A model generated the notes under the pieces. That model made no database searches. It had not been told where the DNA came from and saw only the letters and a program-made list of their open reading frames with translations. Made by a program: the position numbers and the translations under genes. DNA of 64,000 nucleotides from contig NC_088296.1 of NCBI RefSeq assembly GCF_032854445.1, positions 23,257,604 through 23,321,603 on the forward strand, in the 5' to 3' direction. Of the stretch, positions 1-64,000 are shown in pieces (position 1 is the first letter of the stretch; every line of letters starts with the position of its first letter). Origin of the DNA: Liolophura sinensis. Taxonomy: Eukaryota; Mollusca; Polyplacophora; Chitonida; Chitonidae.

Positions 1-769
1 ACATGCCACGAGTGCTGTCTAAAACCAGAACCTTGTAGAAGACCTTGGCTGTTGCTTGATTGTTTAAGGAGTTATCTCCCATTTGTGTAAGTGTCGGCAC
101 AAAACATGAGTAATGCCAAAGGTAACAGTTACGCTCTGGTGTGACTGTTGTAAGGAACATGGCCTTGTATAGGTGATGGTGACAGAGTGTGACATTGCAA
201 CCCAATCTCTGATGATGTGACAACCTGAAATGATCAGACATTGTGAATTGTCTTTACTGTAGTAAATAAGGGGCCAGTTTCATGAAGCTTACTTAGTGTT
301 AAGTTGCCCTTATCTCTGCAACATCCGGTACCATGTTACTTATGGGCTTACTTAGCTAAGTGAGCTTTATGAAACCAGCCCCTGGTACCTGATTGTATCA
401 TGCTTAGCCAAACATGCTTTTATATTTGCTTTGAAACAAGGAAATCCACACATATAAGGGAAGATCAGTGATAGGCTGAAAATGCCCTGGCGGAAGTACA
501 CATGCCAAAATGTTATTGGCTGTGGAAAGATTTGGTTCCTGAAGATTTCTATACATGTATGCACAGCAATGGTGATTGTGAAGCCTATAGGGCAGTATCG
601 ATCTTGCTGACAGGAAGATCCCTCTATAAGAACAACTCAACACTGTCAACACTTTATTGATGTATTTCACATGAATGTGTCACATTCCGAGACTTTTCAT
701 ACTGTCTATTCCGCGTTTTTCACAAAAAATGTTATGTTGCTGTAATTGTAATTTTGTTGCTTATTTCAG
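1..769. other. intron / upstream of first mannosidase exon
   Basis: There is no convincing exon in this stretch. The alpha-mannosidase gene must begin to the left of the window, because its N-terminal membrane anchor and catalytic domain are absent, so this is most likely an intron of that gene. The polypyrimidine tract and acceptor at 755-769 close it. A short hairpin element lies at 270-383. Confidence 0.6.
270..383. repeat. short hairpin (MITE-like) element
   Basis: The left arm (270-289, starting ggggccagtttcatgaagct) and the right arm (364-383) are near-perfect inverted complements, giving a foldback of about 114 bp. The inside repeats acttag/ctaagt words, so the whole unit is dyad-like. 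It has no coding capacity. This form is typical of non-autonomous DNA-transposon derivatives. I saw no clear target-site duplication. Confidence 0.5.
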
Positions 770-941
770 AGAGCAGTTTTGTTTTACAATTCCCTGGCAC
801 AACAGAGGGAGCAGCCAGTGACATTGTACACCAACTCTCCATATGTGAAGGTGAAAAACCCAGAGGGAACAGTCATTACTTCTCAGGCAGATGCCTTCTG
901 GTGCCCTGACCATGAAATGTCAACAGACAAGTCAAAGATAA
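770..941 (+). CDS. MAN2A: alpha-mannosidase II exon (after catalytic domain)
   Basis: Acceptor tttcag at 764-769 and donor gtaagt at 942. It encodes 57 codons plus one base (phase 1), starting RAVLFYNSLAQQREQPVTLY and then SPYVKVKNPEG. This matches the first strand of the GH38 middle domain, where family members read as a Phe/Tyr-Asn-Ser/Pro-Leu motif followed by a hydrophobic strand. No disablement is seen. Confidence 0.85.
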
Positions 942-3900
942 GTAAGTAAAACTGGCTGACATCATGTAAGACATCATCTGTAAGATTTCAGATCTACACC
1001 TGTACTGTACAAACTGCCAATGATTATAACAAAGGTTTCAGATCTACACCTGTACTGTACAAACTGCCAATGATTATAACAAAGATTTCAGATCTACACC
1101 TGTACTGTACAAACTGCCAATGATTATAACAAAGATTTCAGATCTACACCTGTACTGTACAAACTGCCAATGATTATAACAAAGATTTCAGATCTACACC
1201 TGTACTGTAAGAGCTGCCAATGATTATAACAAAGATTTCAGATCTACACCTGTACTGTACGAGCTGCGAATCACTATAACAAAGACGTCAGATCTACACC
1301 TGTACTGTACAATCTGCCAATGATTATAACAAAGACGTCAGATCTACACCTGTACTGTACGAGCTGCCAATGATTATAACAAAGATTTCAGATCTACACC
1401 TGTACTGTACAAGCTGCCAATGATTATAACAAAGACGTCAGATCTACACCTGTACTGTACGAGCTGCCAATGATTATAACAAAGATTTTAGATCTACACC
1501 TGTACTGTACAAGCTGCCAATCATTATAACAAAGATTTCAGATCTACACCTGTACTCTACAATCTGCCAATGATTATAACAAAGATTTCAGATCTACACC
1601 TGTACTGTACAAGCTGCCAATGATTATAACAAAGATTTCAGATCTACACCTGTACTGTACGAGCTGCCAATCATTATGACAAAGATTTCAGATCTACACC
1701 TGTACTGTACAAGCTGCCAATCATTATAACAAAGATTTCAGATCTACACCTGTACTGTACAAGCTGCCAATCATTATAACAAAGATTTCAGATCTACACC
1801 TGTACTGTACAAGCTGCCAATCGTTGTATCAAATCCATCAAACTGCATTCTCTGTATTTGTGTTTATTAACAATACTGGAGTTACTTCCCCTGATTACAG
1901 GTTACATTTACTCCTGGCTAAGTGTGTCTGTTATCCATAACCATGATCTCTTGCTGTGCATGGAAAGACCCAAGCTCAGTTTGGGTCTGACACCAGGAGA
2001 TGTTGTGTGTGAATCTTGCCCCTGCTACATGTGTGCATGGCTCAGCTCAGCTTGGGTCTGGCATCAGGAGGTTTGTCAGGTATATTCATTAATACTGTGG
2101 TTTTTCACAAAACTTGGATGAGTTGATGAACGCCTAATCCTGGCTGATAACACATGTAGAGCTGAAGTACAGGTATGTGTGGTTGATAACACATGTAGAG
2201 ATGAAATACAGGTGTGTGTGGCTGATAACACATGTAGAGATGAAGTACAGGTATGTCTGGCTGATAACAAATGTAGAGCTGAAGTACAGGTATGTCAGGC
2301 TGATAACTCGTAGAGATTAAGTACAGGTTTGTCTGGCTGATAACACATGTAGAGATGAAGTACAGGTACGTCTGGCTGATAACTCGTAGAGATTAAGTAC
2401 AGGTTTGTCTGGCTGATAACACGTAGAGCTGAAGTACAGGTATGTCTGGCTGATAACACATGTAGAGATGAAGTACAGGTATGTCTGGCTGATAACTCAT
2501 AGAGATTAAGTACAGGTTTGTCTGCCTGATAACACATGTAGAGATGAAGTACATGTATGTCTGGCTGATAGCACATGTAGAACTGAAGTACAGGTCTGTG
2601 TGGCTGATAACACATGTAGAGATGAAGTACAGGTATGTCTGGCTGATAACACATGTAAAGATGAAGAACAGGTATGTCTGGCTGATAACACATGTAGAGC
2701 TGAAGTACAGGTATGTCTGGCTGATAACTCGTAGAGATTAAGTACAGGTTTGTGTGGCTGATAACACATGTAGAGATTAAGTACAGGTTTGTCTGGCTGA
2801 TAACACATGCAGAGATTAAGTACAGGCACGTCTGGCTGATAAGACATGTAGAGATGAAGTACAGGTATGTCTGGCTGATGAAACATGTAGAGATGGAGTA
2901 CAGGTATTGTCTGCCTGATAACACATGAAGAGATGAAGTACAGGTTTGTCTGGCTGATAACACATGTAGAGATGAAGTACAGGTATGTCTGGCTGATAAC
3001 ATATGTAGAGATGAAGTACAGGTATGTCTGGCTGATAACAAATGTAGAGCTGAAGTACAGGTATGTCAGGCTGATAACTCGTAGAGATTAAGTACAGGTT
3101 TGTCTGGCTGATAACACATGTAGAGATGAAGTACAGGTACGTCTGGCTGATAACTCGTAGAGATTAAGTACAGGTTTGTCTGGCTGATAACACGAGCTGA
3201 AGTACAGGTATGTCTGGCTGATAACACATGTAGAGATGAAGTACAGGTATGTCTGGCTGATAACTCATAGAGATTAAGTACAGGTTTGTCTGCCTGATAA
3301 CACATGTAGAGATGAAGTACATGTATGTCTGGCTGATAGCACATGTAGAACTGAAGTACAGGTCTGTGTGGCTGATAACACATGTAGAGATGAAGTACAG
3401 GTATGTCTGGCTGATAACACTTGTAAAGATGAAGAACAGGTATGTCTGGCTGATAACACATGTAGAGCTGAAGTACAGGTATGTCTGGCTGATAACTCGT
3501 AGAGATTAAGTACAGGTTTGTGTGGCTGATAACACATGTAGAGATTAAGTACAGGTTTGTCTGGCTGATAACACATGCAGAGATTAAGTACAGGCACGTC
3601 TGGCTGATAAGACATGTAGAGATGAAGTACAGGTATGTCTGGCTGATGAAACATGTAGAGATGGAGTACAGGTATTGTCTGCCTGATAACACATGAAGAG
3701 ATGAAGTACAGGTTTGTCTGGCTGATAACACATGTAGAGATGAAGTACAGGTATGTCTGGCTGATAACATATGTAGAGATGAAGTACAGGTATGTCTGGC
3801 TGATAACACATGTAGAGATGAAGTACAGGTATGTCTGGCTGATAACACATGTAGAGATGAAGTACAGGTACGTCTGGCTGATAACACATGTAGGGATGAA

Positions 3901-6900
3901 GTACAGGTATGTCCGGCTGATAACACATGTAGAGATGAAGTACAGGTATGTCTGGCTGATAACACATGTAGAGATGAAGTACAGGTATGTCTGGCAGATA
4001 AGACATGTAGAGATGAAGTACAGGTATGTCTGGCTGATAACACATGTAGAGCTGAAGTACAGGTATGTCTGGCAGATAACACTTGTAGAGATGAAGTACA
4101 GGTATGTCTGGCTGATAACACTTGTAGACATGAAGTACAGGTATGTCTGGCTGATAACACTTGTAGACATGAAGTACAGGTATGTCTGGCAGATAAGACA
4201 TGTAGAAATGAAGTACAGGTATGTCTGGCTGATAACACATGTAGAGCTGAAGTAAGGGTTTGTCTGGCTGATAACACATGTAGAACTGAAGTACAGGTAT
4301 GTCTGGCTGATAAGACATGTAGAGATGGAGTACAGGTACTGTGTGCCTGATAACACATGAAGAGATGAAGTACAGGTATGTCTGGCTGATAACACTTTCA
4401 TTGCACAAGACTGATTACAACTGCAAGACTGCCAAAATTATATATTCATATATTTCAGAAGAGAGAAATCAGCATCGTTCAGTGTACATACCCTTAAATT
4501 CGGCATTTTGGTGGATTCAGAATTTGTAATCGAATTTGTGATTATTAGGAGATTATTAAGAGCATTAGGTGTGCTGATCTTGCCATCAATTGACAAAGTT
4601 CAGGACAAAACAGTGAATATTTTTTTAGTTTGCATTAGTAAGTATGCTGAGGCTTTGAATGGCTTTTTTTGGTCACTTTGTGTGTTAAGTACACTCCTTC
4701 ACAGCAAAGGTTTAATCTGAAGTTTGTGGGTACTTTCCGAATAATTTTAAAATGAGAATGTGACTGATTGTTCCCCTAATGCTACGGGTTGTTGGCTAAC
4801 TAGCAGAGCTTCTTTACCAGGTTTACTGAAGACAGTCTGATATCATATGTCATCACCTAGCCAAATGGGACCATTTGGACTAATCCAAAGTTTTGATTCC
4901 TTCCCTGAACAGTCTGTGACATCAAAGGAGGACAATGTAAAACGCCAGATTCAGCTGAGTTTCGTCATGTATGGGGTAAAGATGGCAAAGGAAAAAGCGG
5001 GGCCTACCTCTTCTTAACAGATGGGGAGGTGCGGGTAAAGTAAAAAAAGCCCTTAACAAATAACTATGGCACTAACCAAATAAAAATGACACTAACCAAG
5101 TAACTACATCTCCGATTGAATAACTATAACATAATTACTGCAACCTGCGAATGGCCGTGAGTTACCCCCAGGCTCTGCCCGGACTCATTCCTTCATAACG
5201 CTGGCCACCGTCGTATAAATGAAATCCTTCTTCAACATTTTCATCTGCCTCTGTTACCAATATTTTGAAACAATATGGAGGGTACAGAAATAATTTGCAC
5301 AGTTTTATGAAACTTGCATCTTAAGTGACGCAGACAAGTCATTCATAGCATCATTTTCATAATAATTGTATGCATAAATTCCACTTAAAAAAAAATGGTT
5401 GTAAAGGTCGAAGATTTACAGTATTCTTGAGTATGACATAAAGCACCAATCAAGTAAATAGGTAAATAAATGACACACATATTCTAGTGAACTACTGTAA
5501 TTTGGGGGTTGTTCTCCAGATTTGTGCAGTTCTTGAATTACCTCCCCTGTTCACAACTCCTCTATGTAGAGTCATCCTGAAAACCATGTCTCTGTACTGA
5601 CACTTCTAAATACACATCAGACACAATCATTCTACCCTTGTGCAGTGCTTTGAGATTGCCTTAACATCTCTGCATCATTTGTCAAGATACAAAGGTGCGT
5701 GTATATGTAAAAAAAACACTTCCAGACAAGTGGGGAATACATACCCTAATTCCTCAACCTTCTCTCTAATGAAAGAGAAACTTTCAGAGCAATTTTTGCA
5801 CGTTTATAATTTTGGAGATTTTATTTTAAAGACAAAACTATATAAGTTGAATTGGCCCTTTTCAGGGCTTCACAAAAAGTATAATTTTATCAGTCTACTC
5901 AGAATAATGCCTTCAGAATATGCTTGAATAAACACCTTGCAAACATAGGAAAAGGTGGAAGAGTTACAGTAAGCAAGGGCCCTTTTACTTAAACAGTCTT
6001 AAACAAAAATGTGGATAAAAAAATTACAATTTTGACAACAATTGGTGTTACAGTTTTAGGAGTAAGGTACAGTATTCAGCTTCAAAGATTTTATTTTGTA
6101 CTGAAGATTAAAGCTTTGGACTTCAAATTCAGCATATTTCCTTTTTTTCTTTTTCAGTCTGTTGCAATATTCAAGCCGTTTATCCGTGTTTTAAGAGGCC
6201 CATTGATGTCAGAGTTCAAGGTCATGCTGTCTAATGTTGAACATGTGGTCAGGCTACAGAACTCACCAGGTAAAGGGTCTTTCGTAAATATCTGCTGGTT
6301 ATGGAAATCCACAAAGTATTTGGTTTTGTGTTCTTATTGGCTACTCTTACACCTGAATATTTCCGGGGAAATACTGTTTCACCCAGGGTAGAGCCTATTG
6401 TAAGATGTACCAGGGAAGTATAAAAATACAATAATATCTTTATTTATCAAAGGTAGCTCGGTCAATTTACAATGAAACTGTTCTTCCCCAAGGCCTTCTC
6501 AGAGAAAACAGTATATAGGAAACATGTACTTCAGAGTCCAAGGGGAAAAATACATGAATTTATATAAAACAAGATAAAGCATTGTGTAGTTTGGAAAGAA
6601 AAACTACATACGTTCATACACAGAAAAGCAACGAAGTGATGTTATGGTTGCCCTTCAAATTTAAATTGGCTACAAGAGAGGGATAATAGAAACATTCAAT
6701 ATGAAGTCATATTAACTCTGGACAGTTTCAGGGGCAAATGTCTGGGGGAAAAAAAGATGAAAGTTGTTTCATATTTGTCAAGTTATAGTGTTAAGGTCTT
6801 GGATATATTGGGAGTTATTTCTTTCAAACCTGTGCTGCGTTATACCCCTATAGCCAAGCTAACTGTATAAATGTACTGACCCCAGAAATATCTATATCCA

Positions 6901-8349
6901 GTCCCTGATCAACTGTGTGACTACAGGTTGTAATACAACTTCGTGTATGGATCAATCCTGATATAAATATTTACAATACACCTCCCCCTCATTACCACAC
7001 ACTTCCGCTGTGAGACAGGCTTCATTAGAACACAGTTATAAATTTGTCCCCCAGATAGTCACAAAGCTGTTTCTGTGCTGACATGTATACACTTGCAAAA
7101 GTTGCATTGTAGAAAACCTTCAAGTTTTGTATCATTTTAACATTCAGTGGCTTCCAGGGTTTATATATCATTCTGGTGTTCATGTAATTAATCAATGAAA
7201 AGCATGATATTAGCCTGATATGGCTTACAGTTAACATCCAGCATCAACCCACATCTGTCACTTATGATGATGGAAGGCAATTCCCCCCCTCCCCCCCCCA
7301 CCCACCCACACCCCCACCTTCAACCCCAACCCACTGTTCCCGCCATTGTAATGAGGGACCTCATTCTTCTACCTTTTTACAGGTACAAATAGGGCCTATA
7401 AACTAAGGCCTATAAGCTCAGGCCTATAAGCTCAGGCCTATAAGCTCAGGCCTATAAACTAAGGCCTATAAGCTCAGGCCTATAAACTAAGGCCTATAAG
7501 CTCAGGCCTATAAGCTCAGGCCTATAAGCTCAGGCCTATAAACTAAGGCCTATAAGCTCAGGCCTATAAGCTCAGGCCTACGGTCTAGCTTATTATTCAC
7601 CTGGCCTCTGTTGACAGGTACAGATGGTTCTAGTGTGGAAATTCACAACATTGTTGACATCAAGTCACAGCAGAACAAAGAGCTGGCCATGAAAGTTGAC
7701 ACAGATGTCTCCAATCAGGATAGAGAATTCTTTACTGATTTGAACGGATTCCAGGTAAGGGACATAACTTTGATCAAGGTAGTCATTAAAGGGCAAAAAA
7801 AAACACTAGCAGAAAGCATAGGTCAAATTGAAACGGTTAAACTCTGTCAGGAAAATAATTTGTCAACTGAGTAAGTTACTTTTAAAACTCAAGATTGTAC
7901 GATGGTCTGTTGTAACCGATTGAGTACCGGTGATGTCACATTAGTAGTTTTGATTGGAATTATTGTAAAAGACCTAAATTCTAAATTTCACATGAAAAAG
8001 TGAATAATTTAGAGCCAAGTAAGTGTCCTACCATACTTTTTTTGGTGCAGAAACTTTTTCAACAAGATACCATTGAACCTTCTAGATGAATCTCAAACTC
8101 TTTTCGAAGAACAACAGAACTCTCAGAATCATGGAAAAATTAGCAACTTTGTCAAGAATGGAATTTTATTTTAATGCATCCGTAACTGGATAATTTTCTT
8201 TTTACTTTAGGTGCACCGGCACTGCACGCTTGACAAGCTGCCTTTACAAGCTAACTACTACCATGCCTACAATGGTATACCTGGAAGATGACGTAAAAAG
8301 TGTTACCGTGGTAACAGCACAAGCTTTGGGTGTTGCTAGCTTGAAATAA
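770..8349 (+). CDS. MAN2A: Golgi alpha-mannosidase II gene, partial (five exons), C-terminally broken
   Basis: Join of 770-941, 4913-5034, 6158-6269, 7618-7754 and 8211-8349. Golgi alpha-mannosidase II (GH38) trims two mannoses from the GlcNAc-Man5 N-glycan intermediate in the Golgi lumen. The exons encode the beta-sandwich region after the catalytic domain. Family landmarks appear in order: an FYNSLAQQR-like start, KSGAYLFLTDGE, a PF.RVLRGP segment, NIVDI...TDLNGFQ, and LPLQANYY. Phases agree at every junction (1, 0, 1, 0). The N-terminal half lies left of the window. In the fifth exon the frame breaks after LPLQANYY and then reaches a stop, and I find no exon for the usual DRR-x3-DD-x-RG segment downstream. 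It is either a truncated pseudogene copy or has assembly indels. A lysosomal GH38 paralogue is less likely, given the match to Golgi-type sequence. Confidence 0.8.
983..1829. repeat. 50-bp tandem array in intron (about 17 copies)
   Basis: The unit contains gatctacacctgtactgtac followed by an aa(g/a)ctgccaatgattataacaaag(a) stretch. The 50-bp period is clear from the regular 10-base shift between lines. Copies differ at a few positions (fixed variants such as cgagctgcc versus caaactgcc). It lies in the intron after the first mannosidase exon. The period is not a multiple of three and the array has no coding potential. Confidence 0.9.
1830..2134. other. intron spacer between two arrays
   Basis: Unique-looking intron. 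It contains an imperfect internal repeat of a phrase around agctcag...ttgggtctg(a/g)caccaggag (about 1970-2070). I see no exon with splice signals here. Confidence 0.5.
2135..4395. repeat. 39-bp tandem array with about 771-bp higher-order repeat
   Basis: The unit is 39 bp (13 codons), built on gtacaggtatgtctggctga followed by a taacacatgtagagatgaa stretch, with about 58 copies. Variant units (ctcgtagagattaag, attgtctgcctgat, gaagaacagg) recur in the same order in 2291-3061 and again from 3062 to about 3775, so a block of about 771 bp was itself duplicated in tandem. Because 39 is divisible by 3, long open frames appear on both strands. No splice signals or codon pattern support them. It lies within the mannosidase intron. 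Confidence 0.9.
4396..4912. other. intron, no feature seen
   Basis: AT-rich intron between the 39-bp array and the second mannosidase exon. It ends with an acceptor of the form ccctgaacag at 4903-4912. Nothing else is recognisable. Confidence 0.5.
4913..5034 (+). CDS. MAN2A: alpha-mannosidase II exon with KSGAYLFL motif
   Basis: Acceptor aacag ends at 4912. It enters in phase 1 (the A of the previous exon plus TC). The peptide contains CDIKGGQCKTPDSAEF and then GKGKSGAYLFLTDGEVR. KSGAYLFL-x-DG is a hallmark of class II alpha-mannosidases. Two donors fit in frame: gtaaag at 5035 (chosen, because it keeps the segment nearer the family length) and gtgcgg at 5029. Confidence 0.85.
5138..5475 (+). 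mobile_element. degenerate tRNA-derived SINE, interrupted
   Basis: 5138-5230 carries the SINE body seen elsewhere in the window (tgcaacctgcgaatgg, then the ctctgcccgg, gctggcc and cgtcgtataa words). 5427-5475 carries the matching 3' end (cttgagtatgacataaagca, then aatcaagtaaata). About 200 bp of unrelated sequence separates the two parts. Old and diverged. Confidence 0.6.
5476..6157. other. intron
   Basis: AT-rich intron without recognisable elements. It ends in a strong polypyrimidine tract and ttttcag at 6151-6157. Confidence 0.5.
6158..6269 (+). CDS. MAN2A: alpha-mannosidase II exon
   Basis: Phase 0 entry, phase 1 exit (donor gtaaag at 6270). It encodes 37 codons: SVAIFKPFIRVLRGPLMSEF followed by KVMLSNVEHVVRLQNSPG. 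It corresponds to the PF.RV..G...SE segment of Golgi alpha-mannosidase II, two beta strands of the C-terminal sandwich. Confidence 0.85.
6270..7383. other. intron with C-rich tract
   Basis: AT-rich intron. A strongly C-rich, purine-poor run of c, ccac and ccacc words lies at about 7284-7330. No exon or element is recognised. Confidence 0.5.
7389..7590. repeat. 14-bp two-variant tandem array
   Basis: Fourteen-base units in two forms, ggcctataagctca (A) and ggcctataaactaa (B), run in the order B-A-A-A-B-A-B-A-A-A-B-A-A before a diverged end. The array ends only about 27 bases upstream of the acceptor of the next mannosidase exon. Confidence 0.9.
7618..7754 (+). CDS. MAN2A: alpha-mannosidase II exon (NIVDI / TDLNGFQ)
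   Basis: Acceptor ttgacag at 7611-7617, donor gtaagg at 7755. The split Gly codon joins the preceding exon, giving GTDGSSVEIHNIVDIKSQQN, and the exon later reads FFTDLNGFQ. Both the NIVDI and the (Y/F)TDLNG(Y/F)Q signatures are typical of Golgi alpha-mannosidase II. Intact, 137 nt. Confidence 0.9.
8211..8349 (+). pseudogene. MAN2A: alpha-mannosidase II exon with frameshift and early stop
   Basis: Acceptor actttag ends at 8210. In the frame set by the previous exon it reads VHRHCTLDKLPLQANYY, then leaves the family sequence and stops at TGA 8289-8291. Starting at the CATG of 8262 in the next frame, family-like sequence resumes (PMPTMVYLEDDVK...TAQALGVASLK) and then meets TAA at 8347-8349. Two bases appear to be missing near 8262. 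The stop falls where relatives continue for another 200 or so residues. Either a real disablement or consensus error explains this. Confidence 0.75.
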
Positions 8350-11240
8350 GGTATAAAATATTCATAGATTCATTTTGCTCTTTTGAAAAAATGTCTAAGC
8401 CTTATAACGTGCAATTACTACATATACTGTAAATTACAGATCAGGTTTAGATTTTTTCTTCATTTCTTCTTTAAATTGGTTGGGGGGTGGCGCTGAGGGG
8501 AAAATCTTCCACATCCAGTCAGAGATATTATACGTCGTTTTGTTTACGTTGTAATGCTGTTCTGTTTAATTGAATTTTTGACGTGATGAACATTTTGAAA
8601 TAAAAAATTTAGGTGAAGAACACCAAATACCAGGCATAAAAGATTGCCAGCTGTTCTTCCTTGGTACATGTATGAAGTAACCATTGACAAACATTTAATG
8701 CAGCATGGCCTGATGTTTTCCCATGTTTTCCCTACAGAAGCCATGGCACAGTCTGTGTGACCCCTGTATGCTGAATTCATACAGCCGTGATTAACTAAAG
8801 CTTCGTCCTCAATTATAGTATCATAGTCAGGGGATCAGTGCATTTGATTCCTGTTATGACAGACACATTTACATTGAGCGTATGAACTCCCTCGTGATAG
8901 TTTCCCTGTAAGAAGCTAAATACTGTCATTAGTGTGATAATGATAATCTCCTGGACACGTGGAGATCTGCACGTATACGCTCTTCCATGATAAGATACAG
9001 CAGATATTTTGATCACCCTTCAAAACGCTGATCGATAATGGCTTCTGCGAATAAGTACATTTGTTCTCAGCCCCCTCTGAGCATTGTCCTACTGTTTTAC
9101 GGATGCCCAGATACAAGTAATTTCAAGTATCACCCAATTTCACGAGAATAGATACATTTTTCATGCTTTGTTTCTGAAACAGAAGTTGGTGTGAGTACAT
9201 CTTCTGATAAATATGACACCAGTCAAGGGAATGTATTTTATTTGTGAGATTTTACAGATTAAATAAAGCGTGAGAGTGAGCTCAACAAGATACAGTTGAT
9301 AGTGTTGTGACATTTTTCACGGATAATTTCAGTGATGATTCGAACCTGTGTTAGGTAGATGGAATAAATGGTTGTAAGTATGAAGACACATGTAAAAACA
9401 TTATACTTAAGAATTCCCCATACATGTGCATATGCCCTGTCTACAAAGCACTGTGTATAAAGGCATTGGTTTATTGGCAGTAAGACAGTTAAGCAAGAGT
9501 GTATACCATACTGGTGGGGTGGAGTATTGACTTTTGTTACACATGTATGTCCACAAGCATTTGACCTCTAAGGTCAGAGGTTCAAATCCACTACTGGCTA
9601 GCTGGGCTGTGTATTTTTATCTGGGGTTTTGTCTGCAGACATCGGTCATTGTATGATTGATTCCGCATAGGTTTTATTTTCCTGACCTCTTGTCATCCAA
9701 GCGAAATATTCTTAAGTAAAAGACCATACACCTGGACCAGGTGTAAATTTGTCAGTGACAACATGCAGTGAAACAGTACATCACCTGTAATGTGTAGTAG
9801 GTGTATTTATCGTCTTTGACCTTTGCCCCCCAGGTCAGCTTTTCTGTAACATTTGTCACTTTTGACCTTTGTTCCCTCAGGTGTCCTGGCCTGTAATATT
9901 TGTCACATTTGGCCTTTTAGTAAACTGTGTCACCTAGGTTTGACTGCTACCTAATAGAACAACTAAAATTCTGTATTTATAGACCCACGAGTATACGATT
10001 TCACATAAACTTCCTCATGTCAGTGGAAAACCATGTACACATAAAGTGATCTACTGATAACGACATGATTTGCTATTTGGATAAATAAATATATACTTGT
10101 TATAATATAAGGGTCAGACAGAACACATTCTGTTACTACAAACAAACTAAAAGTTTTAGCCTTTTCTAATAAACCATTTGTTAAATGGTGATTCTGATGA
10201 TGTATGTGATGATGGCAAAAACACAATAACCGAAATATATTTTATGCAAAGCTGATCTGTGGAATCACTGGATATACAGGTATGGATCCAAGATTCAGTT
10301 AATACTGCTATACACGTCTTTCCCCGCTGAAATCACAAGTTCAAATTCAGCTCTCACTAAATGGTTTAAGTGGGAGTAGTTTTCAGCGATAGAAGATTCC
10401 CATAGCTAGGTGCACCAGTTTCCTCGATTGAGAAATTTATATAACAATGGTTCCTCTTGATGAAATAATTAAATATTACATCTTTAACACACAACAGAAA
10501 TACTGAAACTTATATGATGTCATAAAGATATCTACAGTTCAGAATCATAAACTGTTTATGTCTGAGATCATTATGGACATTTTACATATACACATGGAGA
10601 GGTAAGTGAGTTCGAATCCGACTGTCGCTGATCCACCTCTCAGATTATGTGTCCGTTGGTTGCTGCATGGAACTTGTACACCCAAAGTGAAGTAAACAAC
10701 AAAATGGCGAATTGGACATTTAAAAAACAGCGAGAAGCACAGTTATTTATTGCCAAAAAATCTTTCATTGAAGACAATTAAATCTGTCTTTTTATCTAAT
10801 GTAATCAGTGATCCTCATTAAATTACACCACGTGCATTTGAGCGTTAGCTAATTACACAATTAGAATTCTATTTTTGTAGAAGCAGAACTATACAACTAC
10901 ACACGAATTCCTTATGTCAGGTGAAATCCCGTTACACACCGAGTCACCCTCTGCAACTTTCTTTGCAGATTAAATATGTATTAACCTTGTTGTCAAACAC
11001 AACACATTGAGTTAACATACACACCAGCTAGGACAGCTTCATTTACAGAGTTTTTGACATGAATCATTTGTCAGTACACTGATCCAATAATTGCATACAC
11101 CGTGATTTTTTTATTTTACTCTAATGAATGGAAGGTTATGAGACAGTCACACAGGGGCACCTTCAAAACAAAGCCCCGAAACAATGATTTGAACGTGTAA
11201 CCTGAAGAAGTTGGATGAGAGATATTTCTCTGGAGACTTA
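8350..11240. other. intergenic; possible old SINE fragments
   Basis: No exon supported on either strand. Around 9580-9600 (ggtcagaggttcaaatcca) and 10605-10625 (gagttcgaatccgactg) there are RNA polymerase III B-box-like words, suggesting fragments of tRNA-derived SINEs of another type, but neither has a clear body or tail. I searched here for the missing mannosidase C-terminal exons and did not find them. Confidence 0.4.
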
Positions 11241-11245
11241 TAAAA

Positions 11246-11565
11246 CCTCAATACAAGTACACCCAATACTTACTAGATTAAATGTATCACAATCAATACA
11301 AGTACACCCAATACTTACTAGATTAAATGTGTCACAATCAATACAAGTACACCCAGTTCTTGGTAGATTAAATGTGTCTCAATCAATACAAGTACACCCA
11401 ACACTTACTAGGTTAAATGTGTCTCAATCAGTACAAGTACGCCCAATATTTAATAGATTAAATGTGTCTCAATCAATACAAGTACACCCAATACTTACTA
11501 GATAAAATGTGTCTTAATCAATACAAGTACACCCAATACTTACTAGATTAAATGTGTCTTAATCA
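11246..11565. repeat. 45-bp tandem array (7 copies)
   Basis: The unit is aatcaatacaagtacaccca followed by atacttactagattaaatgtgtc(a/t)c. The period is 45 bp (15 codons), giving a repeated SIQVHPILTRLNVSQ reading on the + strand. The frame results from the period. There is no start context, splice signal or domain. Confidence 0.85.
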
Positions 11566-12707
11566 AAAGTGGACTGAGCTAAATAACGCCTCACATTTGA
11601 ATCTGGGGACATTCAGTCAGTCATCTGAGCGGGCATCAGTGAGTAAGGACATGGAAACTAGTGGGACTAATATATACGTGTAATTACCAATCGTTCACAG
11701 TAGACGTTACCAATCTCAGCACACTATTTTTAGTTAGTGTTTTTAACATTTTTGCTCCCCAAATACAGTGCTTTATCTTGAACAGTACGGTTTATAAATC
11801 ATTCTTCGTGTACCTTTTTATATTTTTTGGTAGCGCACAGTTCTGTTTATGTTGATACACTGTACCAGAAAAATACCATTCAAATGATATCATTTTATGT
11901 ACAGGCGACAACGTCGAGTTGTAGTACAACAGCTAAAGGCATGTTCGTTTGAACTCTCACTCAACATACGTACTAAGTTCCGAACATCAAGCTGCAATAA
12001 ACTAGAAAAAATGACACGTTCAACCAGGAGCTGCGAATCAGGTACAAATAAAAACATGCACCTCACGATAGGAAACCGGACGAATAATATCACCAAAAGT
12101 AAACATCTCAGTACTTTTCCATGAGAAGTGTACAAATGGTTGGGGGAGATAAATGTATACTAACTGAGTACTCTTATACGAATATGAAAATAACAGTACG
12201 TTCAGTTGTCTGTTTAAAATGAAACATTACAAACATATTCAAGTATGATATACAAAAGAAATAAAATTATTTTAATCAGAGCAAAATATATGACATAAAA
12301 TCAAAATATAAAAGCGTATTCAAGCGAAATCCAAGTGATATCTACTGCTTTTCGTAAAAGCAAAGGTGATCAAATATTGACATTAATTTCAGCTGATATT
12401 TACATACTCATTATCAGTGCTTAATTGATGAGTTAAAACAACAATATAAAAGTCTTACGTAAGACACATAGATTGTACATGTATCTTTTCCATCATTGCA
12501 AAATGTTAAATGTGTAGCGATGCTTTATAAAGTTACACACACATTCAAGAGTCACTTAAATCGATTAATTCAGAGTCACTGAATTCACATTATTTCAGAG
12601 GCACCCTTGAAAATGTTAACTCCTGTACACACATATCACATGCACTGTTGTTCTAGCCATTTCCTAACCCTCACACGTCTTTTTCTTTCCTACTAAAACG
12701 ATCTTTT

Positions 12708-12810
12708 TTCTTAAGCGTACTTGAATTTTGCAGCCAGTTATAAACGGGAAAGAAATCATAAAAATGAAGAAAGCATCAGTAGAAATAGCATTGAAACTGT
12801 CATAACAAGC
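12708..12810. repeat. dispersed duplication, copy 1
   Basis: Shares ttcttaa(g/a)cgtactt, a tgcag.(c/t)agtt word and gaagaaagcatcagtagaaa with 14112-14215 in the same orientation. Origin unknown. The two copies flank the 42-bp array and a SINE. Confidence 0.6.
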
Positions 12811-13508
12811 GACGCATGCGCACTGAAAAAAAAAACTCACGATGGCGAAAAATGGTAGGCCCCTATCATCCTCTACAACTACAACAACAACGCCATTTTC
12901 GGGTAGAGCTGCTCGTCCTAGCTAAGGACGTAAGAATCTCCAGGGAGCATCAGTATTTTCCATGAAGACTATCAATGATCTGGGCCGAGTTGTTCCAAAC
13001 TGTCCTAAGACTTAATACCAGATTAAACTTTACGTCAAGTCTCCAGTTTTGTACCCTGTCCAAAACTTATTTTGTAATAGTATAGTAAATATGAACTAAA
13101 TCTGCTGCTGTTCCATTTGGCCTCAATGTGATAGCAGGGTTTTGTTTAAATCGTAAATATGTAATATGAAATAATACCGATATTAGCTAATATACTTTTA
13201 AACAACCGAACCCAGGAGTATATATGTGCAACAGAAAACAAAAAGAAGGCATAGGCCTATGTATGCAGTAACTTCGTGAGATCTTGTAACAATATGAAAA
13301 TTTTAAAAAAATCTAGGCGAACTAATTTCCAAAATAAAATATTAAAAGCATGTAGTGCGTACAGTAAATGTTCCAGCATTTCATTCAGAGCTAAACAGAA
13401 GATAAATCGAAAAATAAAAACGTATCAAAACGACATACAGGTTATATATGTTTTTTCCATGGAAGACAATAGTACGATTTTAAATAATACTAAAAGTAAA
13501 GAATATCC

Positions 13509-13672
13509 AACTGAGTGACAATTACATCTTTGGTGTTAGAGTTTACATCCAACTGAATGACATTTACAGCTTTGGTGTTAGAGTTTACATTCAACTGAAT
13601 GACAATTACAGCTTTGGTCCTAGAGTTTACATCCAACTGAATGACAATTACAGCTTTGGTGTTAAAATTTAC
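13509..13672. repeat. 42-bp tandem array (4 copies)
   Basis: The unit is gagtttacatccaactgaat followed by gacaattacagctttggtgtta. The period of 42 bp is a multiple of three. Confidence 0.85.
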
Positions 13673-13838
13673 ACAAAAACAGTACATATATATAGACACG
13701 TGTGATATTTTCAACTGTATGTTTTCAGCATGAGCGCTAGAACTGACGAGTCGAAATGACAACATAAAATTAAAAGCTCATTCATCAGATCCATCATTAC
13801 AAACTTTTAAAAGTATAACAGTACTTATAGACATTTTC

Positions 13839-13994
13839 CATGCTGGCTTCCTCCCCGGCTCTACGTGGGAAGGTCTGGCAGCAACCTGCGGATGGTCGTG
13901 GGTTTCCCCGGTTTCCACCCACCATAATGCTGGCCGCCGTCGTATAAGTGAAATATTCTTGAGTACGGCGTAAAACGCCAATCAAATAAATAAA
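13839..13994 (+). mobile_element. tRNA-derived SINE, 5'-truncated, with 13-bp target-site duplication
   Basis: The body runs from tgctggcttcctcc through cagcaacctgcggatggtcg and ccataatgctggccgccgtc to a 3' end gagtacggcgtaaaacgcca plus (aaat)n. It is flanked by perfect 13-bp direct repeats tatagacattttc at 13826-13838 and 13995-14007, so both boundaries are exact. The tRNA-like head is missing. The strong 3' end is shared with the other copies in the window. Confidence 0.9.
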
Positions 13995-14111
13995 TATAGA
14001 CATTTTCAAGAGTGACTTAGAAGATTAAATTTAATTTATAACACGGATGGAAAGCTTGACGTCACAAGCCTGTCAATCTCCATTATATTAAAACGTTTTT
14101 TCGTGTTGAAA

Positions 14112-14215
14112 ATGTTTTTCTTAAACGTACTTAAATTGTGCAGCTAGTTCATGGGGAGGAAACCGTAAAAAACGAAGAAAGCATCAGTAGAAATACGATT
14201 CGAAACTGTGTTTGA
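14112..14215. repeat. dispersed duplication, copy 2
   Basis: Partner of 12708-12810, same orientation, moderately diverged. Confidence 0.6.
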
Positions 14216-14815
14216 AAATAACCTTACCTGTTGTTTTCTTCTTTAGATTTCTTTTCCACCAGTGAATTAAATAAAGTCAAGTGCTTGATTGTGAATCAAG
14301 TGAGCTTTGTGGGCCACATTCAGTGGCCCTAAAACAGGCACTGATTGTCAGATTTGCTTTTTCCATTCATGGAAACATTGAGAACATTGTAAACTTTAAT
14401 TCAGAGCTGAATACAACAGTTTATAAAACGTTCCGGGAGGTTATTGGCGTCATGCATCATCAATGTAGCCATTGAGGCCCAACAAATACAATCAAAACCC
14501 ACAGACTACAAACATTTAATCTGTTCATTTTGTCTGAGTGATGCGAGAAAGTATTCTGTTATTGCAACAGATTATTACTTTGTTAAATATAACGAACATA
14601 TTTTATTAAGTTAACATAAAGACTCTATTAAACTAACAGGATATTCTGTTGAATACGACACAGTATTACGTTATAATAACAGAACACATTCTAGCACTAA
14701 TCAGACAAACGACAAAAAGTGTACTGCTTTTAGTTCAGTTAAAAATGTGAAAGAATATGTAAAGCATCTTTAAATATAGACTACAGTTTGCAAAATTTCA
14801 TCTAGTGATGCAGAA

Positions 14816-14821
14816 TTTATT
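14816..14821 (-). promoter_or_regulatory. candidate polyadenylation signal of the Ig receptor gene
   Basis: AATAAA on the - strand, about 113 bases past the stop codon at 14934-14936. It is the nearest canonical signal downstream. No cleavage site can be proven from sequence alone. Confidence 0.4.
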
Positions 14822-14933
14822 CTTAGAGACCCCTTTCCGTAAGGTTGGACATATCGGCACACAGAGATTTACGGATTTAGATCAGGCTAAGAGATGAAAC
14901 CTCTTATTCCAGATTAGCCTTTTTTTCAATTCT

Positions 14934-15098
14934 CTACACTCTGCTTTTCTTGCCCTTCCCTTTACCCTTCTTTATCAGTCTGGTAGAAGCATTGAAGTCA
15001 ATCTGTGCATATACAGTAGGCTCCTCGCTACGTCTGATTCCCGAGGTTCCTGCGACTTCCGGATCAAACCAGATGCTGGCGTAATGACCCTGCAGTTC
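14934..15098 (-). CDS. Ig receptor last exon: cytoplasmic tail with TVYAQI
   Basis: Acceptor attttcag precedes 15098 and entry is phase 0. There are 54 codons then TAG. The peptide starts ELQGHYASIWFDPEVAG, carries SEEPTVYAQIDF (tyrosine at about 15009-15011) and ends in a lysine/glycine-rich stretch and KSRV. T-V-Y-A-Q-I matches the ITSM pattern TxYxx(V/I). The first tyrosine (GHYASI) lacks the -2 residue of an ITIM. Confidence 0.85.
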   Translation of the reverse strand, partial: ELQGHYASIWFDPEVAGTSGIRRSEEPTVYAQIDFNASTRLIKKGKGKGKKSRV

Positions 15099-18000
15099 CT
15101 GAAAATTTAACGACCTTTTTTAGGATATAAAAAAAACGTACATTTACAATACTGAGCAGTATGCAGTCAATTTAGGTTTTATCATCATTATTATAACTAT
15201 GTGGGTTGTTGCTGTTGTTGTTTTTGTACCTAATATTGCTGTCATTTTTGCTGTTATTATTATTGGTAGTGGGGGGCTCCGGTGGCCGAAGGGCAGACGC
15301 GGTACAATGTCCCAGAAGTCTTTAACCAATGCGGTCAACGAGTAGGCCTAAGTTCAAGTCCAGCTCATGTTGGCTTCCACGCCCAGCGAACGGTCTGCCA
15401 GCAACCTGCGAATTTTCGTGGGTTTCCCCCGGGCTCTGCATGGCTTTCTCCTACCATAATGCTGGCCGCATGTCGTATACGTGAAATATTCTTGATTACG
15501 ACGTTAAACACCAATCAAATAAATAAATAAATTGTTGGCAATATTAGTAGAAGGGATAGTTTTAGTATTAGTGGCTGACTCAGCAGAAGTAGAAGTACTT
15601 GGCTACATATAGCATTGAGGAGGTACATGTAGAACTGTCAGTAGTGCTAGCAGCAGTGTAGTAGAAGCAGTAGTGAAAACACCAGTACATGTGGCAGACA
15701 CAGAAGTACATGTGGCAGAATTAGTACCCAGGGAAATGGTTACACTAGAAGTAGAAGTACTTGGCTACATATAGCGTTGAGGAGGTACATGTAGTACTGT
15801 CAGGAGTACTAGCAGCAGTGTAGTAGAAGCAGTAGTGAAAACACCAGTACATGTGGCAGACACAGAAGTACATGTGGCAGAATTAGTACCCAGGGAAGTG
15901 GTTACACTAGAAGTAGAAGTACTTGGCCACATATGGCGTTGAGGAGGTACATGTTGCACTGCCAGTAGTACTAGCGGCAGTATAGTAGAAGCAGTAGTGA
16001 AAACACCAGTACATGTGGCAGACACAGAAGTACATGTAGCAGAATTAGTACCCAGGGAAGTGGTTACACTAGAAGTAGAAGTACTTGGCTACATATAGCG
16101 TTGAGGAAGTACATGTTGCACTGTCAGTAGTACTAGCGGCAGTATAGTAGATGCAGTAGTGAAAACACCAGTACATGTGGCAGACACAGAAGTACATGTG
16201 GCAGAATTAGTACCCAGGGAAGTGGTTACACCAGAAGTAGAAGTAGGTATTAGAAGTAGGAGCGCCAAGTAGAAATGAATGTACATGTATAAACCTATCG
16301 AGGATGCATTTTTATACCACGTTTATACCACTTTAGCTATAGACCGTTTTGTGTTGTTCTAGTGTTTGTACTTACAGGCCTTGGAGTTCCGCCAACTGCT
16401 CCCTCCTCAGTTTCACCTTCTCTTTCAGATCCTCCGTCCATTCCAATTGCAGCCAGATTTTCCCCTTCGTTAGACATCTTCGAAGTCACTTTGTCTCAAA
16501 ATAAAAGGAAATAATCATATATGTAGCAATAGTATAAAGCTAGTCTATGTTGATAATGTATTCACGTAGTGACAGGCCGCTATATAAAAGAGCTACATGT
16601 AAAGGAGATCCAACTTCTGGTAAGACTGTGACGAGCTTGAGCAATATAAAGTGACAGGCCAACATTTGGAAGAGCTACATGTAAAGGAAATCCAACTTTG
16701 TTAAGACTATGACGAGCTTGGGCAATATCAGTTAAACCACGGTCAGTAAGTGACAGGCCAGCATTTGGAAACGCTACATGTAAAGGAGATCCAACTTTGT
16801 TAAGACTATCAGGAGCTTGGGCAATATCAGTTAATTCACGGTCAGTAAGTGACAGGCCAGCATTTGGAAGAGCTACATGTAAAGGAGATCCAACTTTGTT
16901 AAGACTATCAGGAGCTTGGGCAATATCAGTTAATCCACGGTCAGTAAGTGACAGGCCAACATTTGGAAGAGCTACATGTAAAGGAGATCCAACTTTGTTA
17001 AGACTATGACGAGCTTGGGCAATATCAGTTAATCTACGGTCAGTAAGTGACAGGCCAACATTTGGAGGAGCTACATGTAAAGGAGATCCAACTGTGTTAA
17101 GACTATGACGAGCTTGGGCAATATCAGTTAATCCACGGTCTGTAAGTGACAGGCCAACATTTGGAAGAGCTACATGTAAAGGAAATCCAACTTTGTTAAG
17201 ACTATGACGAGCTTGGGCAATATAAGTTAATCCACGGTCAGTAAGTGACAGGCCAGCATTTGGAAACGCTACATGTAAAGGAGATCCAACTTTGTTAAGA
17301 CTATGACGAGCGTTAGCAATACTGGTAAGTCCATGGTCAGTAAGTGACAGGCCAATATTCGGAAGAGCTAGAAGAGATCTAACTTTAGTAAGACTATGAC
17401 GAGAACTGGCTGAAATCTGAAGTCCATGTCTTACCTTGATCATTTGTTTTCTCTGACCGTAGGTAACATACAGCAGCAATCAATCCCAGCATGCCTAGAC
17501 CTACAACCGGAAACACAACCTGTTCCCAAGAAGGAAGAGATGCACCCCACTTTCCTGCTGAATTAAAAAAAATAAACAATTTAGACGTACAAGCATATAT
17601 TTAGAGGTCTTGGAGTTAAATACTATAAATATGATAATTATTCCAATGGATCAACATACTACAATGAACAGTTCAATCGCGTTATAATTTTTATGAAAAG
17701 GTAATTCCATTCACTGTCAGCTTCACATTGTTTTTGTTTTATCAAGTTTAATTTTAGACATTCCCCTTAATCTGTTTAAAAATATTCTTCATGAAATTTT
17801 CATGAAAAAACTCATTACTGTAGCAAAGGATAAATATAATGGAAACAAATTTTAAAAAATGTTCTTCCTCGAATTTGCATGATAAATCTCATTATTACAG
17901 CAAGGATAAAAACAATAGAAGCAAAATTTGTATTTTACTGCTTAATGTAGTAATCTTGTACCAGGCCTCTGGTGGCATTCACTAGTTAACAGAGAAGTTG

Positions 18001-20938
18001 ATTGAACTGACTCACGTTTCATTGGGGTAAGTGTCAGACTTTTGGACGCTGTGTCATTCCCTTCAGAGTTGACGGCCAGGCAGCTGTAGGTTCTTGTTTG
18101 GGATTGGTTCACTCGGCCAATACGTAAAATGTTCCTGTCTGAAGTGTCATGTGTGAAAAGCTTGTCTTCGAATATCCAGGTGATGACAGGATCTGGATAG
18201 CCATCAGCTAAGCACGTGAGGGTTACCTCGTCGCCATGGTAGTACTCGGTAGTTGTGATATTGATGTATACCGTTGGTTTATCTACAAACGTGAAATACA
18301 CAAACCTCTTTGTTTAAGTTGAAAACAGGAAATCTTCTGGTTGACAATGTGTGAGTGTTTTACTTCAGGAATTACCTCATCAAAGAAATCATCAACGGGT
18401 GAACTGATTGAAGGATTTACCAACCTGCTAGCTGCTGGAGTTCCTGGTCGGGTAGCATTCGAATGAGTGACCAACACAATTAGGCTACTACAAGTTCCAT
18501 AAAGGTGGAGATGCTTGCACAAATTATTTACAGATTACAAATCTTTTATCCTTACAAGACTTTAACAGGTATAACGCAAATAATCGTGCCTTATATTTCA
18601 AATGTTTCAACAAATGTTTCCAGTGTAAGTGACGTATACATACACTTGATGTTAAGCTTTATGGACGCCCTCAGAGTTCTCTCCCTTTGCTGTGCTGTAC
18701 AGACCAGCTCCTGGTTGTTCATGTCCTTGGTCAGAGTCAGTGATATCTGGCTGCTGATAGCAGACACGGTTGGTTTCCGGCTGAGTTGACGCCCCTGGAA
18801 TCTCCCAGGTAATGTTCGGGGCGGGAATCCCGCCCTCAGCCTCACAGGTAAATGTCATCTCCGTGTCCTCTGGCACCGGGAAGTCAGGGTCAGACGAGAC
18901 AGTGAGATTCTTAACATCAACTGCAGTACAAATAAAACATATTTCTTATTTATGTATTTCTTTGGTGTTTTATGCTGTACTCACAAACATATTTGTCACT
19001 GTTTATACGAATTATATTACGGAGAGTCTATACATAGATGACCCATACCTCATTCAGATCGACTCTGTTAAGATTCTGGCTGTACTGTTGGTCCGTGCTG
19101 ACTGGTGGTTTACGTTTAAAGTTGTACGAGTTGTCCATAACCTACTCACGAGCTCACGGCAAATCAGTATGATTGTACCGCGCTGTAATTGTGCATGTCA
19201 ATTCGTGATTTTATGGTGGTGAGAAACGCTGTGTAGGCCCTATACTGTAATGGTTGCGGATTATTCGACCGATGAAGATTAGACATTATCACAACTGAAT
19301 ATCCCAAAAAGTTATATTGTGTAAGTATAGTCATTTCTTTCTAGCTTTCTGTAAGATAATTGCGCTCTGAAACAAGTTACTTTTAGTGTATGTTTTCAGG
19401 ATGCACAGTGGGGCTCGTTATGCGTACCATGGATTCTGTGTGACGACTTGTGTGTTAAGTGTTTTGGTCAGTAGAACTGAATGAATTGGTTATTGTAATA
19501 TATACCATAACCTTAAAATATCTTTAGAACAAGTAATTATAGTCAGCTGAAACATGGAAATCATTTAAAGGCCAAGATGCCTCAAAGGGCAAAATTATGG
19601 TTTACCCTTCATCCTGTTGAGGTCCAAAGGGTTTTTTTTTTCACACACCACGCTAATATTAGTAGGAGACAGTTTATACAAACTTGATGTAATCGATGAG
19701 GTAATTCTAGAATCCAAAAAGATATGAAAAGTTTCCTCCTGTGGTTTGATTAGAACCCAACTAAATATATCGATATGCCTACAGATGATAGCACTTGATG
19801 TATACAACATGTATGCTGTTCCTGTTATATTTTCAACGAATCATCTTGGATTAGAAATATCTATTTTTCCCTTCAAAATAAAAAAAAAAACGTCGAAGTG
19901 TGTGTATACCTGAAAAGACCATCGGTCATAACTGACAATGTATGTTTACTGACTCGTGGCGTTCCCTCTTGTTATAGGGGGGGGGGCGGGGGCGTCCTCT
20001 AGCAACTTCTGAATGATCGCTGTCTGTCCGGTTTTGCTCCAACCATATATTGCTACCTGCCGTTGTATAAGTGAAATGCTCATCAGTAGAACGTAAAAAT
20101 CAATCAAATAAACACACAGATAAGTAATAAATAGTTACTTCACTGACAGTTACAACAATACTTTTTACGTTGCATAGGCATGTCAGAAAACAGAAATGCT
20201 TGCTCTCTTTGTGGTTCATTGCGATGACCAATGTAGAGGGCAATAAACTTTCGTCTACAAGTAGTTTTCACCACATGAGATACATGTAGATCATCAACAC
20301 ATCATCACTTACCAAAGACGACAAGCTCCATAGATTTGTCAACCTGACCAGAAGAACACTGAAAAGTGCCATTGTCTCTTGGATACGATGCCGATGTAAT
20401 GTATAAAGAATTTCCTTCTACAAATTTCACATCTGCAGCAGTCCAAGGTAGTTCTGTGACTGTTGATGAATTTCCACTAAATAGGAAAGTTTTGCAGGTC
20501 ATATTTGCGTACTTCTTACACCATGTCGTGAATGGGTTGACAACAGAATTCCCAATGCCACATTTTAGAACAACTGTTTCTCCTTCCCATACAACATATG
20601 CACAAGTAGCACAGGAAACTAGAATCCGAAGTGCTGCAAAAGAAAGAAACGGCGAGAATAAAAATCTGGGCTATTCATATAGGATTTGAGTCTGAGTTTA
20701 TGTGGACTCAGCCTGGTTCTCTCACAATGTGCGTAAATATACTGGTCAATAGGTTAAAATCAGATATTAAGAGAGCCTAACCACCCTGTTCTCTCACCAA
20801 ACAGAGCAATGGGTCTGACTAATCAGCCTGGTCAACACACGGTGGCATGGTACCTTTAAAAGTGCACAACTGCACGAATAACACACATAGTTCATACTCA
20901 CCAACTGTACACAAGATCAGTTTCCTTGCTATATCCAT
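14934..20938 (-). CDS. three-Ig-domain membrane receptor with switch-type tyrosine motif
   Basis: Join (5' to 3') of 20938-20902, 20633-20313, 18920-18644, 18282-18016, 17557-17435, 16494-16376 and 15098-14934, about 430 residues. The order is signal peptide, V-type Ig domain with an extra Cys pair, two Ig domains, one membrane helix, acidic tail, then a last exon with TVYAQI and the C-terminus KSRV. Every intron joins in a consistent phase (1-1 around the Ig exons, as usual for secreted and surface Ig genes). TxYxxI fits the immunoreceptor switch motif that in vertebrate receptors binds SH2 adaptors. S-x-V at the end fits a class I PDZ ligand. The exon at 18644-18920 is one base out of frame, so as given the protein would stop early; this is either an indel in the assembly or a recent inactivation. 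A cell-surface recognition or adhesion role is inferred. Confidence 0.85.
15271..15533 (+). mobile_element. near full-length tRNA-derived SINE
   Basis: It includes the head region (ctccggtggccgaagggc, then a B-box-like gttcaagtccagctc), the middle (cagcaacctgcgaattttcg), the ccataatgctggccgc segment and the 3' end with (aaat)n. It is antisense in an intron of the Ig receptor gene. Head plus body defines the consensus for the shorter copies here. Confidence 0.85.
15572..16250. repeat. 162-bp tandem array (about 4 copies) in Ig receptor intron
   Basis: The anchor word ggctacatatagc recurs at 15601, 15763, 15925 (as ggccacatatggc) and 16087, exactly 162 bp apart. 162 is 54 codons, so an uninterrupted - strand frame rich in Ser/Thr/Val runs through it. 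No splice signals place it in the mRNA. It is unrelated in sequence to the other 162-bp array at 22860-26190. Confidence 0.9.
16376..16494 (-). CDS. Ig receptor exon: acidic juxtamembrane tail
   Basis: Enters in phase 1 from the membrane exon (split Asp codon) and leaves in phase 0 at donor gtaagt. The peptide is KVTSKMSNEGENLAAIG, then MDGGSEREGETEEGAVGG. It is glutamate/glycine-rich and likely disordered. The acceptor reads ttttgag, a weaker form than cag/tag. Choosing the next AG would put a stop in frame, which supports this one. Confidence 0.75.
16600..17400. repeat. 99-bp tandem array (about 8 copies) in Ig receptor intron
   Basis: The unit is 99 bp (33 codons), with words gacaggccaacatttggaag, agctacatgtaaaggagat and caatatcagttaatccacgg. 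It begins just past the donor of the membrane-helix exon. The period keeps a - strand frame open for 299 codons, in a different frame from the neighbouring exon, so I read it as intron. Confidence 0.9.
17435..17557 (-). CDS. Ig receptor exon: transmembrane helix
   Basis: Phase 1 in, phase 1 out (donor gtaaga). It encodes a short stalk GKWGASLPSWEQ, the helix VVFPVVGLGMLGLIAAVCYL and a basic stop-transfer RSEK. The acceptor follows a T-rich tract; a CAGCAG pair allows a one-codon alternative. Confidence 0.85.
17558..18015. other. intron
   Basis: AT-rich intron between the third Ig domain and the membrane exon. A short internal duplication of a taat/tcatgaaat-type phrase occurs around 17800-17910. 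Otherwise featureless. Confidence 0.5.
18016..18282 (-). CDS. Ig receptor exon: third Ig domain (I-set-like)
   Basis: A symmetrical phase 1-1 exon of 267 nt. Hallmarks: KPTVYINI start, DEVTLTCLADGYPDPVITW (first Cys and Trp), ILRIGRVNQSQTRTYSC (second Cys in Y-x-C) and AVNSEGNDTASKSLTL. Intact. Confidence 0.9.
18644..18920 (-). pseudogene. Ig receptor exon: second Ig domain with a frame error
   Basis: The first half reads VDVKNLTVSSDPDFPVPEDT and then TFTCEAEGGIPAPNITWEIPG in the expected frame. The second half is Ig-like only in the next frame (TVSAISSQISLTLTKDMN, NQELVCTAQQRER). The exon is 277 nt, although both of its junctions need a multiple of three, so one extra base or two missing bases lie between about 18730 and 18800. 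As written, translation ends at a TAA near 18652. The intact Cys/Trp/Cys pattern across the break suggests a recent event or sequencing indel. Confidence 0.8.
18921..20312. other. intron with a degenerate SINE
   Basis: Large intron between the V and second Ig exons. A diverged + strand SINE copy lies at 19975-20106. A G-run (ggggggggcgggggcg) is at about 19977-19995. Confidence 0.5.
19990..20106 (+). mobile_element. diverged tRNA-derived SINE fragment
   Basis: Recognised by tagcaacttctgaatgatcg, then ccgttgtataagtgaaatgc and a tail aatcaatcaaataaac. It lacks the head and is more diverged than the other copies. Confidence 0.65.
20313..20633 (-). CDS. Ig receptor exon: V-type domain with extra cysteine pair
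   Basis: A phase 1-1 exon of 321 nt. It completes the signal peptide (ALRILVSCATC) and encodes a V-type domain: VVWEGETVVLKCG (first Cys), TTWCKKYANMTCKTF (Trp plus two extra Cys), SLYITSASYPRDNGTFQCSS (second canonical Cys). An extra Cys next to the core Trp paired with one a few residues later is a feature of vertebrate CD300/pIgR-type V domains. Homology is not proven. Intact. Confidence 0.88.
20902..20938 (-). CDS. Ig receptor first coding exon: start of signal peptide
   Basis: ATG at 20936-20938 in the context gac-ATG-g, 12 codons (MDIARKLILCTV) plus one base, donor gtgagt. With the next exon it makes a basic n-region and a hydrophobic core of about 15 residues. A T/A-rich tattatattata stretch 45-60 bases upstream could be a promoter element, but this is only suggestive. 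Confidence 0.75.
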
Positions 20939-22654
20939 GTCTTCGGGTTTAGGTGAGAAGACAATGTAACACTGATAGCTGTATAATATAATACGTATAC
21001 AAAATAGTTGTGGCGATATCGAGCAATACGACTGGCAGGGTAAAACACAACGCCTTGTGTTGTGTTGTGAACTATCTCAGTCGCTGTACATCAACTCGAA
21101 TGTGTGTAAACATGCATGTGCATGTATAAATTGAGTCCTTTATTTAAACAATTATAATGTAAATATTCTGTAATTTACAATTAAGACCATACAAATTTGC
21201 TTATCTGTGTATGTCAAGTAAGCTTTTGACCAACTTCCGTTTTCGTCAAGGATACACTGAAATGCACCTGACCTTGTCCTTTTATGTCAATGATCAGTGA
21301 TGTTGTGCACATCAACTATGAAGGAAAGAATGTATGCGCATGTGTGTGTGTATGTGTATACATATAAGGGGACTTTATCAATGATGCCCGTATTTTCTGT
21401 GTGTGGGATTCTATCCACGGAACAATGGGTTTAACGGTGTGTATGTCGCTCCAAGCGCTTACATAAAAGGACGTGCAATGGTATACCTCTGTTTTAAGAT
21501 CAATTTTAACCCGACTAATTTAATCGGGTGTTTTCTTGATGTTTATTCACTGGCAACGAATCTTGAAAAAAACACTAACATATCTTTAACATGAATATTG
21601 TATCGGCCAAACATACATATTTGTTCAGGCCATTGATATAAAGGGAGATCACTGCGTAACATGTTGACAGCCGCTTGGTAACATGGTTTGCATCTACCTG
21701 TAACCGCATCGTTCGCTCAACTAAACGGAAGCGAAGGGCAAACGTATGTTATGTGGTGAGTTAAGTAATCACTTATATTACAGATAATTTTGCGAATATC
21801 GTGTTTCATAAACGGGGTCAATAAGTTGTAAGTGTAAGCCGCTAATAGATGACTTTTTTGCTGAAATTATGTTGCGAATACAGATTGGGTAACGTTGTCT
21901 TACCAGGCTGTATGTTTCAGGCCATAATTGCAATGTGCGATGTGCACTGGGTTGAATGGACTTCATAAAACGGCGAACAATTTCCGCCACCAATATTTTG
22001 CACTAGCGTTTTTCAAGAAAATGATAGGCACCGAAGACGTAATAACCACAGATAATTGACAAAACCAGTTAAGGTGTGCGCTGCAGAACACACAGTTTGT
22101 TCAAAGGCTGATAAAGACTGGACAATGAAATAAAACTTCATACTGAAGGACATCGTGACTCTAATGTGGGGCGTGCGAGCCATTTCAAATGGTTAACTGT
22201 TTACGGGGAGTAGCCGTTGAAACGTAAAGATCATACAATCAGAACAGAAAGTAATACTGATAATTTCGAACATCATGACAGCATACTCGCTTCCATGAAT
22301 TCTATTACCGAAAAGTGGTTTACGCAACCCCAACGTAGTGTTACAAGTTTGTGTGAATGCAAGATAAACAGTCAACCGAATGACAGTGCATCGCGACTTC
22401 CAAGTCAAAGAAATCTTCGAATTTCACCAACTGCCGATCTAATTTGTTCACGCCGTGTAGGAAAGGGTCAGAAAAGTACCAAGCTGGGTGCACGAATTGA
22501 CCCCATGAAGAAGACAGAACAAGTTTAACTGGAAAAAAAAACTTTACCCTGAGGTTACAGGAACAACAGTTGGACATCCACGTAGTCCTGATTATTGTCT
22601 TCACAAAATGAGCATTTATTTGGCTGGTGATAATGTAACGATCTCGAGTATGTA
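20939..22654. other. intergenic, upstream of Ig receptor
   Basis: No exon supported. It holds a gt/gcatgt microsatellite-like patch (21330-21365) and several unrelated short open frames without domains. Confidence 0.4.
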
Positions 22655-22798
22655 AGGCGGGCCTCCGTGGCTCAGTTGGTTAGCGTGGGTTTCCCCAGGA
22701 CTCCTGCCCAGTTTCCTACCACCATAATGTGGTAACGTCGTGAAAGTGAAATATTCTTGAGTACGGCGTAAAACTCCAATAAAATAAATAAATAAATC
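22655..22798 (+). mobile_element. tRNA-derived SINE with internal deletion
   Basis: The tRNA-like head ggcctccgtggctcagttgg-ttagcg (A-box region) is joined directly to gtgggtttcccc and the usual 3' end gagtacggcgtaaaactcca, with the middle deleted. Flanks gtatgtaag and gtgtgtaag may be a decayed target-site duplication. Confidence 0.8.
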
Positions 22799-22859
22799 AG
22801 TGTGTAAGTTTCGGACTAAGGGACATAACTCTTAGTGAGTATGCAGAAGGGGGATCCGA

Positions 22860-25800
22860 ACATGTGCTTGATCGATCTCACTAGTTGATTTGAAGGGTAA
22901 GGCTGGTTGTCCGCCATCTTCCATTAAGACAAGTAATGCCGATAAACTAATTTCCTTCTGTCTATTCGCCTTTACGGTAAGATTTAGGGCCCATCTGCCC
23001 TTGGTAACACGCAATTTATCTTGTCGTATTGTAGTTTTCATACCATGGATTCCATTCCTTGTATACAACGTCCGTCATCTTCCATTAAAATAAGTAATGT
23101 CGCTAAACTAATTTCCTTCCGTCTATTCGTCTTTAAGGTAAGTTTTCGAGGCCATCTGCCCCAGGGTAACACGCAATTTATCTTGTATTGTAGTTTTCAT
23201 TCCATGGATTCCATTCTTTGTATACAACGTCCGCCATCTTCCATTAAAATGAGTAATGCCGCTAAACTAAAATCCCCTTCTGTCTATTCGTCTTTCAGGT
23301 AAGATTTAGAGGCCATCTGCCCCTGGGTAACACGCAACTCATCTTGTATTGTAGTTTTCATTCCATGGATTCCATTCCTTATATACAACGTCCGCTATCT
23401 TCCATTAAAATAAGTAATGCGGTTGAACTAATTTCCTTCCGTCTATTTGTCTTTCAGGTAAGGTCTAGAGGCCATCTGCCCCTCGGTAACACGCAATTTA
23501 TCTTGTCGTATTGTAGTTTTCATTCCATGGATTCCATTCCTTGTAAACAACGTCCGCCATCTTCCATTAAAATAAGTAATGCCGCTAAACTAATTTCCTT
23601 CCGTCTATTCGTCTTTCAGGTGAGATTCAGAGGCCATCTGCCCTGGGTAACACGCAATTTATCTTGTGGTATTGTAGTTTTCATACCATGGATTCCATTC
23701 CTTGTATACAACGTCCGTCATCTTCCATTAAAATAAGTAATGCCGCTAAACTAATTTCCTTCCGTGTATTCGTCTTTACGGTAAGTTTTAGAGGCCATAC
23801 TTCCCCTGGGTAACACGCGATTTATCTTGTCGTATTGTAGTTTGCATTCCCATGGATTCCATTCTTTATATACAACTTCCGCCATCTTCCATTAAAATAA
23901 GTAATGCCGCTAAACTAATTTCCTTCCGTCTATTTGTCTTTCAGGTAAGGTCTAGAGGCCATCTGCCCCTGGGGTAACACGCAATTTTATCTTGTGGTAT
24001 TATAGTTTTCATTCTATGAATACCATTCCTTGTATACAACGTCCGTCATCTTCCATTAAAAAAAAGTAATGCCGCTAAACTAATTTCCTTCCGTCTATTC
24101 GTCTTTCAGGTAAGATTTAAGAGGCCATCTGCCCCTGGGTACCACGCAATTTATCTTGTGGTATTGTAGTTTTCATTCATGGATTCTATTCCTTGTATAC
24201 AACGTCCCGCCATCTTCCATTAAAATAAATAATGCGGTTGAACTAATTTCCTTCCGTCTATTCGTCTTTCAGGTGAGATCTAGAGGCCATCTGCCCCCTA
24301 GGTAACACGCGATTTATCTTGTCGTATTGTAGTTTGCATTCCATGGATTCCATTCTTTGTATACAACTTCCGCCATCTTCCATTAAAATAAGTAATGCCG
24401 CTAAACTAGTTTCCTTCCGTCTATTCGCCTTTCAGGTAAGATCTAGAGGCATCTGCCCCTGGGTAACACGCAATTTATCTTGTCGTATTGTAGTTTGCAT
24501 TCCATGGATTCCATTCCTTGTATACAACTTCCGCCATCTTCCATTAAAATATGTAATGCCGCTAAACTAATTTCCTTCCGTCTATTCGTCTTTCAGGTAA
24601 GATTTAGAGGCCATCTGCCCTGGGTAACACGCAATTTATCTTGTGGTATTGTAGTTTTTCATACCATGGATTCCATTCCTTGTATACAACGTCCGTCATC
24701 TTCCATTAAAATAAGTAATGCCGCTAAACTAATTTCCTTCGGTCTATTCGTCTTTACGGTAAGTTTCATAGGCCATCTGCCCCTGGGTAACAACTCAATT
24801 TATCTTGTCGTATTGTAGTTTTCATTCCATGGATTCCATTCCTTGTATACAACTTCCGCATCTTCCAATAAAATAAGTAATGCGGTTGAACTAATTTCCT
24901 TCCGTCTATTCGTCTTTCAGGTAAGATTTAGTGGCCATCTGCCCCTGGAAAACACGGAATTTATCTTGTGGTATTGTAGTTTTCATTCCATGGATTCCAT
25001 TCCTTGTATACAACGTCCCGTCATCTTCCATTAAAATAAGTAATGCCGCTAAACTCATTTCCTTCCGTCTATTCGTCTTTCAGGTGAGATTTAGAGGTCA
25101 TCTGCCCCTGGGTAACACGTAATTTATCTTGTGGTATTGTAGTTTTCATACCATGGATTCCATTTTTTGTATTCAACGTCCGTCATCTTTCATTAAAATA
25201 AGTAATGCCGCTAAACTCATTTCCTTCTGTCTATTCGTCTTTACGGTAAGTTTCATAGGCCATCTGCCCCTGGGTAACACGCAATTTATCTTGTCGTATT
25301 GTAATTTTCATTCCATGGATTCCATTCTTTGTATTCAACGTCCGTCATCTTCCATTAAAATAGTAATATCGCTAAACTAATTTCCTTCCGTCTATTCGTC
25401 TTTACGGTAAGATTTAGGGGCCATCTGCCCCTGGGTAACACGTAATTTATCCTGTCGTATTGTAGTTTTCATACCATGGATTCCGTTCCTTGTATACAAC
25501 GTCCGCCATCTTCCATTAAAATATGTAATGCGGCTAAACTAATTTCTTTCCGTCTATTCGTCTTTAAGGTAAGATTTAGAGGCCATCTGCCGCTGGGTAA
25601 CACGCAATTTATCTGGTCGTATTGTAGTTTTCATTCCACGGATTCCATCCCTTGTATACAACTTCCGCCATCTTCCATTAAAATAAGTAATGCTGTTAAA
25701 CTAATTTTCTTCCGTCTATTCGTCTTTCAGGTAAGATTTAAGGGCCATCTGCCCCTGGGCAAAACGCGATTTATCTTGTCGTATTGTAGTTTTCATTCCA

Positions 25801-26190
25801 TGGATTCCACTCTTTGTATACAACGTCCGCCATCTTCCATTAAAATAAGTAATGCCGCTAAACTAATTTCCTTCCGTCTATTCGTCTTTCCGGTAAGATT
25901 TAGGGGCCATCTGCCCCTGGGTAACACGGACTTTATCTTGTGGTATTGTAGTTTGCATTCCATGGATTCCACTCCTTGTATACAACGTCCGTCATCTTCC
26001 ATTAAAATAAGTAATGGGGTTGAACTAATTTCCTTCCGTCTATTCGTCTTTAAGGTAAGATTTAGAGGCCATCTGCCCTTGGGTAACACGCAGTTTATCT
26101 TGTGGTATTGTAGTTTTCATTCCATGGATTCCATTCCTTGTATACAACGTATTAAGGTGGTCTGCCATCTTTCATTAAAGTATAGTGCGG
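22860..26190. repeat. 162-bp satellite array, about 20 copies
   Basis: The unit contains ccatctgcccctgggtaaca, attttcattccatggattcc, acgtccgccatcttccatta and tctattcgtctttcaggtaa, with period 162 (54 codons). Copies carry 1-3 base indels and shared variants (for example gcggttgaac versus gccgctaaac), indicating past homogenisation. The indels break the long frames, so I do not read it as coding. About 11 units contain a back-to-back acceptor/donor word ttcaggt(a/g)ag. Confidence 0.92.
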
Positions 26191-26286
26191 CTAAACTAAT
26201 TCTTCCCCGTAACATCGAGCCGACCAAAGAAGGGCAACAATTAAGGCCGACAGTTCCATGGCACCAGATGACAGGCAAGTCAAACA

Positions 26287-26481
26287 ATGATTGAGAGGTC
26301 TAAGATCGAAAATGGAGAGAATCCAGAAAAAATAGAGTGCTACAAAGTCTCCATAGCCTACATCATCAGCAAGAGATTTGCCGAGTTGGTACCAAATAGA
26401 GAGCTGGTCATGGACTACGGCAGGGTTTGGTATTGTGACGACAATTCATGGACATTCTGTTATGTATATCAGATTAACTGA
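26287..26481 (+). pseudogene. possible SET-domain fragment
   Basis: An open frame of 64 codons with IAYIISKRFAELVPNREL, then VMDYGRVWYCDD. The E-L-x-x-D-Y-G core followed by a Trp and Cys resembles the end of a SET (lysine methyltransferase) domain. The rest of the domain, including the N-H-S/C motif, is absent. It sits at the edge of the satellite array. Probably a relic; chance similarity cannot be excluded. Confidence 0.3.
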
Positions 26482-27852
26482 AGTTACTTGGAAGTACATG
26501 TAATCTGACTGACTGGTGTTAAATGTCCACTGGAAATGTAAGCTGTGGTTGCCGGACTGTGCGGAATATTTGCATATGTCGAGTTCTAAAACCCTGACAA
26601 AACTGATTATTCACAGAAACATTTGAGTGGACTGACACAGAAAATGTAAGCGTTTAATGCCTGTCTGACATTTTTTTGTTACAAAAATGAAAAATAACGA
26701 AAGTTTCATGGGGTTATTTTTGATACAGACATGTGTTGTTGACGACTGATTACAACAACGACATTCAAATATCAGTGACCGATTGTCACAGAATTCTGGC
26801 ATAAAAATGTACTCGTTGTTGGTTTAGAACTCATAGAATATGAAACAGTTATAAATTGCTAGAGTTTTAATGATCTTACCTCAATTAGAAGCCATTAAGA
26901 TATTTATTTCCGAACCAAATAGGTAGAAATTCCAGCACATATACCTGTCAAAATATTTTTGAATTACAAAAGACTGATCACCGGGTACAGCCTTGTCAGC
27001 AAGCCTGCCAGAGTTAGTCCCCCTGAAACTCACACAAACGGTATGGGTTATGCTGTTGGAATATTTGATGATTTGATTGTATATATGTGAATAAATGGTT
27101 TTCACCGTTCACTGTTCGAACTGAAAAACAAATCTTCGCACCTTCTATTATGCTGTTCTTGCTGGATCACTGATATACGTCGCAAGACTGAGTATTTCTC
27201 CAAGAGCTATATTGGAACAATGCAGACTGATGATGTATTTGGTGTTATAAATGGAATAACAGCATCAAACAACTGGATGGAGTATTGAGAGTAAATCCAC
27301 ATGTAGTGGAGTCTCCAGATACCCGAGGTAAATATCGGTCTCTTACGCCACCAAAAGACTTTTACCTCAGGGTCGATATAGATTAACTGGTGATTAACAG
27401 AGAACAGAGTATAGCTTATATTCTTGATCTCTACAGGTTATAAAAATCCGCTACAGTATGTCACGGGTGACATTCTTACAAGACGATGGGTCCAAAACTG
27501 GATTGCGATTGCCTACGATTCATGTGGTGGCCTGATAATGACTGCAACCGAGACCGGTCTGTCATTCAGGCAATAAGGTAAAACTGAACCAAGGTCCAGC
27601 ATCTAAAATAGTTCCCGATCACGGATTTTTGTTCGACATTGGAAACAGTATCCTAAAGGATAAATCATGTTTATCATTTCAACACTGAAGTTTTCCCAAT
27701 CATGTTTTTTTTTCCTGTGGCCATTTACCCTTTGATGTCAGTTGTTTGCTGCGTATTTAAGCTTACAACTTAAAGCCGTGTGCATACGTTCAAATAATCT
27801 AGGCCACAGGGCCAGCTCTGCGTCTCAAACAGCTATAACGTGTTACATGTGA
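26482..27852. other. intergenic, nothing recognised
   Basis: Mixed-composition sequence with scattered stops in all frames. No exon, repeat or element supported. Confidence 0.4.
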
Positions 27853-28104
27853 CCATTTGCCAGCTATCACACGATCCTCGATGACAGAGCACTCTGTAAA
27901 AAAAGCTTCCGCGGAAAACACTGCAACGCCCACCTGCCGAAGATGCGTCAAGGCCGTAAGTTTTCAGTACCGTGTAGATCTTGCCGTAAGGGTGTTCAGA
28001 GTGACATACAGCTTTGTCGGGAGTGTGGTACAGATAAAACTCGATCCAGGCATATAGCTATTGAGAGAAGAGTGAAGCAGCGATTTCAAATGATTTTAGA
28101 ATAA
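27853..28104 (+). CDS. open frame with two CxxC knuckles (possible zinc-binding fragment)
   Basis: 83 codons without a stop between TGA (27850) and TAA (28102), without a 5' ATG. A possible acceptor gccag lies at 27858-27862. It contains LCKKSFRGKHCNAH, PCRSCRKGVQSDIQL and CRECGTDKTRSRHIAI. C-x2-C-x10-C-x2-C is compatible with a zinc ribbon or knuckle. Family not recognised. It could be an exon of an unknown gene or a domesticated or decayed transposon protein. Confidence 0.35.
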   Translation, partial: PFASYHTILDDRALCKKSFRGKHCNAHLPKMRQGRKFSVPCRSCRKGVQSDIQLCRECGTDKTRSRHIAIERRVKQRFQMILE

Positions 28105-28263
28105 TTCAGTGTGCCCTAAAAACAGGGCCAATGCATATCAAACACCCAAGGAGAGAATCACTGTAAGTTATATACTCTTTTAACAACATAGTTACTACGG
28201 ATGAACGCATCGACCAAATGCTGGCCGAAATGCCACACAACCAATCAACCTTCCATGATGTGA

Positions 28264-28644
28264 CTAAACATCCGGGGTGAGCTGCTTCTGGAGGAAATAA
28301 AGAAGCGCTTGCTAAACTCCTTACTATCGGAAAAAACATCGACCTTCCCCTCTCCTACCTCACCTCCTGGCAAAGCAAAAGAGAGGAGAAGTAAGAGAAT
28401 AGAAAGTGGGTTGGATCCGACACTCATCATCAGGCTAAGAACAATTCAGGATTATCAACAAGAAACGCTAGATTTGTTGTCGTCGTTGGCGTCGTCATAC
28501 CACAAAAAGCCAGGAAACTTTCTTGGACACGCCATGGGTGATTGGAAATTTCGTGCGGGGGTAGCAGATGGGTGTCCCCAGTGGGCATCCGCTCAATATA
28601 GATGGAATGGCTTCGTTAGAAGGCAGCGCTCAAGACCGGCGTAG
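28264..28644 (+). CDS. hypothetical open frame, possible exon
   Basis: 126 codons open from 28264 to TAG at 28642, with no early ATG. Basic-helical start (LLLEEIKKRLLNSLLSE), a Pro/Ser/Lys linker, a helix LIIRLRTIQDYQQETLDLL, then PGNFLGHAMGDWKFRAGV and a basic end. The composition looks coding, and it follows the CxxC frame by 160 bases in a different frame. Family unknown. Confidence 0.35.
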   Translation, partial: LNIRGELLLEEIKKRLLNSLLSEKTSTFPSPTSPPGKAKERRSKRIESGLDPTLIIRLRTIQDYQQETLDLLSSLASSYHKKPGNFLGHAMGDWKFRAGVADGCPQWASAQYRWNGFVRRQRSRPA

Positions 28645-28928
28645 GGGCCTATAGGCCATTTTACAAGATCATCTCTAATGTGCATAAAACTTGCCTAATA
28701 ACTTTACAGTAATGATATGAGATAAACCTGACCAACACGCATTGTTCACATTCACGATTGCCATTTGGGATACATCCAATACATCCAATGGGAAGATAAC
28801 TTCTGTGAGTTTTATGTTTGATTTCTGGACAGAAATTTAATCATGTTTGTCTTTTTTTAAATTTAATTAAATTAGAAATTTTAGAAAATTTTTAAAACGG
28901 TGGTTTTAAAATTTCCATACTTATTTCC
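28645..28928. other. intergenic, AT-rich
   Basis: No feature seen apart from A/T runs near 28850-28910. Confidence 0.4.
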
Positions 28929-29218
28929 ATAGTTATTATCCTTGGTCGGGTCACACCAAAGACCTTAAAAAAGGAAGTTGTACCTTCCTCACTAGGCGTT
29001 CAGAAGGGGATAGTGCACCGACTGGTTGACCCGTATCAGTAAAATGGCTCGGGCGGTGTGGCTTACTTGCCTTTGGTGAAGCAACACTTGATAAAAGAGC
29101 GGTGGAAATCCGTCCTGCAACAAGGAGGCACATTACATGAACTCTAAGGATTCCTTCGTCGTCATATGACTAAAAAATTGTTAAGTACGACGTTTAACCT
29201 CAGCTCTCACTCACTCAT
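28929..29218 (+). mobile_element. second SINE-like repeat family
   Basis: Starts near ggtcgggtcacaccaaagac, passes a tggttgacccgtatcagta word and ends ttgttaagtacgacgtttaa plus tcactcactca. Related segments occur at 29905-30070 and 34830-34985 (same strand) and 54885-55065 (opposite strand). Repetition in the window supports a mobile family distinct from the aaat-tailed SINE. Confidence 0.6.
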
Positions 29219-29868
29219 AGTTACTATCTCCTTGATAATTCTCATTATCGACTGATCATTTCATGTTTAAACCACACTTCGTTAAAGGGCTGCTAAGTCA
29301 TGTACGTGTGCCTAACTTACATATATGTACGATGTATGAAGTCACTATGTGTTCCATCCACGAAAACTAATCGAACAAATCCATTCAATCCGATATTCTG
29401 CATTCTTGTAGTCTAATATACATTGTCGTAAACTGTGGTATGTTGTTGTTGTTGTTTCAATGGAATGACGATCGTGATCAGTGACGTACGCTTATGCATT
29501 ATTTCTGGGGCTGTGGTGGCAAACTGCTGTTGGGTTAGTCTAATTGGTAGGTGCGATCATTACAGAATAAAGATTTACTCACAATTTAACATGTTTAACT
29601 ATTTTTGTTTGCTTTAATGTGACCCATGGCAATATCGGGGATTCCCCTACCCTATAGTCAGAGGCGACACCTGGTGGCCAGACCAGCCTCCGTCTGACTT
29701 GAAATACTGGAGCCCGAAATCGTAGATAAACTATGAAATGAAGTTAAGGTCATTAAAGGCGCGAAGAACTTAACTCTGAGTTTTTCGGTCGAAGCCATGT
29801 AAGGACTGCACTTCGTGAATTTTCTTTCTTTTTTCATGTTTAACAGTTTCGTAAGAAGTAAGAACGGG
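29219..29868. other. intergenic, nothing recognised
   Basis: No supported exon or element. A tgttgttgttgttt microsatellite-like patch is at 29441-29460. Confidence 0.4.
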
Positions 29869-31797
29869 CATTGGTTTTTGTGAGGTATAACTGGGATCTA
29901 GGGCTGGTTGGGTCATACCAAAGGCTTTAAAAATGATACTTGTTGCTGCCTCTCTTGGCTCTCAGCACTGTCAGGTGAGAGCAAGGAAACATGATTGGTA
30001 GACCCGGTGTCAGCATGACGTTTGTACCGCTAACCGTTTTCAGGGCTCAGTCTGTGGAGCTTTATCTGCCATCATGAAAGCTAGTTGAACGAAGAAACAA
30101 CAGTTTTCGTTTGCGATACAAAACTTGAAGTCAAAAGATTAACATGTTAAGGCATAGTTAAACAGTTAGACGCGTAAGAATTGTGTAAATTATACCAGGA
30201 TTGTCGGACACAAAATTCCTATCACGGACTTTATTTTCATCATACACAATAACGGAAATAAAAGATAAAATACGCGGTAAAATCCATATGTACGTTAAAA
30301 TGTCCAGTTTAGAAAAGCATAAACATGACCGACTCCGCAGACGATTAACATAGCTTAGTCTGTCAAACTGTACCGATTGGGTATTCCATCTACACTTCTA
30401 TCAAAGTGGGTTAATATACAACTAGAATGGATTCGCCAACAGCAGATCCTAGGCCGGGATCCCAGATCGGATCGTGGACCCAAAAATACACGGTCAGTAT
30501 AACAAGTTTATACTTCCACATCTCAATCCACGACCTGCCATGCACAGACTGATTGCTCTACTGATAGCTTGGCCGTTGTCAAAAAGCCAACACCTGGACC
30601 ACGACACATGTCGATATCTGTCAATCACCCTGGCCTGGTTAGCGTATAGTAAAGAAGACAAAGTCTGAGCAAAACAAAGCTAACTTTTGGAAATACATAC
30701 ACAAGAAAAACTGGTTGAGCCAATCGGTACTGCAGCGCAAACCAAATAATTCGGAGAACATATACATGAGACCTACTGTTCGCAGCCATTGTATTACACT
30801 ATATAGCTTGTATATGTTAATGTGCTAAATGTGGTAAATCTGCCTTTGGGCATTATTTGAAAACGTGACACAGATCAACGATTTTCAGCACACATAGAGT
30901 ACATTTGTAGCGTTTTGCACTCGATGAATTTCAGCTTTACAGTTATGGCGGTTTTCTATCACCAGACCTCCAAATATGGTGGAAAATGCGCTTTTTCGCA
31001 TTTTGATAGCAATTTGTGACAAAACTATACGTCGCCGGAAAGGAATCAGAACATATTCATGATCAGGACGTCAAGCGTCGTCGTGTAGCTTGCTTATAAA
31101 TAATAATAAAATTAATAATAATAATAAACAGAACGATTACAATAGGTGTCCTGTTCCGAGAACATGTCTACCCGTTGTTTCAGAATACATGGATATTTAG
31201 TTGATACATTATATCCTCCATAAAGACTGTTTTAGTCCTGACACATCACACGTGGTTACAACTGGGAATTGTCGCTGGTGGCAGCACGACATGGTCCGAG
31301 CCTGGCAATGGGTTTTCACACAAAGGAACAAGCTGTAATGTAAAGCACAAATATCCCTTCACTTAGTCACACAAATCTGTTGATGGTTGCATATATTATA
31401 TGTAAAAATAAAACAGCCATTATCAGTCTCATAAACCACCACTATAAACATGTAAACCAAGATAGGGGAAAGTGACCACTTAAAAGTATGCTCATATGCA
31501 AGATGTTAATATTTGCGTACTTTCTATACCGTGTATTTCAGCAAACTACAAGCATGTATGTGTTCCACACAGAGGGTTAGCGTGCATTTATGCACCCGCT
31601 GAATAAAGCTGCTTGCAACGTACACATGTACACATATACACTATTACTATCAAGAGATTGATTTTAGCCAGTTAGCTGTACTTTCCAGCAACATTCCAAA
31701 TATTCCTCGTCACACTTTTGCCAACACCTCCATATTTTGTCTCTCAGCTATTTGTATTAACATATAACGCTTGGGTTTACATGATATTTGAACAAGA
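29869..31797. repeat. segmental duplication, copy 1
   Basis: Direct partner of 34797-36010. Shared landmarks in the same order: aggtataactgggat, acccggtgtcagca, aaacttgaagtcaaaagatt, gtaaaatccatatgta, gtttcagaatacatggatat, the terminal-exon block, aaccaagataggg and ttagccagt. Copy 1 carries about 700 bp of extra sequence (about 30430-31160) with an (aat)n patch. Homology stops where a SINE sits at 31797. Confidence 0.85.
31209..31332 (-). CDS. terminal-exon copy 2 (distal) of the ankyrin-Ig gene
   Basis: Paralogue of 35417-35540. The same acceptor context (acattacag), same length (124 nt), same phase (one base completes a codon) and same stop TAA. Differences from copy 1 change several residues (for example LFLCVKTHCQART versus LFRCVETHRQARA), while CCHQRQFPVVTTCDVSGLK is identical. 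Both copies are open. It could be an alternative last exon or an unused duplicate. Confidence 0.4.
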
Positions 31798-31930
31798 TTT
31801 ATTTATTTATTAATTTGATTGGTGTTTTACGCCGTACTCAAAAATAGTTTACTTAAACAACGGCGGCAAGCATTACGCTGGGCGGAAATCGGGCAGAGCC
31901 CGGGGGAAACCCACGACCATCCGCAAGATA
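31798..31930 (-). mobile_element. tRNA-derived SINE, reverse orientation
   Basis: Starts on the + strand with the complement of the (aaat)n tail, then ttggtgttttacgccgtact, and ends with the complement of the gtgggtttcccc and ggatgg segments. It interrupts the right end of segmental-duplication copy 1. Confidence 0.85.
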
Positions 31931-33164
31931 CCCAAGAATTTGGAATTTGCTCAGAGATTATGCTGCAAAGGACGAATAACAAATCAATCAATAACTAACC
32001 TTTCCGAAAAGAATAAAAAGGGAAAAATCTTTATTGGATTAAAATTTTATTCATAAAATACTGAATAGCCAACAACTTTTATACGATGTAAGAATATACA
32101 TACACACGACTCGTACCGTGCATGAGTCTGCCCATTACCAATATATTAAATTAAAAATTAATCCCAAGTATTGCTGACTATAAACATAGAATCCTGCTCA
32201 CTCATAGCTGCTCTATTTGTATTTACAAAATATTTTATCACAGATAAATTTCGATATTTATCAAAGTAATTATAAACTATGTACGATACATACGATAGAA
32301 AATAAACATTTATGACACAGTCACGAAAACTCTCCTTTAAAAACATGTACAAAGATTAGAATTGAAAGCATGACATGGAAACTAAATTTATACAAAATTA
32401 AAATCGTAATAAGCATTTTATAACCACAACTTCAAGTTAAAAATCACGACGTGAAAATATCTAAGGAGAGAATGTCTATTCGTCTCATGGCATAACTGAT
32501 TAGTTTACTTAAAATTACAACGATTCTGAGGGAAAATCCAACAATAAACAAAAGCAGGTACAAGGACGATAACGGTATTGTGTTAGCGTTAATATATCTA
32601 ACGAGGAACCATTCCCGCCTATGGTAAGTCGGGCTAAACCAGTAAGGCTTGTTGTTCATATGGTGTTGACGACATATATGCAATATACGATATAACTGTG
32701 GAACGAAATATAACCTGTAATATGTAAGATTAACATTTATGACAAGGCTATACATTGGCAAAACTAAACAATTAACAAAGTACAATGCTCTGAGCGTTAT
32801 AATAAAATTCACAATTTAAATGACGAGAAGACACTATGTAACACAGACAATTCTCAAGACACAGCTATGTTCAGATTAAATCTCCTTATCATGAATGTAC
32901 ACCACATTTCATAAACAATGAAAATCAATATATTTTTTATAACAAGCACGTGTTACACACGTCTTATACAAATAAAGGTTATACATAAAAAAGCATTATT
33001 TCATTGCAGAGCGTCTATAAAATACACACATGTGAAAGATTTCAATTTACAACATATGTTCTGAGCACAAACTGAATTGGGCGATTGTAAACTGGCCTTC
33101 GCGGAACTCTAGCTTAAACAAATTAGTGTGCAATTTCAGTGTGATGCTAGATGCTTAGAGGAAA
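31931..33164. other. AT-rich, no gene seen
   Basis: Long AT-rich stretch. The open frames are hydrophobic translations of A/T runs without motifs or splice support. Confidence 0.4.
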
Positions 33165-33720
33165 AAACCATCAACCAGTTTGAGCACTGTCCCCATATGG
33201 ATTAGTTCTACTACACTTTACTGTTTGAGCACAACTCCCATGTTGGTTAGTTCTACTACACTTTACAGTTTGAGCACTATCCAGATAGGGATTAGTTCTA
33301 CTACACTTTACTGTTTGAGCACAACTCCCATGTTGGTTAGTTATACTACACTTTACTGTTTGAGAACTATCCCCATGTTAATTAGTTCTACTACACTTTA
33401 CTGTTTGAGCACTATGCCCATGTGGATTAGTTCTACTACACTTTACTGTTTGAGCTCTATGCCCATGTGAATTAGTTCTACTACACTTTACTGTTTGCGC
33501 TCTATGCCCATGTTAATTAGTTCTACTACACTTTACTGTTTGAGCTCTATGCCCATGTGGATTAGTTCTACTACACTTTACTGTTTGAGAACTATCCCCA
33601 TGTTGATTAATTCCACTACACTTTACTGTTTGAGCTCTATGCCCATGTGGATTAGTTCTACTACACTTTACTGTTTGAGAACTATCCCCATGTTGATTAG
33701 TTCCACTACACTTTACTGTA
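33165..33720. repeat. 45-bp tandem array (about 12 copies)
   Basis: The unit is attagttctactacacttta ctgtttgag(c/a)(a/t)ct followed by atgcccatgtgg. Period 45 (15 codons), so frames stay open on both strands. Alternating unit variants (gcccatgtgg, ccccatgttg) suggest a 90-bp higher-order unit in the right half. Confidence 0.9.
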
Positions 33721-33949
33721 TACATGTACTGCAGAAATAGCAAGAGGTTTATCACAACAGCTTGTTTTGCAGCTTAATGAGAAGTTTACATTTACATCTT
33801 GATTCACAAGAATTAAACGAAAAAACCCGTTCCAAGCCTAGACATGTCATCTGATACCGACATCCTTGTTAAAACAGTGTTTTAACTCCATTTCACTAAA
33901 CTGAATTACATGTACGTTGTGCGTACACAGCAGATTTCTTCCATTATTG

Positions 33950-34000
33950 TATTTATTTATTTATTTGATTGGTGTTTTAGGCCATACTCTAGACTATTTC
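33950..34000 (-). mobile_element. SINE 3'-end fragment, reverse orientation
   Basis: Only the complement of the SINE tail is present (ttatttatttgattggtgtt, then ttaggccatactc). The phrase around it (tactgaattacatgtac(g/a)t) is duplicated on both sides (33895-33930 and 34005-34035), consistent with a long target-site duplication or local duplication. Confidence 0.6.
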
Positions 34001-34796
34001 ACTCCACTGAATTACATGTACATTGTACGTACACAGTAGCACCAGACGCCTATTCTCTTAAACCACAAATTGAATACCCAGTCTTTTAAAATAAACCATT
34101 CGACAATTTAAAAAACAAACATTGTAAATAGCCAATCCATACCTGAATTGTAAAAAAGGAACCAGCAAATTCAACACCATATATACACCATATTCATCAT
34201 TTGGATGACAATGGGGTTCACCATCATGGCCTCATAGCCGGGCCTCCTCAGGGTGGGCTACACGTTCAGTAGTTTCAGTACTTCCATGGTCTTAAAACCA
34301 AGTGATACTGGCGGCCATTTGATGAATACCAGTAGGCACTCGTGTCACCGTACTTGTACCTAATATCACTAAGAACAATTGCTTAAACCAGAGAAAAAGA
34401 AATGGAAGGGTTATGACATGAAAAGAAGTCACATTATACACAAGTATATCATGATCAGGTCGTTCAAAAGTGATTTTATACCACATTTATCTTCAAATCA
34501 GTACTTCAAGCTCGTATCGTGACACAAAAAGAACATTATATTAAATACGAACTAAATCTGATGTTGTGGCATTTTTTCTCTGTGCAGCTGTATTGGATGC
34601 TGTGTTCTGTTAAAATCGTAACTATATTACATGACTTAATACACTTATTAGGTGTAGTTTGAACAGCCGGGTCTTGTCCACTAAATAAAATCAGCAGACT
34701 GCTTCGACACATTGTCAAGTTCAACTAAGTCATGTTTGACAAGAATTGAATTCTCAGTTTTACGATAGAAGAACTTATCATGTAAGGACTGGACTT
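34001..34796. other. nothing recognised
   Basis: No exon or element supported between the SINE fragment and segmental-duplication copy 2. Confidence 0.4.
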
Positions 34797-36010
34797 AGTG
34801 AGGTATAACTGGGATATAACGAGGGGCGGATCATAACAAAGGCTTTAAAAAATGGTACTCGTTGTTGACTCTCTTGGCTCTAAGCACTGATAGGCCAAAG
34901 CAAGGAAACATGATTGGTTGACCCGGTGTCAGCACGACGTTTCTACCGCCTCCTTTTCTGGGTTCAGTTTGTGGAGCTTTATCCACTATCTTGAGAACCA
35001 GTGAAGAAACTACAAGAAACTAGAGTTTTCCTTCATCAGCTGGAAAGGTTCAGTTTGAGACATAAAACTTGAAGTCAAAAGATTAACATGTTAAGGCAAT
35101 TCAATATTTACACACGTATCAGACACAAAGCTCTTATCATGGATTTTGGTGTCATCAAACACAATAAAAGAAATAAACGATAAAGTACGTGGTAAAATCC
35201 ATATGTAGGCCTACGGTAAAATGTCTAGTTTAGAAAAAAATAGACATGGTGAACTTAGCACACTTGATTAAGCTAGGAGATTAGAAAACTGTAACGATTT
35301 AGTTTTCCAATTACACTTCTACTAAACTTGGTTAATATCACATACAAAAATCTTCAATCAGCCGTATTCACATGCCTGCCCTTTGTTTCAGAATACATGG
35401 ATATTTAGTTGATACATTATATCCTCCATAAAGTCTGTTTTAGTCCTGACACATCACACGTGGTTACAACTGGGAATTGTCGCTGGTGGCAGCACGACAT
35501 GGCCCGAGCCTGGCGATGGGTTTCCACACAACGGAACAAGCTGTAATGTAAAACACAGATGATGCCTATATTTAATCACACAAATGTGTCGATGTTTGAA
35601 CATACTACATATCAAAATAAAGCATTATCACTCCCACAAGTCACCACTATAAACATGTAAACCAAGATAGGGAAAAGTGACCACCTTAAAGTATGCTCAT
35701 ATACAAGGTCTCAATATTTTGGGTACTTTCTATACATTGTATTTCAGCAAACTACAAGCATGTATGTGTTCCACACAGAGGGTTAGCGTGCATTTATGCA
35801 CCTGCTGTTCTTAATGAATAAACCTGCTTGCAACATACACATTTACACATATACACAATGACTATCAAGAGATTGAATTTAGCCAGTCAGCTGTACTTTC
35901 CAGCAACATTACAAATATTCCTCATCAAACTTTGGCCAAAACCTCCATATTTTGTGTCAGCTATGTGTATCAACATGTAACGATTGGGTTTCCATGACAC
36001 TTGAACAAGG
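34797..36010. repeat. segmental duplication, copy 2
   Basis: Direct partner of 29869-31797, in the same orientation. It contains the terminal exon used in the gene model (35417-35540). It lacks the roughly 700-bp insert and the SINE found in copy 1. Confidence 0.85.
35417..35540 (-). CDS. terminal exon (proximal copy), short Cys-rich tail
   Basis: Acceptor acattacag before 35540. One base (C) completes the split Ser codon left by TM2. It then reads LFRCVETHRQARAMSCCHQR, QFPVVTTCDVSGLKQTLWRI and TAA (35417-35419). Four Cys and two His lie within 30 residues, with no known domain recognised. Phase fit and an open frame in two diverged copies support it. Transcript evidence is lacking. Confidence 0.5.
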
Positions 36011-39000
36011 TGGCCAAGATGGTGGTAAACTTTTGGGAGGTTGGGTACTGAGATAACAGTCTTACACATTCCAGAAAATCGGCTTACTGTACAGAACAAG
36101 GGTGCAAGTAACGTGTATATTGGTTTACACCTTTGCATATATAGTCAAATTTTAAGAACAGTTTTAAAGCCTATAGAAAATGGGCTTCTGAGCACTATAC
36201 TAAACTATGTCTCCATGACTACGGCGATCATGTAGAATTTATTTCTGCTCTTATTGTTCCTTTAAAATGAATCAAAGGCTTTGTAGATTCATCCCTGCCA
36301 ACAACTAAAGCAACTGGGTTCCGTTTTATATCAACTAACTACCTGAAACATTTATGCATAAGAACATACATATCCATACATGTTACAAATTTACTTACGC
36401 TTTCAGGCATTTCATCAACACTCTGTACATTTTTCCGATTTTGTCGTCTTCTGAAATTTATTTGGAAACAAAATCCCTCATTCCTAAATTGCAGTATAAT
36501 ATATGCAAATCAGATTTGGTTACCGAGATTATTTGGGTTTAACTGCTTTTGACAATATAGCTTTTAAAAAACACTTTAGGGTATTATTGCAATTATCACT
36601 ATTACGCTGCCACGATTTTGATAAACCTTCCCTGTTTGTGAAAACTAATGTTTTTTCGTAAATCGCGATAAAAATACCAAAGTAATGGCAGATACTTTCC
36701 CTCAATTTTACATTACAAACCTTCTGATTCTCTTCACACAAGCAAGACGTTACATTTATTCTATATTCACTTGGCACAAACGGTGTGAAAAGATAACGTC
36801 ACAGTCACGTCGGTGATGAGAAAAGGTTAGCACTGTCACTGTCCAGTCAAAGCACGCCTTTGATCGATAAACCTTTTGAAAATGGCTTACACACCCGAGA
36901 AGTATGACTAAGACGATCAATTTACCTTTTGATCCTGCAGTAAACAGGACCAGTGCAAACGAACAAGAACACACTGACCACTGGAATAAAGACCAACCAT
37001 GGCTTGATCTCTTCTAAGTCTGGAGGTAAATTTAATAGGAAATGAGCTATTAGTAAGGATGATGTATATATTTAGCTGAACGTATGGAAATAAGACTGAA
37101 TCTCGCTAATTTACAACCAGCTTAAGTCCGTCAAAGAACACAAATTCCTCACAAAAGCACGATTTCCACCACATCATAGTTTGCCCTCTAAAATATTTGA
37201 CGTATAGCACTGGGCTTGTATCTGTTTAGCACTAAAACAACCTCCAGTTATCTGCTGTGGAATAGCTTGCTGCAAACACCAGTTTATGGTTTCGAGATCT
37301 CTGGTCTAAGCCTAGAGCATATTATGTTGTTTATAGGAATCAATGGCCATCCAAGGAACGTCATGTGCTGCTGGCAAACCAATCAAAATAGAATTCCAGT
37401 TTTCCGTGTTTATTTCAATCGGAAATAAACTTCAATCAAATGACCATATAAATATTTTTATTTTCAGTATCATTCTTTTTCTGTTTATAACTCACCTCTA
37501 TATGAAGGATATTGGCTTGTCACTTTGTCATTATCAATGTGGTTCACTGTTTTCATTTGAGGAGTCACTACTCAGTGAAAATGAAATAAACATGAACAAC
37601 AAAACACAGAAGCAGAAATAAAAGTCACAATTTTCTTTTCTTGTCACAATGTAGAATAATCAAACAGTTTTTACCGTGGACACACCTGTTTGCTTTGTGT
37701 GAGAAATACTATAACGTTACAAAAATGCTATGTGCAGTATTTTACTAAGTTTTCCAAGCTTATAATGTTTTAAAAAATCAGTTATGTTTTCATTTAGCAC
37801 AGAACACCCATAAACAAATAACTGCAAACTGTGGAGAAAGAAACATGCTCTGCCTCAGACATATCAGCTCTCCCAGATATCAACTCTAGCTGTATTTTAC
37901 TTACAGCAGCTTGCACGTGCAATTGGTACTCTCGAGTGAAACATGGCACACTGATGTGTTTATCGGTGATATACTCACCCGACACTGGGGGCCAAACATT
38001 CAGGCAAACTTGAGCCTCAACCACGGCTTGTTCCTCGAGTACAACAACAGTAACGGAGTAGTTGTCACTATATTCTGGTTTAGGGTCACGGAGAACCAAA
38101 GAGCAGTCCTCTCCCAGGAAAGCCGTGTCATTAAACTCTGCGACTGTGTAGGTTTGACCGCTTGATAGACCACTGAGTAATCTGTCGCCGTTCAGCCGCT
38201 GGCTGCGCCATATCACCGTGTATTTGGCTCTGGGGTTTTGTGTTGTAATGTTGCATGGCAAAGTAACGTCAGGCTTGGGAAGCTGAATGTCAACTCTGGG
38301 GTTTACCAAAACTGTTAAAGAACTAATACCTGAATAGCAAAAGACAAAACAAAAACACAGCTTATATTGAATGTGGAACACTTCAACCGTTCAGACAAGG
38401 CTTAACGTGGAATAAAATTACAAAAGAATATTATCGAGGTGAACTGATTACTTTAAAATGCACAAGTACACAAAATGAATGATCTGGCACTGTACTGATC
38501 AATGCAACCTTGCACTAAATGTAAGCTTATTCTTCATGTGCTTACATCGGTTTTTGTGTACATTTATGCATTGATATATTTATTGATTAATTTTTTGTCC
38601 GCCCCATGTGTGATATTATTTAGTAAGGCACCACACACTGAGCAGCACGTTAACTGGCTCCTTTACTGGATACATGCATGACGTATAAAAGACCAATACT
38701 TACTGTGTAAAAGACAGACAAGGAACACCCAAACACAGACCAGACCAACTGCTACAGCTCCATACTTGGAGTATGAAATTTCCGTTGAGGTGATATCAAT
38801 CTGAAGGAAACAACAACAAAATCCTTTCATCTGAAGAAAACAGTCACTTCCACATGTAAACTTAGAAAAGTGATCAGATAGCCAGTCTGAACGTTGTCTT
38901 TTCCCCATAACATTTAGAACGTACCTCACTCTGAGCATTACCCGTGGCCCCATTCTTCACAAATAGGCGAACGAGTTCCACATCATAGTTCTTCAGTGCC

Positions 39001-39910
39001 AGATCTAAGGGCGCCACTCCATCCTGTGGGAAATTGAATCAAAGGTGACGAGAGTTTGTGGGAGGTACATTTTTGGCATTGTGGGTGTACGGTGTCACGA
39101 GGGGTCAGTCACAATGATACAAAGTAGAATTTGCAGCACATGCTTTATTATATTGTCACCCTTTACTTCTACGTTTATTATGAACCAAGTCAATTTTACT
39201 TTTTAACGATATCATACATTAAATTGTGGAAAAGAATTTGCTCTTTGAATCGAAGGCCGTTGATTACATTGATAATCACACGACGCCCCCAGCATCGCCC
39301 TTACTTCTTTTCGTACACCACGTACCTTATTCTGCACGTTGACACTAGCCCCGGACTTTACCAGCAGACTTATAAGGTCCTTATTGCCTCTCCTTACCGC
39401 CAAATACAAAGGAGCCTCTCCTTCCTATGAGACACCAAAATTCAATGTCCTCAACATTCGTTTGATTGTTCTGTGATGGTTGTCAAAGATTTTGTGAATG
39501 TATACAAATACTTGCAGTTCAGTTGAATTTACTGAAAAGTGTTAAACACTATAAGTGCTATATTCTACATGTATACCACATGTATACTGCTGGTCGCCAA
39601 ACTCATGTATACAGAAAACTTGAATCCCGCAAAGAAAATACGGCCATAAAAATCATAGGTAATGAAAATTTAGGAATTGACACTCTTTCAAATTGCTTTT
39701 GGAAAGAGAGAAGCAGGAACAGAGTTAAACAGAGAGGTACATGAAAATCATTGTCTAACTGCGCTTTGGCTTCGCATTTTAGCCCATTTACGTTTTGGTC
39801 TCGTACATGTGTCGAATTACGTTTTGACCTCGTATTCAGTTTGTGTAGTTTCTGTCCTCTCCATTAGTATGTAATTTAACTTCACAATATATATACTGCG
39901 AATTTAACTT

Positions 39911-39982
<72 letters not shown>

Positions 39983-42900
39983 TACGATCTAATTAATACA
40001 TCTACATTTGTCTCAAAACTGCACTATTATCATGTAACTTGTAAAACTGCCAATTTTGACAATATGGCACATTTTTTGCTGTCAAAATCCGTGTAACATT
40101 AATTAGTACTTATTCTTTTCATTGGAGAGTTAAATGCAGTTCTGTTGACGAATCAAGGTAATTTATCTGGGGAACACCATCGATGTTTATTGTGTTTCTT
40201 TCGAGTTACACTACCATGTCTGAGATATTGTATCTCAATTTGGCGAAAGGCAAGTGGTCGCCAGCAAATGATAGTGTGACGGCGAGCAGTGCCCGTCTAG
40301 AAACTCCTTCGTTTAGATCCTCCTGTTGTTTTAACGACATGTAACTTGTATGTAAAAAGGTTTACGGCAGTCAGTGGCAGAACATAAACACGGGTTGTTG
40401 TTGAATACAAAGTTTAAAAAACTATAATTTATTTTGCCCAACTTTATGCCAATTACTTGGCCATCACAAGTGGTGTCAGAAATGGAATCAAGGTTAAAGT
40501 GACATCGATCAAACGTACAGGAGATACCTGTACAGCATTAAAACCTTAAAACCAGTGTCAAAAGGCTACGGGGAGTAGACTGGTCTTAGGCTGATGAAAG
40601 GTCCAGTTTTTGCGTTCAGCGCAAATTGAACGGCTTGAGCCCAGCTGTTGAACAGACCCCAAAATGACCACCTGAAAGAGTATGCTAACAGCGTTAAACG
40701 TACACCGAACAATCATACCCTTACTTGCATGCTACGAAATGCATCACAATGATGGTAAGCGGACTTTCATCTGTGTTTACATGAATAAATGCAATTCTGA
40801 AAAAGACTGTCAGTTGACGACATAATTTGGGAAGAAAATCCCATTAGGTTAGAGTAACCTTTTGTGCATGCGTCTAAATTTCACGTGGAGTACGTGGAAA
40901 ATGTAGAGTCCTGGCCTAAGAGAATTGGAAAGGGTGCGAAATCAAACAGATGGGGTCTCGATAGAAAAGAAGAATTGCTACCTGCGTACCTAAGAGACAG
41001 AGTAGCAGTAAAATTACGTCTGTGAGCCACACCCTGAAAATTTTCGACCAAGAGAGTCACAAAAGGCCTACTACTCAGATTTGTTTCAAAGGTATCTGTT
41101 ACCTGATGAATGTGTTCATGATTACAGTCATGCAATACCTGACACTGTCATGGTGGACACATTCTGATTCACCGAGAGACTATGTTGATAAACTGGCAAT
41201 GGACCATTTTATTCAAGGCATACATATGGAAGCCGGATGAGGACATCTCGCCCAGCCGCTCGCGGTCCGCGGCACCGGGGCGGTGCAAATTGCGCGCCGA
41301 TGGTACCGTTCTCGTGTCGCGGCTCGCGACCTGCGCAAATGGTGACCATCCTCGTCCCCTCGTCTCGCGGCACGACGACGTAGCAAATCCCGCGCGATCG
41401 GTACCGTCCTCGGGCCGCGGGGCGACAGGGCGAGGACGGTCACCGTTTGCAACCACGTGGATAAATCAATGTTAGCTATCTGGAGCGATGTCCGCTGAAA
41501 GACATGTGTTTGGGACATTTTTAAACCTTGCACTACACTCATAAAATGGATAAAACTTCGTTGTATATACGTGGGCAGACAAATCAGCAACCTGCGGATG
41601 GGAATGGGTTTCCTCCGGGTTCTGTCTGGTTTTTCCCACCATGTCTGTGACCACCGTCGTATAAGTGAAATGTCCTTGAGAACGGCGAATAGCTGTGTGT
41701 GTACATGCGTGCATTGTTATCGTCAGGCTGATGATTAATACTTTTTATCTGACGTCAGCAGCACGCCACTTCCGAAGTAACTATATTGAGCACGTGATGA
41801 GTTTCGTTTGCCACCATTCACTCATTTTCAGTAACTAAGAATATTAGTACAGGGTTTACTGAACTGCGTGTGCTTTGATCTAATGGCCGCCCCTTCTCAG
41901 CACTGATTCCCCTCTTCGTGTAGTGTTTTTCCAGCATCTTCCTATATCCTCCAATATCTATGCAATATCTATCCATCCATGACTATGTGTCTGTGTTCCA
42001 TCTATCCTTCCATCTGCATATACAGTGTATTTAGTAATGAGACAATCCCAGAATCATAATATTTACAAACAAATAAACATGTTTTTTTTTTCTCGCCATT
42101 TTCTACCATGGAATTAAAAATGACCACTTCATTGTGTTCATTTAACTGTCCTAAGGAAGTATATTGCACACCACAGGCCCACTTCCGAGCTCTACGCGAA
42201 ATAAACAAGTCTAATTTTAGGATCATTGGCAGAAACTGCATATCGTGAAACTTGCATCTAACGAAGACACAGGAAACGCCTTGCTGCATGACTTACTGGC
42301 GTGAGGTGGCTCGCAGTCTCGATTCACATTAGTGCTAGCCTACGGGATTAGGAAATGAAAATATGCAGTTGGTGATCAGGTTGATCTCACCGAATCTAAT
42401 TTGGAGTTAAAAGGGAAAGTTGGGTGGGAAAATCTGTTGAATGAATACAGTGACATTCTATTCATAAGGATGGATTCTAGGCAAAACCAATTTGACACAA
42501 CATGAAATAAACACCAAAGGGAACGATCCAATAAAGCTGCGACCATATCAGGTACCAGCAAGCCAGAGGGATATGGTTGAAAGGGAAGTAGATAAAATGC
42601 TGGATAACGGGGTTATGTCACCATCTACTAGTCCCTGGTCAGCTCCTGTTGTGTTGGTTCAAAAGCCAGATCAGTCATGACGCTTTTGTGTCGACTATCG
42701 AGCCATAAACTTAATCACTAAGAACTATGTGTACCCAATACCGTTAGTGGATGATATGACCCAGGCTTTTGAAGGCGCTCATTACTTCACCACCATACAC
42801 CTACTCTCGGGATACTGGCAGGTGGAGATAGGGAACAAGCTTTCTCAAACTTTTGTGGTCAATACGAATTTAATCTGAAGTTCTTCAGCGTATCCGTGAA

Positions 42901-45900
42901 GCAAATCTGAAGACAAACTTGAGAAGTGTGTATTCTGTCGGCCAAGTGGTAAGATTCTACGTCACACTGTTGGTGCTGATGGTATACGACCTGATGCGGA
43001 GAAAGTAAGTGCCATTAAGAACTTTCCCCTACCAATCTAATGTGACTGACCTCTGCAGCTTTCTTGGCGTTGTGTCGTATTATCAAAAGTATATACGTAA
43101 GTTTGTGTACATATCATCCCCTTTGCATAATCTCTTGAAGAAAGATGTAAAATTTCCATAGTGTTAGGGGTGCGAAAACGCATAAAACCAAATGAGAGAC
43201 GCTCTTTGTTCTACTCCTATTTTACACTTTCCAAATTTTTCTCTCTGCCACAGACACCAGCATGCACGGACTAGGTGTTGTATTCGCTCAGCTTAATGGC
43301 GAAGAAGAGCAATCGACTGCTTATACAAGTCTGCAGCTAAAGAAAGCAGCTGTAATCTTGACAGCATTATGTTGTTTCAGCTGTTACGTATTACCATTAA
43401 ATGAACAATGACGATTGGTGAAGATCTGCTAATTCATTGTAACTGTTTAATTATGCCTATCCTTGCTAGGCCGTTGAGATATAATGTAAAGTCGTGAATC
43501 TAAGAAAAGTGTAACCGTTTGCTCTACTTCCATGTGTTATTTGATAGACTGTCCGTCTTGTAGGCGACTGCATGCGTGGTAAAGTCTGACTGTGTGTCTT
43601 CCGTGATGTGGGGAAAGAAAAGTTTTCTGAGTTTAAAGTTGTTCCGAGTGGTTACAAGCTGGAGGGATATGAATGTGACGGCGAGCAGCCTTAGCCTAGA
43701 ACGTCCGCCGTTCAGACCCTCCTCTTCCCAAACCCTCTTCCGTTTATACCCTACTGTTGTTTTAACACGTACATGTCTATAGAAAGGTTTAGCGTGGCTT
43801 GTTGTTGAATACAAAGTTTAAAAGACTATACATTTGTTGCTCAACTTTATGCCAGTTGCCTGGCCAGCACAGTGGTCACAATACAGCGGCGTCGACAGGT
43901 TAGTTCCATCCATTAAAGCAAGGGAAGGCTGATATTCCTTTGCACGCTACATAGATACATTGTACATATAAGAAAAATGTGTCCAGTGATGGCACAAGAT
44001 TAGTGTTTTATAGCGCTGGTTTTATAGGTTTCTTTCTCAGTTTCTTATAGAAACCTAAATATCAAAGAATTAGCATGTACCGGTCAATAAAGCTATTGGA
44101 AACTATCGTTAAGCTTGACATTAGAAATGTTGAAGCGAAACAACATCAACGCGTGTACGATAACCTATTGTCCTAGCTGGGCCAATCGACACATCTACTA
44201 GGCCTTCGTAACTAAGTTTCGCCCCAGTGGTGCCGTCGAAATTTATGACAGTTCAACCCCAGTCGCGCCATCGCGGATTGGACGGCCCCGGTTGCGCCTT
44301 GGCGGACTGGACCGGCCCAGTGGCGCTGTTCCGGACTGGGCAGCCCCAGTGGCGCCGTCATACTGGATTACAATTCCGTCCCAGTGGCACCGTCATATTG
44401 GATGGCAGTTCCGACCCAGTGGTGCCATCGCCGTCGCGATGTATGACAGTTTCGCCCCAATGGCGCCATAGCGATGTGTGACAGTTAAGCCCCAGTAGCG
44501 CCATCGCAATGTGTGACAGTTCAACCCCAGTGGCGCCGTTACCATGTATGACCGTTCTGCTCCAGTGGCGCAGTCCCGATGCATGACAGTTCCACCCCAG
44601 TGGCGTCATCGCGATGTGTGACATTTCCGCCCAAGTGGCGCCGTTACGATGTATGACCGTTCTGTTTCAGTAGCGCAGTAGCGATGTATGACAGCTCCGC
44701 CTCAGTGGCGCCGTGGCGAAGAATGACAGTCCCGCCCCATTTGTGCCGTAGCGATGGATGACAGAGTCTGAGATATTAGTTTAGTCTGTTTAGTACAGTG
44801 CTGCCATTTGCGACGCAATGCGGTGTATGGACCATTTTATACCCCGTGGGAGGCAGACAGATTTTAAAAATTTTAGAAGACATTGTGGCACTCTAGTTTC
44901 TTGAAATGCATTAGTTCAGGCCATAGGGGAGTGCCGTTTAAGTTACAACATATTTGGTCCGAAAGCTTTCTCTGCAGTCAGCACACAAAATTTGGTTGAT
45001 AGTCCGGACAACAATAACATAGGGTATCACCCAGAGAGCGGATGCCCCAAATATTGCTCCATGACATACAGTGGTCACTAAAAAGGGCACGTCATACCTG
45101 GACATTCCTAGCATCTTTCCTAGACAGGCAGACTTTCAGAGATTGTTAACAAAATAGGCGATACTGTTTTGCAAGTAACCAAATTTGGTTACTTTGTTTT
45201 TCGGCCATTTGGGGTTTTGTGGCATTTGATTTTTACAACAATTACAACAACTGATAAAGCGAATGCTCTAAAATGCTATCGAGTTAAACGTTGAACCTAA
45301 GAGATATAGTTTTAAAAAGACGTCAAAATTCCCTCACAACTTTTAAAGCTCGCCAATGGTCGAAAATATGATGTGAAAAAAGTTTTGAATTTTGATAAAA
45401 CCCTAACGCATTCTGATGTATTTCAGGTCATAGCAAAAAAAATATATAATTTTTGTTCGCACCATATGTAATATTGTGTTTACGCCAGGCGTAGCATAAT
45501 ATAAATAATTCATGCCTAAAGTGAACAAATTGCCATCTTGACTGTTGTTACTACATGTATTTGAAGGTAAAACTAAGTGTTTAAAATGGTTCTTGGTCCA
45601 ACATGCTCTCCTTTTAAAAAGCCATACAGTGCGTACCTTATTCTGTACGTTGACATTGGCTCCGTGCTTTATCAACAGACGGACAAGGTCCATATCATCT
45701 GTCCTCAACGCCCAAAACAACGCCGTCTCAGCTTCCTGTGGGATGTCACAATAATATGTCGTTTATATACTCGAGACACGCTTTTGTTTTTTAATTATTA
45801 CTAGTCTACAAAACAGTATCTCCTTTATATGGATCACCAGGATGTTGTACTGGTTGAGGCTACATTGAACAAGAGCTCATGTGAACACACAAACGCCCCA

Positions 45901-48900
45901 ACAAATGCATTTGTTTGAAATGTATAAAAGAATACCACCGGCATGTGGTGAGTATAACCCTTAGGGGGTTTTATTTTTATCGCAAGTGGGCAAATGTGTC
46001 CACCTGAAAACCAAACATTTTGCGAAAAACAGTTGGGTTTGTGGCCCGGGCACGAAAATCAAATCTATGTATATAGTATATATAAGAAAGATCTCATTAC
46101 CATGACAACCGCGAAAATAGATAAATGTGTGTCGTAAAAACATTGTCATTTGTGTATCTATGTATCCACCAAAAAATAAAACTCTACGTAGAAAACCGTG
46201 GGAGCTACAACCCGGACACGAAAATCATATCTGTATATATAGTACATATAAGAAGGGTGGTTTTCTGGTTACAATGACAACCGCGAAATAGACAAATGTG
46301 AGTCTAGACACATCGTCATATGTGTATGTATGTATCAACCAAAATCAAAACTCTACGCAGACAACTGTTGAAGTTATAGACCGGACACGAATACGATCTC
46401 CGCACAGTGGCAAGGCATATAAAAACTATTGAGCGACCATTGGCCATATCTACCTAATGAAGATCCGTATGCAGGCATTGCATACTATTATGTTAGCAAC
46501 GTTTTCCACGGGGTTTTTAGAGCGAATCTCTTTATTTTTGTTGGTACTTTGTACCCCCTTTGTTTACACGCACAGTGGAATGAGGACACCCTAATGGAGA
46601 ATGAATTAGACTGCATGCCTGGAAATAAGTCTAAAATAAAACATGGATTTTAGTGTTGGTCTTATTTAGTCTAGAATCAGAGGCAACGTGAAAATCATTG
46701 TACTCTACGCCATTTACCTCATTCTGTGTATTGACATCAGCACCTCTGTCTACCAACAGACGAACAAGATCCAGATTATTTGCCCTCAATGCTAAAAGCA
46801 ATGGCGTCTTTCCATCCTGTAAAAGTTAAAAATAGTATTTAGATAAAGTCAAGCCTCAGTGTCAAAAAAGACGCGGAGGCTTTTGATGCATACAGGATTT
46901 TATTTGGGGAAAATTTTCGTTGATTACATTTCCGAAAACACCAACAAAATCAATCAAGCTCTGACCAGGTTGGCGTCCTAAAACTGTTTCGTCCCTGTGG
47001 AACAGGTGACAGTAAGGTACCTGTGTGATTTCCTTTATTTTCAGGGAGCGGACATTTATGTAAAATCAAAGTTTGCACACTTGCGGCACCGTTCGGTACA
47101 TGATATCTGGGCCTCTATCTGGTAAATTACCATAACTCACGTCTTATCTGCCTCATTTAAGTGCACATCGGGAATGTATTCCTTTTTAAATGAGCCAAAC
47201 TGTTGAATACACCGTAAAAGTATTCAGCAATGGTACCAATTCTGTTCTACATATTCAAGGCATCCTCAATATATAGTTACAAATTCAGTTCAGATCCCCT
47301 CGCGTATAGAATTAGGTATAAAGTCTTTCAAATAATTTCTAGGAAACGAAGGCGATCCAGATCATTTGCCCCGATAAGCCAGGAGTAATGGCGTCTTTCC
47401 CTCCAGTGTGCCATAACAATAATATACAAACCACGACCTTCTCTCGCGGCAAGGAGAACTGTCGGTGATTCACCTACCTCACAAAATTTTATTTCGCCGA
47501 AACTTTCACTTCAAATATATTGCAATAAACAAGAAATTGCAACTAACATCACTGTATATTTTTACCCAATTGGTGCAGAATTTGCTACCATTTAAGCATT
47601 TACACGAACAGTTGGAATAAAGCCCGAGTTGACGTTGATTGAAAAGAAGCGATATTTCATGTGACAATTTGCCAAGAATCACACTACTGTTACTCTCTGT
47701 GTTGTAAGATTTATTATGTTGTATCCTTATATCCCCCGATTCTGCTGGTGGACTAAGCATCTATAAGGTCTGGTTCCTTTGCATTCTTTTAACGGTGCTG
47801 TGTGTTAAATGTGATGACAGCACAGCATTTTGAGTCCTTCTAGACCAGTGACGTCAAACTAATTGCAAGTAACACACGTGACAATTTGCCAACTATTACG
47901 GATCAATACATAAATGACAATATAATGTGGTAATACTCGATGTAGGTAACTCTTTCTTCGGGTTTACTTGCGCCGGAACAAAACAATGACAAAAAGTCAT
48001 ACTTGTTTTCAGAATAAAAAACCCAGACCACAGTATACAAATTCTGTGAACAATGCAGATAGTCCAGTTGCATCAGGAGTACAACTAGGCTGCCTCATGA
48101 TTATCTGATAAAGTTTAAATCGAGTCAAGGCATCCTCCACATTAGAACGTGAAAAAAACCTCTTTGAGCTGGGACATGCATACCATTCAGATTTTCATTT
48201 GTAGTGGATTAAAATTTGGGTACAAAGTACTTGGGTGTTCAGGATTGTGTATTCAGATGGCTTGTATTAAGGAGTTCCGCCATGTTTACTCACCAAATGC
48301 TAGTCCAAAAATCATACAAACAGCTTTGTAACATTGATTTCATTTAAAAGAAATGAACACAATCATACAATCCATAAATATATGGACATATAAGGTTCAT
48401 ACTTAAGGGTAAATGAAATATATGAATTTTCTGCCAGCAGTGCTTGTTTTTTGAGTATTGAATAGTTTAATATCAAAGGTTTAGAAGTCTCTTTCAGGCC
48501 GCTTCCTTTGTCTGAACACAATAATATCCACGATTATAACGATATACGTACATATCTAGCTAATACTGGAAATGCACGTTAATCGTTTGGCAGGAGTAAA
48601 ACCTTAAGCACAGTGACGTCACAATGAATATTCAGGAGTAGGAAAGGAGGCTTTTCATTAGGTAAGTCTGAAGTATGGCGCGATTTCAAATGTTTTTCGA
48701 ATCCGTCGTTATTTTGAAGAAAATAACAGTGCGGCAGTTACACAAAGCACCACAGCACCGTAGCAATGTACCACAGTGTCGAAGTCACACTGTAGCACAG
48801 TCCCGTGGACAGAGTCTGAGGTATTGGCGTAATCTGATCAGTAGTGTGCAGTTGCGTGCCACACAAAGCGGTGCATGAAGTACATTATTCCGTGTGACAG

Positions 48901-50963
48901 CCGGGCAGATTTTTACGGCTACATGTATCTTTCCTTTCTTCCGGATGTTAAGCTATTATAATAGGTGTAAGTCATGTGGGCGTGAAAAAACAAGAACTCT
49001 TCATAGGGGCCACTAAAGTTTTTGCATGTCCTCGAACCTGGCCCGTTTGAACAATTTCTATAACATTATGAATTTTATGTGATGACAAACAAACGCGTCA
49101 GCAATCCCAGGACTGAAATTACTATTCAAATCAGTACACATTTTTTACACAATTTTCCCTCTTGAATCCTTCCCATGGTGTATATTCTTTTGCAAGTTGG
49201 TCTCGCTTGAGCCATGTCGCTGAGCAGTGTATGTATGATGTATGTAGTTAAGCATTAATTGAACAATTCGAATATAGATATAACCCAGGAAAGCTGACAA
49301 GAGTCAGGAATTTACCGCTTAGGTGTGTTATGTATCTTTTGTATCACTGTCGTCGCTGATCTGGAGTTACTCTCGATAATGTGGTACTTTCTACATTATG
49401 AATGCACGATGAAGGATTGGCTATTCACCAACCTGCACTACGCTGTGACTGAGCAGAGCCAAGCTGACACTGCGGAAAAGGTTTGATTTGGTAACATCTG
49501 GATTTATATGAAAAGCCTTTAAGACTCTTATTCTCCAGAACAACTGAGCCGCTTGACCTTAAACTTGGCACACGTGACAATATATGTGTAGTTTGGTGGC
49601 AATTAAACCTTTACAGTATAAAAAAAGTCTTTTTTTGTAAATTAGGCTTGGACAGACCAATCAAAATAGATCGAAAATCTTTACAATTTGATTAAACAAA
49701 AGCCTAATGGACCTCAGACTTTTGACAAACAGCTCCCGTTTAAGCTGTGGCTTTCACGTGATAGCCAAAACACTTTTCAAAACTTAAAGTTTAAAATTTT
49801 TTATGACTTTTTTTTTAAACTACATGACATTTACGCAAACTTTGCTACCCCTAAAGGTGATAGTAAATTTCATTGGATTTTAATAAAACTAATGTATGTC
49901 TAATGTATACACCTAAGAATGAATGAATATAACAACAAGGAGTGCGTTAGGTAATGTACATATTGTTACGAGCTCCGTCTTTAAACATTGTATTATACTT
50001 TTTTAATTTTGCCTGGTGGGCGTCTGACATAGATTTTCCTCTTTGTGTACACTATAGCCCGTACTGTAATTCAGTCGAGCGTTTTCGAGGCTTCGGCGTT
50101 TAAGAGTTTCGTGTCACTGTACATACGGTATACATTCTGGAAATGTATATCGGTATCGTAAACCTGTTTACGACAAGCCATCCAGAATTTTCTTTGCGTT
50201 AGTCTATAAAAATGAGCGACGGTGCTGTGATGCCCGCGGTCATTTACTCAAGTCCATTTGAGAGCAGTCATTTACTCAAGTAAATTCTGACGTATTCTGA
50301 TGTATAGGTCATAGCAAAGAAATAATCTAATTTTTGTTCACACCATAGTGAATATTGTGTTTACGCCAGAGGCAGCATAATAAAAGAAATTGTATTCATT
50401 CCCAAAGGCAGTAAGTTCCCATCTTTTTGGGAAGGTCCCGCAGCGACCTGCGGATGGTCGTGGGTTTCCCCCGGGCTCTGCCCGGTTTCCTCCCACCATA
50501 ATGATGGCCGCCGACGTATAAGTGAAATATTCTTGAGTATGGCGTAAAACATCAATCAAATAAATAAATAAATTAATAAATTTAGACTGTATTCCTGGAA
50601 ATAAACCTAAAGTAAAACAAATATTTTAGTGTTGGTCTTATTTAGTGTAATATTTAAAACGATGTTAAAATCATCGCACTGTACACCACATACCTCATTC
50701 TGTACATTGACATCAGCCCCCCTCTCTACCAACAAACGAACAAGATCCAAATTATTTGCCCTCGATGCTAATAGCAAAGGGGTCTTCCCATCCTGCAAAA
50801 GTTAAAAATACTATGTAGATTAAGTCAAGCCTTAGTGTCAGCATGGTCATGGATTGTAAATGTACGTCAGTTGTCACCACAAAAGGCCTCCGTTTCCAAT
50901 ATAAATATACATTTTTTTCACAAAATGCCCAGCGAACAACTGTCTCGTGGACTGTGTGATAAA

Positions 50964-51028
<65 letters not shown>

Positions 51029-54000
51029 CATGAATGATTTCTTTTATTTCCAGGGCGCGGACAGTTATGTAAAATCAAAGTTTGGTTCTAGAACATGATG
51101 TGCGTGACAACTGATTGTATTTTAAGCAGGAAGACTTCAGTAGCACAGTTTGTGTAAAGTCGTAAACTGTTTCTTACTTCACACTTGCGGCACCATTCGG
51201 TACATATATCTGGGCTTCTTTCTGGTAATTTACCGTAATTGTCGCCATACCTGCACATGAGGAATGTATTCCCGTCAAATAAGCCAAACTGTGGTATAGA
51301 AGGTAAAAACATTCGGCTATGGTACAAATTCTGTTCAACATATTTAAGGCACCCTCAACATACATTTAGAAATTCAGTTCAGATCCCATCGAGTTTAGTT
51401 TTGAAGCCTTTCAAACCTTTTTTACCAAGTTAACATCAAAACATCGTTTTTGATGATGATTGAAACATAAACCTCTTATTTGTATTGAGATAGATAACTG
51501 TCCTTTCATTTGATCTGTGCACGACCTACTAGATCCTGAATTTTGATAGCAGTTCCTTTCCTGACTAGTAGAGGAGGGCGATCCACATCATTTGCCTCCA
51601 ATGAGCCAGGAGAAATGGTGTCCTTCCCTCCTGCGTACCGTATCAGTTAACTCTTCTGGTTTAAATGCGCCCGAACAAAACAATTTATGACGGTTCATAC
51701 TGGTTTCTAGAATACAAACCAGAATATGAACAATACACAGAGTCCAGCTGCATCAGGAGTACAATTAGGCTACCTCAGGTTGTCATGTTTATCTGAAAAA
51801 GTTTTCAAGCTTGATGACATTCAGGCTTTCATTTGTAGTGGATTAAAATTTGGGTAACATCAAAATAACTGCACAAAGTACTTGGGTGCTCAGGACTGTG
51901 TATTCAAGTCTTGCATTTTGGAGTTCCGTCATGTTTAACCAAATTCTAGTCAAGATTCTATTTCAGAATAGAGAATTGTACGAAAAAAGCTATACTTAAG
52001 GATGAATAAAATATCTAAATTTTCTGCCAACAGTGCTTGTTATCTGAGTAGTTAATAGTTAAACATCGAAGGATTGGAAGTTTTTTTTAGGCCGCCATTT
52101 TAACAGATTACATACTTCATCGTGCTTAGCTTTGCCCAATAGCTTTTCAGTGCATGGCATTCCAGGCACAGTTTGGTAGCCTACAGCCACGCATGTGGGC
52201 ATGATGTGCCCTCTGGTGCATTCCAAACTCTTCCTTTGTCTAAACACATTTTTGTATCCACGATTATCATGATATACCTACCTATTTAGCTAATAATGGA
52301 AATGTGCGTTAATCATACAGTAGGAGAAAAATCTTAAGCACAGTGACGTCACAATGAGTTTTCGAGAGGAGGAAAGGCGGCTTTTAATTGAATAAGCCTA
52401 AAAGATGGTGCGACTTTCAATGTTTCTCGAATCGAATCTCCAATGTTTAAACTGTTTTTGTTTCAGACGAAAAAAAAGAGAATTCCATACAATTTGTACA
52501 GCTTTGTCAGGTAAGGTATATGTTGTATAAGTACGTTTTTTTTCATTTAAGACCACAGGGATTCCACAATGTTACACGTTCCAAAACAACAACAACTCAC
52601 CTTATTCTGAATGTTGATGTCTCCACACAGATCCACAGTCTGACGGACAAGATTCACATCATTTTTTCGCACTGCCCAATGAAGAGCCGTTTCTCCCTCC
52701 TGTGGGAATTTCACAATAACATACATGTAGCAGATTCATAGTCATCAGTGGGATTGTTAGTGTATATCGTGTAGGTAAGCATGCTATCTATTGATAAACC
52801 AAACTGATCAAGGATGTATTAATCCGCAATGACACTGTACCACCGTGCCATCGTCACACACGGCACCACATCACCGTAGCTATGTACTGCAGAGGCGCGG
52901 TCACACTGTATCAAAGGGCCGCGGTCACACACAGCTCCACAGCACCGTAGGGATGTACTACAGAGGCGCGGTCACACTCTACCACAGTGCCGCAGTCATA
53001 ATGTACCACAGCACCGTGGTCATGTACCACAGAGGCGCGGTTAAACACAGCACCACAGCACAGCAGTGATGTACCACAGTGATGTACCACAGTGATGTGA
53101 CCACACAGAGCAGCACAGTACCGTAGCGATGTACCACAGTGCCGCGGTCACACTGCACCAAAGTGCCGCTGCCATACACTGCGCCACAACACCGTGGCGA
53201 TGTACCACAGTGCCGCAATGAAACTGTACCACAGTGCCGTGATCGTTTGAATTTGTATAACATCATTTATATAACATAATTAAATTACATGTGATGACAA
53301 GAAAACGTGTCCGCAATCCCAGGCCAGAAATTATTTTTTAAATCAGCACACATTTTTACACAATTGCCCCCCTTGAATCATTTCCATGGTGTATATTATT
53401 TTGCATGTTAGTCATGAGCCATGTCGTTAAACTTTGTGTGTATGATGCATTATTTCAACAATTCAAATGCAGACCTAATCCAGGAAAGCTGACAAGAGTC
53501 CGGAATTTACCGCTTAGGTGTGTTTTGTATCACTTGTGTCACAGTTGCCGCTGATTTGGCGTCACTCTCCATCTTGTAGTACTTTCTACCTTATGAATGC
53601 ACGATGAAGGATTGGTTATTCACCAACCTGCACTAAGCTGTGACTGAGCAGAACCAAGCTGACACTGGCGAGGAAAGGTTTGACCTGGTAACATCTGGAT
53701 TTATATGAAAAGCCTTTAAGAATCTTATTCTCCAGAACAACTGAACCGATTGACCTCAAACCTGGCACACGTGACTATATATATGTAGTTTGGTGGCAAT
53801 TGAACCTTTATAGTATAAAAAAGTCTTTTTGTAAATTAGGCTTGGACAGACCAATCAAAATAGCGCAAACTTAGGTCAACTGTAAAATCTGCACAACTGG
53901 ATCAAACAAAACCCTAAATGACCTCAGGATTATGACAAACAACTCCCGTTCAAAGCTGTGGCTTTTACGTGATAGCCAAAAAAAACTTTTTCAAAACTTA

Positions 54001-57000
54001 AAGTATAAAATTTTTTATGACTTTTTTTAAAAACTACATGACATTTACGTAAATTCTATTACCCCTAAAGGTGATAGTAAATTTCATTCGATTTTAATGA
54101 AAGTTTTGTATGTTTTAGGATAGACTTATGAATGAACGAATATAACCACGAAGAATCATTATGTGGGTTTACATATTGTTACGTCTTTAAACATTGTATC
54201 ATATTTTGTCTGGTCGATGTTTTGTGTTTTGTGTACGTCATAGCCTGCGTTGCAATTCAATCGAGCGTTCTCGACGCTTCGGTGTTAAGGAGTTTCGTGT
54301 CCTTGTTCATACGGTATACATTCTGGAAATATATAGGGGTTGTAAACATGTTTACGATAAAACCATATAGAATTTTCTTTATGTTAATTTATAAAATGAG
54401 GGACGGAGTGATATTTTGTTTCGTTAGTTTCTGTTTTAAAGCCGTTATTTTCGACCTTGTATCGCCCATTCTCTCAATGTGCGATTACGTAATTCTATCT
54501 CAGTTTACCCTGAATTTGAAAACATTTCCGACGAGTGAAACCCACATCGCCAGCTCAGCATCATAGACGCTACTGAAAACCCATCCGCCCTGAAAAGTTA
54601 CACTTCACAGGGAGTTGGAGGTCTGCTTGTCACTTGTAATTCATTTACGTCAACTGACTCTCCTTTGGAATCCGGAATATTCCATCCGGATTTTTGACGC
54701 TGCCATTAGTAAGAAACTATATATTTTTGCAATTATTTGTATTGTTTTGTATATTATTTTTAGTTGTATTATTTGCCTATTTTGTTCAAATATATGCATT
54801 GAACTTATTCCAGGATCTTCGTGTTTCTTTGATATTGTGTTAGGCCTATCGCTGATCTGAGAGTTGAACAAGCCAGTTGTTTATCATCTTTACTCTCCCC
54901 CCTTACATGTGCATCTTCTTGCAGCAGGGTGAGCCAATGTTGAAGAAGTCCTTCTGCCACTAAAGTGTCATGCCGAAGACACTAGACATGACACCCCATC
55001 CAGTCACATTCCTATTCTGTTTCCTTGCTCTAACCTTCCAGTGTTGAGCGCCAAGGCGTAGTAGGCCTAATAACATTACCGTGTAAATACGGGGCAAAGT
55101 TTGTCATATCTTTTGTCGGCTATTTTGGATTTCTTTCAACTGAGATTTTTTTGAAAACGTCCATTTAAAATTGTAAAATTTTACATTCCTGTAGACTGAC
55201 TCTATGTGTATGAAGTTTAAGAGAGGCGTCGAAATTCGTTCACAACTTCAAAGATGGTCATAAATGTCAGGTCACAAAAATGTTTGGACTTGGTGTAACC
55301 TTGACGTGTTGTGATGTATTTCAGGCTGCTGATTTGTCAACAAAAGTGTTGAAAACTGTTAGAAAACCTCTTATCCACTTAACAAGTGAGTTTGTGTAAG
55401 ACTGCATGAAATTTATTTGTCGCTTTAGTTTATCGCGGGAAGGGACATCAAGCTTGCAACAGTGTATTATTTCTATATTTTGTTCTCGGCTATAAGCAGA
55501 AGATTAGGTCCACACAATCTGTATGCTAGCCTATAGTTGTACTACCATTGTGCTGTCTGGGATTCAAATCCAACATGCTGTATCCATTTTTTTGACGTTT
55601 GTCTCCTTTTTACCATAGCTATCATTACTATTACCAACATAATTTATTCAGAACGTACAAAAGCAGATCTTGAAATCACTGTACTCGACAGCTATATTTT
55701 CATCTTGAATTAGGGAGAATCAAACTACTCAGAAATCATCAGAAAGTTCAAATAGTGTGATGCAACAAACAACATGCTCTTCCTATACACAATCGTATGA
55801 ATATACGTGCATGATACAGCTGAATGAGAGAGGAGTGTGTAATACAGCTGTTTCATCCACGTGTCTTCCGAATTACTCCTTACTTGGACCATATACATTT
55901 ACTTGTAGTTATGAATCTTTGGCCTTCGATAAGATCTGTTAACTGTAACTTGTTCTACCCGACATACCTGATCCGGGGCTGTGAGACTGACTCCTTTCTT
56001 CGCCAGTAGACGAACACTCTCTATATCACTGTTCATTACTGCATTGCGCAAAGACATCTGGCCTCTCTGTAGATTGTCATAACTATGTGTCAATTCCGAT
56101 ATAAATGTATAATTACGACATTAGTTTACAACATTAAACTCATCTGCACATATCTCCAGGTACAGTAGATATCTTAACTAGTCATTTACATATTTATCCT
56201 ACTCACTGTTTACAGATATACTCACAGTCTCCCATCGAGGATACTGCATGCATTTATTGCCAGCTAAAACTCCATATTTTGACACTAAATGTTACTCGGG
56301 CTCCACGTGTCGGTATGTCGTGTGTCATATTGTCGCGTTTTTAGTTTGTAACAAAATGTCCTGACACCAGACTTTATGTAAATTATAAAATGATGTGCAA
56401 ACCTTATTTACATCAACTATAAAAGTTTGGGGAAATACTCTGTATAATCTGTAAAGGGTTAATTGCCATATCTATAACATAACAACAACAGCTATCCAAA
56501 GAAATGACTAAATGAACGACCCGAAATCCAGGATAGACTTAATGGGCTGTGAAAGTTTAACTTAGAAGGGCACGCTCGCCCCTAGTTCCTGATATAGCAT
56601 AGAATGGCCCAAGTTTGTTTCTCCATATAGCACATGAACACGTGATCGGGCCATATGCCACAGTTCAAATTGAGTTTACCTTTCGACGCATTTTAGCTAG
56701 ATAATTCTGTACCATTCGCCGTCACACACCGTAGTTAATTTCATAAAACATGTATAGACGTATTATAACATACCTTATCCTGTACACTGGCGTCCTCATT
56801 GTTCTGTATCAGCAAACGAACAATGCACACATGGTTTAATGCTGACGCCATGCTCAAAGCCGTCCTCCCGTCCTGAATAATGTCCAAGACAGTTAATAAT
56901 TAGTGTAGTTAAGGCTCCACACGTCAAACAGACCCAGTGTTCAGCCGATTTTGCAAAAAGTATAAGAGCAAAGAATTCAATATAACATAATAACTTCAAA

Positions 57001-60000
57001 AAACAAAGCCTTAGAAATAAACATAACAAGCACAAAAAACAACAACAAAGCTTTAAAAATAAACATAATAGATCAAAGCGCTCTGTAACGCATCACTATT
57101 AGAAACACTAAAAACATACACATGTGCTTGTATACAGAATATAACTGATGTAGAACCTGGTGTTCATACAGGATTTTAGTAGATTAAAAATAATCTCTAT
57201 TTTTTCAGTTTTAATAACACGCGTGCGCGTTTAGAAAATGAAAGTATTGACTATTTGTACAAGGCTCTATACGAACGTGACAAAGAAACATAGGCGGCAG
57301 GGGATGTAACAGGTAAATAAAAAGGTATAAAAATTCCTTTACTCAAAGAAAATGTCATATTGAATTAATCGAAATGCACTTAGGAAGGCAATGAATAGCA
57401 GTATGCAGACGACAGAAATTCGATCCATTTCACAAGGAATTATCGGGGCATCAATGATCTAAAACCCTAAAGTACATAGGTATATGGCATGATTAAATGT
57501 CTGTCCTCCGTCAATGGATACATTTTGTGAACAGTTGCCATATTGGAACAATCTCAAATAGCATAATTAACTGTTTATGTCCTAAGTAAGACCCAGACTG
57601 ATCTGAAAACAAAGTTCTAGACGTTTGGCTGTGTGAAGTGCTAGGTTGAGGCGTATACACGAGCTCGTAGATACCATCAGAAATGTATATCCGCACGGCA
57701 AACCTTTCGCACGAACATTAATGGGTGTTAATTGTATTCATATAGCTTGGAGTTCAGATTTCAATGATGATAAAATCACCTGTTATTCTGTAATGTTAAA
57801 GCCATGGACAAAGTGTGTTTTTTCTCGAACAATGAAGGCTTACACAAGCGATAGTTATATAAGCAATGATAAATATCGTTACTTTCCTTGGCAGTTTGTC
57901 ACGGCGTTTGGGCACAAAATAACGTCTTAAATACATGGACCTCTTTGGCACTTATGTTCCTTTATTTTCGTCTGTCGAGCGTTAGGCCGCGTGGGTCCTC
58001 TGTTATTTGGTGACGATCTAACCGAGCCACTATATTGACGGCCTCGACGGATTTGACAAAGACAGGTAACTGCATTAAGTTTTAGAAGGGAGAGGGCCCA
58101 GGGGATCGTTTTATAAAAAGTGTAAAGGCTAAGCTTAGACGGCTAACTCAATTAGCCAACTCGCAATTCTGTCTAACCCGTTTCACTGTGGAAATATTGG
58201 GCTATCCACTAAAGCTTTTTGTCTTAGATTTTGAAATAAAAGAGGAAAAAATCCGGCTTTAGGTGTGTTATCATTCCAGTTTGTGAACGGTTATTTATTC
58301 ATTCAAGAAAAATAGGATTAGATCAGCTTCGGTCAGAAAATGAAGATCGTTTTAAAGCTCACAAACTACCAAAGCGCATTCGTTGTTGTTGTTCCGCTTT
58401 GATTGCCTATTGAGACTAAATGGTCTTTTGTTGTCAAACGAAAATGAAGAAGAAATTATCATTTTAGAGCGGTATTTATACATAGTAGTTTAATTTATTT
58501 ATATTTTGAAGCCAATTTAATAATTATCATCATAGATCCAAATTTCTATGGTAAGGCGGCTAAGCTTTAGACAGTTTCAATTTTGTGAAAAGCCTGGTGA
58601 ATGTTTTCGTGGCCTCTTTATAATAGTCGGCTACAAGACCCTTAGCCGACAAATAGACATTAGACAGCTACAGAAGTTTTGTGAAAGAGGTGCACATGTT
58701 GGTTTTAGGCCAGTTCGCTTTGTGTTGATTACATGTTTACAACTATTTCGTAAGATCGCATTTTTTTTAAACCGTGTACACTGTTATAAGCGTAAAAGTT
58801 AAATACTCTTTGAAAGTTGATTCCTTTACATGCGAAAATGATCGACATACAACAACGACACATGTTATGATATGTGTAAATGTTGAATGTTACTGCGAGT
58901 TGTGACAGCATATAACCGATACACATTGATATAGATCTTTTTTATTAAGAACTGATGTGTAAAACCATGCGTAAGTCCATGTGTAAAACGTAAGCAATGA
59001 TTTGCACGTTTTGTAATTTAAGTACCGATCGCTTACAGTAAGTAATGATTGCACTTTTATCTTTGTTGCAGTCAATCCCTGCCTCTGAATAAATTGAACT
59101 TCAATCTCCAAATAGAAAACTGAACTGTAAAATCATAACGTTGGAATAAAACGAAGACAGTGATTTGGCGGAGATATTGTACTTTATGAGATATTAATAA
59201 AATAGTACAAACATAAAAAAGGCATAATAACTGGAGATTATCGTATTGTCTTTTTTATGGTTTTAAATCCTCTGTCAGATGAAAATATGCTTGAAATCCT
59301 ACTTCAGTAAAATTGCCATGTATGACCAATTCACATCTAATGAACGTAGCTACACTTATTTATACGAAAAAACGTTAAATAAGTACGTCTGAATGGGTTA
59401 TGCCCCCTTAATATACGAACATGACAAAGTACATAAATTTTATGTTTTGTAACATTTTAGAGCATTCTGTCATGTTTGTGTTTTAATTATTTGTTAATTT
59501 CAAGTTTAAACATGACGCTAAATTCAAAGTAGCACGTGTCTTACGATGACACGGAAAACCAAAGGAAACGTTCAGAAGGACTTCCACACTCTCATTTATC
59601 TGTCTGCGGGTGTCATAAATGCTTAACAAATATCTTGCTTCTTAATGTGATGTCTTATTAGCATGATGGCTGTAATTACGGAACCCTGGGCATTGGCGGT
59701 CATTGGTTAGTTGTAAGGTCAAGCTGTCTGGATATCGGGGAAGAGTTCTCTCCTCATTTGAAATACAACGTGAAGTGATTCATCCAATTTATTGTGAAAT
59801 ATGATTGTTTGTCGATGTTTTGACGTCCAGTACACCACGTATTGATTTAGAAGGAGAACAGTCCTTATAAGAAGTGTTTTTCACTGAACTCCTACGGTGT
59901 GTTTCTGATTCTCCCCTGCACTACTTCTGGTGGAAGAAATGAATGAAAGAGTATGGCTTAACGTCCCTATTTCTGGAGGAAAACCACCCATTGTGTAGAA

Positions 60001-61901
60001 TTTAGAGTTTCTAATGAGAAGCTGTAGAAACATGGTCTGTTTTGTGTACAGGAAAGATCCTTTGCTCAAGATATTGGATTGCCGTTCTAAGTATGGTGAC
60101 ATCGGCAGCAAACTAAAGAAACTGGATAGGAGGCTGTTTTTTTCGTTTGTCCATTACAGAACATCTGCATCTGCATAATAATCCTTGAGGCATCTTGTCT
60201 GATTTACTGTTGGGATAGTGTGCACTCACAATTTCATCTCTTAGGAGCGAATATCTTGATATCAATCAAACAACGTTTTGGGTGGAACGCTGTGGAAGTA
60301 GTTTGCGTATCCCTAGACAATCTTCTACAAGTGACAGTTACGTTTTAATCGCAAGGGCCTTGGGGCAGTCCAGTCAAGTTCTATGAAAATGCCACTGAAC
60401 TAGCAGTCATGATACATTTTTCTAATTTCTCTGTTCCAAGTCCTGTTGCATGGCGTGCTCCCTGATGTCCACCGCTCGCCGTAGAATGTTCCACGAACCA
60501 TATGTTCTCACGATACCAAGGATCCAGAGTCATTATTAAAACAATGAATGAGCCCTGACTTCTCCATAGCATAGGATCGTCTTCATCAAAGAATGCTACA
60601 TCCACTAAGAAATAATTTGCTTCAGGTTCCATTCAGTTAATGCATATATGGAACAAGTGCATTTTAATGTAGTAGTTTAACAGTCTCCAGTTATCAAGTG
60701 GCAAAATGTGATATGTCACTGTTTACAATATGGTCAGAAAGGGCCACTAAAACAGCCAGCGTTTTAAAAGCCGTTTAATAGATTGTGAAAATTTGAAAAA
60801 AAAAATGATTTCGTCTGACATACACTTCACAGTGTGTGTTCTTCTTGCTTTCTTCATCTTTTCAGTAGACATTTACATTCTACAAAGAGTATTATGGACT
60901 AATTTGGCCTATAATCTTGGTGTTTGGCGGGCACTTTCATTTACCAGTTTTCTTAAATAAAAGTAAAAGAAATGATCAAAGGTTTGCTATGAAGCAATTT
61001 TTAGACAGGTAGATCTCAGGTAAGGAAATGACACCAACGTTTACCTACCTCAGCTAATCTAACTTAACTCGCTGTAATAATGTGTGTGAAAAAAAAGTAC
61101 ACACCAGAGCAATTAAACTATTGATGCACTGTTACCAACTGAGCCGAAAACCTTGAAAATCTTACAAGTAATTATACAGGTCAACCGAATATTCACCTAA
61201 TAGTGTACAAGAAATGGAGACAAAATGTGGACTGCTGTATTTTCTTTGTTTTATCATATTTAAAAACCATCCTCTTAAATTGGTCTTATTAAATTATTAA
61301 CTGTGAGTTCACGATATACTGACTTTTCTCTTGCTTTTTGTAATTTGCGCAAAGCCCTACATATTTTTAAAAGTTATTATTATTCATTTTATGAAAATGT
61401 GTTAGAAAGCTACCATTACAGGAGGGCTATCACGTCTTAATTTGCCTCTACTGATCCTATGAACTAATTTATATTTTTTGAGTTTGAATAAACACCCAAG
61501 CGTGTAAGGCGTTGTTGACATTTGTATGCGGCTGGAAATGGGCACAAGCGTGCTCATTTCACTTCTCAATGTATTGTTTCTCCACTTTGTTTTTTGTATT
61601 CACTACGTCTATATGAATATATATCACAGGCACTCATACACACTGGCCTCAATTCCTACAGTCGTCAAACGGAAAAACACTTTTCTCGCTGTATAATTTC
61701 AACATATGACATTTATACCAGTCAAAAGTTTGATTTAGTGAACAGTAGGTTTGAAAAAAACTTATGACACGTGGATGATTTATATTCATGAGTATGTTTT
61801 GGCTTTAATAGCTTAATAACCTTATACACCACAAAATACTCAGCAATTCTTATCGAAAACACTTATATTATGGTTTTAAAACCGTACGTGGCTTTTCGGT
61901 G

Positions 61902-61933
<32 letters not shown>

Positions 61934-63845
61934 CGCAGATGGGTGAAATATTTCCAGGGGGTTTTAAGAAGTGAAAGTCATTAAAATGTACTCGAGCTCT
62001 AACTAAAATACTGTGCCTGCCTAAGAACAAAGGCGGTAAAAAGCCATTAAGTAATGTAACTTACATCGTCGTTCTAGATGAACTAGTTATAAAATATGCC
62101 TCGACCTTCTAAAGATGGAAGTTTGAAATATTCACACTTATTATATTCTTTGTAGAGCATTTTTCTTAGATGGGGTGAGTGGGTGTGGTGCCTAGTACAG
62201 GTCTTGAATACAAAGAGCAGTTGTCATGTAAGTAAACTGTATGACAAAGCACCATCTCTCGTCACGTTTTGCGGCCGGCCTCACATCAATATCTCACGTA
62301 CCTTATCCAGTACATTCACATAAGCACCCTTCTCCAGCAGAAAACGAAGAACATCTACATTGTTTTTTTCCCGGCTGCACAGAGCAAAAGGGTCCACCCA
62401 TCATTAAAATGTGCCCGAGCTCTAAATAAATACTCCACCTGCTCAAGAACTAACGCTGTAAAAGTTCATAAAGTTACGTTAGATAGATCTGCGGAGTACA
62501 GAAATACGATATAAAATAATGATCGTTTTTCTAAAAATGGAAGATTGAAATATTTACATTTATTTTATCCTGCGTAGGGCAAATTTATTTAGTTGCAGCC
62601 AGTGGATTTTGTGGATAGCACGGGTCTTGAAATTCAAGGCTCAATTGACATGTGTGTAAACGACATAGCAAAGCACCAGCCCTCGTAAACTATTGTAGCC
62701 AGCCTCAGATCAATATATCACGTACCTTATTCTGTATATTGATATCAGCACCCCTCTCCAGGAGGAAACGAACAACATCTACATTGTTTACCCGAGTTGC
62801 AATGTGCAAAGGTGTCCATCCATCCTGTGCAAAGTAAAAATAATGTAATACTTGAATTGCTACTTCAGTAAAAAAGCCATGAATGACAAATTTACTAAAA
62901 ATTAATTTAGCTACCTCTTTTAACACAGGGAATGTAAACACAATATAAATGTGAGCTATTCTGGTGGCGTATTAGACATTTGAAGTGCCCTTTGTACTTG
63001 CTTCCTTGGCGTAAGTAAACTACAGAGCCTGTTCATTTCTGTTCCCAGTACTGTACTGGTTTTCGAGTTCGCCTTTTGAAATCACTATGTCTATGCGTCT
63101 GTATGTCAAGGGCGCTAATACACACTGGCCTCAATTTCTACAGTCGTCAAACGGAGAAACACTTTTCTTCGCTGTAAAATTTCAACATATGACATTTATC
63201 CGAGTCAAAACTTTGATTAAGTCAACAGTAGGTTTGAAAGAAAAACTCACCTGGATGATTTATATTCATGAGTATGTTTTGGCTTTAATAGATTAATAAC
63301 CTTACACTCAACAAAATGCTCAGCAATTCTTATCGAAAAGACTTAGATTATGGTTTTAAAACCGTACGTGGTTTTTCGCAGTTTTTTTTTTTTAATTTCG
63401 AGGATGGGTGAAATATTTCCAGGGGATTTTAAGAAGTAAAAGTCATTAAAATGTGCCCGAGCTCGAACTAAAATACTGTGCCTGCCCAAGTACTAAGGCG
63501 GTAAAAGGTCATTAAGTAACATAACTTACATCGCCGTTCTAGATGAACTGGTAATAAAATATGCGTCTACCTTCTAAAGATGGAAGTTTGAAATATTCAC
63601 ACTTATTATATTCTTTGTAAAGCATTTTTCTTAGATGGGGTGAGTGAGTTTTGTGTTTAGTACAGGTGTTGAAATACAAAGTGCAGTTGTACAGAACACC
63701 GTCTCGTCAAGTTTTGTCGCCGGCTTCACATCAGTATATCACGTACTTTATTCTGTACTTTGACATCGGCACCCTTCTCCAGCAGGAAACGAACAATATC
63801 TACATTGTTTTCCTTGGCTGCATAGTGCAAAATGGTCCACCCATC
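35417..63845 (-). CDS. ankyrin repeats - TM - Ig - TM membrane protein (5' end beyond window)
   Basis: Join (5' to 3') of 63845-63747, 62824-62726, 56872-56774, 56066-55968, 52699-52601, 50792-50694, 46816-46718, 45735-45637, 39424-39326, 39023-38925 (ten ankyrin exons), 38800-38704 (TM1), 38329-37979 (Ig), 37019-36926 (TM2), 35540-35417 (tail, TAA). All ankyrin exons are 99 nt, phase 0-0. TM1 is 0-1, Ig 1-1, TM2 1-2, and the tail enters in phase 2 and is open to its stop. Predicted topology: cytosolic ankyrin stack, helix out, extracellular Ig domain, helix back, basic cytosolic tail (CRIKSLFRC). The start codon lies right of the window. Alternative: the gene ends after TM1 and the Ig/TM2/tail exons form a second gene. 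The phases and the lack of a Met in the TM1 exon favour one gene. Function unknown; receptor or scaffold is inferred. Confidence 0.65.
36011..36925. other. intron between TM2 and terminal exon
   Basis: No further exon is convincing. A - strand open stretch near 35887-36050 (VPNLPKVYHHLGH...) has an acceptor-like atctcag but an ill-defined end and no family match. Confidence 0.4.
36926..37019 (-). CDS. ankyrin-Ig gene: second membrane-helix exon
   Basis: Acceptor acctccag; phase 1 in, so G from the Ig exon plus AC makes Asp; donor gtaaat, phase 2 out. The peptide is LEEIKPW, helix LVFIPVVSVFLFVCTGPVY, then CRIK. Basic residues directly after the helix fit a cytosolic side there. Confidence 0.7.
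37020..37978. other. intron
   Basis: AT-rich intron between the Ig and second TM exons. No element recognised. Confidence 0.5.
37979..38329 (-). CDS. ankyrin-Ig gene: Ig V-like exon lacking the second canonical cysteine
   Basis: Acceptor ttgctattcag after a strong T-rich tract, donor gtgagt, phase 1-1, 351 nt. Hallmarks: VNPRVDIQLPKPDVTLPCNI (first Cys), KYTVIWRSQR (core Trp), GEDCSLVLRDPKPEYSDNYSV (D-x-Y-x-x where the second Cys should be, here Val), then AQVCLNVW. Two other Cys could form a different disulfide. An ATG at 38379-38381 reads through the pyrimidine tract as a signal-like MFHIQYKLCFCFVFCYSG, so an alternative start with a secreted N-terminus is possible. Confidence 0.85.
38704..38800 (-). 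CDS. ankyrin-Ig gene: first membrane-helix exon
   Basis: Acceptor tccttcag, donor gtaagt, phase 0-1, 32 codons. The peptide is IDITSTEISYSKY, helix GAVAVGLVCVWVFLVCLL, His. No Met, so it cannot be an initiating signal-peptide exon. Its phase 0 entry matches the donor of the preceding ankyrin exon and its phase 1 exit matches the Ig exon. Confidence 0.75.
38925..39023 (-). CDS. ankyrin repeat exon, last before TM1
   Basis: 33 codons: DGVAPLDLALKNYDVELVRL, then FVKNGATGNAQSE. Keeps the PL..A, VRL and NGA positions of an ankyrin repeat. Acceptor cccacag, donor gtacgt. Confidence 0.9.
39326..39424 (-). CDS. ankyrin repeat exon
   Basis: EGEAPLYLAVRRGNKDLISL, then LVKSGASVNVQNK. Strong ankyrin consensus (PL.LA, G..DLI.LLV..GA.VN). 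Acceptor tctcatag, donor gtacgt. Confidence 0.92.
39913..39979. repeat. (AT)n microsatellite
   Basis: Uninterrupted alternating A/T tract in an intron of the ankyrin gene, followed by acattacgatc. Confidence 0.98.
40275..40468 (+). repeat. 5' LTR
   Basis: Pairs with 43676-43871 over most of its length (shared gttgttgaatacaaagttta and caactttatgcca). Each LTR has an internal deletion the other lacks. Begins TG, ends CA. Confidence 0.8.
40880..41245 (+). pseudogene. gag relic
   Basis: Fragments in shifting frames resemble retrotransposon capsid: LLPAYLRDRVAVKLRL, then SPRDYVDKLAMDHFIQGIHM. Several stops. Assigned by position after the primer-binding site and by general resemblance. Confidence 0.5.
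41240..41460. other. GC-rich, CpG-dense foldback block
   Basis: Abruptly GC-rich sequence within an AT-rich neighbourhood. The word gcaaat.gcgcg followed by ggtaccgt occurs at about 41284 and again about 98 bp later. tggtgaccatcctcg (41340s) is the inverted complement of gaggacggtcacc (41430s). So it has both direct and inverted internal repeats. It lies at the end of the gag relic. Confidence 0.7.
41580..41695 (+). mobile_element. diverged tRNA-derived SINE fragment
   Basis: cagcaacctgcggatgggaa, the gtctggtttttcccaccat segment and ccaccgtcgtataagtgaaa are present. The tail is degraded. It is nested inside the decayed LTR element, so younger than it. Confidence 0.75.
42490..43350 (+). pseudogene. 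reverse transcriptase / RNase H relic
   Basis: Starts with RPYQVPASQRDMVEREVDKM and SPWSAPVVLVQKP, hits a stop, continues RFCVDYRAINLITK and HYFTTIHLLSGYWQVEI, and then loses about 100 codons, including the catalytic Y-x-D-D. A second part keeps the C-x-F-C and G-I-R-P-D-A-E-K-V landmarks of gypsy RT. A third (TDTSMHGLGVVFAQ) matches the start of RNase H. Clearly inactive. Confidence 0.85.
43676..43871 (+). repeat. 3' LTR
   Basis: Partner of 40275-40468. It starts tgtgacggcgagcagcctta and ends ggccagcaca. It has a 30-bp pyrimidine-rich segment (cttcccaaaccctcttccg...) missing from the 5' copy. Confidence 0.8.
44222..44765. repeat. 35-bp GC-rich tandem array (about 15 copies)
   Basis: The unit is of the form gacagttccgccccagtggc followed by gccgtagcgatgtat, 35 bp in the better-preserved right half and more degenerate on the left. 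In the intron between ankyrin exons 39424 and 45637. Confidence 0.85.
44766..45636. other. intron with sequence shared with other intron blocks
   Basis: 44765-44890 resembles 48797-48920 (gacagagtctgag, gcagatttt). 45280-45420 resembles 55200-55330. 45410-45540 resembles 50280-50410. This mosaic shows repeated segmental duplication within the gene. No exon. Confidence 0.6.
45637..45735 (-). CDS. ankyrin repeat exon
   Basis: EAETALFWALRTDDMDLVRL, then LIKHGANVNVQNK. Acceptor cccacag, donor gtacgc. Close to consensus. Confidence 0.92.
46718..46816 (-). CDS. ankyrin repeat exon (duplicate pair with 50694-50792)
   Basis: DGKTPLLLALRANNLDLVRL, then LVDRGADVNTQNE. Differs from its duplicate at only a few residues. 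Acceptor tttacag, donor gtaaat. Confidence 0.93.
47345..47417 (-). pseudogene. decayed ankyrin exon
   Basis: On the - strand EGKTPLLLAYRG is followed by a frameshift and TGA where relatives read ANDLD. The acceptor before GAG is lost (cactgg). The matching fossil in the other duplication copy is at 51567-51630. Confidence 0.7.
47418..50429. other. intron, copy-1 duplication sequence
   Basis: No exon. 48740-48870 holds a short remnant of an accacagcaccgtagc-type repeat expanded in the partner region (52840-53240). The rest aligns by eye with 51640-54400. Confidence 0.5.
50430..50581 (+). mobile_element. tRNA-derived SINE, 5'-truncated
   Basis: Well preserved: gcgacctgcggatggtcgtg, ccataatgatggccgccgac, then ttcttgagtatggcgtaaaa and an (aaat)n tail. 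In an ankyrin-gene intron, antisense to the gene, just left of duplication copy 2. Confidence 0.9.
50694..50792 (-). CDS. ankyrin repeat exon (duplicate pair with 46718-46816)
   Basis: DGKTPLLLASRANNLDLVRL, then LVERGADVNVQNE. Acceptor tttgcag, donor gtatgt. Textbook ankyrin repeat. Confidence 0.93.
50967..51024. repeat. (AT)n microsatellite
   Basis: Uninterrupted alternating T/A tract in the ankyrin-gene intron. Absent from the corresponding place in duplication copy 1, so it expanded after duplication or was lost there. Confidence 0.98.
51567..51630 (-). pseudogene. decayed ankyrin exon
   Basis: Acceptor-like gcag then EGRTPFLLAHWRQM. The frame slips where relatives read AND-VD, and the exon end is lost. 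Fossil partner of 47345-47417. Confidence 0.7.
52601..52699 (-). CDS. ankyrin repeat exon (divergent)
   Basis: EGETALHWAVRKNDVNLVRQ, then TVDLCGDINIQNK. First half strongly ankyrin (TALHWAVR). The second helix is unusual (QTVDLCGD instead of LL...GAD). Acceptor cccacag, donor gtgagt. No counterpart in duplication copy 1. Confidence 0.9.
52840..53240. repeat. degenerate GC-rich array
   Basis: Repeats of gtaccacagtgccgcggtca-like words with irregular spacing. Collapsed to a few copies in the matching intron at 48740-48870. Related in style to the 35-bp array at 44222-44765. Confidence 0.75.
54885..55065 (-). mobile_element. second SINE-like family, reverse orientation
   Basis: Read on the - strand it carries ggcgctcaacactgg, agagcaaggaaac, gtgtcatgtctagtgtcttc and a ggctcaccctgc word, the same family as 28929-29218 and 34830-34985. 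Confidence 0.6.
55066..55967. other. intron
   Basis: 55200-55330 is a diverged copy of 45280-45420. No exon seen before 55968. Confidence 0.5.
55968..56066 (-). CDS. ankyrin repeat exon (divergent)
   Basis: RGQMSLRNAVMNSDIESVRL, then LAKKGVSLTAPDQ. Begins RG rather than DG and lacks TPLH, but keeps A..N, D.ESVRLL and KG. Acceptor tctacag, donor gtatgt, 99 nt. Confidence 0.8.
56774..56872 (-). CDS. ankyrin repeat exon
   Basis: DGRTALSMASALNHVCIVRL, then LIQNNEDASVQDK. Acceptor tattcag, donor gtatgt, 99 nt. Moderately divergent in the loop (NNEDA for GAD). Confidence 0.88.
56873..62301. other. large intron, no ankyrin exon seen
   Basis: I searched for the recurring CGTTTxCTG/GTTCG ankyrin words on the - strand and found none between 56873 and 62301. 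58090-58210 resembles the hairpin element seen at 270-383 (ttttataaa...aagctta). A T-run lies at 61905-61929. 61530-62300 aligns with 63030-63740 as a tandem duplication. Confidence 0.5.
60381..60632 (-). CDS. hypothetical 83-residue open frame
   Basis: ATG at 60630-60632, TAG at 60381-60383. The peptide begins MEPEANYFLVDVAFFDEDDP and includes SFIVLIMTLDPWYRENIWFV, with many Trp/Asp/Glu, unlike random AT-rich translation. It is inside an ankyrin-gene intron on the same strand. No family recognised. It could be an exon of another gene or a processed fragment. Confidence 0.3.
   Translation of the reverse strand: MEPEANYFLVDVAFFDEDDPMLWRSQGSFIVLIMTLDPWYRENIWFVEHSTASGGHQGARHATGLGTEKLEKCIMTASSVAFS
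61530..62402. repeat. tandem duplication unit (partner 63030-63845)
   Basis: Shares cactggcctcaatt(c/t)ctaca, gtcgtcaaacgga.aaacac, attatggttttaaaaccgta and the following ankyrin exon with 63030-63845. Between them 62403-62824 is a third, partial copy of the right part of the unit. Confidence 0.85.
62302..62402 (-). pseudogene. broken ankyrin exon at a duplication junction
   Basis: Reads DGWTLLLCAAGKK and then shifts frame at an A-run and meets a stop. In the shifted frame NVDVLRFLLEKGAYVNVLDK follows, with donor gtacgt intact. It is 101 nt instead of 99, and the acceptor AG is missing because sequence equivalent to 63443 onwards joins directly to the exon's first base. Confidence 0.85.
62726..62824 (-). 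CDS. ankyrin repeat exon
   Basis: DGWTPLHIATRVNNVDVVRF, then LLERGADINIQNK. Almost exact ankyrin consensus. Acceptor ttgcacag, donor gtacgt. Confidence 0.95.
63747..63845 (-). CDS. ankyrin repeat exon, rightmost in window
   Basis: DGWTILHYAAKENNVDIVRF, then LLEKGADVKVQNK. Acceptor ttgtacag, donor gtacgt. The phase 0 acceptor requires further upstream exons beyond position 64000. Confidence 0.95.
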
Positions 63846-64000
63846 CTGTACAAAGTAAACATAATGTAATACTTGAACGGCTACCTCAGTAAAAATGCAC
63901 TTAATGACAAATACACTACAAATTAATGTAGATACACGTGTTAATACGGGAATGTAAAAACAAAACCAATGTGAGCTATTTTCGTGGCGTATAAGGCATT

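Follow-up and report, generated by a model that had tools for sequence, protein, structure and literature searches.

We identified a gene on the minus strand of contig C2 (NC_088296.1) of the chiton Liolophura sinensis that probably, with a confidence we place near 0.7, encodes a two-pass membrane protein, in which an N-terminal ankyrin array is followed by a membrane helix (TM1), a V-set immunoglobulin (Ig) domain, a linker, a second membrane helix (TM2) and a short tail. It would belong to a C2 family of eight members, with a ninth 5' end on the same contig. The window, as we call the whole stretch of DNA analysed, comprises 64,000 nucleotides (C2:23257604-23321603), and the searched genome comprised 609,464,459 bases in 632 contigs. 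The assembly was published as Liolophura japonica (PMC11068029), a name since corrected to L. sinensis (PMC12441733). The gene spans approximately 59 kb and reaches about 30 kb past the window to its start exon; positions beyond 64000 are given here in extended coordinates. A sequence-only reading of the window had proposed one gene with ankyrin repeats, a helix, an Ig domain and a second helix, and this is the best reading, since eight loci share the same unit order and phase and TM1 is exclusive to them.

All ten 99-nt phase 0-0 ankyrin exons listed in the sequence-only reading were recovered where it had placed them, on the minus strand, open and with AG/GT splice sites. In transcriptional order these are ANK11 (63747-63845), ANK12 (62726-62824), ANK13 (56774-56872), the divergent ANK14 with its weak ankyrin score (55968-56066), ANK15 (52601-52699), ANK16 (50694-50792), its near copy ANK17 (46718-46816), ANK18 (45637-45735), ANK19 (39326-39424; open with AG/GT in five of eight copies) and ANK20 (38925-39023), the final repeat before TM1, whose AG/GT sites are kept in all eight copies. 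The exons for TM1 (38704-38800, phase 0-1, KD peak 2.59), the V-set Ig domain (37979-38329, phase 1-1, identified by predicted fold and homologous exons) and TM2 (36926-37019, phase 1-2, KD peak 2.22, open in seven of eight copies) likewise follow in the claimed order, at the claimed positions and in compatible phases. The earlier exon list had overlooked two exons on the same strand, a 72-nt linker exon between Ig and TM2 (37496-37567, phase 1-1; open in 8/8 copies, acceptor AG in 7/8) and a 52-nt exon encoding the short basic tail (36399-36450, phase 2-0; model frame open in 8/8 copies). It had also held that the terminal exon opens only in phase 2. With the 52-nt exon included, this terminal exon (35454-35540, minus strand) reads in phase 0 and ends LVPLCGNPSPGSGHVVLPPATIPSCNHV, and its acceptor and stop position are common to several paralogs. 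The window copy is open in phase 2 as well, but the phase-2 reading was rejected: in the paralog L011 it is disrupted by a 2-nt deletion, which sits after the phase-0 stop. The window also contains large tandem arrays at 2140-4395, 22909-26150, 982-1821 and 16649-17403, with periods of 39, 162, 50 and 99, respectively; several of them show long open frames in multiple phases and make poor gene candidates. Elsewhere in the assembly, seven COX1 copies spaced about 15.5 kb apart lie on contig C99, apparently a concatenated mitochondrial assembly, and contig C632 (15,209 bases) carries one COX1 copy.

Ten further 99-nt ankyrin exons were found upstream, beyond window position 64000, and the window gene has twenty 33-codon ankyrin exons. 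One of the upstream exons, at 84664, has a broken donor (GT changed to TT); with this exon left out, the joined exons give 901 codons plus a stop. The start exon (94294-94223, minus strand) codes MTFSCVDFVRQMVQLAASVNAQNK; its ATG is kept in all copies, and no splice acceptor is conserved ahead of it. We considered whether it might be an internal exon and rejected this, since L051-L053 and the copies on the plus strand lack the acceptor AG. A 73-nt candidate coding exon near 95019 was also rejected, since its phases (1-2) are incompatible with the start exon; in addition, it adjoins a repeat spread genome-wide. Two members of the family, the window gene and L011, were followed over their full length, 3' end to start exon.

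The presence of tandem 33-residue ankyrin repeats is confirmed by a Pfam Ank match to ANK19-20 (E 4.4e-11). Every ankyrin exon found is phase 0-0, so the number of repeats can vary with the frame unbroken. The most compact gene is L011, where four ankyrin exons were found between the start exon and TM1 and one acceptor, that of ANK19, is lost; no ANK19 exon was found near L010 and L013. Blocks of ankyrin exons have also been duplicated within the gene, giving near-identical repeats in L037 (extended positions 86137-83656) and L028-L029 (68687-67184).

The Ig exon, searched against the genome, matched eight close copies of equal length (67-100% identity) and eleven distant ones (25-35%), all on C2. 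The eight close loci, namely the window gene and seven paralogs, carry ANK20, TM1, Ig, linker and TM2 in one order with identical phases, which excludes a chance arrangement. The TM1 helix gave eight matches genome-wide, one per locus and none outside these eight loci, and TM1 and ANK20 are adjacent in every copy. A search with the start-exon region found nine 5' ends, some of them split into two matches. On each strand these alternate strictly with the 3' modules, in the same orientation and with the start exon upstream, forming eight pairs; the genes of the family would span about 22 to 95 kb. The ninth 5' end, for which no 3' module was found, is at 28371 kb, 24 kb short of the end of the scaffold. 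Among copies, the TM1-Ig intron is 83-92% identical, against 91-95% for the exons; similarity so close to that of exons indicates that the copies are young, and their shared order is weaker evidence than the count implies. C2 is rich in V-set Ig exons (3.8 to 28.2 Mb): it contains 19 of 19 Ig-exon relatives and seven of 20 Pfam V-set matches, although it makes up less than 5% of the genome. The cytosolic tail varies between copies: L015 (region L035) has an extra tail exon, LFSSKKRSSTDSGCVETQTPKMPET, followed by a splice donor.

Hydrophobicity peaks only twice along the joined protein, at residues 667-685 and 832-850, and these two peaks flank the Ig domain. Hydropathy of the joined frame revealed no hydrophobic stretch and no signal peptide in the start exon; both features of a type I Ig receptor, an N-terminal signal peptide and a single helix after the Ig domain, are thus missing. 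Ankyrin repeats are cytosolic and Ig domains extracellular, and the proposal that this holds here too agrees with the distribution of sequons and charge. The ankyrin region (651 residues) contains no N-glycosylation sequon compared to 3.9 expected on shuffling (P 0.018), and between the two helices there are three in the window gene and three to six in the paralogs. TM2 is followed by a strongly basic stretch, with seven K/R and zero D/E in 15 residues, and the charge pattern at TM1 is neutral as a positive-inside signal. Together, sequon placement and charge put the Ig domain outside and the ankyrins and tail inside. A single transcript joining all exons would thus yield an N-terminal array in the cytosol, some 20 ankyrin repeats long, a TM1 that carries the chain out of the cell, a glycosylated V-set Ig domain and linker outside, and a TM2 that returns the chain to a short basic cytosolic tail.

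The Ig exon is confidently predicted to encode a V-set domain with a beta-sandwich fold. AlphaFold, with the 19 homologous exons as input, gave a model with a mean pLDDT of 92.6 and a pTM of 0.85. Foldseek and VIA-align 2 matched this model over its full length to V-set domains (Z 14.5-15.6, rmsd about 2 A), and all 999 chains aligned by VIA had Z of at least 8, the best reaching 15.6. By sequence, the window copy falls under every Pfam cut-off (Ig_3 E 0.049), 15 of the 19 homologous exons have a Pfam V-set match at E up to 1 (best 2.6e-7), and the sequence profile matches JAML, CD80 and VSIG4. The same V-set fold extends over the whole domain in receptors of the IgSF such as TIGIT, CRIg/VSIG4, the nectins, MPZL1 and amphioxus VCBP3. 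Unlike the usual V-set domain, the chiton Ig lacks the cysteine expected in strand F (YSDNYSV), and the canonical B-to-F disulfide is absent from the Ig exon family. Cys25 in strand B is invariant and Cys75 in strand E nearly so, from which we infer a B-E disulfide between the two. Some IgSF domains lack the canonical B-to-F bond, so its absence leaves the assignment to the V-set fold standing.

Over eight exons we counted 295 distinct changes among the paralogs. No in-frame stop was found across the paralog frames, as against about 12 expected with random changes; two stops scored in the substitution test are single changes against the consensus codon, and the actual codons are not stops. Synonymous changes were in small excess (89 against 76.6 expected, P 0.05), and none of the per-exon synonymous/nonsynonymous tests was significant alone. 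Pairwise dN/dS rose from 0.31 (ANK20) through 0.49 (TM1), 0.60 (TM2) and 0.85 (Ig) to a value above 1 in the linker, whose coding status is less certain for this reason. Amino acids change fastest at residues 41-70 of the Ig domain and in its C-terminal strand. On these comparisons the reading frames are maintained, yet purifying selection is weak and the proteins are fast-changing. A weak purifying signal is also what a largely decaying family would show, one made of recent duplicates, several of them nonfunctional, in which the ancestral frame is still legible. Lesions are indeed present. In L010, TM2 carries a frame-breaking 11-nt deletion and the paired start exon, L051, a 1-nt deletion (C2:24153638-24237056), and this member probably makes no full protein. 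In addition, L011 has lost the ANK19 acceptor, L016 the linker acceptor and the window gene one donor. However, a transcript lacking any of the 0-0 ankyrin exons, or the 1-1 linker, would stay in frame, and the window copy is intact except for one skippable ankyrin exon. The pooled lack of stops and an Ig exon without indel or stop in eight copies, despite 143 distinct changes, also argue against general decay, which we regard as improbable.

Three other accounts would separate the Ig domain from the ankyrin array. The least implausible of them is that the main transcript ends in the TM1-Ig intron and encodes a tail-anchored ankyrin protein ending CLLHSKYWSFIRHACIQ, the Ig domain being present only in an alternative, longer transcript. 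The unspliced frame after TM1 meets a stop 13 codons in, at a position that 8/8 copies share without a gap, and every copy has AATAAA-like motifs roughly 106-119 nt from the start of the intron (window 38704-38580 and the seven paralogs). The read-through block is 88.8% identical and the next intron block 83.1%, but other blocks of this intron are equally conserved, up to 91.7%, and in AT-rich DNA an AATAAA-like motif is unremarkable. In nearly all copies, moreover, the frames of Ig, TM2 and tail are open, which makes a short main product unlikely. A short, tail-anchored isoform may exist. A good deal less credible still is that the locus comprises two genes, one for the ankyrin protein and another for a V-set receptor that has a promoter and a signal peptide of its own. 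Two of the distant C2 Ig relatives, L025 and L026, are indeed built in this way, each with an exon that resembles a signal peptide, and pieces of 9-10 kb read around some of the distant relatives yielded no intact ankyrin exon. On the other side, TM1 and ANK20 always occur together, and the TM1 acceptor is kept in 8/8 copies whereas no start codon is conserved there, the in-frame ATG just upstream of TM1 in the window copy being CTG in L010 and absent in L016. It is also conceivable, with low probability, that TM1 acts as a cleaved internal signal peptide, which would free Ig-TM2 from the ankyrin arm as a one-pass receptor. TM1 has the position and end phase of the relatives' signal-peptide exon, and a possible S-x-S site follows the helix. 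A proline directly after a cleavage site normally blocks signal peptidase, however, and L013, L014 and L016 have a proline directly after this site; the hydrophobic core of TM1, at about 19 residues, is also long and anchor-like. We therefore retain the two-pass protein as the preferred reading.

The distant V-set Ig genes on C2 (L017-L027) provide a clue to the origin of this gene. Their Ig exon is homologous to that of the window gene (24-35% identity) and, where read, is likewise phase 1-1. In L025 and L026 the exon MVESTMLSSGTAHWTVLVVFFLCSK, or its homolog, is signal-peptide-like, ends in phase 1 and lies about 0.3-0.4 kb before Ig, whereas in the window gene the Ig exon is preceded by the ankyrin array and TM1. 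Another distant relative is followed, at a distance of a few kb, by a helix exon readable as phase 1-2. Signal-peptide exons were also sought before L017, L019 and L024, with repeats or weak candidates only. Since TM1 matches the signal-peptide-like exon of L025 and L026 in both location and end phase, a fusion between an ankyrin gene and a V-set receptor gene is plausible. The 3' half would derive from a V-set receptor gene of the C2 type, placed downstream of an ankyrin array, and the signal-peptide exon of that receptor may have been turned into TM1.

Long N-terminal cytosolic ankyrin arrays followed by membrane helices are known from TRPA1, Kidins220/ARMS, ZDHHC17 and plant ACD6, and the chiton protein resembles these in having its array before the helices. 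To our knowledge, none of them has an Ig domain between two helices. No TRP- or Kidins220-type channel, P-loop or acyltransferase core was found in the joined frame, in which the Ig exon follows the ankyrins. Known V-set receptors usually have an N-terminal signal peptide and one helix, whereas the chiton gene has an ankyrin array and a helix before the Ig domain. Notch has an extracellular N-terminus, one helix and C-terminal ankyrins, and thus shares with the chiton protein ankyrins inside and a recognition part outside, in the opposite order. The sequence-only reading knew of no described family with this domain order, and our full-text literature search, with partial coverage of subscription journals, likewise found no protein with the order ANK-TM-Ig-TM.

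In conclusion, our analyses point to a two-pass ankyrin and V-set Ig protein encoded by a young gene family on C2. Based on the domain logic, the clustering of the genes and the fast change of the Ig domain, we tentatively propose that the product serves in recognition or adhesion at the cell surface, as a receptor with an ankyrin scaffold on its cytosolic side. In such a receptor the Ig domain could bind a variable ligand and the ankyrin array hold cytosolic partners. The fuller account, equally tentative, is of a mollusc fusion receptor in which a signal-peptide exon became TM1, with a clustered, fast-changing family coupling Ig domains outside to ankyrins inside. If transcripts confirm the gene, its domain order would be new to the literature searched and it would be a clear case of gene fusion, with an ankyrin arm placed before a V-set receptor. 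The recognition receptors of chitons have been little studied, and this clustered family, whose Ig domain changes fastest at residues 41-70, is a candidate chiton recognition system.
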